DNA from: Cupriavidus gilardii
Lineage (GTDB): Bacteria > Pseudomonadota > Gammaproteobacteria > Burkholderiales > Burkholderiaceae
Length of the DNA: 64,000 nucleotides
Reading direction: 5' to 3'
Assembly: GCF_008801915.1 (NCBI RefSeq)
Contig: NZ_VZOV01000006.1
Span: 186,001 to 250,000, forward strand
How positions within the stretch are numbered: the first letter of the stretch is position 1; each line of letters starts with the position of its first letter. The notes beneath the pieces are model-generated. The model ran no database searches and was not told the origin of the DNA. It saw nothing but the letters and a program-made list of their open reading frames with translations. The translations under genes were made by a program, and so were the position numbers. Below are positions 1-64,000 of this stretch, piece by piece.

Positions 1-1
1 C

Positions 2-52
2 CTGATCTGGATGAATCTCGGCAACCTGGGCCGGGTGGGGTCGTTCCAATAA
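2..52 (+). CDS. lepB: Signal peptidase I, C-terminal end (partial)
   Basis: Only the last 16 codons are in the window, ending in TAA at 50-52. The encoded tail ([16 protein letters not shown]) resembles the C-terminus of betaproteobacterial signal peptidase I, which carries a conserved WMN...R-GSF ending. LepB removes signal peptides at the outer face of the inner membrane. The position directly upstream of rnc is the usual lepB-rnc-era order, which is the main support for so short a fragment. Nothing about catalytic residues can be seen here. Confidence 0.7.
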
Positions 53-111
53 ACGGCGGCCACCGGCCGGAGCGCGCCATTCGACTACCTCTTCGGGAAC
101 GCAGTACTGAC

Positions 112-882
112 ATGAACCTCGACGCCTTGCAGCAACGACTCGGCTACCGTTTCAGCAAGCCCGAATTGCTGCAGCAGGCGCTGACGCACCGCAGCCATAG
201 CGCGCAGCACAACGAGCGGCTGGAATTCCTGGGCGACTCGGTGCTGAACTGCGCCGTCGCCGACATGCTGTACGGCATGTTCGGCAAGCTCGACGAAGGC
301 GATCTGTCGCGCGTGCGGGCCAATCTGGTCAAGCAGCAGGCGCTGTACGAGATCGCGCAGATGCTGCAGCTGTCGGAGTCCCTGCGGCTGGGCGAAGGCG
401 AGCTGAAAAGCGGCGGCTTCCGCCGTCCCTCGATCCTGGCGGACGCCCTCGAAGCCATCGTCGGTGCAGTCTTTCTCGACGCCGGTTTCGAGGCCGCCCG
501 CAGCCTGATCCGCAAGCTCTATATTCCGATCCTCGAACAGGTCGACCCGCGCACGCTCGGCAAGGACGCCAAGACGCTGCTGCAGGAATACCTGCAGGGC
601 CACAAGATCGCGCTGCCCCAGTACAACGTGATCGCGACCCACGGCGCCGCCCATAATCAGCAGTTTGAAGTCGAATGCATCGTGCCTAAACTGGAAGTGC
701 AGGTATTCGGCACCGGGGCCTCGCGCCGTGCCGCCGAACAGGCGGCCGCCAAGCTGGCGCTGGAAGAGGTGCAGCGGCTGGTGCCCCAGCTGCTCAAGCG
801 CAGTCGCGCCGAACGCACCGGCAAGACCCGCAAGCAGCCCGTTCCCCCGGATCCGCAGTTGTCTCTCAGGTTGAAGGAATGA
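112..882 (+). CDS. rnc: Ribonuclease III
   Basis: Cytoplasmic double-strand-specific endoribonuclease that processes rRNA precursors and some mRNAs. The 256-residue product has the RNase III signature [13 protein letters not shown] near residues 34-46, with the acidic metal-binding residues, and a double-stranded RNA-binding domain at about 155-225. It is about 30 residues longer than the E. coli protein because of a basic tail ([13 protein letters not shown]), a common feature in Burkholderiales. It overlaps era by 4 bp (ATGA), so translation of the two is probably coupled. Order lepB-rnc-era-recO supports the call. Confidence 0.97.
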
Positions 883-1829
883 CCGAATCGAATCGCCCGC
901 AACCGGAGTCCACGGACTCCGCCGCGGCAAACCCGCCCGCGGCATTCCGCTGCGGCACCGTGGCCATCGTCGGGCGGCCCAACGTCGGCAAGTCGACCCT
1001 GGTCAATGCGCTGGTTGGCCAGAAGATCAGCATCACGTCCCGCAAGGCACAGACCACGCGCCACCGGCTGGTCGGCATCCAGACCACCGACGACACGCAA
1101 TACGTGTTCGTCGATACGCCTGGCTTTCAGACCCGGCATGCCAGCGCGCTCAATCGCTCGCTCAATCGCGCCGTGACCTCGACGCTGTCGTCGGTCGATC
1201 TGGTGCTGTTCGTGGTCGAGGCCGGCCAGTACGGCGCCGACGACGAGAAGGTGCTGACGCTGCTGCCGCGCAATACGCCGGTGCTGCTGATCGTCAACAA
1301 GATCGACCGGCTGCCGGGCGAGCGGCGCTCGGAAATCATGTTCCCGTTCCTCGAGAAGATGGGGCAGCAGTTTCCGTTCCGCGAGGTGGTGCCGATGTCG
1401 GCCAAGACGCGCGACCATATCGAGCGCCTGCTCGGCATCATCCGGCCCTATCTGCCGGAAGGCGAGCCGATGTACGACACCGATGCGCTGACCGACCGCA
1501 GCGAGCGCTTCCTCGCCTCCGAGATCATCCGCGAGAAGGTGTTCCGCTGGACCGGCGACGAGCTGCCATACACCAGCACCGTCGTCATCGACAAGTTCGA
1601 GACCGAAGGCCGGCTGCGGCGCGTGTTTGCCACGATCCTGGTCGAGCGCGATGCGCACAAGGCGATGGTGATCGGCGCCAAGGGCAGCAAGCTCAAGCAG
1701 ATCTCGACCGAGGCGCGCCTGGACATGGAGAAGCTGTTCGACGGCAAGGTCTACCTGGAGCTGTGGATCAAGGTCAAGAGCGGCTGGGCCGACAACGAAG
1801 CCGGACTGCGTGCCTACGGATATGAGTGA
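879..1829 (+). CDS. era: GTPase Era, 16S rRNA-binding
   Basis: Essential GTPase that binds the 3' end of 16S rRNA during 30S assembly. The 316-residue product has the G1 motif GRPNVGKST at about 31-39, the G3 DTPGF, the G4 NKID and a C-terminal KH domain containing AKGSKLKQI. About 25 N-terminal residues rich in Pro and Ala precede the GTPase domain. Its start ATG lies inside the rnc stop and its stop overlaps the recO start, so it is the middle gene of a tightly packed operon. Confidence 0.97.
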
Positions 1830-2709
1830 CCGCCCGGCGGTCCCGGCGCCTGCGCGGCGCGGGACCGCCTCCGCGCGCCGCGCGGACCCGGTGGCAGAGG
1901 AAGCCGCCGAAGTACTCGACAGCGTCGGCGCCGAGCTGGCCGGCGCGCGCGCGATGATGGATCGGGCGATGCGGATCGTGCCGGCGCGCACCGAGCTGCG
2001 CGTGGTCAATCAGCCGGGCTTCGTGCTGCATGCGTGGCCGTATCGCGAAACCAGCCTGATCGTCGATGTCTTCACGCGCGACCACGGCCGCATGGCGCTG
2101 GTTGCCAAGGGCGCCAAGCGTCCGCATTCGGCGCTGCGCGCGGTGCTGCAGCATTTCCTGCCGATCTCGCTGTCCTGGAGCGGGCGCGGCGAGGTCAAGA
2201 CGCTGACGAAGGCCGAATGGATCGGCGGCATGCCGCCGCTGGCCGGCGAGGCGCTGCTGTCCGGCTTCTACCTGAACGAGCTGCTGCTGCGTTTCTGTCC
2301 GCGCGAGGATGCGCACGAGGCGCTGTTCCGCCATTACATGACGACGCTGACACGGCTGGGGCAGGGCGAGCCGGCCGCCCTGGTGCTGCGCGGCTTCGAG
2401 CGCGTGCTGCTGCAGGAGACCGGCTTCGCGGTCGCCTTCGATCGCTGCACGTCGACCGGCGAGGCGGTGCAGCCGGACCTCGATTATGTCTACCAGCCCG
2501 AGCGCGGCGTGCGGCGGGCGCATGCCAGCGATCCGTCGTCGTGGCCGGTCGTGTCCGGGCAGACGCTGCTCGACATGTCCCGCGACGACTACAGCCGCGC
2601 GCAGACCGTGACGCAGAGCCGCGCGCTGATGCGCTTTCTTCTGCATTATCATCTGCAAGGCGTGCCACTGAAGACGCGCCAGATCCTGATCGACCTGCAA
2701 GCCCTGTGA
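1822..2709 (+). CDS. recO: DNA repair protein RecO
   Basis: RecO loads RecA onto SSB-coated single-stranded DNA with RecR in the RecF pathway. The body from about residue 53 ([20 protein letters not shown]) is the RecO OB-fold, followed by the helical domain. I chose the ATG at 1822, which overlaps the era stop (ATGAGTGA); a GTG at 1810 in the same frame would add four residues. The first 50 or so residues are a low-complexity Arg/Ala/Pro extension not found in short RecO proteins. Its place between era and pdxJ is standard. Confidence 0.93.
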
Positions 2710-2716
2710 TCCCCCT

Positions 2717-3511
2717 ATGATTTTCCACGCTCATCCCGGTGCGAACTCGAGCTTCATCGCGCTCGGCGTCAACATCGACCATGTGGCGACGCTGCGCAAC
2801 GCGCGCGGCACCGTCTATCCGGATCCGATCCAGGCCGCCTTGCAGGCCGAGGAGGCCGGCGCCGACCTGATCACGCTGCATCTGCGCGAGGACCGCCGCC
2901 ATATCCGCGACGCCGATGTGCGTGCGCTGCGGCCGCAGCTGGCCACGCGGATGAACCTCGAATGCGCGCTGACGCAGGAGATGCTGGACATCGCCTGCGA
3001 GATCCGCCCGCAGGACGTCTGCCTGGTGCCGGAGCGCCGCGAGGAAGTGACCACCGAAGGCGGGCTCGACGTGGCCGGCCGTTTCGAGCAGGTCAAGGCG
3101 GCGTGCCGCCAGCTGGCCGACGCGGGCATCCGCGTGTCGCTGTTCATCGATGCGCAGGCCGAGCAGATCGAGGCCGCCGCCGCCAGCGGCGCGCCCGTGA
3201 TCGAACTGCATACCGGCCGCTATGCCGATGCGCAGACGAGCGAGGACCAGGCGCTCGAATTCCGCCGCATCGCCGACGGTGTCGACACCGGTCTGAAGCA
3301 TGGCCTCGTCGTCAACGCCGGCCACGGCCTGCACTACACCAATGTGCAGCCGATCGCCGCGCTGCCGGGCATCGCCGAACTCAATATCGGCCACGCGATC
3401 GTCGCGCACGCGGTATTCGCCGGCTGGCAGAACGCGGTGCGCGAGATGAAGGCGATCATGGTCGCCGCCCGGCTCGGCACGCGTTATCCCGCGCCGAAGG
3501 CTCCGGCGTGA
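2717..3511 (+). CDS. pdxJ: Pyridoxine 5'-phosphate synthase
   Basis: Last step of the DXP-dependent vitamin B6 pathway: condenses 1-deoxy-xylulose 5-phosphate with aminoacetone 3-phosphate to pyridoxine 5'-phosphate. The 264-residue product carries [16 protein letters not shown] near the N-terminus, HLREDRRHI, and [11 protein letters not shown], all family hallmarks of this TIM barrel, and has the usual length. It begins 7 bp after recO and overlaps acpS by 4 bp, in the widely conserved recO-pdxJ-acpS order. Confidence 0.97.
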
Positions 3512-3936
3512 TCTACGGCGTCGGCACCGACATCATCCAGATCGAGCGCGTGCGCGGCGTGATGGCCCGCACCGGCGGACGCTTCGCCGAGAAGGTGCTG
3601 GGGCCGCAGGAGCTGGCGGTCTATCATCGGCGCCGCGCGCGCGTCGACAAGCGCGGACTGGCCTTCCTGGCGACGCGGTTCGCCGCCAAGGAGGCCTTCT
3701 CCAAGGCGATCGGCCTGGGCATGCACTGGCCGATGACCTGGCGCGCGATGGAGCTGCTGAACCTGCCGTCGGGCGAGCCGTACGCGCATTGCCACGGCGA
3801 GCTGGCGCAGTGGCTGAACGAACGTGGGCTGACGGTGCGCGTCAGCGTCAGCGACGAACACGACTATGCGGTCGCCTTCGCGATCGCGGAACGGACGGGG
3901 CCGGCGGAAGCATCGGGCGTGCCCCTACCCAGATAA
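3508..3936 (+). CDS. acpS: Holo-[acyl-carrier-protein] synthase
   Basis: Transfers the 4'-phosphopantetheine arm of CoA to a serine of apo-ACP, activating fatty acid synthesis. The start is a GTG at 3508 overlapping the pdxJ stop (GTGA). The 142-residue product shows the conserved [12 protein letters not shown] start, with the metal-binding Asp, and the [13 protein letters not shown] motif, with the second acidic ligand, at about 51-64. The C-terminal 15 residues after the family core are a short divergent tail. It is the sixth gene of the lepB-to-nagZ cluster. Confidence 0.95.
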
Positions 3937-3954
3937 CTCCTTCTCCTTTCACCG

Positions 3955-5004
3955 ATGACCAAGAAGAACGCAGGCAAGCGACCGGGCCCGGTCGTGCTCG
4001 ATGTCAAGGGCAAGCAGCTGGACGCCGACGATGCGCGCCGCATCTCGCATCCGTTGACCGGCGGGGTGATCCTGTTCGCGCGCAACTTCGAGTCGCGCGC
4101 GCAGCTGGTCTCGCTGACGCGCGAGATTCGCGCGCTGCGCGACGACGTGCTGATCTGCATCGACCATGAAGGCGGCCGCGTGCAGCGCTGCAAGACAGAT
4201 GGCTTCACCCATCTGCCGGCGATGGCGAAACTGGGCGAGCTGTGGGATCGCGACGTGCTGGCCGCGACCCGTGCCGCGGTGGCCTGCGGCTATGTGCTGG
4301 CGGCCGAGCTGCGCGCCTGCGACATCGACCTGTCGTTCACGCCGGTGCTCGACCTGGACTATGGGCGCAGCGGCGTGATCGGCGATCGCGCCTTCCATGC
4401 CGACCCGCGCGTGGTGGCGATGCTGGCCAACCATCTGACCCATGGCCTGCTGCTGGCCGGCATGGCCAACTGCGGCAAGCATTTCCCCGGGCACGGCCAC
4501 GTCGAAGCCGATTCGCACGTCGCGGTGCCGGTCGACGAACGCACGCTGGACCAGATCCTCGAGCAGGACGTGCGGCCGTACCAGTGGATGGGCATGACGC
4601 TGGCCTCGGTGATGCCGGCCCACGTGATCTACCCGAAGGTCGACCCGAATCCGGCCGGCTTCTCGCGCTACTGGCTGCAGGACATCCTGCGCGGCCAGCT
4701 CGGCTTCGAGGGGGTGATCTTCAGCGACGACCTCAGCATGGAAGGCGCCAGCGTCGCCGGCACCGTCACGCAGGGCGCGCGCGCCGCGCTCGATGCCGGC
4801 TGCGACATGGTACTGATCTGCAATCATCCCGAGCGCGCCGACCAGCTGCTGGCCGAGCTCGACGTGTCGATCGACAAGGCCTCGCAGCGGCGCGTGCGCC
4901 GGCTGTTCGCACGCGGCAAGGCGATGGACTGGAACAAGCTCGAGCAGGACGCGGGCTATCGCGGCGCACTGCGGCAGCTGCGCGATGAGGGACTGATCGG
5001 CTGA
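3955..5004 (+). CDS. nagZ: Beta-N-acetylhexosaminidase NagZ
   Basis: Cytoplasmic glycoside hydrolase family 3 enzyme that removes GlcNAc from anhydro-muropeptides in cell-wall recycling. The 349-residue product has the substrate loop KHFPGHGHVEADSH and the nucleophile motif SDDLSMEGA, both diagnostic. A short lysine-rich start (MTKKNAGKRPG) precedes the barrel. The bases just upstream are pyrimidine-rich, with no clear Shine-Dalgarno, so translation may depend on upstream genes. It ends the operon, and a hairpin terminator follows. Confidence 0.96.
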   Translation: MTKKNAGKRPGPVVLDVKGKQLDADDARRISHPLTGGVILFARNFESRAQLVSLTREIRALRDDVLICIDHEGGRVQRCKTDGFTHLPAMAKLGELWDRDVLAATRAAVACGYVLAAELRACDIDLSFTPVLDLDYGRSGVIGDRAFHADPRVVAMLANHLTHGLLLAGMANCGKHFPGHGHVEADSHVAVPVDERTLDQILEQDVRPYQWMGMTLASVMPAHVIYPKVDPNPAGFSRYWLQDILRGQLGFEGVIFSDDLSMEGASVAGTVTQGARAALDAGCDMVLICNHPERADQLLAELDVSIDKASQRRVRRLFARGKAMDWNKLEQDAGYRGALRQLRDEGLIG

Positions 5005-5050
5005 AGCCGCAGCGCGTAGCGCTCGCCGCCATGAGCGCCGCGCAATGAAA

Positions 5051-5080
5051 AAGGGCAGCCGGTCGGGCTGCCCTTTCTTT
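5051..5080. terminator. Bidirectional intrinsic terminator between nagZ and efp
   Basis: A perfect 10-bp stem (AAGGGCAGCC at 5051-5060, GGCTGCCCTT at 5066-5075) with a 5-nt loop is followed by a T-rich run and preceded by A residues. It can therefore stop transcription from both convergent genes, nagZ on the plus strand and efp on the minus strand. Confidence 0.9.
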
Positions 5081-5118
5081 CGTCTCGGCACGGACCGCGC
5101 GGGTCCGTCCGCGTCGCC

Positions 5119-5679
5119 TTAGTTGGCGCGGCTGCGGTATTCGCCGGTGCGGGTGTCGATCTCGATCTTGTCGCCGATGTTGCAGAACAGCGGCACCTGC
5201 AGCTCGAAACCGGTATTGATCTTGGCGTTCTTCAGCACCTTGCCCGACGAGGTGTCGCCCTTGACGGCCGGCTCGGTGTAGACGATCTCGCGCACCAGCG
5301 TGGTCGGCATTTCGACCGAGATGGCCTTGTCGTTGTAGAACACCACTTCGACGTTCATGCCGTCTTCGAGGTAGTGCAGGGCGTCGCCCATGTTGTCGCT
5401 TTCGACTTCGTACTGGTTGTAGTCGGCGTCCATGAACACGTACATCGGGTCGGCGAAGTACGAGTAGGTGCATTCCTTGCGATCCAGCACGACCACTTCG
5501 AACTTGTCGTCGGCCTTGAACACGGCTTCGCCCGGTGCGTCGGTCAGCAGGTTCTTGTACTTCATCTTGACGACCGCGGCGTTGCGGCCCGACTTGTTGT
5601 ACTCGGCCTTCTGCACGACCATCGGATCGGCACCGATCATGAACACGTTACCGACGCGGAGTTCCTGTGCGGTTTTCAT
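5119..5679 (-). CDS. efp: Elongation factor P, arginine type
   Basis: EF-P rescues ribosomes stalled on polyproline. The 186-residue product has the usual length and all three OB-like domains, ending in the signature [16 protein letters not shown]. The modification loop reads YNKSGRN, with arginine at the tip where E. coli has lysine. Arginine-type EF-P is rhamnosylated by EarP, which is encoded immediately upstream. I chose [11 protein letters not shown] as the start because it is the family start and AGGAAG precedes it; the open frame extends 56 codons further without family similarity. Probable operon earP-efp. Confidence 0.97.
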
Positions 5680-5856
5680 CTGAACTAATCTTCCTGAATT
5701 AAAAATGTCTGGGAGTTCGGCGTGGCGAGAGCGCGCCGGCTCGGCGCGCGTTCGCGATCCGTGCTCAGTTCCGCGCGGGGCCCGCGGGATCGGACGCCGC
5801 AAGGCGCCGCGCGGGCAACCCAGGATGTCCAGCCCGGTCGCCATCAAATCAACCCG

Positions 5857-7041
5857 CTATTTTACCCGACTTTCGCAAAAGGCTACGAGGTTCGCTGCGA
5901 GATCGCCCAGCGCGGCCAGGCTATGCTGCCAGCGCTGTGCGGTACGCGCCAGTCCGGGCAGTGCGGCGCGCAGGCCATCCCACGCGGCCGCGACATCCGC
6001 GGGCGGGGCCGCGCCGTTCCAGGCATGCCAGAAGCGCGTGATCGCCGCGGCGTCGGCCGGCTCGCCGATCTGCTGCCGGTAGAGCGTCAGAAACGCGTCC
6101 AGCTTGACGCGGTGGGCGTCGTCGGCCTGCGGATAGATGTGCCAGACGAAGGGGCGCGCGGCCCATTGGGCACGAACGAACGAATCCTCGCCGCGCACGA
6201 AATTGATATCGCAGGCCCACAGCAGTTCGTCGAACTGTTCCTGCGGCAGGAAGGGCACCCGATGCAGGTGCAGCCGTCCCAGCGTGCGCGCGGTTTCCGG
6301 CGCCGCCCCCGTGGCGTCCGGGCCGGCCCAGGCGAAGGCCTGCTGCGCCGCCGGACCAGCCGGCATCAGGCACTGAACGGGCTCGTCGCCGTCGCGCCAG
6401 TGGGCCAGCAGCGCCGGCAGCGCGGGATTCGGATAGGCGAACAGGCTGACCCGGCGCGCGCCGTCGATCGGCGTGACGCCGAGCCGATGCCATAGCCGCG
6501 CCTGCGCCGCCGGAGAGCCGGTGAAGCTGCGCCGCTGCATGCCGAGCAGCGATTCGCGCAGCACGCCGCCGGTGCCCGGCTCGAAGCCGGGGAAGAAGAA
6601 GTACTTGACCAGGGGCAGACGCGGATTCGGCGAGGCCATGCCGTGATGCTCACGCACCCAAGGCTCGGCGCTCAGATATTCGAGATTGATCCATGCCGGC
6701 TTGCGCGCGGCCTGTGCCATGCGCGCGACGAAGGCCGGCGGCAGTTCGCAGGCAAAGGCCTCGATCACGGCGTCGTGCGGGACGACCGCTTCGCCCGACT
6801 CATCGAGCCCGGCGTCGCTGCCTGCGATCCAGCGGCGCACCTCGACGCCGGCCAGCCGCTGCCGGCTGGCCGCGGGATCGAGCGCCGGCGCCAGGCGGGC
6901 AAAGCTGCCCAGATCGTCGACCCACAGCCGCACCGCATGGCCATGCTCCTGGGCCAGTTGGCGCGCCAGCCGCCAGCAGACACCGATGTCGCCGAAGTTG
7001 TCGATCACGGTGCAGAAGATGTCCCAGGAGCGGATGGTCAT
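5857..7041 (-). CDS. earP: EF-P arginine rhamnosyltransferase EarP
   Basis: Glycosyltransferase (formerly DUF2331) that transfers rhamnose from dTDP-rhamnose to the loop arginine of EF-P. The 394-residue product starts with DIFCTVIDNFGDIGVCWRLA, the family signature, including Asp14 and Asp18, which match the catalytic region described for EarP. It has two Rossmann-like halves and a long C-terminal helix. It lies 177 bp upstream of efp on the same strand and is divergent from uvrC. The adjacency with an arginine-type EF-P confirms the assignment. Confidence 0.95.
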   Translation of the reverse strand: MTIRSWDIFCTVIDNFGDIGVCWRLARQLAQEHGHAVRLWVDDLGSFARLAPALDPAASRQRLAGVEVRRWIAGSDAGLDESGEAVVPHDAVIEAFACELPPAFVARMAQAARKPAWINLEYLSAEPWVREHHGMASPNPRLPLVKYFFFPGFEPGTGGVLRESLLGMQRRSFTGSPAAQARLWHRLGVTPIDGARRVSLFAYPNPALPALLAHWRDGDEPVQCLMPAGPAAQQAFAWAGPDATGAAPETARTLGRLHLHRVPFLPQEQFDELLWACDINFVRGEDSFVRAQWAARPFVWHIYPQADDAHRVKLDAFLTLYRQQIGEPADAAAITRFWHAWNGAAPPADVAAAWDGLRAALPGLARTAQRWQHSLAALGDLAANLVAFCESRVK

Positions 7042-7051
7042 GGCCGGAATT

Positions 7052-7075
7052 GCTCTAAACTTGCCATTTTAGAGC
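7052..7075. promoter_or_regulatory. Inverted repeat in the earP-uvrC divergent promoter region
   Basis: An 8-bp perfect inverted repeat, GCTCTAAA (7052-7059) and TTTAGAGC (7068-7075), with an 8-bp spacer, lies in the 92-bp gap between divergent earP and uvrC. The minus-strand reading contains TAAAAT, a plausible -10 for earP-efp. It could be an operator or simply overlapping promoter elements; no regulator is suggested by the sequence. Confidence 0.4.
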
Positions 7076-7133
7076 CCCGCGAGCCTTCGCGCCTCCGCGC
7101 GTCAGGCGTTCGACGTTCGCGGCGGCCGATCGC

Positions 7134-9284
7134 ATGTCCCTGCCGCCTTCCCCGATGTCACGTCCGGATCCGCAACCCGCTGGCACGCCCGCCGAGGCCG
7201 AGCCGCGCATCGACACGCCCCAGCCGGCGCTGCCCGAAGCCGGTGCAGCGTCCACCGACGTTTTGGCTGTGCCTGCCCAGGGCGGCGCGCCGTCGCAGGA
7301 GCCGCAGCCGCGGCCGGAGCCGGAACTGGAAACCAGCTTCGATCCCCGCCCGGTGATCGCCGCGCTGCCGGGCCTTCCCGGCGTCTACCGCTATTACGAC
7401 GCGGCCGGCGGCGTGCTCTATGTCGGCAAGGCGCGCGACCTGAAGAAGCGCGTGTCGAGCTATTTCAACAAGACCCAGCTGTCGCCGCGCATCGCGATGA
7501 TGGTGTCGCGCATCGCCCGCATCGATACCACGGTGGTCCGCAGCGAGGCCGAGGCGCTGCTGCTCGAGAACAACCTGATCAAGGCGCTGACGCCGCGCTA
7601 CAACATCCTGTTCCGCGACGACAAGTCGTATCCGCTGCTGAAGCTGTCGGCGCATCGCTATCCGCGCATGGCGTACTACCGGGGCGCGACCGACAAGCGC
7701 CACCAGTATTTCGGTCCGTTCCCGAGCGCGCATGCGGTGCGCGAGAGCATGCAGATCCTGCAGAAGGTATTCCAGCTGCGCACCTGCGAGGACACCGTCT
7801 TCAACAACCGCACGCGGCCGTGCCTGCTGCACCAGATCCACCGCTGCACGGCGCCGTGCGTCGGCGCGATCAGCGAAGACGATTACGCGCGCGACGTCGG
7901 CAACGCCGCGCGCTTCCTGCAGGGCCGGCAGAAGGAGGTGCTCGAGGGCCTGCAGCAGAAGATGGAGCAGCACGCCGAGCGGCTCGAGTTCGAGCAGGCC
8001 GCCGCGGTGCGCGACCAGATCGGCGCGCTGTCGACGGTGCTCAAGCGCCAGGCGGTCGAGGAGGTCGGGCAGAGCAGCGATATCGACATCCTCGCCGTGG
8101 CGGTGCAGGGCGGACGCGCCTGCGTCAACCTGGCAATGGTCCGCGGCGGCCGCCATCTGGGCGACAAGGCGTATTTCCCCGCGCATGTCGACGAGGCCGC
8201 GATGATCGTCGACGAGGAGGCCGAGGAGATCGTCGCCACGCCGGTCGGCGGCGAAAGCGCCGAGTCGGCCCAGGCCGCGCAAGGGGCCGAAGTTGCCGAG
8301 TCGGGCGCCGCGGTGGCCGAGCGCGTCGCCGCCAACGTGCTGGCCGCCTTCATGGCGCAGCACTACCTCGATCAGCCGGTGCCGCCGATCCTGGTAGTCA
8401 GCCACGCCCCCGCCGACGGCGCGCTGATGGAGGCGCTGACGATGCAGGCGGGCCGCCGCATCACGCTGGTGCGGCAGCCGCAGGGCCAGCGGCGCGCCTG
8501 GCTGGAGATGGCGCAGCAGGGCGCCGCGCTGGCGCTGGCGCGGCGTCTGGCCGAGCAGGGCAGCCAGGAAGCGCGCACGCGGGCGCTGGCCGATACCATC
8601 GGCATCGAGTTCGACGATCTGGGCGCGCTGCGGGTCGAATGCTTCGACATCAGCCATACCGCCGGCGAGGCGACACAGGCCTCGTGCGTGGTGTTCCATC
8701 ACCATGCGATGCAGAACAGCGAATACCGGCGCTACAACATCGACGGCATCACGCCGGGCGACGACTATGCGGCGATGCGGCAGGTGCTGACGCGCCGCTA
8801 TCAGAAGCTGGTCGAGCGCAGCCAGGAGGACAGCGCCGCGATGCCGCATATCGTGCTGATCGACGGCGGCAAGGGCCAGGTCGAGGTCGCGCGCCAGGTC
8901 TTCGAGGAACTGGGGCTCGATATCGGACTGCTGGTCGGCGTGGCAAAGGGCGAGGGCCGCAAGGTCGGCCTGGAGACGCTGGTGTTTGCCGACGGACGTC
9001 CCGCGCTGGAACTGGGGCAGGGCAGCGCGGCGCTGATGCTGGTGGCGCAGATCCGCGACGAGGCGCACCGTTTTGCGATCACCGGCATGCGCGCGCGCCG
9101 GGCGAAGACGCGCACCACCTCGCGGCTCGAAGAGATCGAAGGGATTGGCGCCCGCCGGCGGCAGAAGCTGCTGACCCGCTTTGGCGGCATCCGCGGCGTG
9201 ATGGCGGCCAGCGTCGACGAACTCGCCAGTGTCGATGGCATTTCGCGCGCCCTGGCCGAGGAAATCTACCGGCAGCTGCATTGA
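7134..9284 (+). CDS. uvrC: Excinuclease ABC subunit C
   Basis: Makes both incisions around DNA lesions in nucleotide excision repair with UvrA and UvrB. The 716-residue product has the GIY-YIG nuclease ([17 protein letters not shown] at about 82-98), a UVR helical pair that binds UvrB at about 265-300, an RNase H-like second nuclease (DGGKGQV region), and a C-terminal helix-hairpin-helix pair. It is about 100 residues longer than E. coli UvrC. The excess is an N-terminal Pro/Ala/Glu extension of about 65 residues and an Ala/Glu/Ser insert at about 360-395. The true start may be further in. Confidence 0.95.
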
Positions 9285-9453
9285 GGCGGCGCGCCGGCCG
9301 CCCGGCGCGATCGGCGTGGCCGCCGGCACAGCAGGCACATCCGACGCCGGCGCGGAATGCAATCGGCCGGGCTCGCTTCGGGAAATGCTCAATTGATGTC
9401 GGAATCGGCGACAATCGCGGGATTGTCCCGTCTTCGACCTGCCGATTCCGCCT

Positions 9454-10053
9454 ATGCCGCTGAATATTCCGATCCTGCTGACCTGGCTGCGCGTTGCCAT
9501 GATCCCGCTCGTGGTCGGCGTCTTCTATCTGCCCGACGCCTGGCTGTCGATGCCGACGAAGAACCTGACGGCGGCGGTGTTCTTCATCGTGGCGGCGGCG
9601 ACGGACTGGCTCGACGGCTTCCTTGCGCGGCGCTGGAACCAGACCTCGTCGTTCGGCGCCTTCCTTGACCCGGTCGCGGACAAGCTGATGGTCGCCGCGG
9701 CGCTGCTGTCGCTGCTGGCGCTGGATCGCGTCAGCGATCTGATCGCGCTGGTCATCATCGGCCGCGAGATCACCATTTCGGCGCTGCGCGAATGGATGGC
9801 GCAGATCGGTGCGTCCAGGAGCGTCGCCGTCAACTTCCTGGGCAAGCTCAAGACCACGTTCCAGATGATCGCGATCCCGCTGCTGCTGTTCGATGCGCCG
9901 CTGTTTGGCATCGACGCCGGCATGCTGGGCGGCTGGCTGATCTATGTCGCCGCGGTGCTGACGCTGTGGTCGATGTTCTATTACATGAAGCTGGCGTGGC
10001 CCCAGATCCGGGAGCGCAGCGCGGCCGCCGCCCGGGCCGCGGCGCAAAAGTGA
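9454..10053 (+). CDS. pgsA: CDP-diacylglycerol--glycerol-3-phosphate 3-phosphatidyltransferase
   Basis: Inner-membrane enzyme making phosphatidylglycerol phosphate, the committed step to phosphatidylglycerol and cardiolipin. The 199-residue product has the CDP-alcohol phosphotransferase motif DG-x2-AR-x8-G-x3-D-x3-D, seen as DGFLARRW...GAFLDPVADK at about 53-75, and several membrane helices. uvrC-pgsA followed by tRNA-Gly is a common gammaproteobacterial and betaproteobacterial order. A 7-bp inverted repeat (9410-9416 with 9421-9427) lies 26 bp upstream of the start. Confidence 0.95.
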   Translation: MPLNIPILLTWLRVAMIPLVVGVFYLPDAWLSMPTKNLTAAVFFIVAAATDWLDGFLARRWNQTSSFGAFLDPVADKLMVAAALLSLLALDRVSDLIALVIIGREITISALREWMAQIGASRSVAVNFLGKLKTTFQMIAIPLLLFDAPLFGIDAGMLGGWLIYVAAVLTLWSMFYYMKLAWPQIRERSAAAARAAAQK

Positions 10054-10073
10054 GGATCAGTGCAAAAATATGC

Positions 10074-10102
10074 TTGACTTCATTGCCGGATGTTTGCATA
10101 AT
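10074..10102 (+). promoter_or_regulatory. Promoter of the tRNA-Gly pair
   Basis: TTGACT at 10074-10079 and CATAAT at 10097-10102 are separated by 17 bp, a near-consensus sigma-70 promoter, 111 bp upstream of the first tRNA-Gly. No other gene lies between, so it most likely drives both tRNA genes. Confidence 0.75.
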
Positions 10103-10107
10103 TTCGT

Positions 10108-10143
10108 TCTCGCTTCTGACGAAACAAAACGAACGAAGCGAGA
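10108..10143 (+). other. Inverted repeat in the tRNA-Gly leader
   Basis: TCTCGCTTC at 10108-10116 pairs with GAAGCGAGA at 10135-10143 across an 18-nt loop, just after the predicted transcription start. The GAAGCGAG half is repeated again at about 10151. It may be a processing hairpin of the tRNA precursor; the function is unknown. Confidence 0.45.
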
Positions 10144-10212
10144 TGCAGCAAGAAGCGAGCGATATGCAGTGATTTAGCGCCGTTTTGCTGCATGTGCAGT
10201 ACGCAGGACACT

Positions 10213-10288
10213 GCGGGAGTAGCTCAGTTGGTAGAGCGCAACCTTGCCAAGGTTGAGGTCGCGAGTTCGAGACTCGTCTCCCGCTCCA
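10213..10288 (+). tRNA. tRNA-Gly (GCC), first copy
   Basis: A 76-nt sequence folds as a complete tRNA: 7-bp acceptor stem GCGGGAG/CTCCCGC, D arm with AGTTGGTAGA, anticodon loop TTGCCAA (anticodon GCC, glycine), T arm with GTTCGAGAC, discriminator T and encoded CCA. It is identical to the second copy 57 bp downstream. Confidence 0.97.
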
Positions 10289-10345
10289 GAATTTTCTGGT
10301 TGATCCGGAAGCAGCATGTTCCGGGTTTGCCGCAGCAGGTGTCAT

Positions 10346-10421
10346 GCGGGAGTAGCTCAGTTGGTAGAGCGCAACCTTGCCAAGGTTGAGGTCGCGAGTT
10401 CGAGACTCGTCTCCCGCTCCA
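10346..10421 (+). tRNA. tRNA-Gly (GCC), second copy, ICE integration target
   Basis: A 76-nt tRNA identical to the first copy, anticodon GCC, CCA encoded. The integrase gene begins 228 bp downstream. ICEclc-family elements integrate into the 3' end of tRNA-Gly(GCC) and restore it, so this copy is the likely insertion target. Confidence 0.97.
10404..10421 (+). other. Probable left attachment site of the ICE
   Basis: The last 18 bp of the second tRNA-Gly are the expected core site, because ICEclc uses an 18-bp repeat at the 3' end of tRNA-Gly. The first tRNA carries the same 18 bp. The matching right copy is beyond the window, so the exact border is inferred. Confidence 0.65.
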
Positions 10422-10469
10422 AGTTTTGATCTACAGACTTCCACTGACGTCTGTAAGTCATTGAAATTA

Positions 10470-10489
10470 GGGGCTTCGGCCCCTTTTTT
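10470..10489 (+). terminator. Intrinsic terminator after the tRNA-Gly genes
   Basis: GGGGC (10470-10474), TTCG loop, GCCCC (10479-10483), then six T. It lies 49 bp after the second tRNA and before the integrase, ending the tRNA transcript and insulating the integrase from it. Confidence 0.9.
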
Positions 10490-10620
10490 CATTCCAGCCA
10501 AAGCCACGGAAATCCACCGACAGCCAGCGTTTTTGAGGCCAAAATTGAGGCCAGAGAATGCGGGTGGTGCCGGTTCCGGGTTGTTGCTGGGGTTGGATCG
10601 GGATGACCAGCAGCATTGAG

Positions 10621-10642
10621 CCTAAGTCTCACGACTTAGGAG
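10621..10642 (+). promoter_or_regulatory. Hairpin covering the integrase Shine-Dalgarno
   Basis: CCTAAGTC (10621-10628) and GACTTAGG (10633-10640) form a perfect 8-bp inverted repeat with a 4-nt loop. The right arm contains the first three bases of the AGGAG ribosome-binding site (10638-10642), so folding would hide it. This could damp integrase translation; alternatively the repeat is a protein-binding site. Confidence 0.55.
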
Positions 10643-10649
10643 TTTGATG

Positions 10650-12581
10650 ATGGCACTCTCTGATCTGACCGTGCGGCAAGCCAAGGCCGCCAAGAAAACC
10701 TACAGCATCCCCGATACCGATGGCCTCGGCCTGGTGGTCGCCCCCACCGGCGGCAAATCGTGGCACCTGCGCTACTACTGGCTCGGCAAGCAAAAACGCA
10801 TATCCCTGGGCAACTATCCCGAGATCGGCCTGCGCGAAGCCCGCACCTTGCGCGACGAAGCCAGGGCGCTCCTGGCCCAAGGCATCAACCCCCACACCGA
10901 CCGCAAGCAGAAACGGCATGCGGTCAAGCTGGCCTCGGACTACACATTCAAGGCAGTCTTCGATGCTTGGGTCGAGCACCGCGCCAAGGAACTCAAGGAA
11001 GGCCGGAACAGCACACTGTCGCAGATCAAGCGGATCTTCGAGAAAGACGTGCTGCCCAGCCTCAAGCAGATGTCGATCTATGACATTCGCAGGCCGCAAC
11101 TCCTGGGCGTCCTGGCGCGGATCGAGAAGCGCGAGGCCTTCACCACTGCCGAAAAGGTCCGGACCTGGCTGGGGCAGCTATTCCGCTATGCGCTCGTCAT
11201 CGTCGAGGGCATGGAGGCCAATCCGGCCACGGACCTGGACGTAGTGGCCGAGCCCAAGCCCGCGGTGACCCATAACCCCTACCTGCACCTGCCCGAGCTT
11301 CCCGAGTTCCTCCAGAAGCTCAGGCTCTACAACCCGCGCGGCTGGCAAACCCAGCTCGGTATCCGCCTGCTGTTCTTGACCGGCGTGCGCACCGGCGAAC
11401 TGCGGCTGGCGACCCCGGATCAGTTCGACCTCGACCGTGGGCTTTGGATCATCCCCCCGCAGATCGTCAAGCAGCTTCAGGACGAGATGCGCAAAGCGGG
11501 GAAGCGGCCGCAGGACGTACCGCCCTACATCGTGCCGCTGTCCCTTCAGGCCATCGAGATCGTGCGCTACCTCCTGGGGGTGATGCGGCCCGCCCAGCGC
11601 CACCTGCTGACGCACCGCAGCGAACTCAAGAAGCGCATCAGCGAGAACACGCTCAACGCCGCCTTGAAGCGGATGGGCTACGAGGACAAACTGACCGGCC
11701 ACGGTATTCGTGGAACCATCTCGACGGCACTCAACGAGATCGGCTATCCCAAGATTTGGGTGGACGCGCAGCTTTCGCATTCCGACCCAAACAAGGTGAG
11801 TTCGGCCTACAACCACGCCAAGTACGTGGAACCGCGCCGCCGGATGATGCAGGACTGGGCCGACCGCCTCGACTTGCTCGAACAGGGCCAAGTCGAAGCG
11901 GCCAGCGCGCACCTCACTATCCACATCGAGGGCGTACCGGCCATGGCGGAGGAGGACAAGCCCGACGCCATCGTTGCAGCTTCCTCTGCGCCTCCCGTTC
12001 CGCCGGTGGTGGCCACCCCCATCGTCGTGACGCCGAACGAAGGGGGCATCACCTTCCAACGGTTGTCGCAGGTGCCGCCATCCCCGACTCATGCGCCAGA
12101 ACCCGAGGTGTCGGCCATCCAGCGCGAGCGCGAGGAAATGCTGGCCATCTACGAATCGCCGAGCAGTCTGCCGGTGCCCCTGTTCGGCAAGTTGGCTGGA
12201 AAGTCCAAGGACCAGATCAACCGCGAGTTGAAGGCGGGCAAGCTGCTCTCCATCAGCCTGGGCAACCGGGGGCAGCGAGTTCCCGATTGGCAACTGGTGC
12301 CGCTCAAACACAAGCTGGCCCAGGTGCTCATGCGCCAGTACCCCCAGGCGGATTCATGGGAGCTTTACCGCATGCTGACCCAGCCACATCCCGACCTGGG
12401 TGACCGCGCGGCCATCGACATCGTGACGCCAAGCAATCTGGGCATGGTGGTACAGATCATCGCAGGCAGCGAGCCACATGCGAATGCTCCCGAGGTCGTA
12501 CCGCCGCGGCCTATCTCCGAAGAGGTGCGCCAGAGTGTTCGCCGGCTGATGGAGAGCGCTGTCGCCTTGGACGGCGCATAG
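10650..12581 (+). CDS. int: ICE site-specific integrase, tyrosine recombinase with antitoxin-like tail
   Basis: Catalyses integration and excision of the ICE at tRNA-Gly. The 643-residue product has an N-terminal DUF4102 arm-binding domain (LSDLTVRQAKAAKK...), a core-binding domain, and a P4-type catalytic domain with Arg247, His351-x-x-Arg354, His377 and Tyr387. ATG 10650 lies 7 bp after AGGAG; ATG 10647 is also possible. Most P4-type integrases stop near 400-430 residues. Here a Pro-rich linker and an extra domain (about 497-602) follow, and this domain is homologous to the Xre-type antitoxin at 48828-49454. Long integrases of this kind are known from ICEclc. Confidence 0.95.
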   Translation: MALSDLTVRQAKAAKKTYSIPDTDGLGLVVAPTGGKSWHLRYYWLGKQKRISLGNYPEIGLREARTLRDEARALLAQGINPHTDRKQKRHAVKLASDYTFKAVFDAWVEHRAKELKEGRNSTLSQIKRIFEKDVLPSLKQMSIYDIRRPQLLGVLARIEKREAFTTAEKVRTWLGQLFRYALVIVEGMEANPATDLDVVAEPKPAVTHNPYLHLPELPEFLQKLRLYNPRGWQTQLGIRLLFLTGVRTGELRLATPDQFDLDRGLWIIPPQIVKQLQDEMRKAGKRPQDVPPYIVPLSLQAIEIVRYLLGVMRPAQRHLLTHRSELKKRISENTLNAALKRMGYEDKLTGHGIRGTISTALNEIGYPKIWVDAQLSHSDPNKVSSAYNHAKYVEPRRRMMQDWADRLDLLEQGQVEAASAHLTIHIEGVPAMAEEDKPDAIVAASSAPPVPPVVATPIVVTPNEGGITFQRLSQVPPSPTHAPEPEVSAIQREREEMLAIYESPSSLPVPLFGKLAGKSKDQINRELKAGKLLSISLGNRGQRVPDWQLVPLKHKLAQVLMRQYPQADSWELYRMLTQPHPDLGDRAAIDIVTPSNLGMVVQIIAGSEPHANAPEVVPPRPISEEVRQSVRRLMESAVALDGA

Positions 12582-12593
12582 GGTTACAGCCCT

Positions 12594-12617
12594 CGCGGGG
12601 GCCTTACGGCCCCCGCG
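12594..12617 (+). terminator. Strong hairpin after the integrase
   Basis: CGCGGGGGCC (12594-12603), TTAC loop, GGCCCCCGCG (12608-12617): a perfect 10-bp GC stem 12 bp after the int stop. No T run follows, so it may be an imperfect terminator or an mRNA-stabilising end. The rest of the gap to 12781 has no convincing gene; a short open frame there could be a remnant. Confidence 0.55.
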
Positions 12618-12780
12618 CTACATCTGCACCGCCTGCATGAGTTCGCTCAGCACGCTGTGCGGGAGCGAAGGACACGGCGCCGGTATGCGCCGTCGAGAAA
12701 TCGAGCAGACGATCATGCATGTCCAGCAGATCGCCGGACGCCTGGCGTCTGCACATCAGGGAACGCTCAGCGCGGGCGCG

Positions 12781-13437
12781 CTATCGGGTATTCGATTGGA
12801 CTGCACTATCCTTGGCTACCTGCATCGCTCTGCGCTCGAACCGCTCAGAAACCGCGTTAGTTCGTCCTTTGAGGCGCTGCAGATGAGTCACGACCTCGTA
12901 GGGCCCCTCGGCCAGCGGCCGGGCGGTGATCCCCCATGCATCAGCGCGCTCGATGCGCGATTGCGCGGTGATCCCGACACCATAGCCAGCGCCGACCCAT
13001 AGCGCCAACATGTCGAACGAGGTCACATGCTGGACGCTCTGCCGGCTTAAAGACGGGAGGGATGACAGCCGCTGATCCAGTAGTGAGCAGCTTTCTGCCG
13101 GCCAGCGAAACACGGGGTAGTCCAAAAGTTCGGCGATCGTAAGCTTTGTCTGGGCGAGCAAGGGGGACCACAATGGCATGGCAACAGCGATGTTCTCGAT
13201 CCACAAGGGTTGGCTTTTCAGAGACGGAGCGCTTACGGCCCGAAGCGACATTCCTGCGTCGTAACGACCTTCATCAATGCCCGTCACCAGGTCGTCACTT
13301 GATGTCTCAAAGAACGCGATAGTGATTTCCGGCTCTTCCGCGCGTTGCAGGGCGAGAAGCGAGGAGAAGCATGAGGATGGCACCCCAGGTGCTATCGCAA
13401 GCCTGAGATGGGGAAACTGGCTGGTGGCATCATGCAT
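12781..13437 (-). CDS. LysR-type substrate-binding domain protein lacking the DNA-binding domain
   Basis: The 218-residue product, starting at the ATG 13437, is only the ligand-binding half of a LysR-type regulator: FPHLRLAIAPGV start, RAEEPEI, and SFDMLALWVGAGYGVGI, which closely parallel the same segments in the full LysR at 13872-14762. The open frame continues upstream to 13689, but that part has no LysR winged helix and overlaps the divergent Xre gene. It is either a truncated regulator or a genuine stand-alone sensor paired with the Xre protein 120 bp away. The inducer is unknown. Confidence 0.7.
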   Translation of the reverse strand: MHDATSQFPHLRLAIAPGVPSSCFSSLLALQRAEEPEITIAFFETSSDDLVTGIDEGRYDAGMSLRAVSAPSLKSQPLWIENIAVAMPLWSPLLAQTKLTIAELLDYPVFRWPAESCSLLDQRLSSLPSLSRQSVQHVTSFDMLALWVGAGYGVGITAQSRIERADAWGITARPLAEGPYEVVTHLQRLKGRTNAVSERFERRAMQVAKDSAVQSNTR

Positions 13438-13498
13438 GCGAGCCCCCAAAAAGTGTTCTGGCCGAGTAGGTGAACTTGCATCGTGGTCAAGAGTGAAG

Positions 13499-13528
13499 TT
13501 TAACGCCGTTATCTTTAACGTGGTTAAT
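13499..13528. promoter_or_regulatory. Palindrome cluster between the divergent Xre and LysR-domain genes
   Basis: TAACG-C-CGTTA (13501-13511) is a perfect palindrome that overlaps CGTTA-TCTT-TAACG (13507-13520), and TTTAACG is repeated 15 bp apart (13499-13505, 13514-13520). This AT-rich stretch sits in the shared promoter gap and is a natural operator candidate for the Xre protein. Confidence 0.5.
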
Positions 13529-13556
13529 TTTGGCAGATTGTTTGACGCTTCTGCTA

Positions 13557-13850
13557 ATGCAGAAATCAACCATTCAGCCAGGCCGTCCTTCTGGCACAAC
13601 AACGTATGAATCCGCAGCGGCGACAGCTTTCGGACAGGCCGTGCGCGCTGCGCGCGTCGCACAAGGAGTCGCGCAAGACGAGTTCGCATCTCGGGCAGGC
13701 ATTTCGCGCTCGCACATGGGCAAGATCGAGCGTGGAGAGCACGTGCCCACGCTGCCCCTCATACTGAAAATTTCAGTAGCACTTGGGATAAGCGCGGCTG
13801 AATTGATGGCGGCCACCGAGCGCAATCTTCGTGCCGAAACCGATCTTTGA
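13557..13850 (+). CDS. Xre-family helix-turn-helix regulator
   Basis: Small cytoplasmic DNA-binding protein of 97 residues. After a variable N-terminal 25 residues comes a Cro/C1-type HTH: FGQAVRAARVAQGV...FASRAGISRSHMGKIERGEHVPTLPLILKISVALGI, matching the family closely. ATG 13557 was chosen; a TTG at 13530 would extend it by nine residues. It has no extra sensory domain. It is divergent from the LysR-type ligand-binding protein, so the two may form one split regulatory unit. Its stop is 21 bp from the convergent lysR stop. Confidence 0.8.
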   Translation: MQKSTIQPGRPSGTTTYESAAATAFGQAVRAARVAQGVAQDEFASRAGISRSHMGKIERGEHVPTLPLILKISVALGISAAELMAATERNLRAETDL

Positions 13851-13871
13851 GGGTGTCTGCCAGCGGGGCCT

Positions 13872-14762
13872 TCAGCCGCTCGCAGAGTCACGTAGGCGAA
13901 CGATGAACCGCTCCAGCGAAGCCGACAAATCACTGCTGTCGGCCCGCAGCAAGTAAGTCGTGATGACGGCTGAATCGATGGCCAGGGGACGGATCACCAC
14001 GTCCGGGCGTTGGCAAACCGGAATCTTGCTCGCCGCGAGAAAGCCGATACCGTAACCAGCACCGACCAAGGTGAGCATCATGTCCAGCGAGGACACCTCC
14101 TCGACGACGTTCAACTTGTGCTCAAGCACCTGCAGCAGTCGTGTCAGTTCCCGGCAGTAGCCCTCGCACGCATGGGGATCGCACAAGACCAGTGGATGGA
14201 TCCCGACTTCTTGGAGCGGGACCTTTTTGTGGGCGAGCAGTGCGTGCCGTGCCGGCACGGCAATGACCAATGGATCTCGCCAGATGGGCTCAGCCCGTAT
14301 GTCGTCGCCGACGTCGGCCGTATGCGCGAATCCGATCATGAAATCCCCGGACCGCAGGCCGCGCAACTGCTCGGCCAGCGGAACCTCGGACAGCCGTATC
14401 TCGATCTCCGGCTCCTCCGCGCGGCACCGGGCCAGAAATGCCGACAGGCGAGCATCGATTGCCCCGTCGGAAATCGCGATGCGCAGACTGCCTCGCAAAC
14501 CTGCTGCCACGGCCTGGGCGTTTTCGCGTGCCTGTTCGAGCACGGTGAACAATCTGCGGATATCTTGAAGAAAGACAACACCCGCCGACGTCAGCACGGT
14601 TCCACGGCGGTTCCGGTCGAACAGCACGACCCCTAGCTCGTCCTCCAGTTCTTTGATGGCACGGGACAAGGGGGGCTGTTCGATGTGCAGGCGCTCGGCG
14701 GCGCGCGTGAAATGCAACTCTTCAGCCAGGGCCATGAAATAGCGCAGATGTCGTAATTCCAT
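13872..14762 (-). CDS. LysR-family transcriptional regulator
   Basis: A full-length 296-residue regulator. The winged HTH (MELRHLRYFMALAEELHFTRAAERL...) occupies residues 1-60, and the substrate-binding domain begins at about 90 (GSLRIAISDGAI). The start MELRHL is the canonical LysR start; the open frame continues upstream only as antisense and neighbour sequence. It is the last gene of the minus-strand run dsbD-tlpA-dsbG-tauE-lpd-dsrE-lysR, 37 bp after dsrE, so it may respond to a sulfur-related metabolite. The effector cannot be read from sequence. Confidence 0.92.
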   Translation of the reverse strand: MELRHLRYFMALAEELHFTRAAERLHIEQPPLSRAIKELEDELGVVLFDRNRRGTVLTSAGVVFLQDIRRLFTVLEQARENAQAVAAGLRGSLRIAISDGAIDARLSAFLARCRAEEPEIEIRLSEVPLAEQLRGLRSGDFMIGFAHTADVGDDIRAEPIWRDPLVIAVPARHALLAHKKVPLQEVGIHPLVLCDPHACEGYCRELTRLLQVLEHKLNVVEEVSSLDMMLTLVGAGYGIGFLAASKIPVCQRPDVVIRPLAIDSAVITTYLLRADSSDLSASLERFIVRLRDSASG

Positions 14763-14799
14763 GGTCTCAGCCCCCCCATGCCGAACCGGCAGTCGCGTG

Positions 14800-15123
14800 C
14801 TACGCCCGTATGTAGATCCATCCCGCTTGCTGCATGCGCGCCATCTCGATAACAGCAGGCCCGTCCAGTACTTCGAGCGGCTCTCTGTTGTCCCTGCCGA
14901 TCCGCGAAAGTGTGTTCGGGCATACCCAGGTGAGCGCGTCGAGGTCGGAAGGTGCCGTGTCCAGGGCGGCGGCGACGGCTTGCGCGTTCGCAACGATGCG
15001 CACATCGGCATCGGGCGCCGCGCGCTTGAGATTGGTTGCATTGCTTCGCGCACGCTCAAAGGCTTCTGCCGTCGGTGCGTGGAGGATCACTTTCAATGTG
15101 GGGCGCTGGGTGTCTTGGGTCAT
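14800..15123 (-). CDS. DsrE/DsrF-like small sulfur-related protein
   Basis: A 107-residue cytoplasmic protein of the DsrE/F-like superfamily (COG1416 type). Family features are LKVILHAPTAEAFERARSNATNL at the start, a Cys in WVCPNTLSRIG at about residue 68, and a C-terminal GPAVIEMARMQQAGWIYIRA. DsrE-type proteins bind or pass sulfane sulfur; whether this one does is inferred from the single conserved Cys and the neighbours (lipoamide-dehydrogenase-like protein, TauE exporter, thiol-redox proteins). It lies 31 bp after the flavoprotein gene. Confidence 0.8.
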   Translation of the reverse strand: MTQDTQRPTLKVILHAPTAEAFERARSNATNLKRAAPDADVRIVANAQAVAAALDTAPSDLDALTWVCPNTLSRIGRDNREPLEVLDGPAVIEMARMQQAGWIYIRA

Positions 15124-15154
15124 GGTCGGTCGGTGGTGCAGTCAGAAGGGTTGT

Positions 15155-16531
15155 TCACGGGCGCATCTGCTGGGATGCGGATTTCAAGGCGCTTTGCAGC
15201 ATCTCCTCGATGGAGGGGTGGTAGTACGGCATGGCCAGCAGATCGTTGACGGTCTGCTTCGCCTGGATCGCCCAAGCGATCAGGTGCGCCAGGTGCTCGC
15301 CTTGCGTCAGGAGCATGCTGGCACCGAGCAAGGCGCCTGAGCCGGGGTCGGCATAGATGTGCAGCAGGTTTTCCGGAGCACCAAGAATCTTGGAGCGCCC
15401 GTTGCCGCTGCCTTCCGCGGTGCCGACGACCGCGCCTTCCTGCACCGCCGCCTCGTAGGTCATGCCGACTGCGCACGCATCCGGGTCGGTGAACAGGATC
15501 GTGATCGGCACGCGCCGGGATGCGCCCGGCCAACTTTCGCCGCGCAAGCTCGCCAGTGCGGCTTGCGCTGCCATCTGACCCTCGTCCGCGGCCTCGTGCA
15601 TCAGAGGGCGATCCGGCTGCACATCGCCTGCGAAGAAAATCGGCACCTGGGACGGCCCGCAGGCCTGCATGGTCGCGGGGTCGATGCTCGGTCGGCCAGC
15701 CTGATCCAAGGAGATGCCGGCCGCGGCGAGATCGAGCGCCTCGGTATTGGGTTGTCGTCCCGTCACGACGAGAAGCCGATCCACGAGCGCGTCGCGCTCG
15801 CCGGCGCGCATGCGCACCTGGTCGCCTTCAAGGCTGACTTCGACGGCGGCGCCCAACCACATCGGCAACTCGGTCTCGAACCTGGCGATCGCCCGCTCCA
15901 GGACATCGGGGTCCTGGATGCCGCCGATGGCGTCTTTCTGGTCTGCCGCGACCACCTGCACATCCAAGCGAGACAGGGCCAGGCCGAGTTCCAGCCCGAT
16001 GGCGCCCAGTCCCAGGATTCCCATCCGTGCGGGCAGGACGCCCAGGTCGAACAGGGTATCGGTGGTCAGGATGCGGGAGGCAACGCCGTCGAGCGCTTTG
16101 GGGACCACCGGGCGAGAGCCCGTCGCCACGATGAAGGCGCTGGCCTCGATCCGTTGTTCACCTGCCTGCAAGATGCCCGGCGCGACGAAGCGCGCTTCGG
16201 CCATGATCAGGCTCTCGCCAGCCGCCTTGCGCGTGCGCTCCGCGGCGGCGCCGGCCAGCGCATCCCTGGTCTGGCGGGCGTGGGACCATAAGGCCTGCGG
16301 CCCTTGGGTCGATGGCGTGGCGCTCGCTGCCAGTGCCTTGGCGACCTTCCAGTGCATGCCGGCATGCAGGGCCGCCTTCGAGGGCATGCATCCGACGCGC
16401 GCGCAGGTCGTCCCCAATGGCCCCCGATCGATCAGAACCACCTGTTTGCCTGTCGCTTTCAGCGCATGGAATGCGGTGCTGCCAGCGGTTCCCGCGCCAA
16501 TGATGGCGACATCTACTTTCCTTGTCTGCAT
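15155..16531 (-). CDS. Dihydrolipoamide dehydrogenase-like flavoprotein disulfide reductase
   Basis: A 458-residue pyridine nucleotide-disulfide oxidoreductase. It shows the FAD Rossmann motif GAGTAG at 12-17, redox-active Cys43 and Cys48 in CARVGC, an NAD(P) site (LGLGAIGLELG) near 175, and the dimerisation domain with the C-terminal YYHPSIEEML in place of the usual HAHPT-E. No 2-oxoacid dehydrogenase E1 or E2 genes are nearby, so it is not the pyruvate complex enzyme. Given the DsrE, TauE and sulfide genes, a role in lipoate- or thiol-linked sulfur oxidation or thiol reduction is plausible but unproven. Confidence 0.85.
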   Translation of the reverse strand: MQTRKVDVAIIGAGTAGSTAFHALKATGKQVVLIDRGPLGTTCARVGCMPSKAALHAGMHWKVAKALAASATPSTQGPQALWSHARQTRDALAGAAAERTRKAAGESLIMAEARFVAPGILQAGEQRIEASAFIVATGSRPVVPKALDGVASRILTTDTLFDLGVLPARMGILGLGAIGLELGLALSRLDVQVVAADQKDAIGGIQDPDVLERAIARFETELPMWLGAAVEVSLEGDQVRMRAGERDALVDRLLVVTGRQPNTEALDLAAAGISLDQAGRPSIDPATMQACGPSQVPIFFAGDVQPDRPLMHEAADEGQMAAQAALASLRGESWPGASRRVPITILFTDPDACAVGMTYEAAVQEGAVVGTAEGSGNGRSKILGAPENLLHIYADPGSGALLGASMLLTQGEHLAHLIAWAIQAKQTVNDLLAMPYYHPSIEEMLQSALKSASQQMRP

Positions 16532-16573
16532 TGAATTTTCCCGTCCACAATCAATTAATCGAACATCGGACCT

Positions 16574-17380
16574 CTAGCCAACATTGCGCATGAGCATGAG
16601 GGCCGCCACGGCCACGCAGGTGATCGAAAACACCCGCTGGAGCATCTTTGAGGGAATCCTGCGTGCCAGAACACGGCCGAGCGACATGCCCACGAGCGCC
16701 GTGAGAACGAATGTCCAGGCGGGCGCGGTGAGCGTCATGCCATGACTCCACGCGATGAACACGGTTACAGCGGACAGCAGCGCGATCACCATGAGCGAGG
16801 TCGCGACGATGCTGTGCATGCGCAGCTCGCTGAAATGCGCCAGAGCCGGGACGATGATGAATCCGCCGCCCACCCCCAACATGCCCGTGGCCAAACCGGA
16901 GACGATGCCGATGCTCCCCAGCGTGGTCGCTGTTCGCACGTTCCAGACGAAGCGGCCGGTGTCCTTGGAGATCTTGCAGACCCGGGCTGGCTCGTCAGCC
17001 AGATCGTCCTGCGTCTGGCTGCCGCGAGATGACATGAACATCCGGTAGGCCACCACGAGCATGATGGCGACGAAGATCAGGTTCAGCCATCGAGGCGAAA
17101 GCCAGTGGGCAAACTGCACGCCCAGCGGAGCCGTCACGGCGCCGGCAGCCGCCAACATCATCGCTGCCTTGTACCGAACTACCCCCTGGCGCAAGCCCTG
17201 CAAAGCGCCCAGGGTCGCCGCTGCTCCCACGGCGAGCAGCGCCACGGGCGCGGCCTGACGGATGTCCATGCCCAGGCCGAACACCAGCGCCGGCACCGCG
17301 AAGATGCCGCCGCCGGCGCCAGTCAATCCCAGCACGGCTCCGATGATGAGGCCCAGCACTCCACCCGTCAGCGAGAGCAT
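16574..17380 (-). CDS. TauE/SafE-family sulfite/anion exporter
   Basis: Inner-membrane permease of 268 residues with about eight hydrophobic helices and the family start LGLIIGAVLGLTGAGGGIFAVPALVFGLGM, repeated in the second half as SGLATGMLGVGGGFIIVPALA. TauE/SafE members export sulfite, sulfoacetate and similar anions. Here it may expel sulfite formed from persulfide or thiosulfate metabolism. ATG 17380 follows AAGGATCATTCACT, a good ribosome site; a TTG seven codons upstream is possible. It lies between dsbG-like and lpd-like genes in one operon. Confidence 0.9.
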   Translation of the reverse strand: MLSLTGGVLGLIIGAVLGLTGAGGGIFAVPALVFGLGMDIRQAAPVALLAVGAAATLGALQGLRQGVVRYKAAMMLAAAGAVTAPLGVQFAHWLSPRWLNLIFVAIMLVVAYRMFMSSRGSQTQDDLADEPARVCKISKDTGRFVWNVRTATTLGSIGIVSGLATGMLGVGGGFIIVPALAHFSELRMHSIVATSLMVIALLSAVTVFIAWSHGMTLTAPAWTFVLTALVGMSLGRVLARRIPSKMLQRVFSITCVAVAALMLMRNVG

Positions 17381-17470
17381 AGTGAATGATCCTTTGTGCA
17401 ATTTCCGTTGAGCAGCCTGAGATGCGGGCTGAGAGAAGCGGCCATCAGGTTCGGCGCCTGGGCGGCTGGT

Positions 17471-18244
17471 TCAGCGCGGCCCCAGCACTTCACCCAATTG
17501 CGCCCCTCGCGGCATGCCGTTGTACTTCTTGAGGATCCCATTGGGGCCGCGTACAACGATGCCGGGCGTCCCCCGGAAGCCGGTGCTCGCCATGAGTGCC
17601 AGGTTGTCATCGAGGATCTTGCGCACATCGGCAGGCACGCTCTTGGCTGGCGTAATCCCGCCCTGGCCAAACTGCCGCTCGTTCGTCAACAACGCCGCAC
17701 TCCGGTCAGGCGCGCCAAGAATGGCCGCGGCTTTGGCCGGGCTGTCATCCTTGATGATGCCTACCAGAATGTGCCGCAACTGGACCTTGCCGGAATCCAC
17801 CCAGGGGCGTGCAGCTTCCCAGAAGGCGTTGCAATAGGGGCAGTTGGCATCGCTGAAGGTGTAGATGACGCGCGGCGCATCTGCCTTGCCGTCCAGCACC
17901 CAGGTGGACGACTGCAGCTGCGACCATTCCTTGTCGCTGACCGGCTTGGCGGCCAGCTTTTCCAGGTCCGCTTCGTCCATTGGCTCGCCCTTGGCGTTCA
18001 GGCGAGTTCCCACGATGGCATTGCCATCGCTCGTGATGTACACGGCAATGGGCCGGTCACCCGCGACGGCAGCGAAGGCGCGCAGACCGCCGCCGACCTT
18101 GAATTCCTGCGTGACGGTCAGGCCCTGACCTTCCAGCGCCTTGAGGACGGCCGGCTTGTCAGCCGTCTCTGCCTTGCTGCAGCCGGTGACCACCATGAAG
18201 CTGGCGGCCAGCAGGAACGAAATGTGCGAGCGTTGTGCAAACAT
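17471..18244 (-). CDS. dsbG: DsbG/DsbC-like periplasmic thiol:disulfide interchange lipoprotein
   Basis: A 257-residue exported thioredoxin-fold protein. The lipobox VVTGC places the modified Cys at position 22, so it is probably a lipoprotein, unlike soluble E. coli DsbG. The N-terminal dimerisation domain (to about 95) is followed by a thioredoxin domain with CPYC at 135-138 and a cis-proline region GTPGIVV. DsbC/DsbG proteins isomerise or reduce disulfides and are kept reduced by DsbD, whose gene is two positions upstream in the same operon. The likely role is keeping heme-ligating or catalytic cysteines reduced. Confidence 0.88.
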   Translation of the reverse strand: MFAQRSHISFLLAASFMVVTGCSKAETADKPAVLKALEGQGLTVTQEFKVGGGLRAFAAVAGDRPIAVYITSDGNAIVGTRLNAKGEPMDEADLEKLAAKPVSDKEWSQLQSSTWVLDGKADAPRVIYTFSDANCPYCNAFWEAARPWVDSGKVQLRHILVGIIKDDSPAKAAAILGAPDRSAALLTNERQFGQGGITPAKSVPADVRKILDDNLALMASTGFRGTPGIVVRGPNGILKKYNGMPRGAQLGEVLGPR

Positions 18245-18246
18245 GG

Positions 18247-19083
18247 TTACTCCTTGTCTGTCTTGATCTGTTGGGCTGGCGCGAATCGGCGCGACACCGT
18301 GTGTTTGAGGCTGGCCATCGTGAGTTCGCCCAGATGGGTATCCACCAGGCGTCCTTGCTCATCGAAGAACAAGGTGGTGGGCAGGCCTCGCGATGCGACG
18401 GCCTGCATGGTCTGGGAAGCGGGGTCGAGCAGCACATCCTTGAGATGCAGGCGTTCGCTCTCAAGAAAGGCGCGGGCTTGCTGGGCGCTCTCTCCCTGGT
18501 TGACCATGACAAAAGCGATATCGGGATACTGCGCTTGTGCCTGCTCGAACACCGGCATCTCGCGACGGCATGGTGGACACCACGACGCCCAGAGGTTGAG
18601 CACGACGGGCCGCCCAGCATAGGAATTCAGGACGACTGGCTGTTCATCGAGCGTTGCGAGCGTCAACGCTGGCAACGGCGGTGCCGAGCGCTGCAGCAGA
18701 GCCAGTACGCCCCCGGTAGCAAACCAGGCTGCGAGTCCGACCGCAACTCCCGCCAATACAGGCCGGCGCAATGCCCGAACCGCACGGGTGCGCCACCAGA
18801 TGAGCGCCAGCGCTGCCAGGACACCGACCCACCACGAAAAGCCTTGGTCGCCAATGGAAATCATGGACATCGGCGACTGCGCGTACTCTTCCCACCATTG
18901 CGCGATGTAGCCGAGGCGAGCCGCCACAAACCCCACAAAAGCGGCGTCCAGCAACATTCCGCCGGCCGCCTTGTACGGAGAGTCGGGCAACCGCTTGGCA
19001 ACCATGCGCGCCACCGCCCAGGCCAGCAGGACGGCCAGGAAGACGGCAACGACTTGGACGGAGAACGGACCTACGCTGATCAT
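18247..19083 (-). CDS. Lgt-like membrane domain fused to a TlpA-type thioredoxin
   Basis: A 278-residue inner-membrane protein. Residues 1-130 form about four membrane segments resembling the first part of prolipoprotein diacylglyceryl transferase (VGFVAARLGYIAQWW...), but the Lgt HGG motif is replaced by SWWV, so transferase activity is doubtful. Residues 140-278 are a periplasmic thioredoxin domain with WCPPC at 168-172 (Cys169, Cys172) and cis-Pro RGLPTT. It overlaps dsbD by 1 bp and precedes the dsbG-like gene by 2 bp. It probably relays electrons from DsbD to periplasmic targets. Confidence 0.85.
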   Translation of the reverse strand: MISVGPFSVQVVAVFLAVLLAWAVARMVAKRLPDSPYKAAGGMLLDAAFVGFVAARLGYIAQWWEEYAQSPMSMISIGDQGFSWWVGVLAALALIWWRTRAVRALRRPVLAGVAVGLAAWFATGGVLALLQRSAPPLPALTLATLDEQPVVLNSYAGRPVVLNLWASWCPPCRREMPVFEQAQAQYPDIAFVMVNQGESAQQARAFLESERLHLKDVLLDPASQTMQAVASRGLPTTLFFDEQGRLVDTHLGELTMASLKHTVSRRFAPAQQIKTDKE

Positions 19084-20921
19084 CAGGAACCTGCCTTGTC
19101 CAAGCGCACCAGGAAGGCGCGGGCATCGATCTCACCGACGACGCGCAGGTCCCGGCGTTCCGTACCGTCCGGGCCAACCAGAATGAGCGTGGGCGGCCCC
19201 ATGACACCCCAATGCTTGAGCAAGGCCTGATCGGTCGCATCATTGCGCGTCACATCTGGTCGCACGACCTGCATCCGGGCCAGGCGGGACGCGACGGCGG
19301 GGTCGCCGAATACGTTGCGTTCGATCACATGGCAACTGACGCACCAGTCGGCGTAGAAGTCGATCAGGGTCCATTGGCCGCGCGAAGCGGCCTGTGCCAA
19401 ATGCGCATCCACGTCCTCGACCGATTTCGCCTGCAGGTAAGCGACGCCGCCCGCCGCCGGTGCTGGCGAAGTCGAACCACCGCGCAGGTGGGCCAGCGGC
19501 TGCAATGCCGATTCGCCGCCAGAGGCCGCGCCGACCAGCATCAGGATGGACCACAAGCCGGCGAAGACGGCGCCGGACCGCAGCGACCATGCCAGCCGAT
19601 GCTTCGCTGCCACGGCCTGGCCCCACGCGATCAGGCCAATCGCCACCGACAAGACCCATGCGCCCCACAGAACCAGGCTGACCGTGCCGGGCAGGAAGCG
19701 CGTCAGCATCATCACGGCCATGCCCACCATGACGTAGCCGAATGCCACGCGCACGCGGTCCATCCACGCGCCAGGCCGTGGCAGGACCCGGGCACCGAAC
19801 ACGGCGATGGCCAGCAGGGGCAGTCCCATGCCCAAACCCAGCGCGAACAAGGCCATGCCACCGTAGACCGCGCTGCCGGTCTGCCCGATGTACAGCAATG
19901 CGCCTGCCAATGGAGCGGTCATGCAAGGCCCGACCAGAAGCGCCGAGAGGAAGCCCAGCGCCGCCGCGCCGGAGATGCTCCCGCCCGAGCGATCTCTACC
20001 GGCGGATTCGACCCGATTGATCAGCGCCGAGGGCATCTGCAGCTCGAACAGGCCGAACAGTGAACTCGCCAGGACCAGGAACAAGGCTGCAAACGCTCCG
20101 AGCAGCCAAGGCGATTGCAGTGTGGCTTGCAGGTTGGCCCCGGCCAAGCCAGCGGCCACGCCCACCGCGGCGTAGGTGCCCGCCATCGCCAGGACATAGG
20201 ACAGAGAGAGGAAGAAAGCCCGCCGCGGCTTGGCCTGGCTGCCGACGACCATGGTGGAGACGATGGGGATCATCGGGAGCGAGCATGGTGTGAAAGCGAG
20301 CAGCAAGCCGAAGCCAAAAAACAGCAGTGTTCCCCACACGGGGCCCAATGCTGCTAGGCGCTGCGCTGCCGCTTGATCCTCTGCCACCTCGGTAGCTCCG
20401 CCCAAGCTGACTGTGTTGGTGGAGGTCAAAGCCGAACTCCGCTGTACGGAGTCATTGCCGGTCGGGGATGTGCCGGCCACCACTGCCGGCAATGCCACAT
20501 TCATGGTCTGCGGCGGATAGCAGATACCTGCCTCCGCGCACCCTTGCCAATGCAGTGTCAGCGGGCCGGGGGCGGTGGCGGGAAAGCGCAGATTGAGGGC
20601 ATCGCCCGTATAGATTTCCGTATCGCCAAAGAATTCGTCGTGTTTGGCTGTTCCTGCCGGAAGCGTCAGGCTGACTTCATGGCCCTGCGCATCGACCAAC
20701 TTGATGGCATGGCGATAAACGTAGTAGCCATCGGCAACGTGTCCAGCGGCCGAGAACGAATCGCCCTGCTGCTGCACAGCGTCCAGCTTGAGAACTTCGG
20801 CAACGTCCAGAAATTGCCGCTCGCTGCGGCCCCAGGAGGGAAAAAGGCCGTCCGCCCACGCACTGCCGACCGCACAACCACACAGGAGAAAGATCGCTAC
20901 GATGCGCCGATAAAAAGCCAA
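19083..20921 (-). CDS. dsbD: Thiol:disulfide interchange protein DsbD
   Basis: Moves electrons from cytoplasmic thioredoxin across the inner membrane to periplasmic thiol proteins. The 612-residue product has a signal peptide (ends AWA), an N-terminal alpha domain with CAEAGICYPP, an eight-helix beta domain (TPCSLPMIP, GPCMTAPLAG with its paired cysteines), and a C-terminal thioredoxin domain with CVSC at about 527-530. I chose the TTG at 20921 because GGAGG lies 8 bp upstream and the signal peptide then starts cleanly; a TTG at 20936 is in frame. It has its own predicted promoter. Confidence 0.93.
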   Translation of the reverse strand: MAFYRRIVAIFLLCGCAVGSAWADGLFPSWGRSERQFLDVAEVLKLDAVQQQGDSFSAAGHVADGYYVYRHAIKLVDAQGHEVSLTLPAGTAKHDEFFGDTEIYTGDALNLRFPATAPGPLTLHWQGCAEAGICYPPQTMNVALPAVVAGTSPTGNDSVQRSSALTSTNTVSLGGATEVAEDQAAAQRLAALGPVWGTLLFFGFGLLLAFTPCSLPMIPIVSTMVVGSQAKPRRAFFLSLSYVLAMAGTYAAVGVAAGLAGANLQATLQSPWLLGAFAALFLVLASSLFGLFELQMPSALINRVESAGRDRSGGSISGAAALGFLSALLVGPCMTAPLAGALLYIGQTGSAVYGGMALFALGLGMGLPLLAIAVFGARVLPRPGAWMDRVRVAFGYVMVGMAVMMLTRFLPGTVSLVLWGAWVLSVAIGLIAWGQAVAAKHRLAWSLRSGAVFAGLWSILMLVGAASGGESALQPLAHLRGGSTSPAPAAGGVAYLQAKSVEDVDAHLAQAASRGQWTLIDFYADWCVSCHVIERNVFGDPAVASRLARMQVVRPDVTRNDATDQALLKHWGVMGPPTLILVGPDGTERRDLRVVGEIDARAFLVRLDKAGS

Positions 20922-20950
20922 ATCCGAGTCCTCCAAGCAAAGCTGCCTGG

Positions 20951-20983
20951 ATCATGCGATGACCCGATTAAGCGAAACTAAAG
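20951..20983 (-). promoter_or_regulatory. Shared-architecture promoter of dsbD (site C)
   Basis: On the minus strand: hexamer CTTTAG (20978-20983), 5 bp, hexamer CTTAAT (20967-20972), 10 bp, then CATGAT (20951-20956) as -10. The layout matches three other cargo promoters base for base in spacing. The predicted start of transcription is about 25 bp before the dsbD start codon. Confidence 0.7.
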
Positions 20984-21008
20984 GTCCCCCCAATGGCCCG
21001 TGGGGGAC
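20984..21008 (-). terminator. Hairpin between ccmI and dsbD
   Basis: GTCCCCC (20984-20990) and GGGGGAC (21002-21008) form a 7-bp GC stem right after the ccmI stop; on the minus strand it is followed by a short T-rich stretch. It probably ends or attenuates the ccm transcript immediately upstream of the dsbD promoter element. Confidence 0.5.
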
Positions 21009-21018
21009 GGGGATGCCA

Positions 21019-21900
21019 TCAAGGCTTTGCGCTTGGCTCTGGTGATCGACCATGGGCGAGTTCCGCCTGCTCCGTCCGGGCCCGTTCAATCCCGGCCGCG
21101 ACGACTTTCGCCGCCTCGGAATCGGGGGGCATCATCCCGAGCAGCTTCTCCCAGTGCGCGATGGCCGTTTGATAGTCCCGGCGCTGCACCGCAGCAGCGC
21201 CGGCCAGAGTCAGAGGCAGGGCTGCATTGGGATCGAGCGACAAGGCGCGCTCAAGCAGACGAGTGGGCTCTCCCTCAAAACCGGAGCCACGGATTCTGGA
21301 CAGCGACTCCGCGTACTCCGCCAACGCCTGTGGATCGTTCTGGACCAGCTCATTGGCGTGGGTGAAGGCATTGACGGCTTGCTCATGATCGCCGAAGTAA
21401 CGGTAGGAACGCGCCAGCATGAGCCAGCCTCCAGGATCATCGGGGTGCTGGGCCAGCCGTGCCTGAAGAGAGGCCACCATTGCTTGCACATCGGTTTGCG
21501 TCGTCATGCTCGCGCTGCGAACCTGTGACGGGTCCGTGGCGGCCGGATTTCCCAGGTACGAATAGGTGAGCGCTGTCGCGATCGGCAGCAGAATGGCGAC
21601 AGTGATCGCTGCCCGCTTGCTTCCAGCAGGCGGCCCCAATTTCAACGGAGGAGCAGCAGTTTCATTCAGCGCTCGCCGCTGAAGATCAGATCTTGCATCG
21701 GCCAATTCATTGGCCGACAACGTGCCATTGATGTGGTCTCTCTCCAACTCCGCCCATTGATCGCGCAGTACCGCGACGTTCACGCTTTCAGGGGCAACTT
21801 GGTCGCTCGCACCATGTCCCCCTCGCCAGAGAACGAAAGAAAGCCATATCGAGACGCCTCCCACGAGCACCGACGCCAGAGTCAGGAAAACGATGCTCAT
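21019..21900 (-). CDS. ccmI: Cytochrome c maturation protein CcmI
   Basis: Apocytochrome c chaperone of System I heme attachment. The 293-residue product has an N-terminal membrane helix, a cytoplasmic stretch with leucine-rich and charged helices (LRDQWAELERDHINGTLS), a second membrane helix near 95-115, and a periplasmic TPR domain from about 135 that binds the C-terminus of apocytochromes. It overlaps ccmH by 4 bp and is the last gene of ccmABCDEFGHI, followed by a hairpin. Confidence 0.9.
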   Translation of the reverse strand: MSIVFLTLASVLVGGVSIWLSFVLWRGGHGASDQVAPESVNVAVLRDQWAELERDHINGTLSANELADARSDLQRRALNETAAPPLKLGPPAGSKRAAITVAILLPIATALTYSYLGNPAATDPSQVRSASMTTQTDVQAMVASLQARLAQHPDDPGGWLMLARSYRYFGDHEQAVNAFTHANELVQNDPQALAEYAESLSRIRGSGFEGEPTRLLERALSLDPNAALPLTLAGAAAVQRRDYQTAIAHWEKLLGMMPPDSEAAKVVAAGIERARTEQAELAHGRSPEPSAKP

Positions 21901-22352
21901 GTTTCGTCCAGTACATTGTGTGGCGGAGCCAGCAGCGCGTCCGCGTGTCTGCGCTCCTCTTCATTGAGTGCAGCATGCTTCGGCTTGCGGTTTCGGCTGC
22001 GCAGATTCATGACCAAGACCACAATGCCCAAGGCAAGCACCACGAACGGGCCAAACCAAAGCAACATCGTTGTCGGCTTCAAGGGCGGGCGATAGAGCAC
22101 GAAATCGCCGTATCGCTCGACCATATAAGTCCGGATGTCGTCATCGCTCTTGCCGGCACGGATCTGCTCGCGGATCTGTTGGCGCAAGTCAGCGGCAAGA
22201 TCGGCCTGCGAAGCTGCAATCGATTCATTCTGGCAAACCAGGCAACGTAACTCGGATGCAATGCCCAGCATTCGGTCCTCGGCCGCTTGGTCGCTGGCCC
22301 AGACCGGAGCCGTGAACAGAAAGAAAAACAATGCCACCCGCCAGAGAATCAT
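21897..22352 (-). CDS. ccmH: Cytochrome c maturation protein CcmH
   Basis: Membrane-anchored thiol oxidoreductase that works with CcmG to reduce the apocytochrome heme-binding cysteines and forms a complex with CcmF. The 151-residue product has a cleavable signal (VWAS), the diagnostic LRCLVCQN motif with Cys37 and Cys40, and a C-terminal membrane helix (FGPFVVLALGIVVLVM). The CcmI part is a separate gene here, unlike the fused E. coli CcmH. It overlaps both neighbours by 4 bp. Confidence 0.95.
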   Translation of the reverse strand: MILWRVALFFFLFTAPVWASDQAAEDRMLGIASELRCLVCQNESIAASQADLAADLRQQIREQIRAGKSDDDIRTYMVERYGDFVLYRPPLKPTTMLLWFGPFVVLALGIVVLVMNLRSRNRKPKHAALNEEERRHADALLAPPHNVLDET

Positions 22353-22873
22353 TTCTCAAGCTCCCGCACCAGCGGCAGCAGCTCGCCGCGCATTTCCCCC
22401 GCGTCAATCGCCCCGGTGTGCTTGTAGCGAATGATGCCTGCCTTATCGATCACATAGGTTTCCGGCACGCCGTACACCCCGAAGTCGATGCCGACCGCCC
22501 CATGCGCATCGGAGACCGTCGTTTCAAAGGCATTGCCATTGCGCCGTAGCCAGGCGATGGCGTTCTGGGGCGTGTCCTTGTAGTTCATGCCGACCACCGA
22601 AACAGCATGCCTGCTGGCCAATTCGGTGATGACAGGATGCTCCTCAAGACAGGGCGCGCACCAGGAAGCCCACACGTTCAGTACCCAAACTTTCCCGATC
22701 ATGCTCTCGGATGAGAAGGTCAGGTCCGGAGCTTGCAGTTGCGGAAGGCTGAAGCGCGGCGCGGGCTTGTTGATCAAGGGCGATGGCACCTCGCTGGGCT
22801 TGAGCGTCAGGCCCACTGCGAGGAACGACACCAAGACAAGGAATCCGAGCAGCGGCCATAGGAAACGGTTCAT
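22349..22873 (-). CDS. ccmG: Thioredoxin-like CcmG/DsbE
   Basis: Periplasmic membrane-anchored thioredoxin that receives electrons from DsbD and reduces CcmH or apocytochrome c. The 174-residue product has a signal-anchor helix, WCAPC at 71-75 (Cys72, Cys75), the family acidic residues after the active site (LEEHP), and GVPETYVID around the cis-proline. It is placed between ccmF and ccmH with 4-bp overlaps. The dsbD encoded downstream is the likely electron donor. Confidence 0.95.
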   Translation of the reverse strand: MNRFLWPLLGFLVLVSFLAVGLTLKPSEVPSPLINKPAPRFSLPQLQAPDLTFSSESMIGKVWVLNVWASWCAPCLEEHPVITELASRHAVSVVGMNYKDTPQNAIAWLRRNGNAFETTVSDAHGAVGIDFGVYGVPETYVIDKAGIIRYKHTGAIDAGEMRGELLPLVRELEK

Positions 22874-24831
22874 GATGCGGCCTCGGGCAATGGCGGAGCG
22901 ACGTGTTGACGGCGAGGCTTCAGACGGTATCGACGATCGCTGATGGCCAAGCCACCGCCAAGCGCCATCAGGATGCAGCCGATCCAGATCCAGTCAACGA
23001 ATGGCTTGTGGTAGACACGAACGCTCCAAACACCGTCGCCGAGCGGTTCGCCGAGCGCCGCGTAGACGTGGCGCAGTCCGTTTGCATCGATCGCCACCTC
23101 GGTCATCGGCATCTGCGAGGCCGGGTAATTGCGCTTTTCCGGATGCAGCCGACGCAAGACCTTGCCGTCGCGCGACAGTTCGATATCGCCTATCTGCGCC
23201 ACGTAGTTGGGCCCCCGCGTGCTTCTGACGCCGATCAAAGTGAGGTCGTAGCCGCCGATGCTGACGGACTCGCCCTGGGCCAATCGAACGTCTCGCTCGG
23301 TCTCATACCCACTGACGATGGTCACGCCAGTCACGAATACCGCGATGCCCAGATGCGCCATATGCATCCCAAGCCAACTGCGTGGCTGGGCACGCAACCC
23401 GCCGCGGGTGGCGCGCATTCGGCCGAAGATGCCCGTCACCACCGACACCGCAATCCACGTGGCGAGCATCAAGCCCAACGCCGCAGAAGCTGACCAGTGC
23501 CCCAGCACGAACGGGGCGGTCAGGCCCACCAGGGGTGCAGCAATCATCGGCACGCGCAACTGCCTGAAGATGGCACCGAACTGGGCGGCCTTCCAATTGG
23601 CGGCGGGTCCTACCGCAATCAGAAGCAACGCGGGGATCATCAATGGCACGAACACCGCATTGAAGTATGGCGGCCCCACGGAGAGCTTGCCCAGGCCCAG
23701 CGCATCGACGAGCAGTGGGTACAGCGTACCGAGCGCGACAGCGCCGGCAGTGACGACCAACAGCACATTGTTGACCAGCAGCAAGGACTCCCTGGAGACC
23801 ATGTCGAACCGTCCTCCCATGCCGACCTTAGGGGCTCGCCATGCGAACAAAGCGAGCGACGTGCCCACAATGACCGTCAGCAGAATCAGAATGAATAACC
23901 CGCGTCGCGGATCGGTGGCAAATGCATGCACAGAAGTCAGTACGCCCGAGCGCACCAGAAAGGCACCCAAAAGCGAGCAAGAAAATGCGCCGATCGAGAG
24001 CAGCACCGTCCAGTTCTTGAAACTGGCCCGCTTTTCCGTCACCGCCAAAGAGTGGATCAAGGCGGTGCCCACCAGCCAGGGGATGAACGACGAGTTCTCG
24101 ACCGGGTCCCAAAACCACCAGCCCCCCCAGCCCAACTCGTAGTAGGCCCACCAACTCCCCAAGGCGATTCCGACCGTCAGATTTGCCCAGGCTGCGGTGG
24201 CCCAGGGACGAGACCAGCGTGCCCACGTCGAGTCCAGTTGTCCGGCAAGCAATGCAGCAATCGCGAATGCGAAGGCCACCGAAAATCCGACGTACCCCAT
24301 GTAAAGCAGCGGTGGATGAAAGATCAAGCCGATATCCTGCAGGAGCGGATTCAGATCCCATCCATCTTGCGGTACCGGGAAAAGTCGCTCGAAGGGATTG
24401 GAGGTCAACAGGACGAACAGCAGGAAGCCGGCCGTCACCAGGCCGAGCACGCCCAGAACGCGCGCCACCATGGCATCCGGAAGCTGTTTCGACAACCGGC
24501 TGACCGCATAGGCCCAGCCGGTCTGCATCAGCAGCCAGAGCAGGAGCGAACCCTCATGTCCGCCCCAGACCGCGGCCATTCTGTAGCCCAGCGGGAGCTG
24601 AGAATTGGAGTTTTGAGCGACGTAGGCGACCGAGTAGTCCTTCGCGACAAAGGCCCAGGTGAGCGCGGCAAAACCGACCATCACCAACAGGAATTGAGCG
24701 CGTGCAGCGGGGCGGGCGAACGCGATCCAGGTGAGGTTGGCTCGCGCCGCGCCGGCCAGGGCAAGAACACCTTGAGCGAGTGCCACGAACAAGGCAGCGA
24801 TGAGGGCGAGGTGGCCGATTTCTGGAATCAT
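22870..24831 (-). CDS. ccmF: Cytochrome c heme lyase CcmF
   Basis: Large inner-membrane protein that attaches heme from holo-CcmE to reduced apocytochrome c. The 653-residue product has the length and about 14-15 membrane helices of the family. The tryptophan-rich heme-handling WWD segment GWGGWWFWDPVENSS sits near 240-255, with conserved histidines on flanking loops. It starts 4 bp after ccmE and overlaps ccmG by 4 bp. Confidence 0.96.
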   Translation of the reverse strand: MIPEIGHLALIAALFVALAQGVLALAGAARANLTWIAFARPAARAQFLLVMVGFAALTWAFVAKDYSVAYVAQNSNSQLPLGYRMAAVWGGHEGSLLLWLLMQTGWAYAVSRLSKQLPDAMVARVLGVLGLVTAGFLLFVLLTSNPFERLFPVPQDGWDLNPLLQDIGLIFHPPLLYMGYVGFSVAFAFAIAALLAGQLDSTWARWSRPWATAAWANLTVGIALGSWWAYYELGWGGWWFWDPVENSSFIPWLVGTALIHSLAVTEKRASFKNWTVLLSIGAFSCSLLGAFLVRSGVLTSVHAFATDPRRGLFILILLTVIVGTSLALFAWRAPKVGMGGRFDMVSRESLLLVNNVLLVVTAGAVALGTLYPLLVDALGLGKLSVGPPYFNAVFVPLMIPALLLIAVGPAANWKAAQFGAIFRQLRVPMIAAPLVGLTAPFVLGHWSASAALGLMLATWIAVSVVTGIFGRMRATRGGLRAQPRSWLGMHMAHLGIAVFVTGVTIVSGYETERDVRLAQGESVSIGGYDLTLIGVRSTRGPNYVAQIGDIELSRDGKVLRRLHPEKRNYPASQMPMTEVAIDANGLRHVYAALGEPLGDGVWSVRVYHKPFVDWIWIGCILMALGGGLAISDRRYRLKPRRQHVAPPLPEAAS

Positions 24832-24834
24832 GGG

Positions 24835-25281
24835 TCAAGGCTTCCTTGAAGCCGGCTTCTTCTGGACTTCGTCCAGCGCATGCTGGGCCTCGGGCGGCAT
24901 GTAGTTCTCGTCGTGCTTGGCCAGCACCTCCTCGGCGCGAAAGAGGCCGGCACTGTCCAGCCGTCCTTGAACAACCACCCCTTTTCCTTCACTGAACAGG
25001 TCAGGCAAGATGCCCGAATACGTGACCGGGATTGCTTTGACCGTATCGGTGATGACGAACTGCACGGCAAGCTCACCACGCTGGCGCTTCAGACTACCTC
25101 GTTCCACCATGCCGCCGACTCGAAAGGTGCGCTCCAGTGGTGCCTCCCCGGCACTGACCTGCGAGGGCGTGAAGAAGAACACAAGGTTGCTCTGAAAGGC
25201 ATTGAGCACCAGCGCGGTGGCGATGCCGAGGGCGGATAGCCCGGCGACGATGAGTGCGATGCGTCTATTTCGTGGCTTCAC
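24835..25281 (-). CDS. ccmE: Heme chaperone CcmE
   Basis: Periplasmic membrane-anchored chaperone that binds heme covalently and carries it from CcmABCD to CcmF. The 148-residue product has a signal-anchor helix at 8-30, the OB-fold (FRVGGMVERGS), and the heme-attachment motif LAKHDENYMPPE with His123 and Tyr127. It therefore belongs to the classical His type and not the Cys variant. It overlaps ccmD by 17 bp. Confidence 0.96.
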   Translation of the reverse strand: MKPRNRRIALIVAGLSALGIATALVLNAFQSNLVFFFTPSQVSAGEAPLERTFRVGGMVERGSLKRQRGELAVQFVITDTVKAIPVTYSGILPDLFSEGKGVVVQGRLDSAGLFRAEEVLAKHDENYMPPEAQHALDEVQKKPASRKP

Positions 25282-25456
25282 GCCGCGCCTCCTTGCCCAG
25301 CAATTCCGACTGGATGCGCCATAGCGCTGCTCGGCGCCGGCGCCGGAGCATTCGGCATTCAGTCCAGAGCAACACCACCGTCGTCAGGACGGATCCCCAA
25401 ACGTACACGCCATATCCGCCCATCGCCAGGAACTCACCCACACTGGCCCAGTTCAT
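25265..25456 (-). CDS. ccmD: Small membrane protein CcmD
   Basis: A 63-residue membrane protein that helps release holo-CcmE from the CcmABC complex. It is recognised by position between ccmC and ccmE and by its form: aromatic start MNWASVGEFLAMGGYGVYVW, one membrane helix, and a basic cytoplasmic tail (RMLRRRRR). The start ATG at 25456 overlaps the ccmC stop by 4 bp; the open frame extends further upstream only as shadow of ccmC. Confidence 0.9.
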   Translation of the reverse strand: MNWASVGEFLAMGGYGVYVWGSVLTTVVLLWTECRMLRRRRRAALWRIQSELLGKEARREATK

Positions 25457-26190
25457 CGCTTCACCTCCTCGATGTCCTGCAGCCAGCCGGCGTGATGTTC
25501 GCGTTCCAGGATGATGCAGCGCACACGCGCCAGCGCCGCCGCAGCCGTGTAAGCCCAGGCCGCAAGAACCATGATCAGCATGCCCAACAACATGACCGTC
25601 GCCATGGAGGGCGAACGAGTCAGCGATACCGAGGCGCCCTGGTGCAAGGTGTTCCACCACTGCACGGAGAAATAGATCACAGGGATGTTCACCACGCCGA
25701 CCAGTGCCAGCACGGCGCCTGCCCGGTCGGCACGGCGACGATCTTCGATCGCCGACTGGAGTGCGATGAAACCGATGTACAGAAACAGCAGGACTAGTTC
25801 AGAGGTCAGCCGCGCATCCCAGACCCACCAGGTTCCCCACATCGGCTTTCCCCACAAGGCGCCGGTCCACAGAGAAAGGAAGGTGAACAGTGCACCCGTG
25901 GGGGCCAGCGCCGAGGCCATCATTGCCGACAGGCGGCTGTTGAACACCAGGCCAATGCCGGCCCAGAACGCCATCGCCAGATAGATGACCATGGACATCC
26001 ATGAAACCGGCACGTGCAGGAAGATGATGCGATACCCCTCTCCCTGCTGGGCGTCGGTGGGTGCCAAGAAGAACCCCACATAGACGCCCGCGAGCGACAG
26101 CGCCGCGGCGGTCACGCCGAGCCAAGGGACGAGCTTCCCCGCGAGTGGGTAGAACGCCTTGGGAGATGAAAACTTGAACCAGTTGACCAT
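25453..26190 (-). CDS. ccmC: Heme handling protein CcmC
   Basis: Inner-membrane protein that loads heme onto CcmE. The 245-residue product has six membrane helices and the WWD motif WGTWWVWDARLTSELVL at about 120-136, flanked by heme-ligand histidines (IIFLHVPVSWMSM). It is of normal length. It lies 12 bp after ccmB and overlaps ccmD by 4 bp. Confidence 0.96.
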   Translation of the reverse strand: MVNWFKFSSPKAFYPLAGKLVPWLGVTAAALSLAGVYVGFFLAPTDAQQGEGYRIIFLHVPVSWMSMVIYLAMAFWAGIGLVFNSRLSAMMASALAPTGALFTFLSLWTGALWGKPMWGTWWVWDARLTSELVLLFLYIGFIALQSAIEDRRRADRAGAVLALVGVVNIPVIYFSVQWWNTLHQGASVSLTRSPSMATVMLLGMLIMVLAAWAYTAAAALARVRCIILEREHHAGWLQDIEEVKR

Positions 26191-26202
26191 ACGCTTCGCT
26201 CC

Positions 26203-26889
26203 TCAGTACTCCAGTGCGATGCGCAGCGATGCACTCGCTGCGAATGGCGTGAAGAACGCCGCCAAGACGAACACGGCGGCGAGCAAAGAGAGGTTGGCCG
26301 ACGCTCCCTGACCGATGATCGACGCATCGACCGCGCCGGCACCGAAGATCAGCACCGGGATGTAGAGCGGCAGCACCAGCACAGCAACGAGGACACCCCC
26401 TGCGCGTACGCCCAGCGTCAGCCCCGCGCCGACGGCGCCGATGAGGCTGAGCACCGGCGTACCGATAACGAGCGATGCGGTCAAAATCCAGAGGGACAAG
26501 GCAGGCAGGTCGAACTGCAATGCCAGCGCGGGCGCAAGCAAGGCCAAGGGCAAACCGGACAACAGCCAATGCGCCGCGATCTTGCCGACGACCAACATGG
26601 CCAACGGCGCTGGCGACAGCATCATCTGCTCCAGCGTGCCATCGGCGTGATCCTGCTCGAACAGGCGATTGAGCGAAAGCATGCTGGCCAGCAACGCCGA
26701 TACCCACAGGACGCCCGGAGCGATCCGTCGGAGCATTTCGCGCTCGGGGCCGATACCCAATGGAAACAGACTGACGACCACGACAAAGAAGCAAAGAGGT
26801 ATCAGCGCGTCTGACCTTCGGAGCAAGGCGAGCTTCAAGTCCCGGCGCATCACGACAAATACCGGATTGGCAACGAGGGGCCGGCTCAT
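26203..26889 (-). CDS. ccmB: Heme exporter membrane subunit CcmB
   Basis: Membrane subunit of the CcmAB ABC transporter, which uses ATP to release holo-CcmE from CcmC. The 228-residue product has six hydrophobic segments and the family pattern FVVVVSLFPLGIGPE and LNRLFEQDHADGTLEQMMLSP near 35-90. It overlaps ccmA by 4 bp. Confidence 0.95.
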   Translation of the reverse strand: MSRPLVANPVFVVMRRDLKLALLRRSDALIPLCFFVVVVSLFPLGIGPEREMLRRIAPGVLWVSALLASMLSLNRLFEQDHADGTLEQMMLSPAPLAMLVVGKIAAHWLLSGLPLALLAPALALQFDLPALSLWILTASLVIGTPVLSLIGAVGAGLTLGVRAGGVLVAVLVLPLYIPVLIFGAGAVDASIIGQGASANLSLLAAVFVLAAFFTPFAASASLRIALEY

Positions 26890-27509
26890 GCCCCCATCCG
26901 GACGGTCTGAGAAGTTTTCAAGGCCAGCTCCTGGTGACTCGTCAGAACGACCATGCCGCCGCGTGACTGGTGCCGATGGATCAGTTCACCAAGCCATCGC
27001 GCACCGAATTGGTCCAGCGCTGTGGAGGGCTCATCGAGAATCCACAACTTCCTCCTGTAGAGGAGCAATCGAGCCAGGCTTGCACGACGCTTTTGGCCTT
27101 GTGACAACATCCGGAACGGCAAGTGCCTGTGCTCGGCCAAGCCAACTTCGTCCAACGCTGATTCCACGCATTCCGTGGTGACCGGCTCACCAGCGATGGC
27201 GGCCGCGGCAAGCAGGTTGTCCAAGGCATTCAGGTCTTCTTTGAGTCCAATGCCATGGCCGTTGTAAACCAGTTCGCGTTGGTATTCACTCCACTGGTTG
27301 CGCAGCGGCTTTCCTTTCCACAAGACTCTGCCAGCAGCAGGCGTAGCGAACCCTGCAAGCGTTCGCAATAGCGTGGTCTTCCCGCTGCCGTTCTCGCCGT
27401 GCACCGACAGGCACTCGCCCGGCACGATCCGGAAAGTCAAATGGTCAAACAGGCGGCGCTCCCCGCGAACGCCCGCGAGATCGAGAGCTTCAAGCATGGG
27501 CCGGGTCAT
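26886..27509 (-). CDS. ccmA: Cytochrome c biogenesis ATP-binding protein CcmA
   Basis: ATPase subunit of the CcmAB complex on the cytoplasmic face. The 207-residue product has Walker A GENGSGKTT at about 39-47, the ABC signature LSQGQKRRASLARLLL, Walker B LWILDEPSTALD, and the switch His in LTSHQEL. It is the first gene of the ccm operon and is divergent from the response regulator, 168 bp away, with a predicted regulated promoter between. Confidence 0.96.
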   Translation of the reverse strand: MTRPMLEALDLAGVRGERRLFDHLTFRIVPGECLSVHGENGSGKTTLLRTLAGFATPAAGRVLWKGKPLRNQWSEYQRELVYNGHGIGLKEDLNALDNLLAAAAIAGEPVTTECVESALDEVGLAEHRHLPFRMLSQGQKRRASLARLLLYRRKLWILDEPSTALDQFGARWLGELIHRHQSRGGMVVLTSHQELALKTSQTVRMGA

Positions 27510-27564
27510 AGTTCATGCACATGGGCATCCCTGGAAGGTGCGCCCTCAAGGGGCAATCTTCAAA

Positions 27565-27597
27565 ATCATGTCTTCTCCCGATTAACTGAGAATTAGC
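27565..27597 (-). promoter_or_regulatory. Shared-architecture promoter of the ccm operon (site A)
   Basis: On the minus strand: GCTAAT (27592-27597), 5 bp, GTTAAT (27581-27586), 10 bp, CATGAT (27565-27570) as -10. It points at ccmA, about 55 bp upstream of its start, and lies beside the response regulator gene that may bind it. The first hexamer is the least like the others. Confidence 0.7.
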
Positions 27598-27677
27598 GGG
27601 AACTTGCGTCCTACCTTGCTGTCATTTCTGGCCTAACATGAGCGTGTCAAACAAGCAAATTCAGGTTGGTAGGCGCC

Positions 27678-28346
27678 ATGCGAATACTGTTGGTGGAAGA
27701 CGACAAACTGATCGGACGGGGGATCGTGGCCGGTCTGCACAAGCACGGCATCGCGGTGCATCACGTCGGCACCGCAGAAGAAGCCGAAGCCACGCATGCG
27801 GAAGACACCTTCCATGCCCTGGTGCTCGATCTCGGGCTGCCTGACCGGGACGGCATGGAGTTGCTGGCCAGCATGCGGGCCGTCGAACCTCAATTGCCCG
27901 TCCTGATCCTCACGGCGCGGGACGCCATCGAACACAGGCTCAAAGGGCTGCATGAAGGTGCCGACGACTACATGATCAAACCGTTCGACCTGCGTGAACT
28001 CGCAGCCCGGTTGCATGCGCTGGTCAGACGCACGCAAGGCCGTGCGGCCCAGGTCATCTCGGCCGGTCCCCTGCGGCTGGAGCCGGAGAGCGGGCTGGCC
28101 TGGTTCCAGGGCGAGCCCGTCTCCTTGTCGCGCCGCGAGGTCGATCTGCTGGCCCATCTCGCCAACGCCGATGGCCGGTGGGTCCCGCCCGACATGCTCA
28201 ACGAGCGCTTGTACGGCCTCGGGGAAGAGATCGGCAGCAACGCGCTGAATGTGCATATCCACAACATCCGCCGCAAGCTCGGCGCCGAAGCCATCGAGAC
28301 GGTCCGTGGGCTCGGCTATCGGCTGGGCTGGAGGCTTGCATCATGA
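27678..28346 (+). CDS. OmpR-family response regulator (QseB/PmrA type)
   Basis: A 222-residue DNA-binding response regulator. The receiver domain (1-115) has the acidic pocket EDD at 7-9, the phospho-acceptor Asp51 (LVLDLGLPDRDG), and Lys in MIKPFDLRELAARL. A winged HTH (about 130-220) follows, with HIHNIRRKLG typical of the QseB/PmrA/TctD subgroup. ATG 27678 was preferred to an upstream TTG. It overlaps the sensor kinase gene by 4 bp. Paired TTAA hexamers upstream of four cargo operons fit this regulator class, so it is their prime candidate activator. Confidence 0.93.
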   Translation: MRILLVEDDKLIGRGIVAGLHKHGIAVHHVGTAEEAEATHAEDTFHALVLDLGLPDRDGMELLASMRAVEPQLPVLILTARDAIEHRLKGLHEGADDYMIKPFDLRELAARLHALVRRTQGRAAQVISAGPLRLEPESGLAWFQGEPVSLSRREVDLLAHLANADGRWVPPDMLNERLYGLGEEIGSNALNVHIHNIRRKLGAEAIETVRGLGYRLGWRLAS

Positions 28347-29728
28347 GCCTGCGGCTGCGCGCCGTTCTGATCGCCGGCATTTCGCTGTTGGTTCTGTGGG
28401 GCGCTGCCGCCGGCTGGATGATGCGCGGCGTTCATTCCAATCTCGACCGGACCCTCGACGGTCGTCTTGCCATGTCGGCACGCATGGTGTCGGGGCTTCT
28501 TGAACGCGCCGCGCTGGCTCCGAATGCAGCGTCCAACGACTTCACCGAGGCGGTGCGCGTCAGCGGCAAGGAGGGCATCGCATGCGAAATCCGGTCTTTG
28601 CAGGGAGAGATCCTGGCACGAACGACCACCGGACCTCACTCGGAGTTCGAGTCACTGCCGGCCGGCTTCAGCACGCGGGACGTTTTGGGACATCAGTGGA
28701 GGGTCTACGTTCTTCGTGCCAATGGCTACCAGATCACGACGGCGGATCGCGTGGATCAGCGGGATATGCTGATCAACGAATTGCTAAGCGTGGCTGGCGT
28801 GCCCTTCTTGATTGCCTTCCTGGGCGGCCTGGCTGCCCTTTGGATCGGCATCGGACGGGGGCTCGCCCCCCTGGAGGCTCTGTCGCAGCAATTGCGCGAC
28901 AAACACGCGGACGACACGTCCCCGATCGCCGTCAACCATTCACCCTCGGAACTGCGCCCGGTTCTGGACGCAATGAATGGGCTTCTCAAGCGCCTGGCAC
29001 GGACACTCGCCAGCCAACGGGCATTCACCGACGCCGCGGCGCACGAGCTGCGCACGCCGTTGACCGTGATCGATACGCACCTGCAGGTGGCCCGGATCAG
29101 TGAAGGCGACGAGGTGGCGTCCTCTCTTTCCAGTGCAGAGGAAGGCGTGAAGCGGCTGAGGCGCACCTTGGACCAGATGATGATACTGGCCCGCGCCGAG
29201 ACGTCTGCCGACAAGGCGGATGGTTGCACTTCGGTGGTCGCTTCCGTCGGCGGCGTGCTGGAACAGTGGAAGGCCGCAGAAAAAGAGCGCTTGTCGTTGA
29301 ACGTCAGCGGCGAGGACATCGGAACCCCGGTGCCCAAGTCGATGCTGGAAACGGCGGTTCGCAATCTGGTTGACAACGCGATGCGCTATTCGCCGCGAGA
29401 TACGGCCATCGAGGTGGGCGTGTTCCTGGATCCGAATGCACAGCAGTGTGTGATTAGCGTGTCGGACCGTGGCCCCGGGCTGACTGCCGAGCAGGCATGC
29501 CAAATTGGCCAACGTTTCTGGCGCGGTGATCAGGGCCGAAAGAGCAAGGACGGGGCGGGCCTGGGCATTTCGATCGTTCGGGCCATTGCAGAGAGATTTG
29601 GTGGGGCCCTGAATCTCGAACCCCGGGAAGGCGGAGGCCTGGTTGCGAAATTTCTCGTGCCCACCGACCCCGCACCCAAAAAAGGTCAAGCTAGGCCTGC
29701 AGGGCGTGGCTTGGATTCAAAACCGTAG
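28343..29728 (+). CDS. Sensor histidine kinase (QseC-like)
   Basis: A 461-residue inner-membrane kinase. It has a membrane helix at about 8-26, a periplasmic domain of roughly 120 residues, a second helix near 150-172, a linker, an H-box with phospho-acceptor His234 (AAAHELRTPLTVI), and an ATPase domain with N-box (NLVDNAMRYSP), G1 (SDRGPGL) and G2 (GAGLGISIV). Translation is coupled to the regulator by an ATGA overlap. The periplasmic sensor part matches no domain I recognise, so the signal (redox, sulfide, metal) is open. Confidence 0.92.
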   Translation: MSLRLRAVLIAGISLLVLWGAAAGWMMRGVHSNLDRTLDGRLAMSARMVSGLLERAALAPNAASNDFTEAVRVSGKEGIACEIRSLQGEILARTTTGPHSEFESLPAGFSTRDVLGHQWRVYVLRANGYQITTADRVDQRDMLINELLSVAGVPFLIAFLGGLAALWIGIGRGLAPLEALSQQLRDKHADDTSPIAVNHSPSELRPVLDAMNGLLKRLARTLASQRAFTDAAAHELRTPLTVIDTHLQVARISEGDEVASSLSSAEEGVKRLRRTLDQMMILARAETSADKADGCTSVVASVGGVLEQWKAAEKERLSLNVSGEDIGTPVPKSMLETAVRNLVDNAMRYSPRDTAIEVGVFLDPNAQQCVISVSDRGPGLTAEQACQIGQRFWRGDQGRKSKDGAGLGISIVRAIAERFGGALNLEPREGGGLVAKFLVPTDPAPKKGQARPAGRGLDSKP

Positions 29729-29881
29729 GTTCGGACCCTGCCAGGGATAGCGCGGTCACAGCCAATGGACGCAGGCGTGCTGATGTGGTTCGCCTTCGTT
29801 CGATCCAGCGCCTGACTTCGGAGTAGGCATCCGCCAGGGATCAGGCGCATGGCGGTGCTCGTGCGGCTGCCGCTCTTGCGA

Positions 29882-31480
29882 CTACCGTGGGGTCGGGCGC
29901 CGTACGAGAGCAGCCAATACTATCCCTACCAGCAACAGGACCGGCTGGTCGCCATAGCGAACATACGGCGTCAGGCCGCTCATGCCTTGTACGGTCGCGG
30001 ACAACACGCCCGGCCGATGTGGCGGCAGAGCGGCAACGACCCGTCCTTTCGGATCGATCGAGGCCGTGATGCCTGTATTCGTGGAGGTCACCATAGGCCG
30101 AGCGGTCTCGATGCTGCGCAACCGCCCGATCTGCAGATGCTGGCGAAGCGCCCAGGTCTGGCCGAACCAAGCGAGGTTGCTCAAGTTCACGAGCACGCTC
30201 GCGCCGGGTCCTGCGCCTGGGGTCGGCAGGAGCGACGGGAGCAGCTCGGAACCGAAAACATCCTCGTAGCAAATGTTGAACGCCAAATGCTGATCATTCA
30301 CCGAGAATGGTCTCTGGACCGGGGCTCCACGATCGAAGTCACCCAGCGGCATTTTCAGCATCCGCGTGAACCACTCGAACCCAGCCGGTACATATTCGCC
30401 CCAGGGCACGAGGTGGTGCTTGTCGTAGCGTAGCGGCACGGAGGCGTCGACAAGCTGCTGCAACGGCGTGCCGGAGTCGAAGCCGATGGCGCTGTTGGTG
30501 TAGCGCGAACTGCCGTCGGCCGCCATGCTGTGCAAAGGGACGCCCATCGCGATCGTGCTGCGCTGGTTCGCCGCTACGTCGAGCCAGGTTTTCCAAATCA
30601 TCGGGTCGAGCTGGTCTTGGAATACGGGCACGACGGTCTCTGGCAAGACGATCAGGTCCGGATGCGGCTCTCCGGGGCCCGGTGGCTGTGCGGCCAGCCG
30701 CAAGTGACTGGCGATGCCGTCTTCAAGCAGGGTCGGGTCGAACTTCTGCGATTGATCGATGTTTCCCTGCACTAGCCTCAGATGCAGCGGCTCGCCTTCG
30801 GCCGTCGACCAATCGAGGCGAGTAAGTGTCCATCCCGTGGCGATCAGGATCAGCACCGTCGCCAGCAAAGACACGTTCGAGCGCATGGAAGCCGCGGCCG
30901 GACGCGACAGGAACGCCACGGTCCCCGAGGCGCACGCCGCGAGCAGCGCGACGCCATGCACGCCCAGCAACGGCGCCCAGCCGACCAAGGGGCTGTCCAC
31001 ATGGGCGTAGCCAATGTTCAGCCACGGAAAGCCCGAGAACAGCACGCCGCGCAGCCATTCCGAGGCGGCCCAGACAGCTGACCAGACCAGCACTTGTGAC
31101 AGCGCTGCTCCCCGCCGAGTGCGAGACTGCAGCCACTTGCTGATCGCGCAGGCAAGAGCGGGAAACAGCGCGAGAAAGGCAGACAGCGCCACGACGCTCG
31201 CACCGGCCAGTGGCGCGGACAAACCACCGTAGTCATGGATGCTGATGAACAGCCAGTACAAGCCGACCGCAAAATTGACGAAGCCGAACGCCCATCCGCG
31301 AAGGAATGCCTGCCGGCCGCGCTCGGCGGCAAAGCTGGCGCGTGCCAGCACCGCCAGCGCGAGGATTTGAACGATGGGCAGCGACCACTGGGGCAACGGA
31401 TCCGGGGCGAACGTCAACGCATGTGCGCTACCGGCAAACGCCAAGGTCGCGGCATTTCGCCACCGCGCAAGCCTGCTCAC
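29882..31480 (-). CDS. lnt: Apolipoprotein N-acyltransferase
   Basis: Inner-membrane enzyme adding the third acyl chain to lipoproteins. The 532-residue product has an N-terminal set of membrane helices ([15 protein letters not shown] segment) and a periplasmic nitrilase domain with the triad Glu281 ([10 protein letters not shown]), Lys354 ([12 protein letters not shown]) and Cys404 (NICYEDVFG). It is therefore probably active. It lies 24 bp after the CcoI-like ATPase and ends the cbb3 operon. It is likely an accessory copy, since lnt is normally a chromosomal housekeeping gene beside corC/ybeX. Confidence 0.93.
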
Positions 31481-31504
31481 AGCCTGAGCATTCCAGTGCT
31501 CCTT

Positions 31505-33763
31505 TCAGGACGCAGCCGGCTTGGCCTGCATCGACTTGTCACAGACGACGCGGCCCTGCAGCAGCCTGCAGGTGTTCAGGAGCACCGACGCGCTGCTGGC
31601 CAGCATGGCGAGCGCGGCGGCAAAGGGCGTCACGCCTGCTTCGAACAGCACGACAATCACGGCGAGGTTGTACACGACGGAAAATGCGAGATTCTGCCGG
31701 ACGATGCGATCAAACTTGCGAGCCAACTCACGGGTCTCGACGACAGCGCCCACGCTGCCGTGCGCGATCACCACCCCGGCTGCGGAAACAGCCACGGAAC
31801 TCGATCCTGGGATGGCGATTCCGCAGGCTGCCTGGGCCAGGACCAGGCCATCGTTGGCGCCGTCGCCCACGAATGCGACAGGCGCTGGGCTCTTTGCCAC
31901 GATGTCGGCTTTTTCTTCCGGAGAGCAATCGGCCTCGACCCGGTCGAAGTCTATGCCCAGGTCAGCCGTCAGGCGTTCGGACGCTGCGCTGGAATCCCCG
32001 GTCAGCAACCAGAGTTTCAATCCCTGCGCACGTAACCGCTGCAGTGACGAACGGGCGTCGTCGCGAGGGGCATCCTGCAGACGCAAGGAGCCGAGCCAAT
32101 CCCGGCCATTGGCTACGTGTACCAGCCCTGGCAGGCCATCTTCCGGCGGCATGCCCTCGACTCCCGCGGCGAGCAGCCAATGCCTTTCACCCACCCACAC
32201 GGTCTCGCCGCCGGGGACATGCATCGTCACGCCTTTCGCGCACGCCGTCACCTGGCATCCGTCGGGCTCGCACGCGCTGCTCATTCCAGACTGCCGGGCC
32301 GCGAGGACCACCGCGTGTGCAATGGGGTGCGCGACGCCGGCCTCGGCCCTTGCCGCAAGGTCGATGAGGTCCTGTTCGGCCCCCCCGTGCCGCGTCTGGA
32401 TGCTGACGATACGCATCTGACCGCACGTCAATGTGCCGGTCTTGTCGAACGCCATGATCCTTGCCCTGGCGAGCGCTTCGACGCTCGCGGAGTCTCTCAG
32501 GAGGACGCCGCGCCGCGCGGCCTCGCGGCAGGTAAAGGCGTAGGCCAGCGGCATCGCCAGACCGACCGCGCAAGGGCAGGCTGCGACCAGAAGGCTCAGC
32601 GCACCGAGCAACGCCTGGTCTGCGCTTGAGCCGTTCCACAGGTAATGGACGAAGGCGAGCAGAGATGCCGTCACCACGACCGGGAGCAGTATCCGGACGA
32701 AGCGCTCGGCCGTCTCGGACAACGACGAACGAGCGCCAAACAGCTCAAGCATGCGCAGGCCGAGCACGTCCAATCGTCGGTCCCCCGCACCGGCGGTCAC
32801 GTGGACCGTCAGAGGTCCGCGCAGGTTCACGGACCCGGCGAAGACCCGTTCGCCAGGCTGAACGCTGCGAGGCGCGGACTCGCCTTGCAGCAGCGAGAGA
32901 TCGACGGCCGACTGTCCCGCTACGACGATGCCATCGACCGCGATGCGCTCGTTGGCGCGTATCAAAACGGTATCACCGGGCGCGAGCTCTGCCAGCAGGA
33001 CGGTGCTCTCGGCCTTTTCGCCGCCGGCAGAAGTCAGCTTCGTCGCGGTTTCCGGCGCAAGGCTGCGCAATGCTTGTACGGCAAGTCCGCTCTCCTGCCG
33101 GGCATGGATTTCGATCAATCTTCCGATCAGCAGAAAAGTGATCAACATGGTGGCGGCGTCGGTGTAAATCGCCACGGACCCCATGGCCAGGGACCCGACC
33201 GACACAAAGAGGGAGCCAAGGACAGCAACAGAGGCAAAGACGTCCATCCCTGCGATCCCGGCGCGCAGCGAACGGGCGGCGGCGCGGTAGAAATCCCACG
33301 CCGAATATCCGACGACGGGAAGGCTTGCTACGACGCTGGCCCAGGCGATGACGAGCGCCGCCGCCTCGTCGGCGTTCAGGTAAAGCACCCATGAGCCCAG
33401 CATGCTCCACATCCCGAAGACGACCGCGACGGTCAACTGCAAGCGGATCTTCCTGGCCTGCCGCTGCAGGGCCGCTTCCAGCTCGTCGCTGCCTTTCAAC
33501 GGGGACAGTGCGTAGCCCAGACCCTCGGCCTTTCGCAGCAGCAAGGGGAAGTCGATCGACTCCGGGACCCAGGTCACCAGCGCCGAACCGGAGGTGAAAT
33601 TCACCGTCGCCGAGACCACGCCGGGCACACGCTGCAGGACGCGCTGCAAGGCCATCGCACAGCTCACGCACCAAAGCCCGTCTACGAAAAACACCATCCG
33701 GCCCGCCACACGGGCCTGCTCATAGTCGAAATCCCCACCGGAACTACGGTCCGCTCTTGGCAT
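31505..33763 (-). CDS. ccoI: CcoI/FixI-like copper-transporting P1B-ATPase
   Basis: Inner-membrane ATPase supplying copper to cbb3 oxidase assembly. From ATG 33763 (752 residues) it has a metal-binding domain with CVSC (Cys32, Cys35), eight membrane helices, the CPC metal site (ACPCAVGLAMP), phosphorylation motif DKTGTLTCG and hinge GDGANDGLVLA. A start at 33820 would add 19 residues; I prefer 33763 because the earlier part lies within the upstream cytochrome gene. It overlaps that gene by 20 bp. The cbb3 operon context favours CcoI over a copper-detoxification pump. Confidence 0.88.
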   Translation of the reverse strand: MPRADRSSGGDFDYEQARVAGRMVFFVDGLWCVSCAMALQRVLQRVPGVVSATVNFTSGSALVTWVPESIDFPLLLRKAEGLGYALSPLKGSDELEAALQRQARKIRLQLTVAVVFGMWSMLGSWVLYLNADEAAALVIAWASVVASLPVVGYSAWDFYRAAARSLRAGIAGMDVFASVAVLGSLFVSVGSLAMGSVAIYTDAATMLITFLLIGRLIEIHARQESGLAVQALRSLAPETATKLTSAGGEKAESTVLLAELAPGDTVLIRANERIAVDGIVVAGQSAVDLSLLQGESAPRSVQPGERVFAGSVNLRGPLTVHVTAGAGDRRLDVLGLRMLELFGARSSLSETAERFVRILLPVVVTASLLAFVHYLWNGSSADQALLGALSLLVAACPCAVGLAMPLAYAFTCREAARRGVLLRDSASVEALARARIMAFDKTGTLTCGQMRIVSIQTRHGGAEQDLIDLAARAEAGVAHPIAHAVVLAARQSGMSSACEPDGCQVTACAKGVTMHVPGGETVWVGERHWLLAAGVEGMPPEDGLPGLVHVANGRDWLGSLRLQDAPRDDARSSLQRLRAQGLKLWLLTGDSSAASERLTADLGIDFDRVEADCSPEEKADIVAKSPAPVAFVGDGANDGLVLAQAACGIAIPGSSSVAVSAAGVVIAHGSVGAVVETRELARKFDRIVRQNLAFSVVYNLAVIVVLFEAGVTPFAAALAMLASSASVLLNTCRLLQGRVVCDKSMQAKPAAS

Positions 33764-34841
33764 CCGTTCCAACCCCAAGCAGTTTTCCGCCCACGACCTT
33801 CCCGTAGTAGCTTTGCTCACCTTCGTGGTATTTCTCCAGCGCCTCAGCCACGGTTCCGGTCTGGCGTGTGTCCTTGGGGCGTTCGTGGCTGTTGATGAAT
33901 GCCGCCACGTCCCAGGCCTCCTGTTCTGTCAGACTGTATGGCTTTCCAAGCGGCATGTTCGCCCAGATAAAGCCCGCTGCAGTATCGATGCGGGCCATGC
34001 CGGCGCCCCAGTTGTACGACTCGGGTCCCCAAAGCGGGGGAAATCTCATCTTGCCGTTTTCCTCCCGCGTGCCCTGTCCATCAGGACCATGGCACAGTGC
34101 GCAATTTTGTTGATAGACCGCCAGACCTCGGCCCACGTCGTAGTCGTCCTTTGGTTTCGGCACCTTGGGATAGAGCGCTCCGCGCGGCTTGTTGCCGGCG
34201 GGCAGCCCATCGGCCATCCAGGCCATATAGGTCATGAGATCGCGGTACACATCGCTGCCAGCGGGCGGCGGTTTCCCGGAGGACGACGCCTGGGCGTTCA
34301 TCGAATAGGTGAAACAGCCCATGATCCGGTCTTCGAGCGTGCTGATGGTCCCGGTCTTGCTGCGAAAAGCGGGGTAGGACGCATAGGCCGCCCACATCGG
34401 TGCGGCATTCTCTCGCCGTCCCGAGTCGAGGTGGCAGTTCGCGCAGGCCAGCGAATTGCCCACGTGGTCTTTGACCATGGCGCCAGTGTCGGTGAAGATT
34501 TTCATTCCTCGCCGGATGGCATCGCCATAGGGTCCTTTCGGAATGTCATCCTCCGCAGGCGGGAGGTAGTAGCCGTCCGCACCGACGGGCATACCGGGCG
34601 GAGACGCCTTGGCGTCTTTTGCGTAGGCCTTGCGAGCAGCTTCCATATCTGCTCTCGAATAGGGCGCGGCCGAAGGAATCGTGACCGTTTTGCCGCTGAT
34701 CGCGCTGTACAGATACCCCATCACGCCGCTCTCGTAGACGCCGTAACCTGCCGAAAACAGCAGGAGACCCAGCGCCGCAGCATAACCGGCACGCCGGAGT
34801 GTCCCCGTGTGCGCAGAGCGGCGATCACCGTTGTTCGTCAT
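33744..34841 (-). CDS. TsdA-like diheme cytochrome c (thiosulfate dehydrogenase-like)
   Basis: A 365-residue exported protein with an N-terminal membrane anchor and two c-type heme motifs, CANCH and CALCH. The segment after heme 1 (CANCHLDSG ... LEDRIMGCFTYSMN) resembles TsdA thiosulfate dehydrogenase, whose heme 1 has a Cys axial ligand; the Cys in MGCF, 39 residues after the heme His, is the candidate. Heme 2 is followed by ANMPLG, a candidate Met ligand. ATG 34841 has a strong AAGGAGG site. TsdA oxidises thiosulfate to tetrathionate or runs in reverse. It is co-operonic with a terminal oxidase. Confidence 0.78.
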   Translation of the reverse strand: MTNNGDRRSAHTGTLRRAGYAAALGLLLFSAGYGVYESGVMGYLYSAISGKTVTIPSAAPYSRADMEAARKAYAKDAKASPPGMPVGADGYYLPPAEDDIPKGPYGDAIRRGMKIFTDTGAMVKDHVGNSLACANCHLDSGRRENAAPMWAAYASYPAFRSKTGTISTLEDRIMGCFTYSMNAQASSSGKPPPAGSDVYRDLMTYMAWMADGLPAGNKPRGALYPKVPKPKDDYDVGRGLAVYQQNCALCHGPDGQGTREENGKMRFPPLWGPESYNWGAGMARIDTAAGFIWANMPLGKPYSLTEQEAWDVAAFINSHERPKDTRQTGTVAEALEKYHEGEQSYYGKVVGGKLLGVGTDAKSGP

Positions 34842-35643
34842 GATTGCCTCCTTTGCTGCCCGGACGCAAAGATCCGAAATACTGAGCCACATCGCGCATG
34901 TCTTGGTCCGACATGCGCGACGCGATGTCATCCATCAAGGATTGCGGCGAATTGTGGCGATGGCCGCCTTTCCATGAGACCAACTGGTGGAAGATGTACT
35001 CGGGCTGCTGACCCGCCAGCGCAGGGAAATGGCCGCCGACACCCTCACCCTGCTGGCCATGACAGGTCACGCACGCCGGGATATCCTTTTTCCAGTCGCC
35101 CGTTCGGCTCAGTGCCTCTCCACGCGCCGCGTCTCCGCCCAGATCGACGGGCGGCCCGGCAACGTGCGGCAGCGCAGCGTAATAGGCCGAGACTTGCCCG
35201 ATCTCCTCGGCGCTCATTGCACTGGCCACGTACCGCATGGACTCGTTGGGGCGGCTTCCGGTAGCGAAGTCGTGGAGTTGCTTCGCGATGTAGGCTTCGG
35301 ACAGGCCGGCCAGCGCGGGCGTCAGCCCCGCGCCAGCACCGTGGTCGCCGTGACATGACGCGCAGGCCCAGACGATGTCGTTGCCCTGAAAGACGAGCAC
35401 CGGCGCGTCATCGGGAACTGCGGGCGCCTGCTGCTTCGGCGCAACGGTCCCGCCAATCGCCGCCCCGCGATTCGGCGCCAGGTCGGCGATGTAGCTCAAA
35501 GCGCCCCAGATCGCCAGCGCCAGGAAGATGGCCAGCACAAACAAGGGAATGGGACGCGATTGCTCCCAGGGGTCGAATGTCGGGTCTACGTCTTGAACAC
35601 GACGCCCCTTGCCGCTCAGCTCGGATTTCATCTCGCCCCTCAT
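34825..35643 (-). CDS. Membrane-anchored diheme cytochrome c (CcoP/c4-like)
   Basis: A 272-residue protein with one membrane helix (PLFVLAIFLALAIWGALSYI, about 33-52) and two class I heme domains with CASCHG near 93 and CVTCHG near 190. Each domain has a downstream Met (SAMSAEE; ASRMSDQD) as likely sixth ligand. The double-domain form resembles cytochrome c4 or CcoP. No classical CcoP is encoded nearby, so this is the best candidate for the electron-entry subunit of the oxidase. It overlaps ccoO by 4 bp and the TsdA-like gene by 17 bp. Confidence 0.85.
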   Translation of the reverse strand: MRGEMKSELSGKGRRVQDVDPTFDPWEQSRPIPLFVLAIFLALAIWGALSYIADLAPNRGAAIGGTVAPKQQAPAVPDDAPVLVFQGNDIVWACASCHGDHGAGAGLTPALAGLSEAYIAKQLHDFATGSRPNESMRYVASAMSAEEIGQVSAYYAALPHVAGPPVDLGGDAARGEALSRTGDWKKDIPACVTCHGQQGEGVGGHFPALAGQQPEYIFHQLVSWKGGHRHNSPQSLMDDIASRMSDQDMRDVAQYFGSLRPGSKGGNHDEQR

Positions 35644-36281
35644 TGACGCGGGCCCTTCTGAGTTTTCGGATCGTAGCCACGATCACGCAATGTCGCCTCT
35701 TTGGCGCTGACGGGGTAGGAACGGTCCAGGCTCAACAGGTACGCGACCAGGTCGAGCGCCTCCTGTCGGGCCACCACCACTTTCCCGTCCGCGGGACGGT
35801 ACTCCTGCGGCAACTTGACCACGACCTCGCCGGGCGCGGCCTTCTCCTTGACCTCGAAGAGGAAGGGGTACGAAGGCATGATGCTCCAGTCGAAGATGGC
35901 CCTGGGCTGGTACAGGTGGGTCAATTGCCAGTCCCGGCTCGGCAGGCGCACCCCGACATTCAGCAAATCGGGGCCGGTGCGCATCGTCCCGAGCAGTTGG
36001 GGAGCGTCGTAGGCGTAGTCGCCCGGCGTGGACGGCCTTCCCCAGCCCCGGGCCTGATCCGCCAGCGTCTGGCCACTCGAACGAGGCTGCTGGCTGTGAC
36101 AGTAGACACAGCCATTGGCCACGTACTGCGCACGGCCTCTTAGCTGTTCGATCGTGTAGTTCTGCAACTGCGCAGGTGCCTGGACCGTACGGACCTGCAG
36201 GCCGGGGAGCACCACGAGCATGACGGTCGCGAACACCAAGATTCCGACAGCGCCGACGAACAATGGAATCAGCCGGTTCAT
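35640..36281 (-). CDS. ccoO: cbb3-type cytochrome c oxidase subunit II
   Basis: Membrane-anchored monoheme cytochrome c subunit of a cbb3 oxidase. The 213-residue product has an N-terminal membrane helix (about 5-27), a single CVYCH heme site (YVANGCVYCHSQQ), the family region WGRPSTPGDYAYDAPQLLGTMRTGPDLLNVG, and a Met ligand in IFDWSIMPSYPFL. The length is normal for CcoO. It overlaps ccoN by 4 bp. Confidence 0.94.
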   Translation of the reverse strand: MNRLIPLFVGAVGILVFATVMLVVLPGLQVRTVQAPAQLQNYTIEQLRGRAQYVANGCVYCHSQQPRSSGQTLADQARGWGRPSTPGDYAYDAPQLLGTMRTGPDLLNVGVRLPSRDWQLTHLYQPRAIFDWSIMPSYPFLFEVKEKAAPGEVVVKLPQEYRPADGKVVVARQEALDLVAYLLSLDRSYPVSAKEATLRDRGYDPKTQKGPRQ

Positions 36282-37834
36282 GCGTCACCTCGCCGTTTCG
36301 ACCAGAGTAGGGCCATCGCATGGAAGGCAAAGACGAAGTGTCCCAGCGTCATCATGCCGCCGCCCACCGATCGACCTTCGAGATACGGCACGATGTTGCG
36401 GGTGATGTCAGCGAAACTGGTCTGTGGATCGAGCAGCGACATGCCTTGCAGGAAACCGCCGATGGTCAATGACAGGAAATAGATCAGAAAACCCAGGACC
36501 GTCAGCCAATAGTGGATGGCGATGAGTCGCGGACAGGGCCAGTTCTTGCCCGTCAGGTAGGGCAAGAGATAGTAGAAGGCGCCGAACAGCACGATGGAGA
36601 CGAATGCGTAAGCTCCCAGGTGCGCATGCCCCACCGTGTAGTGCGTGAAGTGGGTGATCGAGTTGATGGCCCGTACAGCCTCCAGCGATCCCTGGAAGGA
36701 TGCGGCCGTGTACATCAATGCGCCCGTGGACACGAAGCGCAGCGCCATGGACTCCTTGAACGCCCAGAAATTCTGCGCGACCGTCACGTGCTGATTGATC
36801 GCCACCGCGATGACAGGAATGAACATCATGACGCTGTGCACGATCGACAGCGTGACCACCCACGTCGGCACGGGCCCACCGATCAGGTGATGAATACCCA
36901 CCTGGCTGTAGAACAAGGCAAGGCCCCAGAAGCCCAGCAGCGAAACGCTATACGAATAGATCGGCTTGCCGATGATCTTGGGAATCAGGTAATAGGCAGC
37001 ACCCAGCCCCAGCGGTGTCAGCCAGAGGCCAAGCACGTTATGCGCGAACCACCAGTTGGTGGTGGCTTGCTGCACGCCTGAATGCAGGCCCGGGATATTC
37101 GCGATGAAGAACAGAATGGGGAACCATGCCAGTCCCGCGAGGTAGTACCAGCCGCTGACGTAGATGTGGTGAACGTTGCGTTTTCGGGTCGTCGCGATGG
37201 CGGACCATGCGATGAAGAAGCCGCCGAGGGCCAGGACGATGTCGATCTGCCATGGGATTTCGAGCCACTCCAGGCCGTCGCTCCATCCATTGGCAATGGC
37301 AATGGCACCGGCCGCCACGCCGAGGGCCCACAGCACCGCGCCCACCATCGCCATTGCGGGCCTTCGCAGGGGCGTATGAAACATGCGAGGGATGATCCAG
37401 AGCGCGACCGCTATGCCCCCTGTGGACAGCCAGCCGTACGCGACCAGATTCAGATGGACGGTGCGCGCGCGCCCGAAGGTGGTGAACGCCTGACTCGCCA
37501 GCCAGTCGGGCCAGTGCAACTTCAGCGAGGCGATCATCCCGAACAGCGAGCCAACGATCAGGAACAGGAAGGAAGCGATGGACAGGACCAGTACGACGTT
37601 CCGACCCGGGGCGTCGACGCCGGCACGCAAGGCGTCGAATCGATGCTCGGCCGCCCCTTCATCGAATGAAGATGGATCATCCGGGGAGCCGGCCTCGCCC
37701 TCCAGAAATATGGTCGAAGCCTCCTTCTTTCCCGCATGGATCTGGCGCGTCACGATGGACCAGATCAACGCGCCCAGAGCCGCCAGCGAGACGATAAAGC
37801 TCAGAGCAAGGAGAAACCCTAGGCTTTCATTCAT
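36278..37834 (-). CDS. ccoN: cbb3-type cytochrome c oxidase subunit I
   Basis: Catalytic heme-copper oxidase subunit reducing O2 at high affinity. The 518-residue product has the twelve-helix core with conserved His ligands (TVHLNLVAYGWLS; VGIHHL; HFTHYTVGHAHLGAYAF). ATG 37834 was chosen after GGAG. Unlike typical CcoN, about 85 residues precede the core: a short hydrophobic helix (GFLLALSFIVSLAALGALIW) and an acidic, Ser-rich linker. That helix recalls the small assembly protein CcoS, which is otherwise missing here. It is first gene of the operon ccoN-ccoO-cytc-tsdA-ccoI-lnt. Confidence 0.94.
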   Translation of the reverse strand: MNESLGFLLALSFIVSLAALGALIWSIVTRQIHAGKKEASTIFLEGEAGSPDDPSSFDEGAAEHRFDALRAGVDAPGRNVVLVLSIASFLFLIVGSLFGMIASLKLHWPDWLASQAFTTFGRARTVHLNLVAYGWLSTGGIAVALWIIPRMFHTPLRRPAMAMVGAVLWALGVAAGAIAIANGWSDGLEWLEIPWQIDIVLALGGFFIAWSAIATTRKRNVHHIYVSGWYYLAGLAWFPILFFIANIPGLHSGVQQATTNWWFAHNVLGLWLTPLGLGAAYYLIPKIIGKPIYSYSVSLLGFWGLALFYSQVGIHHLIGGPVPTWVVTLSIVHSVMMFIPVIAVAINQHVTVAQNFWAFKESMALRFVSTGALMYTAASFQGSLEAVRAINSITHFTHYTVGHAHLGAYAFVSIVLFGAFYYLLPYLTGKNWPCPRLIAIHYWLTVLGFLIYFLSLTIGGFLQGMSLLDPQTSFADITRNIVPYLEGRSVGGGMMTLGHFVFAFHAMALLWSKRRGDA

Positions 37835-38352
37835 GGGCGCTCCAGAAATGGCGCGCAACCATCCGAATTGGTTCCGATGCCAACCACTGGTGTTGGCGAT
37901 AGTGTTCCATCAGGGCTTGCCTCAGCATTGTTTTTATGAATGTCGCATGTGAATCACGGGAATGATGGTCAGCCTCGATTAAGCGAAAGTTAAGAGTGTT
38001 TTTCGAGGTGCCCCGCGCTCTTTGACCGTGGACTGTCTGGATGGCGAGATCCAAATACAGTCGGCCCGGATATTCGAATCGTCGTGACGCGAAGGTCTCG
38101 GCCGCCTCGCGGCAGACACCGGCGCTGCGCCTGGGGTCAGCATCGGCAGGGGGCGGGACGATCGCTTGTTCGCCTAGTGCCAGGAAATCACAGTGGACGC
38201 ACGTATCCGTTATAACCACCCGCATCCCGAAGGACAGTCTCCCCTGGCAGGGATAGCCGCTGTTGAGGCTCGGAGGGCCGAATGCCGCTCCTCCTTTCGC
38301 CCGCACTATGAGCGTCGGTTTCCCATGTCCCGGCGATGACGCATGCGGCGGC
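37835..38352. other. 518-bp non-coding region upstream of ccoN
   Basis: The region lies between the ccoN start and the sqr stop. It contains the predicted regulated promoter of the oxidase operon (37962-37994) and a markedly AT-richer stretch around 37915-38000. An open frame on the minus strand crosses it but shows no family similarity and contains the promoter, so I do not call it a gene. No FNR-type TTGAT-N4-ATCAA site was found. The rest (38010-38352) shows nothing I can name. Confidence 0.6.
37962..37994 (-). promoter_or_regulatory. Shared-architecture promoter of the cbb3 operon (site B)
   Basis: On the minus strand: CTTAAC (37989-37994), 5 bp, CTTAAT (37978-37983), 10 bp, CATCAT (37962-37967) as -10. 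The hexamer pair is the closest of the four to the YTTAAK-N5-YTTAAK box known for PmrA. It lies 128 bp upstream of the ccoN start. Confidence 0.72.
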
Positions 38353-40023
38353 TCACCCGTCCGAGAGGACAGGATGCGCGAGCCATTCGCGGCCCTTGAG
38401 CATGCCGTCCCAATAGACCGGCGGCAGGATGCGTTCCTTCAGCAGCCACGCCAGCGATGACGGCCGCTTGCCGTCGATGAACCATTTCGGAAACGAAGGC
38501 GCCAGCTTGCCGCCGTAGGCAAATTCCGCCAGCACGATCTTGCCGCGCTCGACAGTGAGCGGGCAGGAGCCATAGCCGTCATAGCTGGCCAGGCGCGTGG
38601 ACCCGCTCCGGGCGGCGAGCAGGTTGTGCGCGACCACCGGCGCCTGCTTGCGTGCGGCCGCAGCAGTCTTGGCATTGGTGGTGTTGGTGCAGTCGCCGAG
38701 TGCGAAGACGTTGGCGTACTTCTTGTGGCGCAGGCTCGACGGGTCCACGTCCACCCAGCCCGCAGCGTCCGCCAGCGGGCTCACTCGGATGAAGTCCGGC
38801 GCCTTCTGTGGCGGCACGGCGTGCAGCAGGTCAAATGGACGGGTGACGCGCTCCTTGGTGCCGTCGGCGTTCGTGCGGATGAAGGTGGCTTCATGCGCTG
38901 CGCCATCGACGGCCACGAGCTGGTTGCTGAATTGCAGATCGATGCCATAAGCCTTCACGTACTCCATGAGCGCGGGCACGTAGTCCGGCACGCCGAAGAG
39001 CACGCCTCCCGCGTTGCAGAACTCGATGTGGATGTTCTTGAGCACGCCCTGCCGCTTCCAGTGATCGGCCGAGAGGTACATCGCCTTCTGCGGCGCACCC
39101 GCGCATTTGATGGGCATGGGCGGCTGCGTGAACAGGGCCTGGCCGCTCTTGAGGTTCTGCACCAGTTCCCAGGTGTAGGGCGCGAGGTCGTAGCGGTAGT
39201 TGGAGGTGACGCCGTTGCGGCCCAGTGTTTCAGGTAGGCCCTCGATGCCGTTCCAGTCGAGTTTCAGGCCCGGGCAGACCACGAGCTGCTGGTACTTGAC
39301 GACGCGGCAGCCATCGAGCACGAGGGCGTCGCGCTCGGGCTCGAACGCGGCGACGGCCATCTTGATCCACTTGACGCCGCGCGGAAGCACGCTCGCCATC
39401 GTGCGCGCCGTGTGCGCAGGCGGAAAGATGCCCGCGCCCACCATCGTCCACCCCGGCTGGTAGTAGTGCACATCCGCCGGGTCGATGACGGCGATGTCCG
39501 CGTCCGGCTTGCGCGCGAGCAGGCTGGACGCCACCGCGATGCCCGCCGCGCCCGCGCCGACGATCACGATGTCATGCGTGGCGTCCACGACTTCGGTGGG
39601 TGTGCGCCCGCCGTTGGCGATGCGCCGGGCCACGCCGGACAGGTCGTAGCCGGCACCGCGCGCGGCTTCGAGGATGGAGGCCAACGGCTGACGCTGCGCC
39701 TGGCTCAGCGCCCACAGCGTGGCCGAGCGCGTGCCGGTGCGGCAGTAGGCGAACACCGGGCCGGGCAGTTGCGTCATCAGCGTCCCGAAGGCCTGGGCCT
39801 GCTGGTCGGTCACTTTGCCGGACTCGACGGGCAGGTAGGTCGCCGCCATACCCAGTGACTGGGCGGCCTGCTCGATTTCGCTGAAGCCGGGCTGATCGCC
39901 CGCTTCTCCATCGGGCCGATTGCAGATCACCGAGCGGTAGCCAGCCTCGGCGATGGCCTGCAGGTCGGTGGCAGCGATCTGGCCGCTGACGGCCAGTCCC
40001 TGGTCCAAGGCTTTGATGTCCAT
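38353..40023 (-). CDS. sqr: DUF442 phosphatase/rhodanese-like domain fused to sulfide:quinone oxidoreductase
   Basis: A 556-residue two-domain protein. Residues 1-140 are a DUF442/TIGR01244 domain with a PTP-like loop CRTGTRS (Cys94). Residues 150-556 are an SQR-type flavoprotein with FAD motif GAGAAG at 156-161, paired cysteines in VCPGL and KCAGAP, and ALGDCTNT. SQR oxidises sulfide to persulfide and reduces quinone on the inner membrane. It lies 48 bp after the persulfide dioxygenase gene, giving the usual two-step sulfide oxidation pair. Fusions of this type are known in proteobacteria. Confidence 0.9.
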   Translation of the reverse strand: MDIKALDQGLAVSGQIAATDLQAIAEAGYRSVICNRPDGEAGDQPGFSEIEQAAQSLGMAATYLPVESGKVTDQQAQAFGTLMTQLPGPVFAYCRTGTRSATLWALSQAQRQPLASILEAARGAGYDLSGVARRIANGGRTPTEVVDATHDIVIVGAGAAGIAVASSLLARKPDADIAVIDPADVHYYQPGWTMVGAGIFPPAHTARTMASVLPRGVKWIKMAVAAFEPERDALVLDGCRVVKYQQLVVCPGLKLDWNGIEGLPETLGRNGVTSNYRYDLAPYTWELVQNLKSGQALFTQPPMPIKCAGAPQKAMYLSADHWKRQGVLKNIHIEFCNAGGVLFGVPDYVPALMEYVKAYGIDLQFSNQLVAVDGAAHEATFIRTNADGTKERVTRPFDLLHAVPPQKAPDFIRVSPLADAAGWVDVDPSSLRHKKYANVFALGDCTNTTNAKTAAAARKQAPVVAHNLLAARSGSTRLASYDGYGSCPLTVERGKIVLAEFAYGGKLAPSFPKWFIDGKRPSSLAWLLKERILPPVYWDGMLKGREWLAHPVLSDG

Positions 40024-40071
40024 GAGGGTCTCCTGCCCGGAAATTGTCCTTTCAGCCGGTCGGTGCCGCTC

Positions 40072-40950
40072 TCAGAGGGCATCGATGGGAATCTTGAGGT
40101 AGTGGACGCCGTTGGATTCGGCAGGCGGCAACTCGCCGGCCCGCATGTTCACCTGCACGGAGGGCAGCAGAAGCACGGGCATCGCCAGCGTGGCGTCGCG
40201 CTGCTCGCGCGTGGCCGCGAAGTCATCCTCGCTGATGCCGTCACGCACATGGATGTTGTGCGCACGCTCCTCGGCCACGGTGGTCTTCCATTGAAGCTCG
40301 CGCCCCCCGGGGCGGTAGTCGTGGCACATGTAGAGCACGGTCTCCGGCGGCAGCGACAGCACGCGGCCGATCGAGCGGAACAGTGTGCGCGCGTCGCCAC
40401 CCGGAAAGTCGCAACGCGCCGTGCCATAGTCGGGCATGAACAGCGTGTCGCCCACGAAGGCTGCGGCAGGCGCTTCAGGTGTGGCGTTGTCCTGGACCAG
40501 ATAGGTCATGCAAGCGGGCGTATGGCCGGGGGTATGCATGGCCCGCACCTGCAGCGTGCCGAGCATGAAGGTCTCGCCGTCGTCGAACAGACGATCAAAC
40601 TGCCGGCCGTCACGCGCGAAGGCCGGCTCGGCGTTGAAGAGCTGGCCGAACACCTGCTGTACGGTACGGATGTTCGCCCCAATGCCGGTTCGGCCGCCCA
40701 GGCACGAATGGAGATACGGCGCGGCGCTCAGGTGATCTGCGTGCACATGCGTCTCCAGAATCCACTGGACGCTCGCCCCCAGTTCCCGCACGCGCTCGGC
40801 CATGCGGTCCGCGCCGGCGCGCGAGGTGCGGCCGGATTTAGGATCGTAGCCGAGCACGCTGTCGATGATGGCGCACTGACCGCTTTTCGTGTCCAGCACG
40901 ATGTAGCTGAAGGTGCTGGTGTCCTCGTCAAAGAAGGGTTCGATCTTCAC
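40072..40950 (-). CDS. Persulfide dioxygenase, metallo-beta-lactamase fold (Blh/ETHE1-like)
   Basis: Oxidises glutathione persulfide to sulfite with O2, working after SQR. From a GTG at 40950 the product has 292 residues, starts KIEPFFDEDTSTFSYIVLD as homologues do, and has the metal motif THVHADHLS (His68, His70, Asp72, His73), PGHTPACMTYL and GDTLFMPDYGTARCDFPGG. The open frame reaches a GTG at 41031, but that would coincide with the predicted transcription start, so I favour 40950, which GAGG precedes by 10 bp. It is closest to the Blh type linked to BigR. Confidence 0.88.
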   Translation of the reverse strand: MKIEPFFDEDTSTFSYIVLDTKSGQCAIIDSVLGYDPKSGRTSRAGADRMAERVRELGASVQWILETHVHADHLSAAPYLHSCLGGRTGIGANIRTVQQVFGQLFNAEPAFARDGRQFDRLFDDGETFMLGTLQVRAMHTPGHTPACMTYLVQDNATPEAPAAAFVGDTLFMPDYGTARCDFPGGDARTLFRSIGRVLSLPPETVLYMCHDYRPGGRELQWKTTVAEERAHNIHVRDGISEDDFAATREQRDATLAMPVLLLPSVQVNMRAGELPPAESNGVHYLKIPIDAL

Positions 40951-41038
40951 GGTGTCTTTGCCTCGCTGAATGTATGACCCGTCTGTTGTCGCCCAAGCTC
41001 CCTTGATCGGATGTTTGTGGGTCGTTCTCACATGCCAG

Positions 41039-41071
41039 ATGGTGTCCGGGTCGAATTAACTCAAAATTAAA
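41039..41071 (-). promoter_or_regulatory. Shared-architecture promoter of persulfide dioxygenase-sqr (site D)
   Basis: On the minus strand: TTTAAT (41066-41071), 5 bp, GTTAAT (41055-41060), 10 bp, CACCAT (41039-41044). Spacing is identical to the other three sites, with the -10 the weakest match. It would give the dioxygenase and SQR genes a promoter separate from the upstream repressor-rhodanese pair. Confidence 0.6.
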
Positions 41072-41137
41072 AACTTGCCGTCGCATGTTCTTGCCGACCG
41101 GCGGCCGAGTGAAGAAATCGCTTCCCCACCCGTAGAC

Positions 41138-41665
41138 TCAGCCGGCCAGCGCGCGGCGGTTCCAGGGCATGCGCATCAGCACGCGCGCGAGCCCACAGAA
41201 CCCCGAGACACCGGCGAAGACCAGCCCCGCGCCCACGAAGCCCGAAAGCACATGGAACCATGGCGAAATCGTGGCGCCCAGCACGGCACCCAGCACGATC
41301 AAGGACCCCGCAACAATCTGCACCTGCCGTTGCAGCTCCAGGGGTTGAGAGGCGTCCGCCACGACGGGCAGGCCGGCCTTCTTCCAGGCGTCCAGCCCGC
41401 CTTCAAGCACGTAGGCCTCGCAGGCCGTGCATGCCCCCAGCGTCGGGGCGTTCACCCGCGTCCGGTTGCCCGAGCGGCAGTGGAAGATGATTGCCGAAGC
41501 GCCGTCGAGCGGCAGGCCGCCGCTTCGCAAGCGGTCCATCGGCACATGGCGTGCCTGCGCGATGCGCTCACGGGCATGTTCGTCCGCCGCACGGATGTCC
41601 ACCAGAACGGCACCCTGGTTCATGAGTTCGCTGGCAGCTTGGGGCGAGATGGATTTCAGGGACAT
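41138..41665 (-). CDS. Rhodanese with C-terminal membrane domain (YgaP-like)
   Basis: A 175-residue protein: a rhodanese domain (1-105) with active-site loop CRSGNRT (Cys63), then a DUF2892-type pair of membrane helices (VQIVAGSLIVLGAVLG and FVGAGLVFAGVSGFCGLARVL). This is the architecture of E. coli YgaP, an inner-membrane sulfurtransferase next to the ArsR regulator YgaV. Here, too, it follows an ArsR gene by 22 bp. It probably transfers or disposes of sulfane sulfur made by SQR. Confidence 0.9.
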   Translation of the reverse strand: MSLKSISPQAASELMNQGAVLVDIRAADEHARERIAQARHVPMDRLRSGGLPLDGASAIIFHCRSGNRTRVNAPTLGACTACEAYVLEGGLDAWKKAGLPVVADASQPLELQRQVQIVAGSLIVLGAVLGATISPWFHVLSGFVGAGLVFAGVSGFCGLARVLMRMPWNRRALAG

Positions 41666-41687
41666 GGCAATGGCCTCCGAGGGTGGA

Positions 41688-41999
41688 TCAGGGACAGAAG
41701 ATGGCCTTGAGCGTGGCGATGAGCTTGGCCACGTCGGGGTTGTCGATACGGTAGTGCAGGGTCTGCGACTCTCGCCGATAGGTCACCAGGCCTTCCTCGC
41801 GCATCTTGGCCAGGTGCTGGGACAAGGCGGACTGGCTCAGCGCCACGTTTTCGTGCAGGGCACCGACGGTCATCTCGCCATGCTCGATCAGCAGGCAGAG
41901 AACGAGCAGGCGATGCTCATTGCCGACCGTCCGCAGCATGGCCGCAGCCTTGGCCGCGCCGTCCTGTAGAAACGACTGGTCTTTCTTGTCAACCATCAT
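41688..41999 (-). CDS. BigR/SqrR/YgaV-like ArsR-family repressor
   Basis: A 103-residue winged-helix repressor with the HTH NVALSQSALSQHLAKMREEGLV. It has exactly two cysteines in the positions expected for persulfide sensors: Cys35 in LLVLCLL and Cys102 at the C-terminal FCP, 67 residues apart (66 in BigR and SqrR). In those proteins persulfides form a tetrasulfide bridge that releases DNA. It lacks the ArsR metal motif CVCDL. It heads the rhodanese-dioxygenase-sqr group and is divergent from an MFS gene, with a palindrome between. Confidence 0.9.
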   Translation of the reverse strand: MMVDKKDQSFLQDGAAKAAAMLRTVGNEHRLLVLCLLIEHGEMTVGALHENVALSQSALSQHLAKMREEGLVTYRRESQTLHYRIDNPDVAKLIATLKAIFCP

Positions 42000-42027
42000 G
42001 GCAGCTTGTATTTAACATGTATCTAAT

Positions 42028-42041
42028 TTAGCATAAGCTAA
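42028..42041. promoter_or_regulatory. Candidate operator of the BigR-like repressor
   Basis: TTAGC-ATAA-GCTAA is a perfect inverted repeat in a very AT-rich 50-bp stretch, 29 bp upstream of the repressor start and in the gap shared with the divergent MFS gene. The position over the presumed -10 region suits autorepression. Confidence 0.6.
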
Positions 42042-42148
42042 TAAAATATCAAGGCACTTCCTCGAAGGCAGGAAGTGCGGCAGGTCTTCCTGCCGGTGTT
42101 CTCATGCTGCGGCGTGGGTTCGCCTGACACCTCATTCCTGATTCGTTC

Positions 42149-43375
42149 ATGACGCCACCTGCTTCGCTGCCACCGCCCGCTGCGACAGATGCCCGCCGCA
42201 ATGTGGGCCTGCTGATGGCCGCCCAATCGCTGGGCGGCGCCGCGCCACCCATCATCATTTCGCTGGGCGGCATCGTGGGTCAGATGCTGGCCAGCAACCC
42301 TTCGCTGGCCACACTGCCGGTCAGCCTCTACAACCTGGGGCTGGCGCTGTCGACCATCCCTGCGGCCCTGCTGATGCGTCGTCTGGGCCGGCGCGCGGCC
42401 TATGCGTTGGGGGCGCTGCTGGGTTCGGTGTCCGGGCTCATCGCCGCATTGGGCGTCCTGTGGGGCAGTTTCGAGACCTTCTGCGTGGGCACGGCGATGG
42501 CTGGCTTCTACGGCGCGTGCGTGCAGAGCTACCGCTTCGCGGCCAGCGATGCGGTGCCGCCGCCGCAGCGCGCCACCGTCATCTCGCGCATCATGATCGG
42601 CGGCCTGATCGCCGCGGTCATCGGCCCGCAGGTCGTCATCTGGACGCGCGACGCCTGGCCCATGGCGCCGTTCGCTGGCAGCTTCCTCGGGCAGGCGGGC
42701 CTGGCGCTGCTGGCCTTGCCGCTGCTGCTGATGCTGCGCATGCCGCCGCCCCAGGCGTCCGCCGTCGTGGGCGCGGCGCGCCCGCTGGCAGTGATCGCGC
42801 GCAGTCCAGGCTTCGTCGTGGCCGTCACGGCGGGCATCGTGTCCTACGGCCTGATGGCTTTCATCATGACGGCCGCGCCGATGGCCATGGTGGGTTGCGG
42901 CCACACCGTGGGCGAGGCGGCGCTGGGCATCCAGTGGCACGTGCTCGCCATGTTTGCGCCGAGCTTCTTCACCGGCCACCTGATCGCGCGTTTCGGCAAG
43001 ACCGCCATCACGGCGTGCGGACTGGTGTTGATCGGCACCTCTGGCCTGCTGGCCCTGGCCGGCCTCGAACTTCTGCACTTCTGGGGCTCGCTGATCCTGC
43101 TGGGCGTGGGCTGGAATTTCGGCTTCATCGGCGCCACGGCGCTGGTGACCGACTGCTACACCGCGCCCGAGCGCGCCAAGGTGCAGGCACTCAACGATTT
43201 CCTGGTGTTCGGCACCGTGGCCGTCGCCTCGTTCGGGTCGGGCCGGCTGCTGAACACCTCGGGCTGGGAAACCATCAACGGCCTGATGCTGCCCCTCATC
43301 GCGCTCGTGCTGGCCCTGCTGGGTTGGCTGGCTTGGCGCAACCGCCGGCAGTCGGCGGCGGCCGCTGCGCCATGA
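42149..43375 (+). CDS. Major facilitator superfamily transporter
   Basis: A 408-residue inner-membrane protein with twelve hydrophobic segments and the MFS loop 2-3 motif as LLMRRLGRRAAYALGA (about 72-87). No soluble extra domain is present. Divergent from the BigR-like gene, it may share its operator and so respond to persulfide. The substrate cannot be told; the next genes (CMD-like, DsrE) offer only a loose hint of organic acid or thiol export. Confidence 0.88.
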   Translation: MTPPASLPPPAATDARRNVGLLMAAQSLGGAAPPIIISLGGIVGQMLASNPSLATLPVSLYNLGLALSTIPAALLMRRLGRRAAYALGALLGSVSGLIAALGVLWGSFETFCVGTAMAGFYGACVQSYRFAASDAVPPPQRATVISRIMIGGLIAAVIGPQVVIWTRDAWPMAPFAGSFLGQAGLALLALPLLLMLRMPPPQASAVVGAARPLAVIARSPGFVVAVTAGIVSYGLMAFIMTAAPMAMVGCGHTVGEAALGIQWHVLAMFAPSFFTGHLIARFGKTAITACGLVLIGTSGLLALAGLELLHFWGSLILLGVGWNFGFIGATALVTDCYTAPERAKVQALNDFLVFGTVAVASFGSGRLLNTSGWETINGLMLPLIALVLALLGWLAWRNRRQSAAAAAP

Positions 43376-43451
43376 AGCCGTCTGGGTCCGGTCGAGCGTG
43401 CGGGTCAACCCGGTTTCATATTCGATGTTCCAAAACCATGAGGAGTTCGCG

Positions 43452-43829
43452 ATGACGACAAGTTACCGGCAACTGACGCAGGACGTGGTGGCTCACCTGG
43501 CGCCCCTGCACAAGGGAGTGCCGCAGGTCATGAAGAGTTTTGGTGAGATGGGCAAGGCAGCGATCGCCGACGGCGCACTCGACGCCAAGACGAAAGAGCT
43601 GATCGCGTTGGCGATCGGCGTGGCCGCGCGGTGCGATGGCTGCATCGGCTTTCATGCCAAGGCATTGGTCAAGCTCGGCGCGACGGCTGCGGAGGTCCAT
43701 GAGGCCCTGGGCGTGGCCATCTATATGGGAGGGGGTCCGTCGGCGATGTACGCATCGAACGCGGTGGCCGCCTTCAACGAGTTCGCGGCGCTGTCCAGCA
43801 TTCCGGGCGCGCCGGCCAGCGCCCCGTAG
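43452..43829 (+). CDS. Carboxymuconolactone decarboxylase/AhpD-family protein
   Basis: A 125-residue helical protein with the AhpD-like redox motif CDGCIGFHAKALVKLGA (Cys about 59 and 62, then His) and the flanking LDAKTKELIALAIGVAARC. Members with CxxC-x3-H act as alkylhydroperoxidase-like thiol enzymes; true decarboxylases lack the CxxC. ATG 43452 follows AGGAG by 6 bp. It is 76 bp after the MFS gene on the same strand, and a DsrE-like gene follows. Confidence 0.88.
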   Translation: MTTSYRQLTQDVVAHLAPLHKGVPQVMKSFGEMGKAAIADGALDAKTKELIALAIGVAARCDGCIGFHAKALVKLGATAAEVHEALGVAIYMGGGPSAMYASNAVAAFNEFAALSSIPGAPASAP

Positions 43830-43939
43830 CCTGGGCCCGGTCCGTCGTGCGGCGCCGCGGACCGCCTGCATCCGGTGCCAGAGCTTTGCACCCTCCAACT
43901 CGCATCCCCACAGTCGCTGTTTATCACAAGGACCTAGCC

Positions 43940-44311
43940 ATGCAGACCACCGACTTCGTTGCGACCATTTTTGACGGAAGAAGCAATCCCAACAAGGTGA
44001 CCGTGACCTTCATCATGGCGCTCAACGCGCTGCTCAAGGGACATACGGCGACCATCATCCTGATGGTGGAAGCCGTGGAACTGGGACAACCCGGCGCGGC
44101 CGCTGGATTGGACATCGGCAAGCCTTTCGAACCCGTTGCCGATCTGCTGGAGAAATTCTTGGAAAAGGGAGGTCGCATTGCCATCTGCGGCTCGTGCATG
44201 ATCCACAACGGTATGACCGCCGCGCAGATGGACCCGCGTTTTAGCGTCATCAACGCACCCGATGTGGTGGAGTTGCTGATGGGCGCCAGGGGGTCCTTGC
44301 AAGTGACCTGA
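43940..44311 (+). CDS. DsrE-family protein
   Basis: A 123-residue cytoplasmic protein with the DsrE fold pattern: NKVTVTFIMALNALLKGHTATIILMVEAVELG, then a Cys pair in AICGSCMIHNGM (about 85-88) where DsrE proteins have their conserved Cys. ATG 43940 follows AAGGA. It is unlike the other DsrE-type protein at 14800-15123 apart from the fold, so it is not a duplicate. A sulfane-sulfur carrier or thiol-linked role is possible. Confidence 0.85.
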   Translation: MQTTDFVATIFDGRSNPNKVTVTFIMALNALLKGHTATIILMVEAVELGQPGAAAGLDIGKPFEPVADLLEKFLEKGGRIAICGSCMIHNGMTAAQMDPRFSVINAPDVVELLMGARGSLQVT

Positions 44312-44370
44312 GCCCAGCCATGACGCGGTCGCGCATCGCTGGCCGAGGCCGGTAGCGCGCGTCTTGAAGA

Positions 44371-45165
44371 TCAAGCATTCAGTTGGACCTTGTGCGCCTT
44401 CTTGTTCACGAAATCGCCCAGGCGCTCCTGCACATCGTCACCCTGCTGGATCATGGCCATCACCAGCCCCTCGGTGAACAGCCCGTCCGTGGCCGACATG
44501 TCGGCGATGCGGCTGATGGCGCTGACGATGGCGTAGTTTGAAAGGGGCGCATTGCCCGCGATCTTCTTTGCGAGGGTCAGGGCGAACTCGGGTGCGGGCG
44601 TGTCGCCTTTCGCGATGTCGCATACGTAGTGGGCCAAACCCAGTTCGCGGCCCTCCCGCGCATCGAGGACCCGTCCGGTGAGCATCATCTCCACCATGCG
44701 AGGGGCGGAGATGATCCGCGCAGTGCGCACCGTGGCGCCGCCGCCCGTGAAGATGCCTCGGGTGCCCTCGGGCAGTGCGAAGAAGGTGCGGCTGTCGGCA
44801 ACGCGCACGTGGGCTGCGCTGGCCAGTTCCAGCCCGCCGCCCACGACCGCTCCCTGCAGGCAGGCGACCACGGGAATGCCGCCATGCTGGATCTTGTCGA
44901 ACGCGCGGTGCCAGCCCTGGCAGACGCGCATGAACTCGACGCCGCTGCGTGCCTTGTCGTGATGTTCCTTGAGGTCCAGGCCGGCACAGAAGTGATCGCC
45001 CTTGGCCGTCAGGAGGATGGCCCGGATGTGGCTGGGCACCGCTGAGAAATAGGCGTCGATGGCGGCGATCGCTTCCTCATTGAGCGCGTTGCGCTTGTGC
45101 GCCATGTTGAGCGTGACGATGCCGATGTTGTCTTGTTCGGAGGTCAGCAGAATGGGCTCGGACAT
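44371..45165 (-). CDS. Enoyl-CoA hydratase/isomerase (crotonase) family protein
   Basis: A 264-residue crotonase. It has the oxyanion-hole segments GDHFCAGLDLKEH near 55-67 and GAVVGGGLELASAAHVRVAD near 106-125, and a position-specific Glu in ALPEGTRGIFTGGG. ATG 45165 follows AAGGAGAACTTC; upstream frame is not coding. Glu at the second site suggests hydratase or isomerase activity on an acyl-CoA; the substrate is unknown. It is convergent with the DsrE gene and divergent from the AraC regulator. Confidence 0.9.
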   Translation of the reverse strand: MSEPILLTSEQDNIGIVTLNMAHKRNALNEEAIAAIDAYFSAVPSHIRAILLTAKGDHFCAGLDLKEHHDKARSGVEFMRVCQGWHRAFDKIQHGGIPVVACLQGAVVGGGLELASAAHVRVADSRTFFALPEGTRGIFTGGGATVRTARIISAPRMVEMMLTGRVLDAREGRELGLAHYVCDIAKGDTPAPEFALTLAKKIAGNAPLSNYAIVSAISRIADMSATDGLFTEGLVMAMIQQGDDVQERLGDFVNKKAHKVQLNA

Positions 45166-45429
45166 GAAGTTCTCCTTGCAGTGGGTCATGAACATGGTGG
45201 TCTGCGGCGGGCAGGTCGATATGCTCGGTCCGGCAGGCATCGGCCGCCTCGCCGCTGCGGTGACGGCATGGCCCGCACTGAAGCGGACCATCCGTTCAAG
45301 GCCGAGGATCTATGCCAATGTTGCCAATTCTTGCGCACTGAGCCTGGCCTGGGCGCGAAGTGCAGAGAGACCGCCGGAATCGCGGTCGAACCTCGCAGCC
45401 GATACTATTGAGGGGCCTTTACCTTTTCC

Positions 45430-46572
45430 ATGCCCGTAGATTACTTACCGGGGATGCTGGGCTCAATTGCCAATAGCGCCGTGAAATTTGCAAAAACTGA
45501 CAATCTCGTCAGGCCGCCAAGAGGACTTCCTGCGAGCCCAAATGCCGTCGCGGCGGCCACGGTCTCATGCGATCTGGTGGAGGACCTGCTGCGCAGCCTG
45601 CGCTCGCTGTGCTCGGACCAGGCCCTGGATCGCTGCCTGCAGCAGGCCGGCATCGTGAAGGCATTCATCAGCCACCCCGGCTCGCGTCTGACGCACGATC
45701 AACTGGTCGGGCTGTACCGACGAAGCGCCGCTGCCACCGGCGATGAAATGATGGGACTGTGGAGCCGGCCCATACGGACCGGCGCTTTGAAGTACATCGT
45801 CCGAGCGGTCATGGACGCGCCAAGCATCGAGGTAGCGCTGTATCGCTTCACGCAGGTCTGGAACCTGCTGCTGGACGACTACAGGCTGAGTCTCACGAAG
45901 GCAGACGCCTCCTTGCGCTTGGAACTTGTCCCGCGGTCTTCCAAAGCGGGGGGGAACCGATTCGGGCACGCACTGATGCTGAAGCTGACGCACGGCATCG
46001 TGTCATGGCTCGCCGGCCGAGAGGTCCCGGTGCGCAGTGTGGCCTTCGCTTTTCCACGCCCATCATTTGCAGCCGACTATTCGATCCTGTTTCCGGCCCC
46101 GATCGATTTCTGCGGACCCCTCTCTCAGATCACCTTTCACGCCGAACTCGCAAAGGTCCGGCCGAAACGCAGCGCGTCCGACGCGCGCAGCTTCCTGGAG
46201 CGGGCGCCGCGCGACTGGATTTTCACCTCCTACCACCAGCACGCCCTCCGGCTGAAGGTGCGTGAGCTGCTGCATGTGGATCTCGGACGGACGCTGGACG
46301 ATGTTTCCAGCCGGCTGCACATGTCCTCGCGGACATTGATGCGCAAGCTGCAGCAGGAAGGGCTGTCGTTCCAGGGCATCAAGGATGAGTTGCGCAGGGA
46401 TCTGGCCATCCTCCACCTTGTGCGCAACGACAGCTCACTGGAGGAGATATCCGATGCTTTGGGCTTCAGTGCCCCTGCCGTCTTCCACCGCGCGTTCCGC
46501 CACTGGACGGGTATGACCCCCGGACGATACCGGGCGGCGCAGCAGGGCATTTCCCATGGGGTTACGCTCTGA
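45430..46572 (+). CDS. AraC-family transcriptional regulator (OruR/ArgR-like)
   Basis: A 380-residue regulator: an N-terminal arabinose-binding-domain-of-AraC-type region (DUF4880/OruR-like, about 60-240) and a C-terminal double HTH with LDDVSSRLHMSSRTLMRKLQ and SLEEISDALGFSAPAVFHRAFRHWTGMTPGRYR. Regulators of this class often control adjacent lipid or amino-acid catabolic genes; the divergent crotonase gene 264 bp away is the obvious target. Near the start is a low-complexity stretch of uncertain reality. Confidence 0.9.
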   Translation: MPVDYLPGMLGSIANSAVKFAKTDNLVRPPRGLPASPNAVAAATVSCDLVEDLLRSLRSLCSDQALDRCLQQAGIVKAFISHPGSRLTHDQLVGLYRRSAAATGDEMMGLWSRPIRTGALKYIVRAVMDAPSIEVALYRFTQVWNLLLDDYRLSLTKADASLRLELVPRSSKAGGNRFGHALMLKLTHGIVSWLAGREVPVRSVAFAFPRPSFAADYSILFPAPIDFCGPLSQITFHAELAKVRPKRSASDARSFLERAPRDWIFTSYHQHALRLKVRELLHVDLGRTLDDVSSRLHMSSRTLMRKLQQEGLSFQGIKDELRRDLAILHLVRNDSSLEEISDALGFSAPAVFHRAFRHWTGMTPGRYRAAQQGISHGVTL

Positions 46573-46619
46573 CCTGTGCACCGAAGAGCGGGCATCCGGA
46601 CCGCGCCCACTGGATATCC

Positions 46620-48512
46620 TCATTTCGCAGCCAGCGAGACTTCACGCCCCGCCTCCTCGTTGAAGAGGCACAAGTAGGGGTTGTTGGGCGGCACTCGCTC
46701 GAACAACGCACCGGGCTGCGTCAACAGGTAGCCGTGCAACTGCCGCGATTTGCGCGGCCCTGAGACGTGACAAGTCCAGATGTTCAGGCCGCTGGCCTGC
46801 TTGCGGTGCGCGGCCAGCTTCTCGAAGCGCTTTTGTGCCCACTGCCACGGCTCCAGTTTTTCCTGGCGGGCAATGGCTGCCAACTGCGGATGCTCTTGAG
46901 CGTATCGCTGGAACACTCCTGGGCTGACCAAGTATGCGGTATCGCTGACGGTATGCACGAGTGCCTTCGCGTCATTGATGATGAGCCGACGCGAGGCAAT
47001 CCCCTGTTTCAGCCATGCCATGAAGTGCTCGCCAGATGGCTGCACCGTTGTCGCTGCTGGTGTGGCCGCGGGCGCCGGTGATGAGGGTGAAGATGCCACG
47101 ATCGATGGTGGTGGTGCTTCAGGGCGTGTGGCAGAGAGTTCGGTGGGGATGGTTGACTCATCCTGCTGTGTGGCGGACGAATCGCCCATTCCTACCATCG
47201 TCAGCAGATCCTCCATGACGTCGGGCATGGCCTCAGCCAGGGGGGCGATAATTGGGTCAGCAGCGCTGCCGCCTTCCCATGGCGGCGATTCCTGACCTCC
47301 TGGGGTCGGTTTCGCCGCGACCTCCGGCGACGATGCCGCAGCGGCGTGCTTCTCGACAGGTGACGTGTCGATCGCTACCGTCCCGGCGAACGGCGCCGGT
47401 CGCTCGCCAGCCTCCCAGATCAGCGCAGGTGCGAGGCGCAGCAGCGTGAATGAGTGGGTCCAGCCGGCGTTGCTGGTCACGGTCGCCCGCCAGACCGCCT
47501 TCCCGTCCAGTGTGGGCTGCAACATGCCGTGGTCCTGCAGCACGTTGAAGACGGCGGTGTTGTTCGCAGGGATGCCATCGATGCCCTGCGATAACAGGTG
47601 CGCGCGCAGCTTGTCCGAGACCGTCTTGCTCACCAGCCACAAGGCATCCTCGGTGAGCCAGCCATCGGAGGCCTCGGGCTGATTCAACTTCAACTCTTCC
47701 TTGAGCAGGTAGCGCAACCCGTCAAGCAGCTTGCGTTGCAGCGCGTGCTTGGGCGCGGCCATGGCGCGCGCCGGATCGCCGCCCAGTTCCTGGGCCACGG
47801 AGGCGCGGTCGGCCTGCACCACGAGTTCGCCCAGCACACCGGCATGCTCGTACTGGCCGGCCAGGACGTAGAGCAGCGGTCCCCACAGGTCGCGATAGTC
47901 ACTGAGCCAGTCCAGGAGTTGGGTGTCCAGCAGTTGGCGGTAGAGCAAGCCCGTCGCCGCGCTGTGCAGGCGGTATTCGCGATCGTCGCGGTAGCGGAAG
48001 CGGTACGGCTGGTGCAGCGGACCGTACCACGGGTGCCACAGCGAGCCATCGGCCAGTTCGACGTGCAGATCGACGGCGATCTTGCCGATGTCGTGCAACA
48101 ACGCGGCATAGGCGACCGCAGCAGTCCAGGCTTCAGCCTGCGCAGCTTGGTCCTCGGGGCTTGCGCCGATGGGAAGCAGATGGGACTGCCGCAGCTTGAG
48201 GGCATAGGCAACGATCTCCAGGCCATGGTCGAGCATCCCGCCCGGGTACGCATGATGATGCGATTCGGAAGCCGGGAAGGCCTGAACCAGTTCGGCGTAG
48301 CGCTCCAGCGGCGCGCGGTACAGGACGGCGAACTGCTTGCGCGACAGAGACGTGCGCTGCCAGATGTGCTCCAGCAGCTTCTGCCGACGCGGGGTGGCCA
48401 GCAGCGATGCGGCCGACTCGGGCCGCATCAACCCTTTCGGGAGGTCGGATGCGGGTGGTGGCGTTGGAGCGGTAGCGACCGCGGGCCGTTTTCGCTGGAA
48501 CAGGGAAAGCAT
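46620..48512 (-). CDS. traI: MobH-family conjugative relaxase (TraI_2 domain)
   Basis: Nicks the ICE at oriT and leads the single strand into the recipient. The 630-residue product has the TraI_2/HD-type relaxase domain (about 30-330) with HHHAYPGGMLDHGLEI (His85-87, Asp95, His96) and ALLHDIGKI (His140, Asp141). A Pro/Ala/Ser-rich linker (about 400-510) and a C-terminal DUF1528-type domain follow. ATG 48512 gives the family start MLSLFQRK; the open frame runs 500 codons further upstream only as shadow. MobH is the relaxase of ICEclc and PFGI-1 elements. Confidence 0.93.
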   Translation of the reverse strand: MLSLFQRKRPAVATAPTPPPASDLPKGLMRPESAASLLATPRRQKLLEHIWQRTSLSRKQFAVLYRAPLERYAELVQAFPASESHHHAYPGGMLDHGLEIVAYALKLRQSHLLPIGASPEDQAAQAEAWTAAVAYAALLHDIGKIAVDLHVELADGSLWHPWYGPLHQPYRFRYRDDREYRLHSAATGLLYRQLLDTQLLDWLSDYRDLWGPLLYVLAGQYEHAGVLGELVVQADRASVAQELGGDPARAMAAPKHALQRKLLDGLRYLLKEELKLNQPEASDGWLTEDALWLVSKTVSDKLRAHLLSQGIDGIPANNTAVFNVLQDHGMLQPTLDGKAVWRATVTSNAGWTHSFTLLRLAPALIWEAGERPAPFAGTVAIDTSPVEKHAAAASSPEVAAKPTPGGQESPPWEGGSAADPIIAPLAEAMPDVMEDLLTMVGMGDSSATQQDESTIPTELSATRPEAPPPSIVASSPSSPAPAATPAATTVQPSGEHFMAWLKQGIASRRLIINDAKALVHTVSDTAYLVSPGVFQRYAQEHPQLAAIARQEKLEPWQWAQKRFEKLAAHRKQASGLNIWTCHVSGPRKSRQLHGYLLTQPGALFERVPPNNPYLCLFNEEAGREVSLAAK

Positions 48513-48542
48513 GTGGGTGTCCTGATGACGGGCCGATCGGGA

Positions 48543-48617
48543 GGCCTTTTGGCCTTTTCGAGGTAGGGCCTTTCCCCTTGCACCCCGTTCCCTTGCCATT
48601 TCGGCCCTCTGGCCTTT
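48543..48617. repeat. GGCCTTT repeats upstream of the relaxase, possible oriT
   Basis: GGCCTTT occurs four times (48543, 48551, 48567 and 48611) in a pyrimidine-rich stretch just upstream of traI. This lies in the 315-bp gap between traI and the toxin-antitoxin genes, the rest of which holds the antitoxin promoter. oriT is often next to the relaxase gene, so this is a candidate relaxase or accessory-factor binding region. There is no direct evidence of a nick site. Confidence 0.4.
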
Positions 48618-48756
48618 CACCGTTTCGGTATAGCGGGGCACGGGATGCGATTCCAGCGTCAATGGGGAACTCGGTGGAATGGATTGGACGGCGAGCCGGT
48701 GCTGGTCGCGCTCTATGCTGAGTGGACGCCGCTTCCGCCGGGCAGGTTCTCGAAAG

Positions 48757-48794
48757 GCGACAAAGTTGACAAAAGCGACAATAGAGACTAGAGT
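48757..48794 (+). promoter_or_regulatory. Promoter and repeated operator of the RES-Xre module
   Basis: Three tandem 9-bp repeats, GCGACAAAG, TTGACAAAA, GCGACAATA (48757-48783), overlap a -35 TTGACA (48766-48771). TAGAGT at 48789-48794 is a -10 with 17-bp spacing. The antitoxin start is 34 bp further on. Repeats across the -35 suit autorepression by the antitoxin or toxin-antitoxin complex. Confidence 0.65.
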
Positions 48795-48827
48795 GAATCC
48801 TGTCTCAAACCTGCCTGGGAGATCACC

Positions 48828-49454
48828 ATGCCCAATGCCATTGAATTCATTGCCGATCGCCTGCCGCGCGTCACGGTGGAGGATGTGCGCCGCTTCGCGG
48901 ATACCGTCGAAATCCGGGATGCGCCGGCTTTCGCGGCCGAGTTGCAGGCTTTCATTCACGAGCGCGTGGAGGCGGTGAAGCTGCCCGCCAACTTGGACGG
49001 AGAGACGGTGGGGCAGGCCCTGGCACGCAAGGCGGCCGCGCTGCGCACCGAAACGCGCTGGGCACCGACTGAAACCGACGTCCAGCGAGGCCGCGCCGTG
49101 TTGCTGGAAGCCTTCAACCAGCCGCATAACCTGCCGATCCCCGAGTACGCCAAGCTGGCGGACAAGTCGCGCCAGCAGATCTACAAGGACATCCTCGCCC
49201 GTCGGCTGTTGGCGCTGAACGTGGGGCCGCGCGGTCAGAAGCTGCCCGACTGGCAGCTCGACCCGGTAAAGCAGCAGTTGACCCAAACCGTGCTTCAGGA
49301 GGTCGAGGGCATCGACCCCTGGACGATCTACCGCGCGCTGTCCGAACCGCTCGAAGGCTTGGGCGGCCGCTCGCCGGTGGATGCGGTGACGCACAGCACG
49401 ATCGATGACGTGGCCGATGCCGTGTTCAACGTACTGGGCGTTCAGGTGCATTGA
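48828..49454 (+). CDS. Xre/MbcA/ParS-type antitoxin
   Basis: A 208-residue antitoxin expected to neutralise the RES toxin encoded 12 bp downstream. The N-terminal 90 residues are charged and helical. Residues 91-150 contain a DNA-binding-like segment (LPIPEYAKLADKSRQQIYKD). The C-terminus (about 155-205) has the toxin-binding pattern DPWTIYRALSEPLEGLGGRSPVDAV. Residues 102-146 match integrase residues 507-551 at 23 of 45 positions by hand count. It probably represses its own promoter through the repeats at 48757. Confidence 0.85.
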   Translation: MPNAIEFIADRLPRVTVEDVRRFADTVEIRDAPAFAAELQAFIHERVEAVKLPANLDGETVGQALARKAAALRTETRWAPTETDVQRGRAVLLEAFNQPHNLPIPEYAKLADKSRQQIYKDILARRLLALNVGPRGQKLPDWQLDPVKQQLTQTVLQEVEGIDPWTIYRALSEPLEGLGGRSPVDAVTHSTIDDVADAVFNVLGVQVH

Positions 49455-49466
49455 AGCGAGATCGCC

Positions 49467-50099
49467 ATGAGCCACGAGCTGCCTTCGTTCCTGATCGATG
49501 CCGGTGAACTGCTCCAGCATGTGAGCCGCGTCGTCTATCGGGGCAGCCCGCTGTACTATGGCCGCAGCAGCACCAATCGCTACGATGACCCGGCGCGGGC
49601 CTACGGCGTGCTCTACCTGGGGCGCGACCTGCCCACGGCGCTGATGGAGTCGGTGTTTCATAAGCACCAGTGGCTTGCGGACACGAAGCGCTCGATCGCG
49701 CTGAAAGAAGTCCAGGCCCGGATGGTGCGCGCAGTAGGCGTGATGGACGATGTGCTCTTGGCCGACCTCACGGCGCCGGGCGTCATGGCGGGCTACTTCG
49801 GCCTGAACCTGGAGCAGTTGGCCAGCCGCGACTACACGCACACGCAGCAAGTGTCCGCCCAGGTGCATGCAATTCTCGGAGACGACGGCCAAGCGCTGTT
49901 CGACGGGGTGCTCTATCCGTCGCGCAACAACTATCCCGCCAAGAGCATCGCCCTGTTCGAGCGTGCGGCAGCAAAGGTAGGCGTTGTCGATGACATCGAC
50001 CTGGTGGACCATGTGGACTGGCCGCACTTCGTTGCCACGTATCGCGTCGACGTGGAGCCTGACCCCGGCCCGGTGGAACCGGATGACGAAGCGTCATGA
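49467..50099 (+). CDS. RES-domain toxin
   Basis: RES toxins (ParT, MbcT, Res) consume NAD+ or transfer ADP-ribose. The 210-residue product has the RES-domain order: Arg in VVYRGSPLYYG, STNRYDDPARAYGVLYLG and DLPTALMESVFHK. Arg38, Tyr50 and Glu61 fit the conserved catalytic triad positions. It starts 12 bp after the antitoxin. As a toxin-antitoxin module beside the relaxase it probably stabilises the ICE; most RES toxins are shorter (about 150-200 residues) but of the same form. Confidence 0.87.
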   Translation: MSHELPSFLIDAGELLQHVSRVVYRGSPLYYGRSSTNRYDDPARAYGVLYLGRDLPTALMESVFHKHQWLADTKRSIALKEVQARMVRAVGVMDDVLLADLTAPGVMAGYFGLNLEQLASRDYTHTQQVSAQVHAILGDDGQALFDGVLYPSRNNYPAKSIALFERAAAKVGVVDDIDLVDHVDWPHFVATYRVDVEPDPGPVEPDDEAS

Positions 50100-50172
50100 A
50101 GCACTTTGAAGCCCGCAGCAGAATGAAATGGACCAAATTGGAATAGGCATCCCTCAGTAGCAGGAGACGACC

Positions 50173-50532
50173 ATGAGCACCACGACCCGCATCAGCACTG
50201 CGGAACGCCTCGGCCGCGCCCTTGGCCGCGGGTGGCGCGCCTATGCGCGCAGCGAACGTCGGGCGTCGAACTGGTTGGTGTCCAAGGGTGTGCCGTTGGC
50301 TGCCGCCGCCGCGCTGCTGTGGGCCGGCAAACTGGCTGTCCTGGGGCTGCTGCTCTACGTTGCTTTCTGGCTGGCGTTGCTGCTGGTCGCGCTGGTGTTT
50401 GTGGCCCGGGGGCACGATACCGTCGAATGGGAGCCGCCCGAACCAGAGTGGCGGCACGGGCACGCCGGTTTTGGCCTCTATACCCACGATGAGTATCGGA
50501 TAGATTCACATGATCCATCTGATGAGACCTAG
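50173..50532 (+). CDS. DUF3742-family ICE membrane protein
   Basis: A 119-residue protein of a family found almost only on ICEs of this type. It shows the basic start RISTAERLGRALGRGWRAYARSERR, then two closely spaced membrane helices (about 45-80) and an acidic, aromatic tail. The function is unknown; the location near TraG hints at a part in transfer. It is convergent with the TraG gene, 15 bp apart. Confidence 0.85.
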   Translation: MSTTTRISTAERLGRALGRGWRAYARSERRASNWLVSKGVPLAAAAALLWAGKLAVLGLLLYVAFWLALLLVALVFVARGHDTVEWEPPEPEWRHGHAGFGLYTHDEYRIDSHDPSDET

Positions 50533-50547
50533 CGAAGAAGCAAGGCA

Positions 50548-52095
50548 CTACTTCCTCTTGCTGGGTGTCGATGCCCACTTCATAGCGCCGCCAAAGGCCA
50601 TGTCGGCGGCTTTGCCGCCGGCCGCTTTGGCGCCTGCCGTACCAGCAGCAAGCCCTTGCAACATGCCCCCCACGGCGTAGCCCGCCCATCCCAAGGCGGT
50701 TACCCAGAACAAGGGCAGCACGATGAACATCGTCGCCATGACGAAATTCAACAGCATGTCTCCGAAGGCATTGTTGAGGCCCATGACCGGATCGAAATTC
50801 GTATGCGGCCGGTTCCATCCCCAGCCCCATCCGTAGAGCGCGTCCAGAATGGTGCTGTCGATCCAGCGCGCGAGTTGGAACCAGAAATCCACGAAGAACA
50901 GCGCAAACTGCACCACGCTGACCGTCACGAGTGTTTTCAGGTTGTAGGTGCTAACCATGAGCACCACCGGAATGCAGACAACCAGCGCCATCTTCAAGAG
51001 CGCCAGCACCATCGGAAGAGCCTGGCGCATTGCATCCATGGAGGGGAAGTAGCCCAGCGAGCCTACCGCCAGTCCTACGTCGGCCGCCGCCCGGGTGATG
51101 ATGTTTGGGTCGGTCATTTCGATCTGGCCACCGTAGTCCGTATAGACGCTGCCTTGGTTCAGCTTCTGCTGTCGCGGTGACGCGATCGCGCGGATCACCG
51201 AATCGTCCACCTCGGCACGGCTCAGGAAGCCAGCCCAGCCCGCCAGGCGATTGAGCAGGCTCGGGTCCACCTGACCCAGCAAGCGTGCCCGCAGTCCATT
51301 GCTGCCATCGGCCCACCATTGCCTGCAGGTCGGATAGCCGCCGCCGCTGGCCACCTGCGCAAGCCCTGCGTCGCGCGTGCTGTCATAGGGCCAGTCCTCG
51401 CGCGGGGTGCTGGAACGGTATGTGTCGTAGTAGCCGTTCGTGTCCGTGAAGAAGCGTGAGCCGATCCAGGTTACGTCGTGCAGCTGCTGCTCATCGAGTT
51501 GAGGCCGCTGCATGAACAATTTCGCCCGCGCAGCCCCATAGCAATCCCGCGAGAAATCCGCTACTTCCTGAGCCAACACTGGGTCGTCAATGCGAGTCGC
51601 GTCGATCTCCATGCGCATCTGCCGCAGGTCCGTGCCGCACGGGATCGCTGCCACTGAAGCGCCCGTGACGGCGCGCGAGAGCGCGTGCATGAACGCCCAC
51701 CACACCGGCACCTTCGCCGACTGGTTGTTGATGGTGCTGAAAGATTGCGACCAGCCGGTATTCGAGGGCTGCGGCACACTGACCTGGCATTGCGCCGAGC
51801 GCGAGCTGTCGTACTGGATGGTGTTGAGGTCCACGTCGATGAACGGGATGCCCGCGAACATCACCACCACGATGGCGACGAAGACCCGGTTCTCGATGCG
51901 GGCGGCGCTCAGCACGCCTTTATTGCCCTCGTCGGCGCCTTCTGCACGGGCCTTCAACCACTCCTGCACGATGATCGCCACGAAAGGCAGCGCGAAGACG
52001 CCGCTGGATACCAGCACGGCCCAGATGCCGTTGTTGACGATCCAGGACACCAGCGTAAGGTAATACTCCAGGTAGTCGGTCGTGAACAGAGTCAT
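50548..52095 (-). CDS. traG: Conjugal transfer protein TraG, N-terminal domain family
   Basis: A 515-residue polytopic membrane protein with hydrophobic helices near 10-45, 75-90, 370-460 and 465-490, and a Cys-containing periplasmic central part. This is the TraG-N (PF07916) family of F-like and ICE T4SS, involved in mating-pair stabilisation and pilus assembly; the long C-terminal periplasmic domain of F TraG is absent. It is the last gene of the minus-strand transfer block as seen here. Confidence 0.87.
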   Translation of the reverse strand: MTLFTTDYLEYYLTLVSWIVNNGIWAVLVSSGVFALPFVAIIVQEWLKARAEGADEGNKGVLSAARIENRVFVAIVVVMFAGIPFIDVDLNTIQYDSSRSAQCQVSVPQPSNTGWSQSFSTINNQSAKVPVWWAFMHALSRAVTGASVAAIPCGTDLRQMRMEIDATRIDDPVLAQEVADFSRDCYGAARAKLFMQRPQLDEQQLHDVTWIGSRFFTDTNGYYDTYRSSTPREDWPYDSTRDAGLAQVASGGGYPTCRQWWADGSNGLRARLLGQVDPSLLNRLAGWAGFLSRAEVDDSVIRAIASPRQQKLNQGSVYTDYGGQIEMTDPNIITRAAADVGLAVGSLGYFPSMDAMRQALPMVLALLKMALVVCIPVVLMVSTYNLKTLVTVSVVQFALFFVDFWFQLARWIDSTILDALYGWGWGWNRPHTNFDPVMGLNNAFGDMLLNFVMATMFIVLPLFWVTALGWAGYAVGGMLQGLAAGTAGAKAAGGKAADMAFGGAMKWASTPSKRK

Positions 52096-52110
52096 GGCCC
52101 GAATCTCCTC

Positions 52111-52467
52111 TCAGCCCTGCATCAACAGGCTGGCTTCCAGCGCCACGATGGCGACGACGCCTGCGATCTCGGTGCGCACCAGGCGGTGCCGCGCCTGGGC
52201 GTCGTCCTCACGTACCAGCAGCCGGCGGCGCATCCAGATCCACCCGTACACCGTCGCCCCGTATAGACACAGCCGCCACACGAATAAGTAACCCGCAGCG
52301 GCGGCGAGCCACCGCTCCCAGCCGGCAACGCTGCCGACCAGGTAGATGCCGGCGATGTTGGCCGCGACCGCGGCGGCAACGATCAGCACCGTCCACAGCA
52401 GCGCCTTCGCCGCGCGCCGGCTGAACAGCCAGCGCAAGGGGCGCCAAGTCATGCGCGCCGCGCTCAT
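52111..52467 (-). CDS. Conserved ICE membrane protein, unknown function
   Basis: A 118-residue protein with three to four hydrophobic segments (about 20-48, 55-75 and 98-116) and a basic start. I do not recognise a named family. Position between TraG and the PFL_4711 family gene, with a 4-bp overlap with the latter, marks it as part of the transfer operon. A small T4SS membrane accessory is the natural guess. Confidence 0.75.
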   Translation of the reverse strand: MSAARMTWRPLRWLFSRRAAKALLWTVLIVAAAVAANIAGIYLVGSVAGWERWLAAAAGYLFVWRLCLYGATVYGWIWMRRRLLVREDDAQARHRLVRTEIAGVVAIVALEASLLMQG

Positions 52468-53858
52468 GGCCTGGCTCCTGGATTGCCCTTCTGCAACTGG
52501 TCGAGGCGGTCGGGTACCGGATCACCCTCGTAGATGCCGCGCGAGCCTGCCGCGCGCGTACCGTGCCGCTGGATGATGGCCATCGGTGAGTTGTTTGCCA
52601 GCTCGCGCCGAAGCTCCAGCTCCGTCTTCAGGTTGCGGATCTCCCGGTCGAGCGTGTCGCTCTCGTGGTTCACGGCCTTGACCGCGAGTTCGTTGGCTGC
52701 GACGTTGGGCTCCTTCTTGCCCGTGAGCAGCGTGCGCTGGAGCAGCAGCGCTTTTTCCAGCACCGACGACAGCGCCACCTCCGACGCGAGGCGCCGCGCC
52801 AGAAGGTCCTGGTCCGGCTCGTCGCGCAGCGCCTCGATCACGCCACGCGTGATTGGCAGCGACGTGCTGCCAGCCTCGCGCAGGTTCTCAAAGGTGGTAG
52901 TGCGCGTGCCGGAAACCAGCTCCTGAAGGACCTCCAGCTTCGCCTCGTACTCTTCCTGGATCAGCGGCGTCAGCCCGACGCCGGGCACCGTCTCGGTCTT
53001 GGTGCAGGAGTCGCAGGTGCGCTGCACCTGCTCTCCGAGGACCCGCGTGGCCCATTCGGTCGCCTGCTGCGGCGACGTCCAGGTCTGGCAGGACAGGCTC
53101 GCACAACTGGCGGACGCGATGGAGGATGTGTCCGTCACGCCACGACCGTTGACCAGGTTGTAGCCCGCGCGGGTGACGTCGCCGACCACCCGGATGGCGG
53201 ACTGGCCTGCGCCACCAGCATTGCTGCCACCCACCCAGGGCACGCCGTCGTTGCCGCGGCGCGTCTCGGCCTGCTCGACGGCCGACACGGCATCGTTGCT
53301 GCCAACCGCGTCACGCAAGGCCATGCCTTCGGCCATCTGGCTCCAGCCAAGCTGGCCACCCGCTGTCTCGGCCATCTTCTCCGCCATGGCGCGGCACGTC
53401 AGCTTGGAGCGGTCGAAGTCCAGCCGCGCCTGCAGCACGCCGTTGGTCAGCAGGTTGTACAGGCCCGGATCGGCGCGCTGAATGATCAGCGCCGGCAGGG
53501 ACGCTACCGCGCTGGTGGCGCTCTGGATTACGTTGCTCATGATCTGCTGAAAGCCGTTCGTGATGCCGTTGAGCTGATTGCGCAGCGTGGTCTGGATGCT
53601 CATGTCGCCGCAGATCAGGTTGCTGTTCCACCCCACACCGACCCCGATGGAGCGCATGCCGGCCGCGCGGCCCATGGACACCGCGCTGCCGCCGCCGATC
53701 GAGTACATGACGTCATCGCCAATGACGGGGCCGCTGTTCTGGTATCCGACCTGTGCCCACGCCAGGCCGCAGACCAGGGCGAGCGTGCCGGCCAGTGCCG
53801 TCGGGCGCAGCAGGCGGCACGCCTTGGTGGACAGGTTCTTCGGTTCAGGACGCTTCAT
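52464..53858 (-). CDS. Integrating conjugative element protein, PFL_4711 family (TIGR03755)
   Basis: A 464-residue exported protein with a signal peptide ending AWA at about 35. The mature part is Ser/Ala-rich with several cysteines (LICGDMS; SCASLSCQTW; RTCDSCTKTE) and a coiled-coil-like C-terminus (SDTLDREIRNLKTELELRREL). It is in the TraH-like position of ICE transfer clusters: PFL_4711 beside PFL_4710 (TraU-like) and PFL_4709 (TraW-like). It is thought to assemble the conjugative pilus at the outer membrane; the exact role is unproven. Confidence 0.87.
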   Translation of the reverse strand: MKRPEPKNLSTKACRLLRPTALAGTLALVCGLAWAQVGYQNSGPVIGDDVMYSIGGGSAVSMGRAAGMRSIGVGVGWNSNLICGDMSIQTTLRNQLNGITNGFQQIMSNVIQSATSAVASLPALIIQRADPGLYNLLTNGVLQARLDFDRSKLTCRAMAEKMAETAGGQLGWSQMAEGMALRDAVGSNDAVSAVEQAETRRGNDGVPWVGGSNAGGAGQSAIRVVGDVTRAGYNLVNGRGVTDTSSIASASCASLSCQTWTSPQQATEWATRVLGEQVQRTCDSCTKTETVPGVGLTPLIQEEYEAKLEVLQELVSGTRTTTFENLREAGSTSLPITRGVIEALRDEPDQDLLARRLASEVALSSVLEKALLLQRTLLTGKKEPNVAANELAVKAVNHESDTLDREIRNLKTELELRRELANNSPMAIIQRHGTRAAGSRGIYEGDPVPDRLDQLQKGNPGARP

Positions 53859-53867
53859 CGTGGCACC

Positions 53868-54818
53868 TCAGAGGAAATCGACGCTGCCGAGGAACACCTG
53901 GCCCCGGCGTTCGCAGCACGCATACGGACGCCACAGCGCCCACGCGTAGTCGCCTTGCTGGGCTTGGGTCAGCGTGCCGCTGTGGGGGAACACCACGCAG
54001 GTGTTCGACAGGCGCGGCGTCAGTTCCTGCCACTTGCCGGTCGAGGCATCACCTTCCATCAGCGCGCCGGCCGGCCAGTAGCCATCACGCGCGTTGGCGA
54101 GCAGCGGCTGGTACACGTGCAACTGCCCGCGCCGCGTGACGACGTCACCGGCGCGCTGAGCCACGACCGCCCCGGATTTGTGGTCGTCGGTCTGGTGCAG
54201 GAAGCCGCCGCGCGGATAGACATTGCCCCAGAGGTTCATCGTGGTGCGCGCACCGACCTCGCGCCGGCCCGGGATCAGCGCCTCCGGGTAGGCCATCTCG
54301 GGCACGTTGTAGCGCCAGGCCAGCGTGTCCAAGGTGCTGAGCAGATACGGCATGAAGGCCGTTCCCGCGCCTTGGCAAAAATAGCCCGAGGACGAGGCGA
54401 ACTGGTTGAACACCTCGCCGCCGGGATGGCCGATGACATCGGCGTTCTTGAATTTGGCGAGGTTGTTTTCGTGGTCTTCGTTGGTGGTGCCGTCGCCGCC
54501 TGCCTGGGCCGAGGCGTTCGGCATGCTCATCGCTCGCACTTCGACCCAGGGGTTCTCTCCGGTGTTGCTGTAGCTGGAGACGACCGCATCGGGGACGTAG
54601 TGCCGGACCTTGGTGGACGTGCGCACCGAGCAGCCGCCATAGGTGCAATACAGCCAGTAGCAGATGCCCACCACCCGGTACTCCAGGCAGTCCGGCGACA
54701 TGACGGAGGACACGATGGTGACGGTGTTCAGGGCGTAGCTGCCCGTGGCGCTGACCAGCAGCAGCGAGGCCACGGCGACGCGCAGGCGGCGCAGCAGGTC
54801 GAATGGGCGATAGGTCAC
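53868..54818 (-). CDS. TraU-like integrating conjugative element protein, PFL_4710 family (TIGR03756)
   Basis: A 316-residue exported protein with a signal peptide (LLLVSATGSYA). The mature start, SSVMSPDCLEYRVVGICYWLYCTYGGCSV, is Cys-rich and closely resembles F TraU; CVVFPHSGTLTQ and a C-terminal YACCERRG add further cysteines. TraU-like proteins act in pilus assembly and DNA transfer and need disulfide chemistry. The start is GTG at 54818, overlapping the PFL_4709 gene by 4 bp. Confidence 0.9.
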   Translation of the reverse strand: MTYRPFDLLRRLRVAVASLLLVSATGSYALNTVTIVSSVMSPDCLEYRVVGICYWLYCTYGGCSVRTSTKVRHYVPDAVVSSYSNTGENPWVEVRAMSMPNASAQAGGDGTTNEDHENNLAKFKNADVIGHPGGEVFNQFASSSGYFCQGAGTAFMPYLLSTLDTLAWRYNVPEMAYPEALIPGRREVGARTTMNLWGNVYPRGGFLHQTDDHKSGAVVAQRAGDVVTRRGQLHVYQPLLANARDGYWPAGALMEGDASTGKWQELTPRLSNTCVVFPHSGTLTQAQQGDYAWALWRPYACCERRGQVFLGSVDFL

Positions 54819-55270
54819 GGTTGCCTCCTCCGGTGCTGCTCGATGCAGGACACGGCCCGGGCCACGTCAGGCTCGCCATAGACCACATAGCGTTGGTCCA
54901 CCACGACGGCCGGGATGGTCGTGACACCCAAACTCCATGCGTCGGTGATGCCCTGGTAGGCGGTGCCAATGCGGCGCTGAAGGTCGGTGCCGCCTTGGTT
55001 CAGGCGTTGCCGGACGATGGCTGCTGCGCGCTCGGGGTCGGCTGGCAGATCTGCGGAAAGCTCTGCTTCGAGCCCGGATGCCCGGTCCAGCTCGATCAGC
55101 CGCTCGCCGCCCATGGTCTTGACCGGGTGGCGGCTGTCGGTGACGACCACCACGTCGGCGGCGAACGCGGCCGGGCTGAATGCCGCGAACGACGCCGGCA
55201 GCACGATGGCCAGGCCAAGGGTTCGCCAGCCTGGTGCGAACCGGGTAAAAGCTCCTGGCATGTCTTGCAC
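54815..55270 (-). CDS. Integrating conjugative element protein, PFL_4709 family (TIGR03757)
   Basis: A 151-residue periplasmic protein with a signal peptide ending AFA at about 38. The mature domain has a thioredoxin-like or TraW/TrbC-like pattern: VVVVTDSRHPVK, RLNQGGTDLQRRIGTAYQGITDAWSLGVTTIPAVVVDQRYVVYG, where TTIPAVV resembles a cis-proline loop. It lacks CxxC, so it is not a classical oxidoreductase. The start is GTG at 55270; ATG 55261 is possible. Confidence 0.88.
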   Translation of the reverse strand: MQDMPGAFTRFAPGWRTLGLAIVLPASFAAFSPAAFAADVVVVTDSRHPVKTMGGERLIELDRASGLEAELSADLPADPERAAAIVRQRLNQGGTDLQRRIGTAYQGITDAWSLGVTTIPAVVVDQRYVVYGEPDVARAVSCIEQHRRRQP

Positions 55271-55374
55271 CCCGGAAGTTGATCAGGGCCATAGTCAAAC
55301 GCCGAACCCCATGCGGCCCCAACAAACAATGCGCATCGCGGCCACCCCGCATACCTGCTTGTGTCGCCGCGCAG

Positions 55375-55400
55375 AAAAATGCGGAGGCCGAAGCCTCCGC
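55375..55400 (-). terminator. Intrinsic terminator after radC-like gene
   Basis: On the minus strand, GCGGAGGC, TTCG loop, GCCTCCGC (stem 55381-55400) is followed by ATTTTT (55375-55380). It lies 25 bp after the radC-like stop and separates it from the PFL_4709-4711 genes, which must then have their own start of transcription in 55271-55375. Confidence 0.88.
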
Positions 55401-55425
55401 GCTGATCAACGAAGCAGTACAACCC

Positions 55426-55920
55426 TTACAGCAGGCCGGACTCCGCAAAGGAGAACGGGGCACCCTGGCCGACGATGATGTGGTCCAGTACCCGCACATC
55501 GATGAGCGCCAGCGCGGCCTGCAGTTGCTGGGTCAGCATGCGATCCGCGCTCGACGGCTCGGAAATGCCCGAGGGGTGCTGGTGCGCGAAGACCACCGCG
55601 GCCGCATTCAACTGCAGAACACGCTGCACAACGACACGCGGATAGACCGAAGTCGCGTTGATCGTGCCCCTGAACAGCGGCTCGTAGGCCAGTACCTGGT
55701 GCATGCTGTCCAGGAACACAGCGACGAATATTTCGTTGGGCTCGGCCACCAGCTTCACGCGCAGGTAGTCGCGCACGGCCGTGGGGTCGAGGAGTTTCGG
55801 ACCCGCTTTGAAAACCCGCTTCTCCAGCAGCGCAATGGCTTGCTGGATGATCCAGTCCTCGTGCTGGGCAGCGATGGCGGAAAGCGACTCCAGGCAGGAG
55901 TCATTGACGACGAAAGACAT
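55426..55920 (-). CDS. radC: RadC-like JAB-domain protein
   Basis: A 164-residue protein with the JAMM-like motif of Rad[17 protein letters not shown] (His-x-His, then Ser and Asp), and the lead-in [27 protein letters not shown]. It lacks the N-terminal HhH part of chromosomal RadC, as usual for mobile-element versions. ATG 55920 follows GGAGG; the upstream frame is not coding. Such copies are common in ICE transfer regions; a role in anti-restriction or DNA processing has been suggested but not shown. Confidence 0.92.
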
Positions 55921-56095
55921 GGCGAACCTCCAAATGGTGAGATCGGAGGGCGCGCGCCCGGGGAGGGCAAGCCCTCCTGGGGAACGAACAAGGTGCATCC
56001 ATCACCGCGGTGGCGGTGATCGTTCGCGGCCAGGATGCGAGGCGAACGGGTTGCGGTCAGCGCAGCGGACTGCGCCGTAGCCTTGAAGACCGGGG

Positions 56096-56860
56096 CTACC
56101 TGGGCATGTCGCCGACGACGTCGGCAGGCATTTCCGATGTGGGTATGGCGGCGGGATCGCCGGCCGCGAGCATGTCCATGGCCGACAGCAAGGCATCGCC
56201 CTCGATCGGGCCCTGCAGCAGGATCGCCTTGCCGGTTTCGCGATCGTGCAGCCGCAGCGATGGCGTGGCGATCACGCCGCTGTTCGTGGCTTCCGCCGTC
56301 TGGGCGCGGATCGGTGCATCGGGCCGCTCGCTCGCCAGACACTGCTCGATCGCTGGAGTGAGGTCGGGGTAGCGCAGCCCTTCAGGCAAGCCCTGGCCGT
56401 CGCTCCGCGTGTGGGCATAGACCCATTCGACGGCCTGCCAAAAGGCGGCATGGCTGCCGGCTTCGCCCGCGCATTCCGCCAGGCGCGCTTCGGCGGACGC
56501 GGCTGGCTCATGCGCGGCCAACGGCAGGTGGTGCCATTGCAAGGTCACGTCCGCATTGCCGGCCACCCAACGCTTGAGCACTGGAAAATAGGACCGGCAG
56601 AACGGGCATTCGAGGTCCGCGTAGAGCGTCAGCGTGAAACGCCCTTCCGGATTGCCCATCTGCCACGGAGGCCCAGCCACCTGCGTGTCGCTGACTGGCG
56701 CCGAAGTCTGAGGTGTGGACCCGCCTGGCGAACGTGACACGAGCCAGATCAGCAGCAGCGCAACCAGCACCGCGGCCAATGCCCAGGGCCAGCGGAACTG
56801 CCAGCGCCGACGACGGAACGCCTGGACCTGCATCGGAATGGATGGGCGTTTCTGTTCCAT
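56096..56860 (-). CDS. Membrane-anchored DsbA-like thioredoxin-fold protein of the transfer region
   Basis: A 254-residue protein with a basic cytoplasmic start, one membrane helix (about 25-43) and a periplasmic DsbA-type domain with CPFC in LYADLECPFCRSYF near 82-90, plus a cis-Pro in IATPSLRL. It resembles the DsbA-like thioredoxins of ICE clusters. It probably forms disulfides in the Cys-rich PFL_4710/4711 pilus-assembly proteins. It precedes radC and follows traC on the minus strand. Confidence 0.88.
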   Translation of the reverse strand: MEQKRPSIPMQVQAFRRRRWQFRWPWALAAVLVALLLIWLVSRSPGGSTPQTSAPVSDTQVAGPPWQMGNPEGRFTLTLYADLECPFCRSYFPVLKRWVAGNADVTLQWHHLPLAAHEPAASAEARLAECAGEAGSHAAFWQAVEWVYAHTRSDGQGLPEGLRYPDLTPAIEQCLASERPDAPIRAQTAEATNSGVIATPSLRLHDRETGKAILLQGPIEGDALLSAMDMLAAGDPAAIPTSEMPADVVGDMPR

Positions 56861-56884
56861 GGCGTTCTCCGGTGTACGGCAGAT

Positions 56885-59776
56885 TCAGGGCAGGTCCAGG
56901 GCCGGCGACTCGATGCCGCGTGCCCGGTCGATCTTCTCGGCCACCTTGAAGGCGGCATCCAACTCGCTGACGCCGTGCTGCTGCATGAGCTGGTAGCGCT
57001 CGGCCTTCTCTTCGGGTTCGGTCTGCGCGAGCGCGAGATACAGGCTCGGCGGCACGGCGCGGAAGAGCACCTCCATGCTCTTGGAGAGGATGACGCCCTC
57101 GGTGAACTTGCCCGCTTCCTTGCGTGCCGAGAGCATCAGCGCTTTCTGCGCTTGGCTCAGTTCGCGGAACCGCGCGATCTTCTCCACTTCATCGGGGGGC
57201 ATCGACAGGCAGATCCACCACTCGATCATGTTGAGCATCGGCTCCGCGGCGCGCGGTAGGTCGTCAATATTTTGTGTAGCTAGCCAGTACCAGGCCCCCA
57301 GCTTGCGCCACATTTTTGTAATTTTCACGGTATACGGCGCGAGCAGCGGGTTCTTGGTGATCACGTGGCCTTCGTCGGTCACGTTGATGATCGGGCGGCC
57401 GAGATACTGGTCACGCTCCGCGATGTTGTTCACCGTGCTGATGAGGCTGATGTACGCGATCGAGAGCTGCGCGTTGTAGCCCTCGCGGGCGTAGGTCGCC
57501 AGATCGACCAGCGTGATGTCGGCCTCGGGCCACGGCGTGCCGTCGCGGTCGAACATCTCGCCGTCCGTGCCTTGGCAGAACATGTCCATCGCGTCCGCCA
57601 TCTCCAGCAGCCGCACGCGCCGCATCTCGGGCAACGTCGGGTCCTGGCCGCGGGTGCGCAGCGCATTGCGCACATCGCGCGTGAGCACAGTGCGCTTCTC
57701 TGCCACGCAATGTTCGGCCGCGTCGAGGATGCACTGGCGGATCAGCGAGCGGTCGGCCCGCGTCATCCGCGCTTCTTCCTTGTCTTCGCCGCCCGTGATC
57801 ATCAGCCGTGCCGTGATCTCCAGCTCGCCCAGCACGTCGCGCTGCTCGTCCGCCTCCATGGCCGAGGCATCCGGTGGCAGGTCTTCGTCCAGTGCATCGG
57901 CATCGAGCGTCTGCACGTCGCTGGGCGTTTCGATCAGCCGGCGTGCGTCGGCGAACGGCGCCAGGCTGATGCCCGAGCCGGGTGCCAGCTTGACCCGGTT
58001 CACGGTCAGCCCCAGGCGCCTGGCGAAGTCGCTGAACAAGCCGAAGCTGTTGCCGGCTTCCACGATGAAGAGGCGCGGCCGATAGATCGCGGTGACCTGG
58101 TTCAGCAGGTTGTTGAGCGTGGCGCTCTTGCCCGAGCCCGTGGGACCGAACAGGAACAGATGGGCATTCATCTGCCGATCCAACCTGTTCAAGGGGTCAA
58201 ACGTAATCGGGCCGCCTCCGCGATTGAACATCGTGATGCCGGGGTGCCCCGTGCCCTGGGCGCGGCCCCACACCGGCGACAGGTTCGCCGCGTGCTGGGC
58301 GAACATCAGTTGCGTGTACCACCGGCGCCGGTCCTTGCCGGGGTTGTAGCAGCACGGCAGCCAGCGCAGGTAGCTGTTGAGCGGCGCCACCTCGTCGTCC
58401 TCGCGCACCGGCTGCAGGCCGGCGTTGAGCATCACGTTCGCGAGGTCCAGGCCGCGCCGATCCAGTTCCGCCTCGTCGCGCCCGCGTAGGTAGAACGCCA
58501 GAGTGCCCCGGTAGAGCTTGTGCGCGCTGCCGATCAGGGAGCGGGCTTCATGCACGTCCTTGAGCGTCTGCTCCGACGCCAGCGTCTCGCCCACAGCTTT
58601 CTTCGCCAGATGGTTGAGGTCCGATTCGAGGACGTCCTGCGGCGTGGCCACCATGGTGAGACACATCAAGGTGTCCTCGGGCATCTGATCGAATAGCGTG
58701 TTGATCGCGTCTCCCTTGCGGGTCTCGCCGGTCAGGTGCCCGGTGCCGGGCGGCATGCGCAGCCGGTCGGTGATCAGCACGCGGTGCGGCATGCCGTCGA
58801 AGTACCAGGCCCCTTGCGCCACGTCCGAGCGCGGCTGCCCAAAGAACAGCCGCTGGCTGAAATCCCGCCCGCTCGCCAACTCGATCTCGCCGGCCTCGCT
58901 TTCCTCGGTACTGTCCGGATAGCGCGCCAACGCGTAGAAGCGCTCCCGGTCCTCCACCCCAGGGCCGAGCAGCGTGGGGCGCGGGTTGAACCATCGCAGC
59001 AGCCAGTCGTGAACGTCCGCTGCAACCATGCGCCGGGCCTGGATGCCGGCGTTCGCCAGGCCGCCGCATAGGCGGTCGCAGACGATGCCCAGCATCTGCT
59101 CGGGTGTCTGGCCGCGGCGGTTTGCCTGTCCCTGTCCGCTCGCGCGGCGGTACACCACCATGCGCACACGCCGCGTCTGCCCGCGCCAGCGCAGCCGCGT
59201 AACCACCGTGTCCTCGAACAGGCCGCCGGGCTTGGCCACAGCGCGCAGGTGGTGGCCGAAGAAGCGCAAGTAGAACTCGGTGAACGCCGAGCCGCGCGCA
59301 CGTGGCTGCACGTAATCGCGCAAGGTCTGCATGTACTGGTCGAAGCTCGGTTCGTCCTGGGCATAGAGCTGGAGCACCCACGGGTTCTCGTCCAGTTCAT
59401 CGAAGCTGTCCTGAAGCGCGTTTTCCAGGGCGTCGCGGGCATGCGCGAGCCAGCCGGGTTCCCGGCCTTCGGTGCCCAGCGGCACCAGCTCGTAGAAGGC
59501 GGCCACCGATTGGCCGTCCTCCAGGAGCATCGATTTCGACTCGGGCAAGAACTCCACCCAGGGCAGCAGTTCCACGAAGGACGGCGCAACGTCGTACAGC
59601 GCCTGCTCGTCGGCCACGGTCGCCGGCTTGCGGCCGTGGACTGCCGAACCGGGTTCGGGGATGCCGGCCTGGCGCAAGGCCTCGACGTGGCGCTGCCAGC
59701 TGTCCGGCTGCTCATCGCTAGCCGGGCTACTGGAGCCGGCGCCGGCCAGCTTCGGCCATGGAAGTTTCCACCGCAT
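56885..59776 (-). CDS. traC: Conjugative transfer ATPase TraC/VirB4, PFL_4706 family (TIGR03744)
   Basis: The main ATPase driving assembly of the conjugative T4SS, at the cytoplasmic face of the inner membrane. The 963-residue product has the TraC-type N-terminal domain, Walker A GPTGSGKS near 535-545, and the Walker B-type TDEGH near 800, with MWRKLGAWYWLATQN following. The length is typical of the ICE version. It starts 1 bp into the lipoprotein gene stop (ATGA-like overlap) and precedes the DsbA-like gene by 24 bp. Confidence 0.94.
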   Translation of the reverse strand: MRWKLPWPKLAGAGSSSPASDEQPDSWQRHVEALRQAGIPEPGSAVHGRKPATVADEQALYDVAPSFVELLPWVEFLPESKSMLLEDGQSVAAFYELVPLGTEGREPGWLAHARDALENALQDSFDELDENPWVLQLYAQDEPSFDQYMQTLRDYVQPRARGSAFTEFYLRFFGHHLRAVAKPGGLFEDTVVTRLRWRGQTRRVRMVVYRRASGQGQANRRGQTPEQMLGIVCDRLCGGLANAGIQARRMVAADVHDWLLRWFNPRPTLLGPGVEDRERFYALARYPDSTEESEAGEIELASGRDFSQRLFFGQPRSDVAQGAWYFDGMPHRVLITDRLRMPPGTGHLTGETRKGDAINTLFDQMPEDTLMCLTMVATPQDVLESDLNHLAKKAVGETLASEQTLKDVHEARSLIGSAHKLYRGTLAFYLRGRDEAELDRRGLDLANVMLNAGLQPVREDDEVAPLNSYLRWLPCCYNPGKDRRRWYTQLMFAQHAANLSPVWGRAQGTGHPGITMFNRGGGPITFDPLNRLDRQMNAHLFLFGPTGSGKSATLNNLLNQVTAIYRPRLFIVEAGNSFGLFSDFARRLGLTVNRVKLAPGSGISLAPFADARRLIETPSDVQTLDADALDEDLPPDASAMEADEQRDVLGELEITARLMITGGEDKEEARMTRADRSLIRQCILDAAEHCVAEKRTVLTRDVRNALRTRGQDPTLPEMRRVRLLEMADAMDMFCQGTDGEMFDRDGTPWPEADITLVDLATYAREGYNAQLSIAYISLISTVNNIAERDQYLGRPIINVTDEGHVITKNPLLAPYTVKITKMWRKLGAWYWLATQNIDDLPRAAEPMLNMIEWWICLSMPPDEVEKIARFRELSQAQKALMLSARKEAGKFTEGVILSKSMEVLFRAVPPSLYLALAQTEPEEKAERYQLMQQHGVSELDAAFKVAEKIDRARGIESPALDLP

Positions 59777-60225
59777 CAGTAGTCCTCCGTCCTCTCGCCA
59801 GGCATCGCGTACTGCACGCGCTGGTACAAGGGGAAAACCGTCGTGTAGCCCGGCACGGGAACGGGGTCGGTGCCGGCCAGGTGCGGGTACACGTACATCA
59901 CGAGATCGGGATTGGGCAGACGCTGGAACTGGCGGTGAACCTCATTGCGCGCGGTGCGCGTGTAGCGCATCTGCTCGACGGGTGCGACCTGCACGTCGGC
60001 GTCGGTCAGGGGCCGACGCAGGCTCTGGCGCGCATCGAGCAGCTGGCGGCCGGCGTTCCGTCCGGCTGCGCCACCGCCGTCGCCGGCCTCCTGCTGCCAG
60101 ATGTCCATCATCGTGCGGTCACCGTGGGTCAGCAGCTTTTCCTTGCTGGTGGCGCAGCCGCCAAGCACCGCGACGGCGAGGGCCAGTGCCAGGCCACGGG
60201 CCAGGTTAGTCAAGTTCGAGTGCAT
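59776..60225 (-). CDS. Conjugative transfer region lipoprotein (TIGR03751 family)
   Basis: A 149-residue lipoprotein with lipobox LGGC (Cys about 23). The mature part is short with no cysteines and ends YTTVFPLYQRVQYAMPGERTEDY. It corresponds by position to the TraV-like lipoprotein of the T4SS outer-membrane core in this ICE family. The ATG at 60225 was chosen because the signal peptide begins there; it overlaps the preceding gene by 20 bp. Confidence 0.88.
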   Translation of the reverse strand: MHSNLTNLARGLALALAVAVLGGCATSKEKLLTHGDRTMMDIWQQEAGDGGGAAGRNAGRQLLDARQSLRRPLTDADVQVAPVEQMRYTRTARNEVHRQFQRLPNPDLVMYVYPHLAGTDPVPVPGYTTVFPLYQRVQYAMPGERTEDY

Positions 60226-61624
60226 GGCTTTCTCCTGCGCGGTGATCGACCTTGCGGCCTTCGGGATCGAAGTCGATGGCGAGCGGCTTTTCGAGGTGGA
60301 CGGCAACCTTGGCGCCGGGCTGGACATAGACGGCGGCGAACGCCTGGCCGTACAACTTGTTGACCCAGGCCGACATGTCCCGCACGCCGCCCGCCAGAAT
60401 CTGGCCGACCGCTTCCTGGCCGGTGATGCCCACGGTGCCGATGGAGCCGTCCGAGCCGACATAGGACATGCGGCCGCTGTCGCTCTCGATGAGTGAGGCC
60501 ACACCGGCGCCGGCCGCGGTGATCAGGGCCTGCGAGCCGAGGTATTGCTGGGCGTTGCTGCGCCGCTCGCCGCTGACGCAAGGAATGCCGTGGGGATCGC
60601 TGATCCAGCCCAAGCCATCGCGCTGTTGGTTGTTCTGCTGGTTGCCCTCGCGGTCTTCGGGGATCGTGCGAATCGTGCCGTCGTGGAAGACGAACGTGAT
60701 GCTGCGCACCTGGCCGCGCACGCACGAGAGCGTCCAGTCGCCCGAAGCGGTGCCGCTGAACACGGCGCCGGCCACGTCGGGAATGTCGATGCCATTGGCG
60801 GTCAGGTTGTCCGGCCCGACCAGAACTTTGAACGGATAGGGATCGTTGACCGTGCCGTCGATCGGCACGCGGCCGATCAGCGCTGTCATGGCGACCGAAC
60901 CCATGAGCGTGGAGTTGGTCGGCACGGTGTAGACCGGCTTGGCACTCTTGACCCCGGCGGCGCGGGCGCCCGCGTTGGCCACGGTTTCCGCAGTGGTTTC
61001 GAGCGTGCTCTGCGCCGGGCCGAAGCTCGTGGGGAAGCTCATGCCGCCGCTCGCGCCACGCCCCCCGTTGCGCCCCTCGGCGGGCTTTGCGTCGTCCGGC
61101 TCGACCCACCGCACGCCGCCCTCCATGCCTGCCTCGTCGCCGCCCTGCAGCCCCAGGCCCACGGGCAGGTCCGCATGGCCGCCGCCGCGCCCGCCGATGC
61201 TGTCCAGACGCCGCTGCAGGTCGGCGAGCAGCCCTTCGGTCTGCTGGCGCGCGCTGGCCGCCTGCTCTTGGTCGCGGCGCAGGTTGGACCGCTCGGATTC
61301 GAGCGCCGAGTTGATGCGCTGGTCGATGGAGTTCTCGCGCTGGCGCAGTCGCTGGTTCTCTTCACGCTGCGACTTGTTGTCCGAGAGCGCGGTCTGAAGC
61401 TCGGTGCGCAACTGCTTCACTTGGGCAACGAGCGTCGCCACGGTGTCGCGCGGGGTGTCGCCTTCGATGCCCAGCGCCTTCATTTCATCGGGCGTGAGCT
61501 GGGCGCCGTTGTCCGCCGCGGGTGGCGCCGTGCTGCCTCCACCCGAGAACAGCCGGATACCGACGAACAGCACCAGGATGGCAACAGGGATCATCAGCCA
61601 CTTGAGCAGGCCGTTACTGCGCAT
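60206..61624 (-). CDS. TraB-like integrating conjugative element protein, PFL_4705 family (TIGR03752)
   Basis: A 472-residue protein with an N-terminal membrane helix (about 11-28) and a long coiled coil (about 60-135, VAQVKQLRTELQTALSDNK...). A linker leads to a periplasmic domain with GTASGDWTLSCVRGQVRSITFVF and IPCVSGER. This is the VirB10/TraB arrangement: an inner-membrane anchor bridging to the outer-membrane core. Its order between PFL_4704 and the lipoprotein gene is standard. Confidence 0.9.
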   Translation of the reverse strand: MRSNGLLKWLMIPVAILVLFVGIRLFSGGGSTAPPAADNGAQLTPDEMKALGIEGDTPRDTVATLVAQVKQLRTELQTALSDNKSQREENQRLRQRENSIDQRINSALESERSNLRRDQEQAASARQQTEGLLADLQRRLDSIGGRGGGHADLPVGLGLQGGDEAGMEGGVRWVEPDDAKPAEGRNGGRGASGGMSFPTSFGPAQSTLETTAETVANAGARAAGVKSAKPVYTVPTNSTLMGSVAMTALIGRVPIDGTVNDPYPFKVLVGPDNLTANGIDIPDVAGAVFSGTASGDWTLSCVRGQVRSITFVFHDGTIRTIPEDREGNQQNNQQRDGLGWISDPHGIPCVSGERRSNAQQYLGSQALITAAGAGVASLIESDSGRMSYVGSDGSIGTVGITGQEAVGQILAGGVRDMSAWVNKLYGQAFAAVYVQPGAKVAVHLEKPLAIDFDPEGRKVDHRAGESHALELD

Positions 61625-62525
61625 GGCGGGCCTCCTTGGTGTTCTCGTCGCCGTCCGGCTGCGGCAGATGCACGGCCGGGTCGAAGCGGTGAATCGCCGG
61701 CAGCAGCGACTGCGCGAGACCGCGGCCGCGCGTGACCAGGTACAGGACGGTCGTGTCCTCGGGCGTGCCGCGCGGGCCCAGCGCCTCGTGCTGGAAGGTG
61801 GCGGTGAGGAAATCGCCTTGCAGCACGCGCGGGTCGAGCGTGATCCAGCCGCCGCTGCCGTTGGTTAGGCGCACGGCAGTGACCCACTGGTCCTCCAGGC
61901 GCCACGACGCGAGTGCGACCGCGCGCACGGGCAGCGTTGGCATCAGTGTGTCCAGGTCGAGGTCGCGGGGCAGGTTGACCCGCATGACGCCCGGAAGCGG
62001 CTCGACGGTGCGCAGCGGTGCGTAGAGGTTCTGCGCGGCGAAGCGCGTCAGCACGACAGGGACCGGAGTTTCGCGCCGCGCGGTCCGCGCACCTGCTTGG
62101 CCCTGGGCGCGTGCCGGGGCCTCGGCACTGTCGGCCTGCTCGCCATAGCGTCCCGGTGCGCTGTCACCCTCGACGATGCGCACCGGCTCCAGCTCGGCTT
62201 CCCCGTCCTTGGGTGGTTCGGCTGCGATGTCCAGCAGGATCAGCGCGCCCGTGTCGGCGTCCTGCAGTTGCAACCGCGTGGGCTCGATCGGCTCGCTGGC
62301 GCGCAGGTACACCGCGCCCCCCGCACTCTGCACGCGCAGGCGTTCGCCCACGCCCGCGGGCACGCCCACGCGCACGTTGCGGTCGATGAACACGATGCGT
62401 TCCTGACCGACCTTCAGCGGCACTGCCAGTGGCATGCGTTCCCAGCGCAGGATTTCCACTGCATGGGCGACGGGTGCCGCGGCCACGGCCAGTAGCCCCA
62501 GCAGCGCGAGTACAGGGTGCTTCAT
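61614..62525 (-). CDS. TraK-like integrating conjugative element protein, PFL_4704 family (TIGR03749)
   Basis: A 303-residue secreted protein with a signal peptide ending AHA at about 22, then a beta-rich domain (ILRWERMPLAVPLKVGQERIVFIDRNVRVGVP). It corresponds to TraK/VirB9-type secretin-like components of the T4SS core. No cysteines are visible in the mature part. It overlaps PFL_4705 by 11 bp and PFL_4703 by 4 bp. Confidence 0.9.
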   Translation of the reverse strand: MKHPVLALLGLLAVAAAPVAHAVEILRWERMPLAVPLKVGQERIVFIDRNVRVGVPAGVGERLRVQSAGGAVYLRASEPIEPTRLQLQDADTGALILLDIAAEPPKDGEAELEPVRIVEGDSAPGRYGEQADSAEAPARAQGQAGARTARRETPVPVVLTRFAAQNLYAPLRTVEPLPGVMRVNLPRDLDLDTLMPTLPVRAVALASWRLEDQWVTAVRLTNGSGGWITLDPRVLQGDFLTATFQHEALGPRGTPEDTTVLYLVTRGRGLAQSLLPAIHRFDPAVHLPQPDGDENTKEARHAQ

Positions 62526-63214
62526 GGGGTGTTTCCTCCTTGAGGCGCTTGCGGAGACAGGCCACTCGGCGCCGGGCGCGTCGGCTCCGGTGCACTGATG
62601 CGCTGGGGCGCGCCGTCGTAGCAGTCCAGCGCCAGGCCGAACGGGTTACGGGCGGGATCGACGTCCACCCGCGTGACCTTGATCGGATAGCGCACCAGGG
62701 CGCGCTTGACCTGCTCGGCGCCGTAGTACTCGTCCGCCGTGATGTCCAGCGTCACCACCCAGTCGCGATCGGACACGGTGCGCACGCGCGCCGTGGGGTC
62801 GTCGCCATAGCCGCGGCCGGGAATCTCGTAGATGCCGCGCACGCGCTGACGCAGCTCGCCCGTGGAGCGGCGGTAGTCATAGTCCGCCCGCAGGAAGGCC
62901 TGGCAGGACGGGGTGAGGTACGGCGAGAGCGTGTGGAGGTTGCGCGAGTAGTCTTCCTCGCCATTGGTTGGCCAGCGGTTCAGCGTCTGGAACACGTAGA
63001 ACGTGAACGCATAGACCGATTCGGGCGGCACTTCCCACCACTTGCGGGTACTGCCGGAGCGCAGGTCGGGCGGGACGTGGATGGTCAGGTCGCGCGGCGC
63101 GCTCCACCAGCCGCCGCCCATGACCAGGGCGACGACGACCAGCGCGCCCGCGGCCAGCCGCAAGGTCTTGATGTGCGCCTGCAGGTGGGTGATCTCGTTT
63201 TTGAAGCGGCTCAT
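62522..63214 (-). CDS. TraE-like integrating conjugative element protein, PFL_4703 family (TIGR03746)
   Basis: A 230-residue protein with a short cytoplasmic start, one membrane helix (about 18-38), and a periplasmic domain (WWEVPPESVYAFTFYVFQTLNRWP, YRRSTGELRQRVRGIYEIPG). It fits the TraE/VirB8 class of inner-membrane assembly proteins. The start at 63214 overlaps the TIGR03750 gene by 4 bp; the open frame upstream is shadow. Confidence 0.9.
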   Translation of the reverse strand: MSRFKNEITHLQAHIKTLRLAAGALVVVALVMGGGWWSAPRDLTIHVPPDLRSGSTRKWWEVPPESVYAFTFYVFQTLNRWPTNGEEDYSRNLHTLSPYLTPSCQAFLRADYDYRRSTGELRQRVRGIYEIPGRGYGDDPTARVRTVSDRDWVVTLDITADEYYGAEQVKRALVRYPIKVTRVDVDPARNPFGLALDCYDGAPQRISAPEPTRPAPSGLSPQAPQGGNTP

Positions 63215-63609
63215 CGCATGCTCCTGCGGGTGGACCAGAAGCCCGAGCGCGAGATCAGCACATGGCCACCCACCCAGCCGGCCATCAGCGGATGGCGCGT
63301 GGCGATGCGCCATTGCAGTTGCCGATACAGCCAGGTGTCGGGACGCCCACGCTTGAGGCGGCGCAGGATGCCGCCGCCGATGAAGACGCCGAGCGCCACG
63401 CCCAGGACGACGAAGGTCGGCGCCAGCGCGATCGTGCGGAACACCCAGGACAGCGGCGCGCCGACCAGCAGGCCGGCGGCACCGGACAGGCCGCAGCAAA
63501 TCCAGAGTTCGTCAGCGGTGAGGCCGCGCACCACAACGGGATGGCGGTTGAGCCGGTGCGGAAGGAAGGTGACCGTTCCGTCCGCACGGACGTGCTGCTG
63601 CTCGGACAT
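63211..63609 (-). CDS. TraL-like conjugative transfer protein (TIGR03750 family)
   Basis: A 132-residue membrane protein with two closely spaced helices (about 38-58 and 62-83) and a basic tail (RRLKRGRPDTWLYRQLQWRIA). It matches the small TraL/VirB3-like subunit of this T4SS type, which links to TraC and TraE. ATG 63609 gives the family start with polar residues; the upstream frame overlaps the next gene. Confidence 0.88.
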   Translation of the reverse strand: MSEQQHVRADGTVTFLPHRLNRHPVVVRGLTADELWICCGLSGAAGLLVGAPLSWVFRTIALAPTFVVLGVALGVFIGGGILRRLKRGRPDTWLYRQLQWRIATRHPLMAGWVGGHVLISRSGFWSTRRSMR

Positions 63610-63620
63610 ACCGGCCTCGC

Positions 63621-63980
63621 TTACAGGATGCCGGTGGCTTCGGTGAGCAGCCAGATGCCGATCACAAGCAGCACGGCGCCGATGGCGACCGTGAGGCCGA
63701 ACTGGCCCCACGTCTTGCGGCCGGTGTGGATCTCCGCGTAGGTCCCGTAGGCGTGGTAGCAGACGCCGATGAACATCGACGCCACCACCAGCAGGGCCAC
63801 GAGCATGATGATGTCGTAGCCGTAGTTGCGGATCGTCTCCATGATGCCGTTGCCGGTGCCGCGCGTGGGGTTCTCCAATTGCGGCAGACCTTGCGCGAAC
63901 GACAGCGCCGGCAGCGCGGCGGCGCCCAGGGCCACGGCGGCGCGCTGGGCAAAACGGGAAGTGAGGTTGCGGTTGTGCAT
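63621..63980 (-). CDS. Conjugative transfer membrane protein, pilin-like (TIGR03745 family)
   Basis: A 119-residue protein with a signal peptide (ALPALSFA, cut at about 29) and two hydrophobic helices (about 56-76 and 95-115). This is the VirB2/TraA-like arrangement of a conjugative pilin or pilus-associated subunit. It is complete in the window; the operon continues upstream beyond 64,000. Confidence 0.87.
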   Translation of the reverse strand: MHNRNLTSRFAQRAAVALGAAALPALSFAQGLPQLENPTRGTGNGIMETIRNYGYDIIMLVALLVVASMFIGVCYHAYGTYAEIHTGRKTWGQFGLTVAIGAVLLVIGIWLLTEATGIL

Positions 63981-64000
63981 GGTCGGGCCTTTCAGGTCAG

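Follow-up and report, generated by a model that had tools for sequence, protein, structure and literature searches.

The window analyzed here (64,000 nucleotides of the Cupriavidus gilardii genome) contains an ICE, whose cargo includes four minus-strand operons and a plus-strand regulator-kinase pair. The genes and promoter sites discussed below are, in order of position:

10346..10421, plus strand: tRNA-Gly gene, left end of the ICE
10644..12581, plus strand: tyrosine integrase of the ICE
17471..18244, minus strand: DsbG/DsbC-like thioredoxin-fold protein with a CPYC motif (named by eye), third gene of the dsbD operon
18247..19083, minus strand: tlpA-like thioredoxin whose membrane part is LGT-like; second in the dsbD operon
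19083..20936, minus strand: dsbD; the listed reading frame opens at TTG 20936, and by eye a TTG near 20921, after GGAGGA, appears to be the likelier start
20951..20983, minus strand: box and -10 of the dsbD operon, CTTTAG-N5-CTTAAT-N10-CATGAT (half-site 1 CTTTAG, 20978-20983; half-site 2 CTTAAT, 20967-20972; -10 CATGAT, 20951-20956)
21019..27509, minus strand: ccm operon, with ccmA, B, C, D, E, F, G, H and I (ccmD placed by eye at about 25265-25456)
27565..27597, minus strand: box and -10 of the ccm operon, GCTAAT-N5-GTTAAT-N10-CATGAT (half-site 1 GCTAAT, 27592-27597; half-site 2 GTTAAT, 27581-27586; -10 CATGAT, 27565-27570)
27678..28346, plus strand: OmpR-family response regulator, PmrA/QseB-like, 222 aa, the proposed activator
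28343..29728, plus strand: QseC/PmrB-like histidine kinase of 461 aa; its Cys81, invariant in the group, lies between two predicted membrane helices
29882..37858, minus strand: ccoN operon, in the order ccoN-like oxidase subunit, fixO-like subunit, two cytochromes (one diheme, one SoxA/TsdA-like), a heavy-metal P-type ATPase and lnt
37962..37994, minus strand: box and -10 of the ccoN operon, CTTAAC-N5-CTTAAT-N10-CATCAT (half-site 1 CTTAAC, 37989-37994; half-site 2 CTTAAT, 37978-37983; -10 CATCAT, 37962-37967)
38353..40971, minus strand: persulfide dioxygenase-SQR operon, with the persulfide dioxygenase at 40072-40971 and a phosphatase-like/SQR fusion at 38353-40023
41039..41071, minus strand: box and -10 of the persulfide dioxygenase-SQR operon, TTTAAT-N5-GTTAAT-N10-CACCAT (half-site 1 TTTAAT, 41066-41071; half-site 2 GTTAAT, 41055-41060; -10 CACCAT, 41039-41044)
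46620..50027, minus strand: MobH/TraI relaxase of the PFGI-1 class of ICEs

That the cargo is carried by an ICE, as an earlier sequence-only reading had assumed, is well supported. The relaxase scores 292.4 with the TIGR03760 model (cut-off 161.4), which places the element in the PFGI-1 class, the element sits at a tRNA gene with a tyrosine integrase next to it, and the same element recurs elsewhere with another flank. The right end was not found; the contig continues for 2.9 kb beyond the window. ICEclc-type elements provide the comparison system: the ICE resembles PFGI-1/ICEclc-type ICEs in its relaxase, tRNA-Gly target and tyrosine integrase, and differs in its cargo of sulfide oxidation, oxidase, cytochrome maturation and periplasmic thiol genes.

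The four 33-bp sites proposed by the sequence-only reading are present letter for letter, each directly upstream of a minus-strand operon. That reading had called them identical, which holds for their layout and not for their letters. All four consist of TTAAT-type half-sites with an 11-bp period, followed after exactly 10 bp by a weak -10; half-site 2 is BTTAAT in every case, while half-site 1 departs at 0-2 positions and is poorest at dsbD (CTTTAG, two departures). The dsbD and ccoN sites additionally have the 5-bp spacer TTTCG and a CG after the box in common.

In a weight-matrix scan of the window the four sites come top, at 27.1, 24.4, 23.0 and 21.5 bits, and nothing elsewhere scores equally (fifth-best 13.5). 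The matrix was trained on 10 sites from eight loci of other genomes, outside the cassette group, three of which (from L150) had been obtained through the filter for xAnnnT at the -10. None of 30 first-order Markov nulls scored with this matrix exceeded 21.1 with its top score or 12.1 with its fourth-best. The pattern YTTAATN5YTTAAT with up to two mismatches matches four times in the window (0.70 expected; none of 100 shuffles reached four), namely at the dsbD, ccoN and persulfide dioxygenase sites, but not at ccmA, and also at 42011. Genome-wide (5.79 Mb), BTTAATN10CAYSAT occurs only at these four sites and its reversed-pattern control not at all; since the pattern was derived from the sites, its informative part is the absence of others. 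BTTAATN5BTTAAT with up to one mismatch gives 15 matches in the genome (reversed-pattern control 8), three of them inside the cargo span (binomial P 1.8e-5). Pattern counts, shuffles, matrix nulls and this clustering together rule out a chance origin of the boxes.

The match at 42011 was rejected as a fifth PmrA box, as its best local matrix score is 13.5 against at least 21.5 for the four; it adjoins the palindrome TTAGCATAAGCTAA (42028-42041) beside an ArsR-type gene. Ordinary sigma-70 promoters were likewise rejected: a consensus scan of 27400-41200, which covers three of the four sites, placed none at those sites. A good -35 at 15-19 bp is absent for three of the four.

The sites recur in related elements or cassettes of Achromobacter veterisilvae, Pseudorhodoferax soli and Acidovorax sp. 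MR-S7 (orthologues of the dsbD site in loci L017, L018, L019, L020 and L021; of the persulfide dioxygenase site in L018 and L135/L145). Like the lack of equal-scoring matches elsewhere in the window, this is an outcome that favours the sequence-only reading. Over 24 orthologue pairs, 21 of them dsbD promoters, identity is 0.81 in half-site 1, 0.91 in half-site 2, 0.54 in the 10-bp gap and 0.86 in the -10. Gapped upstream identity among the seven copies of the dsbD promoter is 0.49, compared with 0.45 for shuffled sequence; box and -10 thus persist at dsbD while the upstream DNA has diverged nearly to the shuffled level. At the ccoN pair, upstream identity is 0.57 (shuffled 0.43). The single ccmA and persulfide dioxygenase pairs are still 0.85 identical upstream and therefore say little about selection; the ccmA and persulfide dioxygenase boxes vary in letters and not in layout.

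The 10-bp spacing is similarly regular. The motif xAnnnT follows the box at exactly 10 bp in all 22 hand-picked promoters of relatives and in 19 of 34 pattern-found strict boxes in 97 loci, where no other spacing exceeds 5 of 34. Of the 15 members of the regulator's group, 13 have a box, 10 bp and xAnnnT no more than 400 bp from the regulator gene, each with one such box pointing away from that gene; in member L149 the box was not found in 17 kb. Of the 15 strict-form matches in nine other genomes, 10 lie at the regulator or cassette (including all three of G498) and five elsewhere, with four in the reversed control; Zhongshania has four matches off the cassette and five in the control. At a loose threshold, a box with the 10-bp gap also occurs in 15 of 50 other relatives used as a control set, nine of these being TGTAAG-N5-YGTAAG with the gap unchanged, which makes the spacing a property of a wider regulator group and not of this one alone.

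Several loci show the boxes among rearranged cargo. In L018 a ccoN-type promoter precedes lnt, and no ccoN cluster was found in that locus. L017 keeps the ccm box though ccmA and ccmI survive only as fragments, and both of its boxes outlive most ccm genes; in L151 the box stands before an AcrB-type pump gene. At E 1e-65, two same-genus genomes (G523, G679) had no match, which fits a mobile element. The viral contigs searched yielded no kinase relative, and among plasmids five records have a regulator match at E 1e-50, all below 60% identity.

The regulator is PmrA/QseB-like. Its closest solved relatives are PmrA/BasR (8jo2, 4s04), but it falls below the curated NCBIfam equivalog cut-offs for PmrA (221.5 bits, cut-off 330) and QseB (210.6, cut-off 345), as the kinase does for QseC (192.2, cut-off 475). 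Regulator and kinase resemble QseB and QseC. N188, H193, H195, R198 and R210 of PmrA are kept, H193 and H195 being PmrA's proposed base-specificity residues, while the contact residues K153, T187 and R171 are replaced by R, S and P. The published PmrA box of Salmonella and Klebsiella, as given in PMC3973317, is CTTAAG-N5-XTTAAT with head-to-tail half-sites. The four sites match it in two direct half-sites 5 bp apart with XTTAAT second, half-site 1 being degenerate; the receiver and DNA-binding domains are also the same, and the fixed 10-bp gap, a rule drawn here from relatives, backs the PmrA-type layout that had been claimed. The system is unlike PmrA in its equivalog score, cargo, kinase sensor and location on an ICE.

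The regulator's group forms one branch of the tree (support 100/98). Its commonest partner is the dsbD-tlpA operon, with tlpA adjoining the regulator in 12 and dsbD in 10 of the 15 members, and two loci (L150, L153) also have sulfur-cytochrome genes of the SoxA/TsdA-like type. A predicted periplasmic Cys occurs in all 15 group kinases, in contrast to none of 44 other kinase rows (two uninformative), which also sets them apart from QseC; L025, at 53% identity, is without it. In class II activation of the PhoB type, 11-bp repeats replace the -35 at a fixed spacing to the -10, and pho box half-sites differ in letters from TTAAT. The ICE boxes likewise are 11-bp repeats at the place of the -35 with a fixed -10 spacing, built of TTAAT half-sites.

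We propose, with a probability of about 0.85, that the ICE carries a self-contained regulon in which its own regulator activates the four box promoters together. The boxes, their spacing and conservation, their near-exclusive occurrence at this cargo and their linkage to the regulator are visible in the DNA; for binding, activation and the order of events we infer the following. The partner kinase would phosphorylate the regulator, which would bind the two half-sites of each box as a head-to-tail dimer; the box would stand in for a -35 element, with the regulator recruiting sigma-70 polymerase to the weak -10 exactly 10 bp downstream. Acting at all four promoters, it would switch on dsbD-tlpA(-dsbG), ccmABCDEFGHI, the ccoN-like oxidase operon and persulfide dioxygenase-SQR together. 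The ICE may have extended the group's promoter module to further operons, which would keep modules under the regulator's control through any reshuffling of cargo.

The signal is most likely the periplasmic thiol/sulfur (or copper) state, putatively read by the kinase through Cys81. Copper or silver in place of thiol or sulfur species would change the input only, and we consider it unlikely, if worth weighing. Cysteine can bind Cu(I), the cargo includes a heavy-metal P-type ATPase, a multicopper oxidase lies nearby in L153, and the CusS sensor domain is among the matches, all weak, of a fold search with the kinase sensor part; but a lone Cys is by itself a poor metal site, and the group's partners include dsbD, tlpA and, in L150 and L153, SoxA/TsdA-like cytochromes. 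The two-component system HprSR of E. coli (PMC10151825) likewise detects oxidants and has a periplasmic repair system under its control. It senses through two periplasmic Met residues, and its Cys lies in the membrane; the ICE kinase differs in having one Cys in its predicted periplasmic part.

No account of this regulon turned up among the papers listed by our literature searches, one of which listed 15 of 41 matches. We tentatively suggest, at somewhat less than even odds, that it represents a two-component family absent from the papers listed, in which a kinase with an invariant periplasmic Cys would read the periplasmic sulfur/thiol state. Packaging on an ICE, together with a copied promoter module, would let thiol relay, cytochrome maturation, oxidase and sulfide oxidation pass between bacteria as one pre-wired respiratory regulon. 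If the self-contained regulon is real, a mobile element brings a whole respiratory programme together with the master switch for it, and the switch site is retained before the modules of related elements even where cargo has been shuffled. The box-plus-10 rule offers a cheap target prediction for PmrA/QseB-like regulators, and the invariant Cys makes the signal directly testable.

It is improbable that the boxes are served mainly by a resident chromosomal OmpR-family paralogue (G000:C1:570760), the ICE plugging into a host network. About 70-80 bp upstream this paralogue has a perfect box, CTTAATCAACGCTTAAT, followed after 10 bp by CATCCT, the same layout as in the ICE sites. However, it shares only 40% identity with the ICE regulator, sits elsewhere in the regulator tree and, by alignment, has F for one of PmrA's two specificity histidines, whereas 13 of 15 group members have boxes beside the ICE-type regulator. 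It could act as a second input, or through cross-talk, at the four sites.

The self-contained regulon as set out above has the regulator as activator. A repressor of constitutive promoters would also explain a box that covers the place of the -35; we give this very little weight, since the -10s are weak, three of the four lack a good -35, and the exact 10-bp spacing in many promoters is expected for sigma contact. Least probable of all is that the likeness reflects one promoter segment copied during assembly of the element, with no working regulon: the spacer and post-box CG common to dsbD and ccoN suggest copying, and the ccmA and persulfide dioxygenase pairs are too close to show selection, but the dsbD box and -10 persist where upstream DNA nears the shuffled level, and the ccmA and persulfide dioxygenase boxes keep their layout as their letters change.

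The four 33-bp sites proposed in the sequence-only reading match their description exactly, each combining two TTAAT-type half-sites at an 11-bp period (the box) with a 10-bp gap and a -10. Every site lies directly upstream of one minus-strand operon, and a regulator and its partner kinase are encoded on the same ICE:

20951-20983, minus strand: site of the dsbD-tlpA operon, with a dsbG-like gene next
27565-27597, minus strand: site of the ccmABCDEFGHI operon
37962-37994, minus strand: site of the ccoN-fixO-two cytochromes-P-type ATPase-lnt operon
41039-41071, minus strand: site of the persulfide dioxygenase (PDO)-SQR operon
27678-28346, plus strand: OmpR-family regulator
28343-29728, plus strand: partner kinase

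Candidate -35 elements at 15-19 bp match TTGACA at no more than two of six positions for dsbD and ccoN, three for PDO and four for ccmA. In the most likely mechanism, the kinase would sense a signal and phosphorylate the regulator, a head-to-tail dimer of which would occupy the box in place of a -35 and keep polymerase at the weak -10. The four targets are coherent as a set because cytochrome maturation receives reductant from DsbD, the oxidase requires heme c, and SQR passes electrons into respiration. A limited search of open-licence papers found no description of this regulon.

The oxidase itself is divergent: the ccoN-like product scores 242.5 against a cut-off of 583, and its relatives at E 1e-100 occur in 5 of 368 other genomes of a class sample. 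Beside it are genes for a fixO-like subunit, a diheme cytochrome and a SoxA/TsdA-like cytochrome; neither ccoP nor ccoQ is named in the cluster 34825-37858.

We scanned the window with a matrix trained on 10 sites from 8 loci, all outside the cassette group, three of them originally found using a -10 filter. The four sites took ranks 1-4 (27.1, 24.4, 23.0, and 21.5), followed by 13.5; with the same matrix, 30 Markov nulls gave top scores of at most 21.1 and fourth-best scores of at most 12.1. No box ranked upstream of the ArsR-like and rhodanese genes (41138-41999; best local score 13.5). BTTAATN10CAYSAT occurs four times in the 5.79-Mb genome, always at the window sites (reversed pattern, 0), although only the lack of other matches counts as evidence, the pattern being derived from these sites. 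BTTAATN5BTTAAT with up to one mismatch has 15 matches genome-wide (control, 8), of which the cargo span holds three (P 1.8e-5 by a binomial test).

xAnnnT, the -10 core, stands exactly 10 bp from the box in 22/22 promoters of a set chosen by hand for its boxes; at other spacings from 2 to 30 bp it occurs in at most 1/4 window, 3/10 cassette and 1/8 deeper promoters. A fixed-pattern scan of 97 loci, counting both strands and hence palindromic boxes twice, gave 19/34 boxes with xAnnnT at 10 bp (next-best spacing, 5/34). In distant relatives, TGTAAG-N5-YGTAAG with the same gap was found at 9/50 loci when the -10 core was required. At L040, L044-L049, L057, and L066 this element lies upstream of the regulator, followed after 10 bp by a TAnnnT -10, a layout matching the window boxes with different half-site letters.

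Across 12 genomes examined, the composite pattern has 23 matches in eight, of which 15 are cassette promoters (four each in the own genome and P. kullae, three each in A. veterisilvae and P. soli, and one in Acidovorax) and eight lie off the cassette (Zhongshania 4, against 5 for its reversed control; Candidatus Halomonas MAG 2; P. soli 1; genome G679 1). The pattern misses some orthologous sites, such as ATTAAT at P. soli PDO and CTTAAC at Zhongshania dsbD. In 24 box-anchored ungapped pairs, half-sites 1 and 2 were 0.81 and 0.91 identical, the spacer 0.86, the 10-bp gap 0.54 and the -10 0.86, vs. 0.27 for the upstream 60 bp and 0.41 downstream. Of these pairs 21 are dsbD, among them those of an additional dsbD-like copy at P. 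soli locus L018, and the L135 PDO site was excluded. Because indels depress ungapped identity, upstream DNA was realigned with gaps, giving 0.49 for dsbD (shuffled, 0.45), 0.57 for ccoN (0.43), and 0.85 for both ccmA (0.47) and PDO (0.43). On these values, the conservation footprint is clear at the dsbD promoters and suggestive at the ccoN promoter, and the ccmA and PDO pairs are uninformative.

The regulator's nearest solved structures are PmrA/BasR (8jo2, 4s04). Its scores fall below the equivalog cut-offs for both PmrA and QseB, and we therefore class it by sequence as PmrA/QseB-like and as an orthologue of neither. It retains H193, H195, N188, R198, and R210 of PmrA, whereas K153, T187, and R171 are replaced by R, S, and P; H193 and H195 are proposed specificity residues of PmrA (PMC3973317).

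Among 63 loci, 59 gave a kinase frame, and G-[IVL]-[AG]-C was present in the predicted periplasmic part of 15 kinases (L016-L024, L114-L119) and absent from 44, including two uninformative rows (L041, gapped there, and L097, apparently in the wrong frame). This cysteine, Cys81 in the window kinase, is invariant in 15/15 group members, and suggests that the signal may be a thiol/sulfur species or Cu(I). In a 50-row tree the 15 group regulators form a single branch (support 100/98); L025, with a regulator 53% identical, falls outside the group and its kinase lacks the cysteine. Group neighbourhoods contain tlpA in 12/15 and dsbD in 10/15 cases by tblastn, the L021 contig being too short to judge. 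A box directed away from the regulator, within 400 bp of it and followed after 10 bp by xAnnnT, is present in 13/15 members. A strict form of the box pattern has 15 matches in nine genomes (control, 4). Ten belong to the regulator or cassette region (three in G498, two in P. soli, and one each in A. veterisilvae, G510, G150, G162, and G155), and five lie elsewhere (two in G632 and one each in A. veterisilvae, Acidovorax, and P. soli). As for individual compared loci, L149 has no box within 17 kb; L150, in another genome, offers a second multi-box set, its regulator of the same type being surrounded by three boxes in ~8 kb that lie close to tlpA and two SoxA/TsdA-like cytochromes and precede an NrfD-like gene; and at L151 the gene behind the box encodes an AcrB-type pump.

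A resident OmpR-family paralogue (C1:570760; 40% identity to the window regulator) has a perfect box, CTTAATCAACGCTTAAT, ~70-80 bp upstream (G000:C1:570666 in the same genome; L001, L099), also 10 bp from CATCCT, and may act on the same targets. Near 27580-27640, a conserved TAACAT is likely the -10 of the window regulator's own promoter. It lies 36 bp from the box in the window, L017 (A. veterisilvae), and L022, 46 in L018, and 47 in L021, with the variants TAACAA at 57 (L019) and TAAGAT at 60 (L020); these distances are mostly near helical steps, making autoregulation possible.

The element begins at the tRNA-Gly gene 10346-10421, the second of two identical tandem copies (10213-10421), and encodes a tyrosine integrase and a PFGI-1-class relaxase. 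Two compared pieces of its P. kullae copy are 99.97% and 99.995% identical; left of 10346 there is no P. kullae match over 300 bp in the piece compared, and thus the element has a different left neighbour there. The transfer region is partly common to A. veterisilvae (98% identity). The cargo is shuffled, as the ccoN promoter precedes lnt in P. soli and both boxes flank a ccm remnant in A. veterisilvae.

An ArsR-family gene within 41688-42041 encodes Cys35 and Cys102 in a SqrR/BigR-like protein; it scores 70.8 against the BigR model, under the cut-off of 155. Beside it lies the palindrome TTAGCATAAGCTAA (42028-42041), and the two could possibly form a second, perhaps persulfide-sensing, input at the same cargo.
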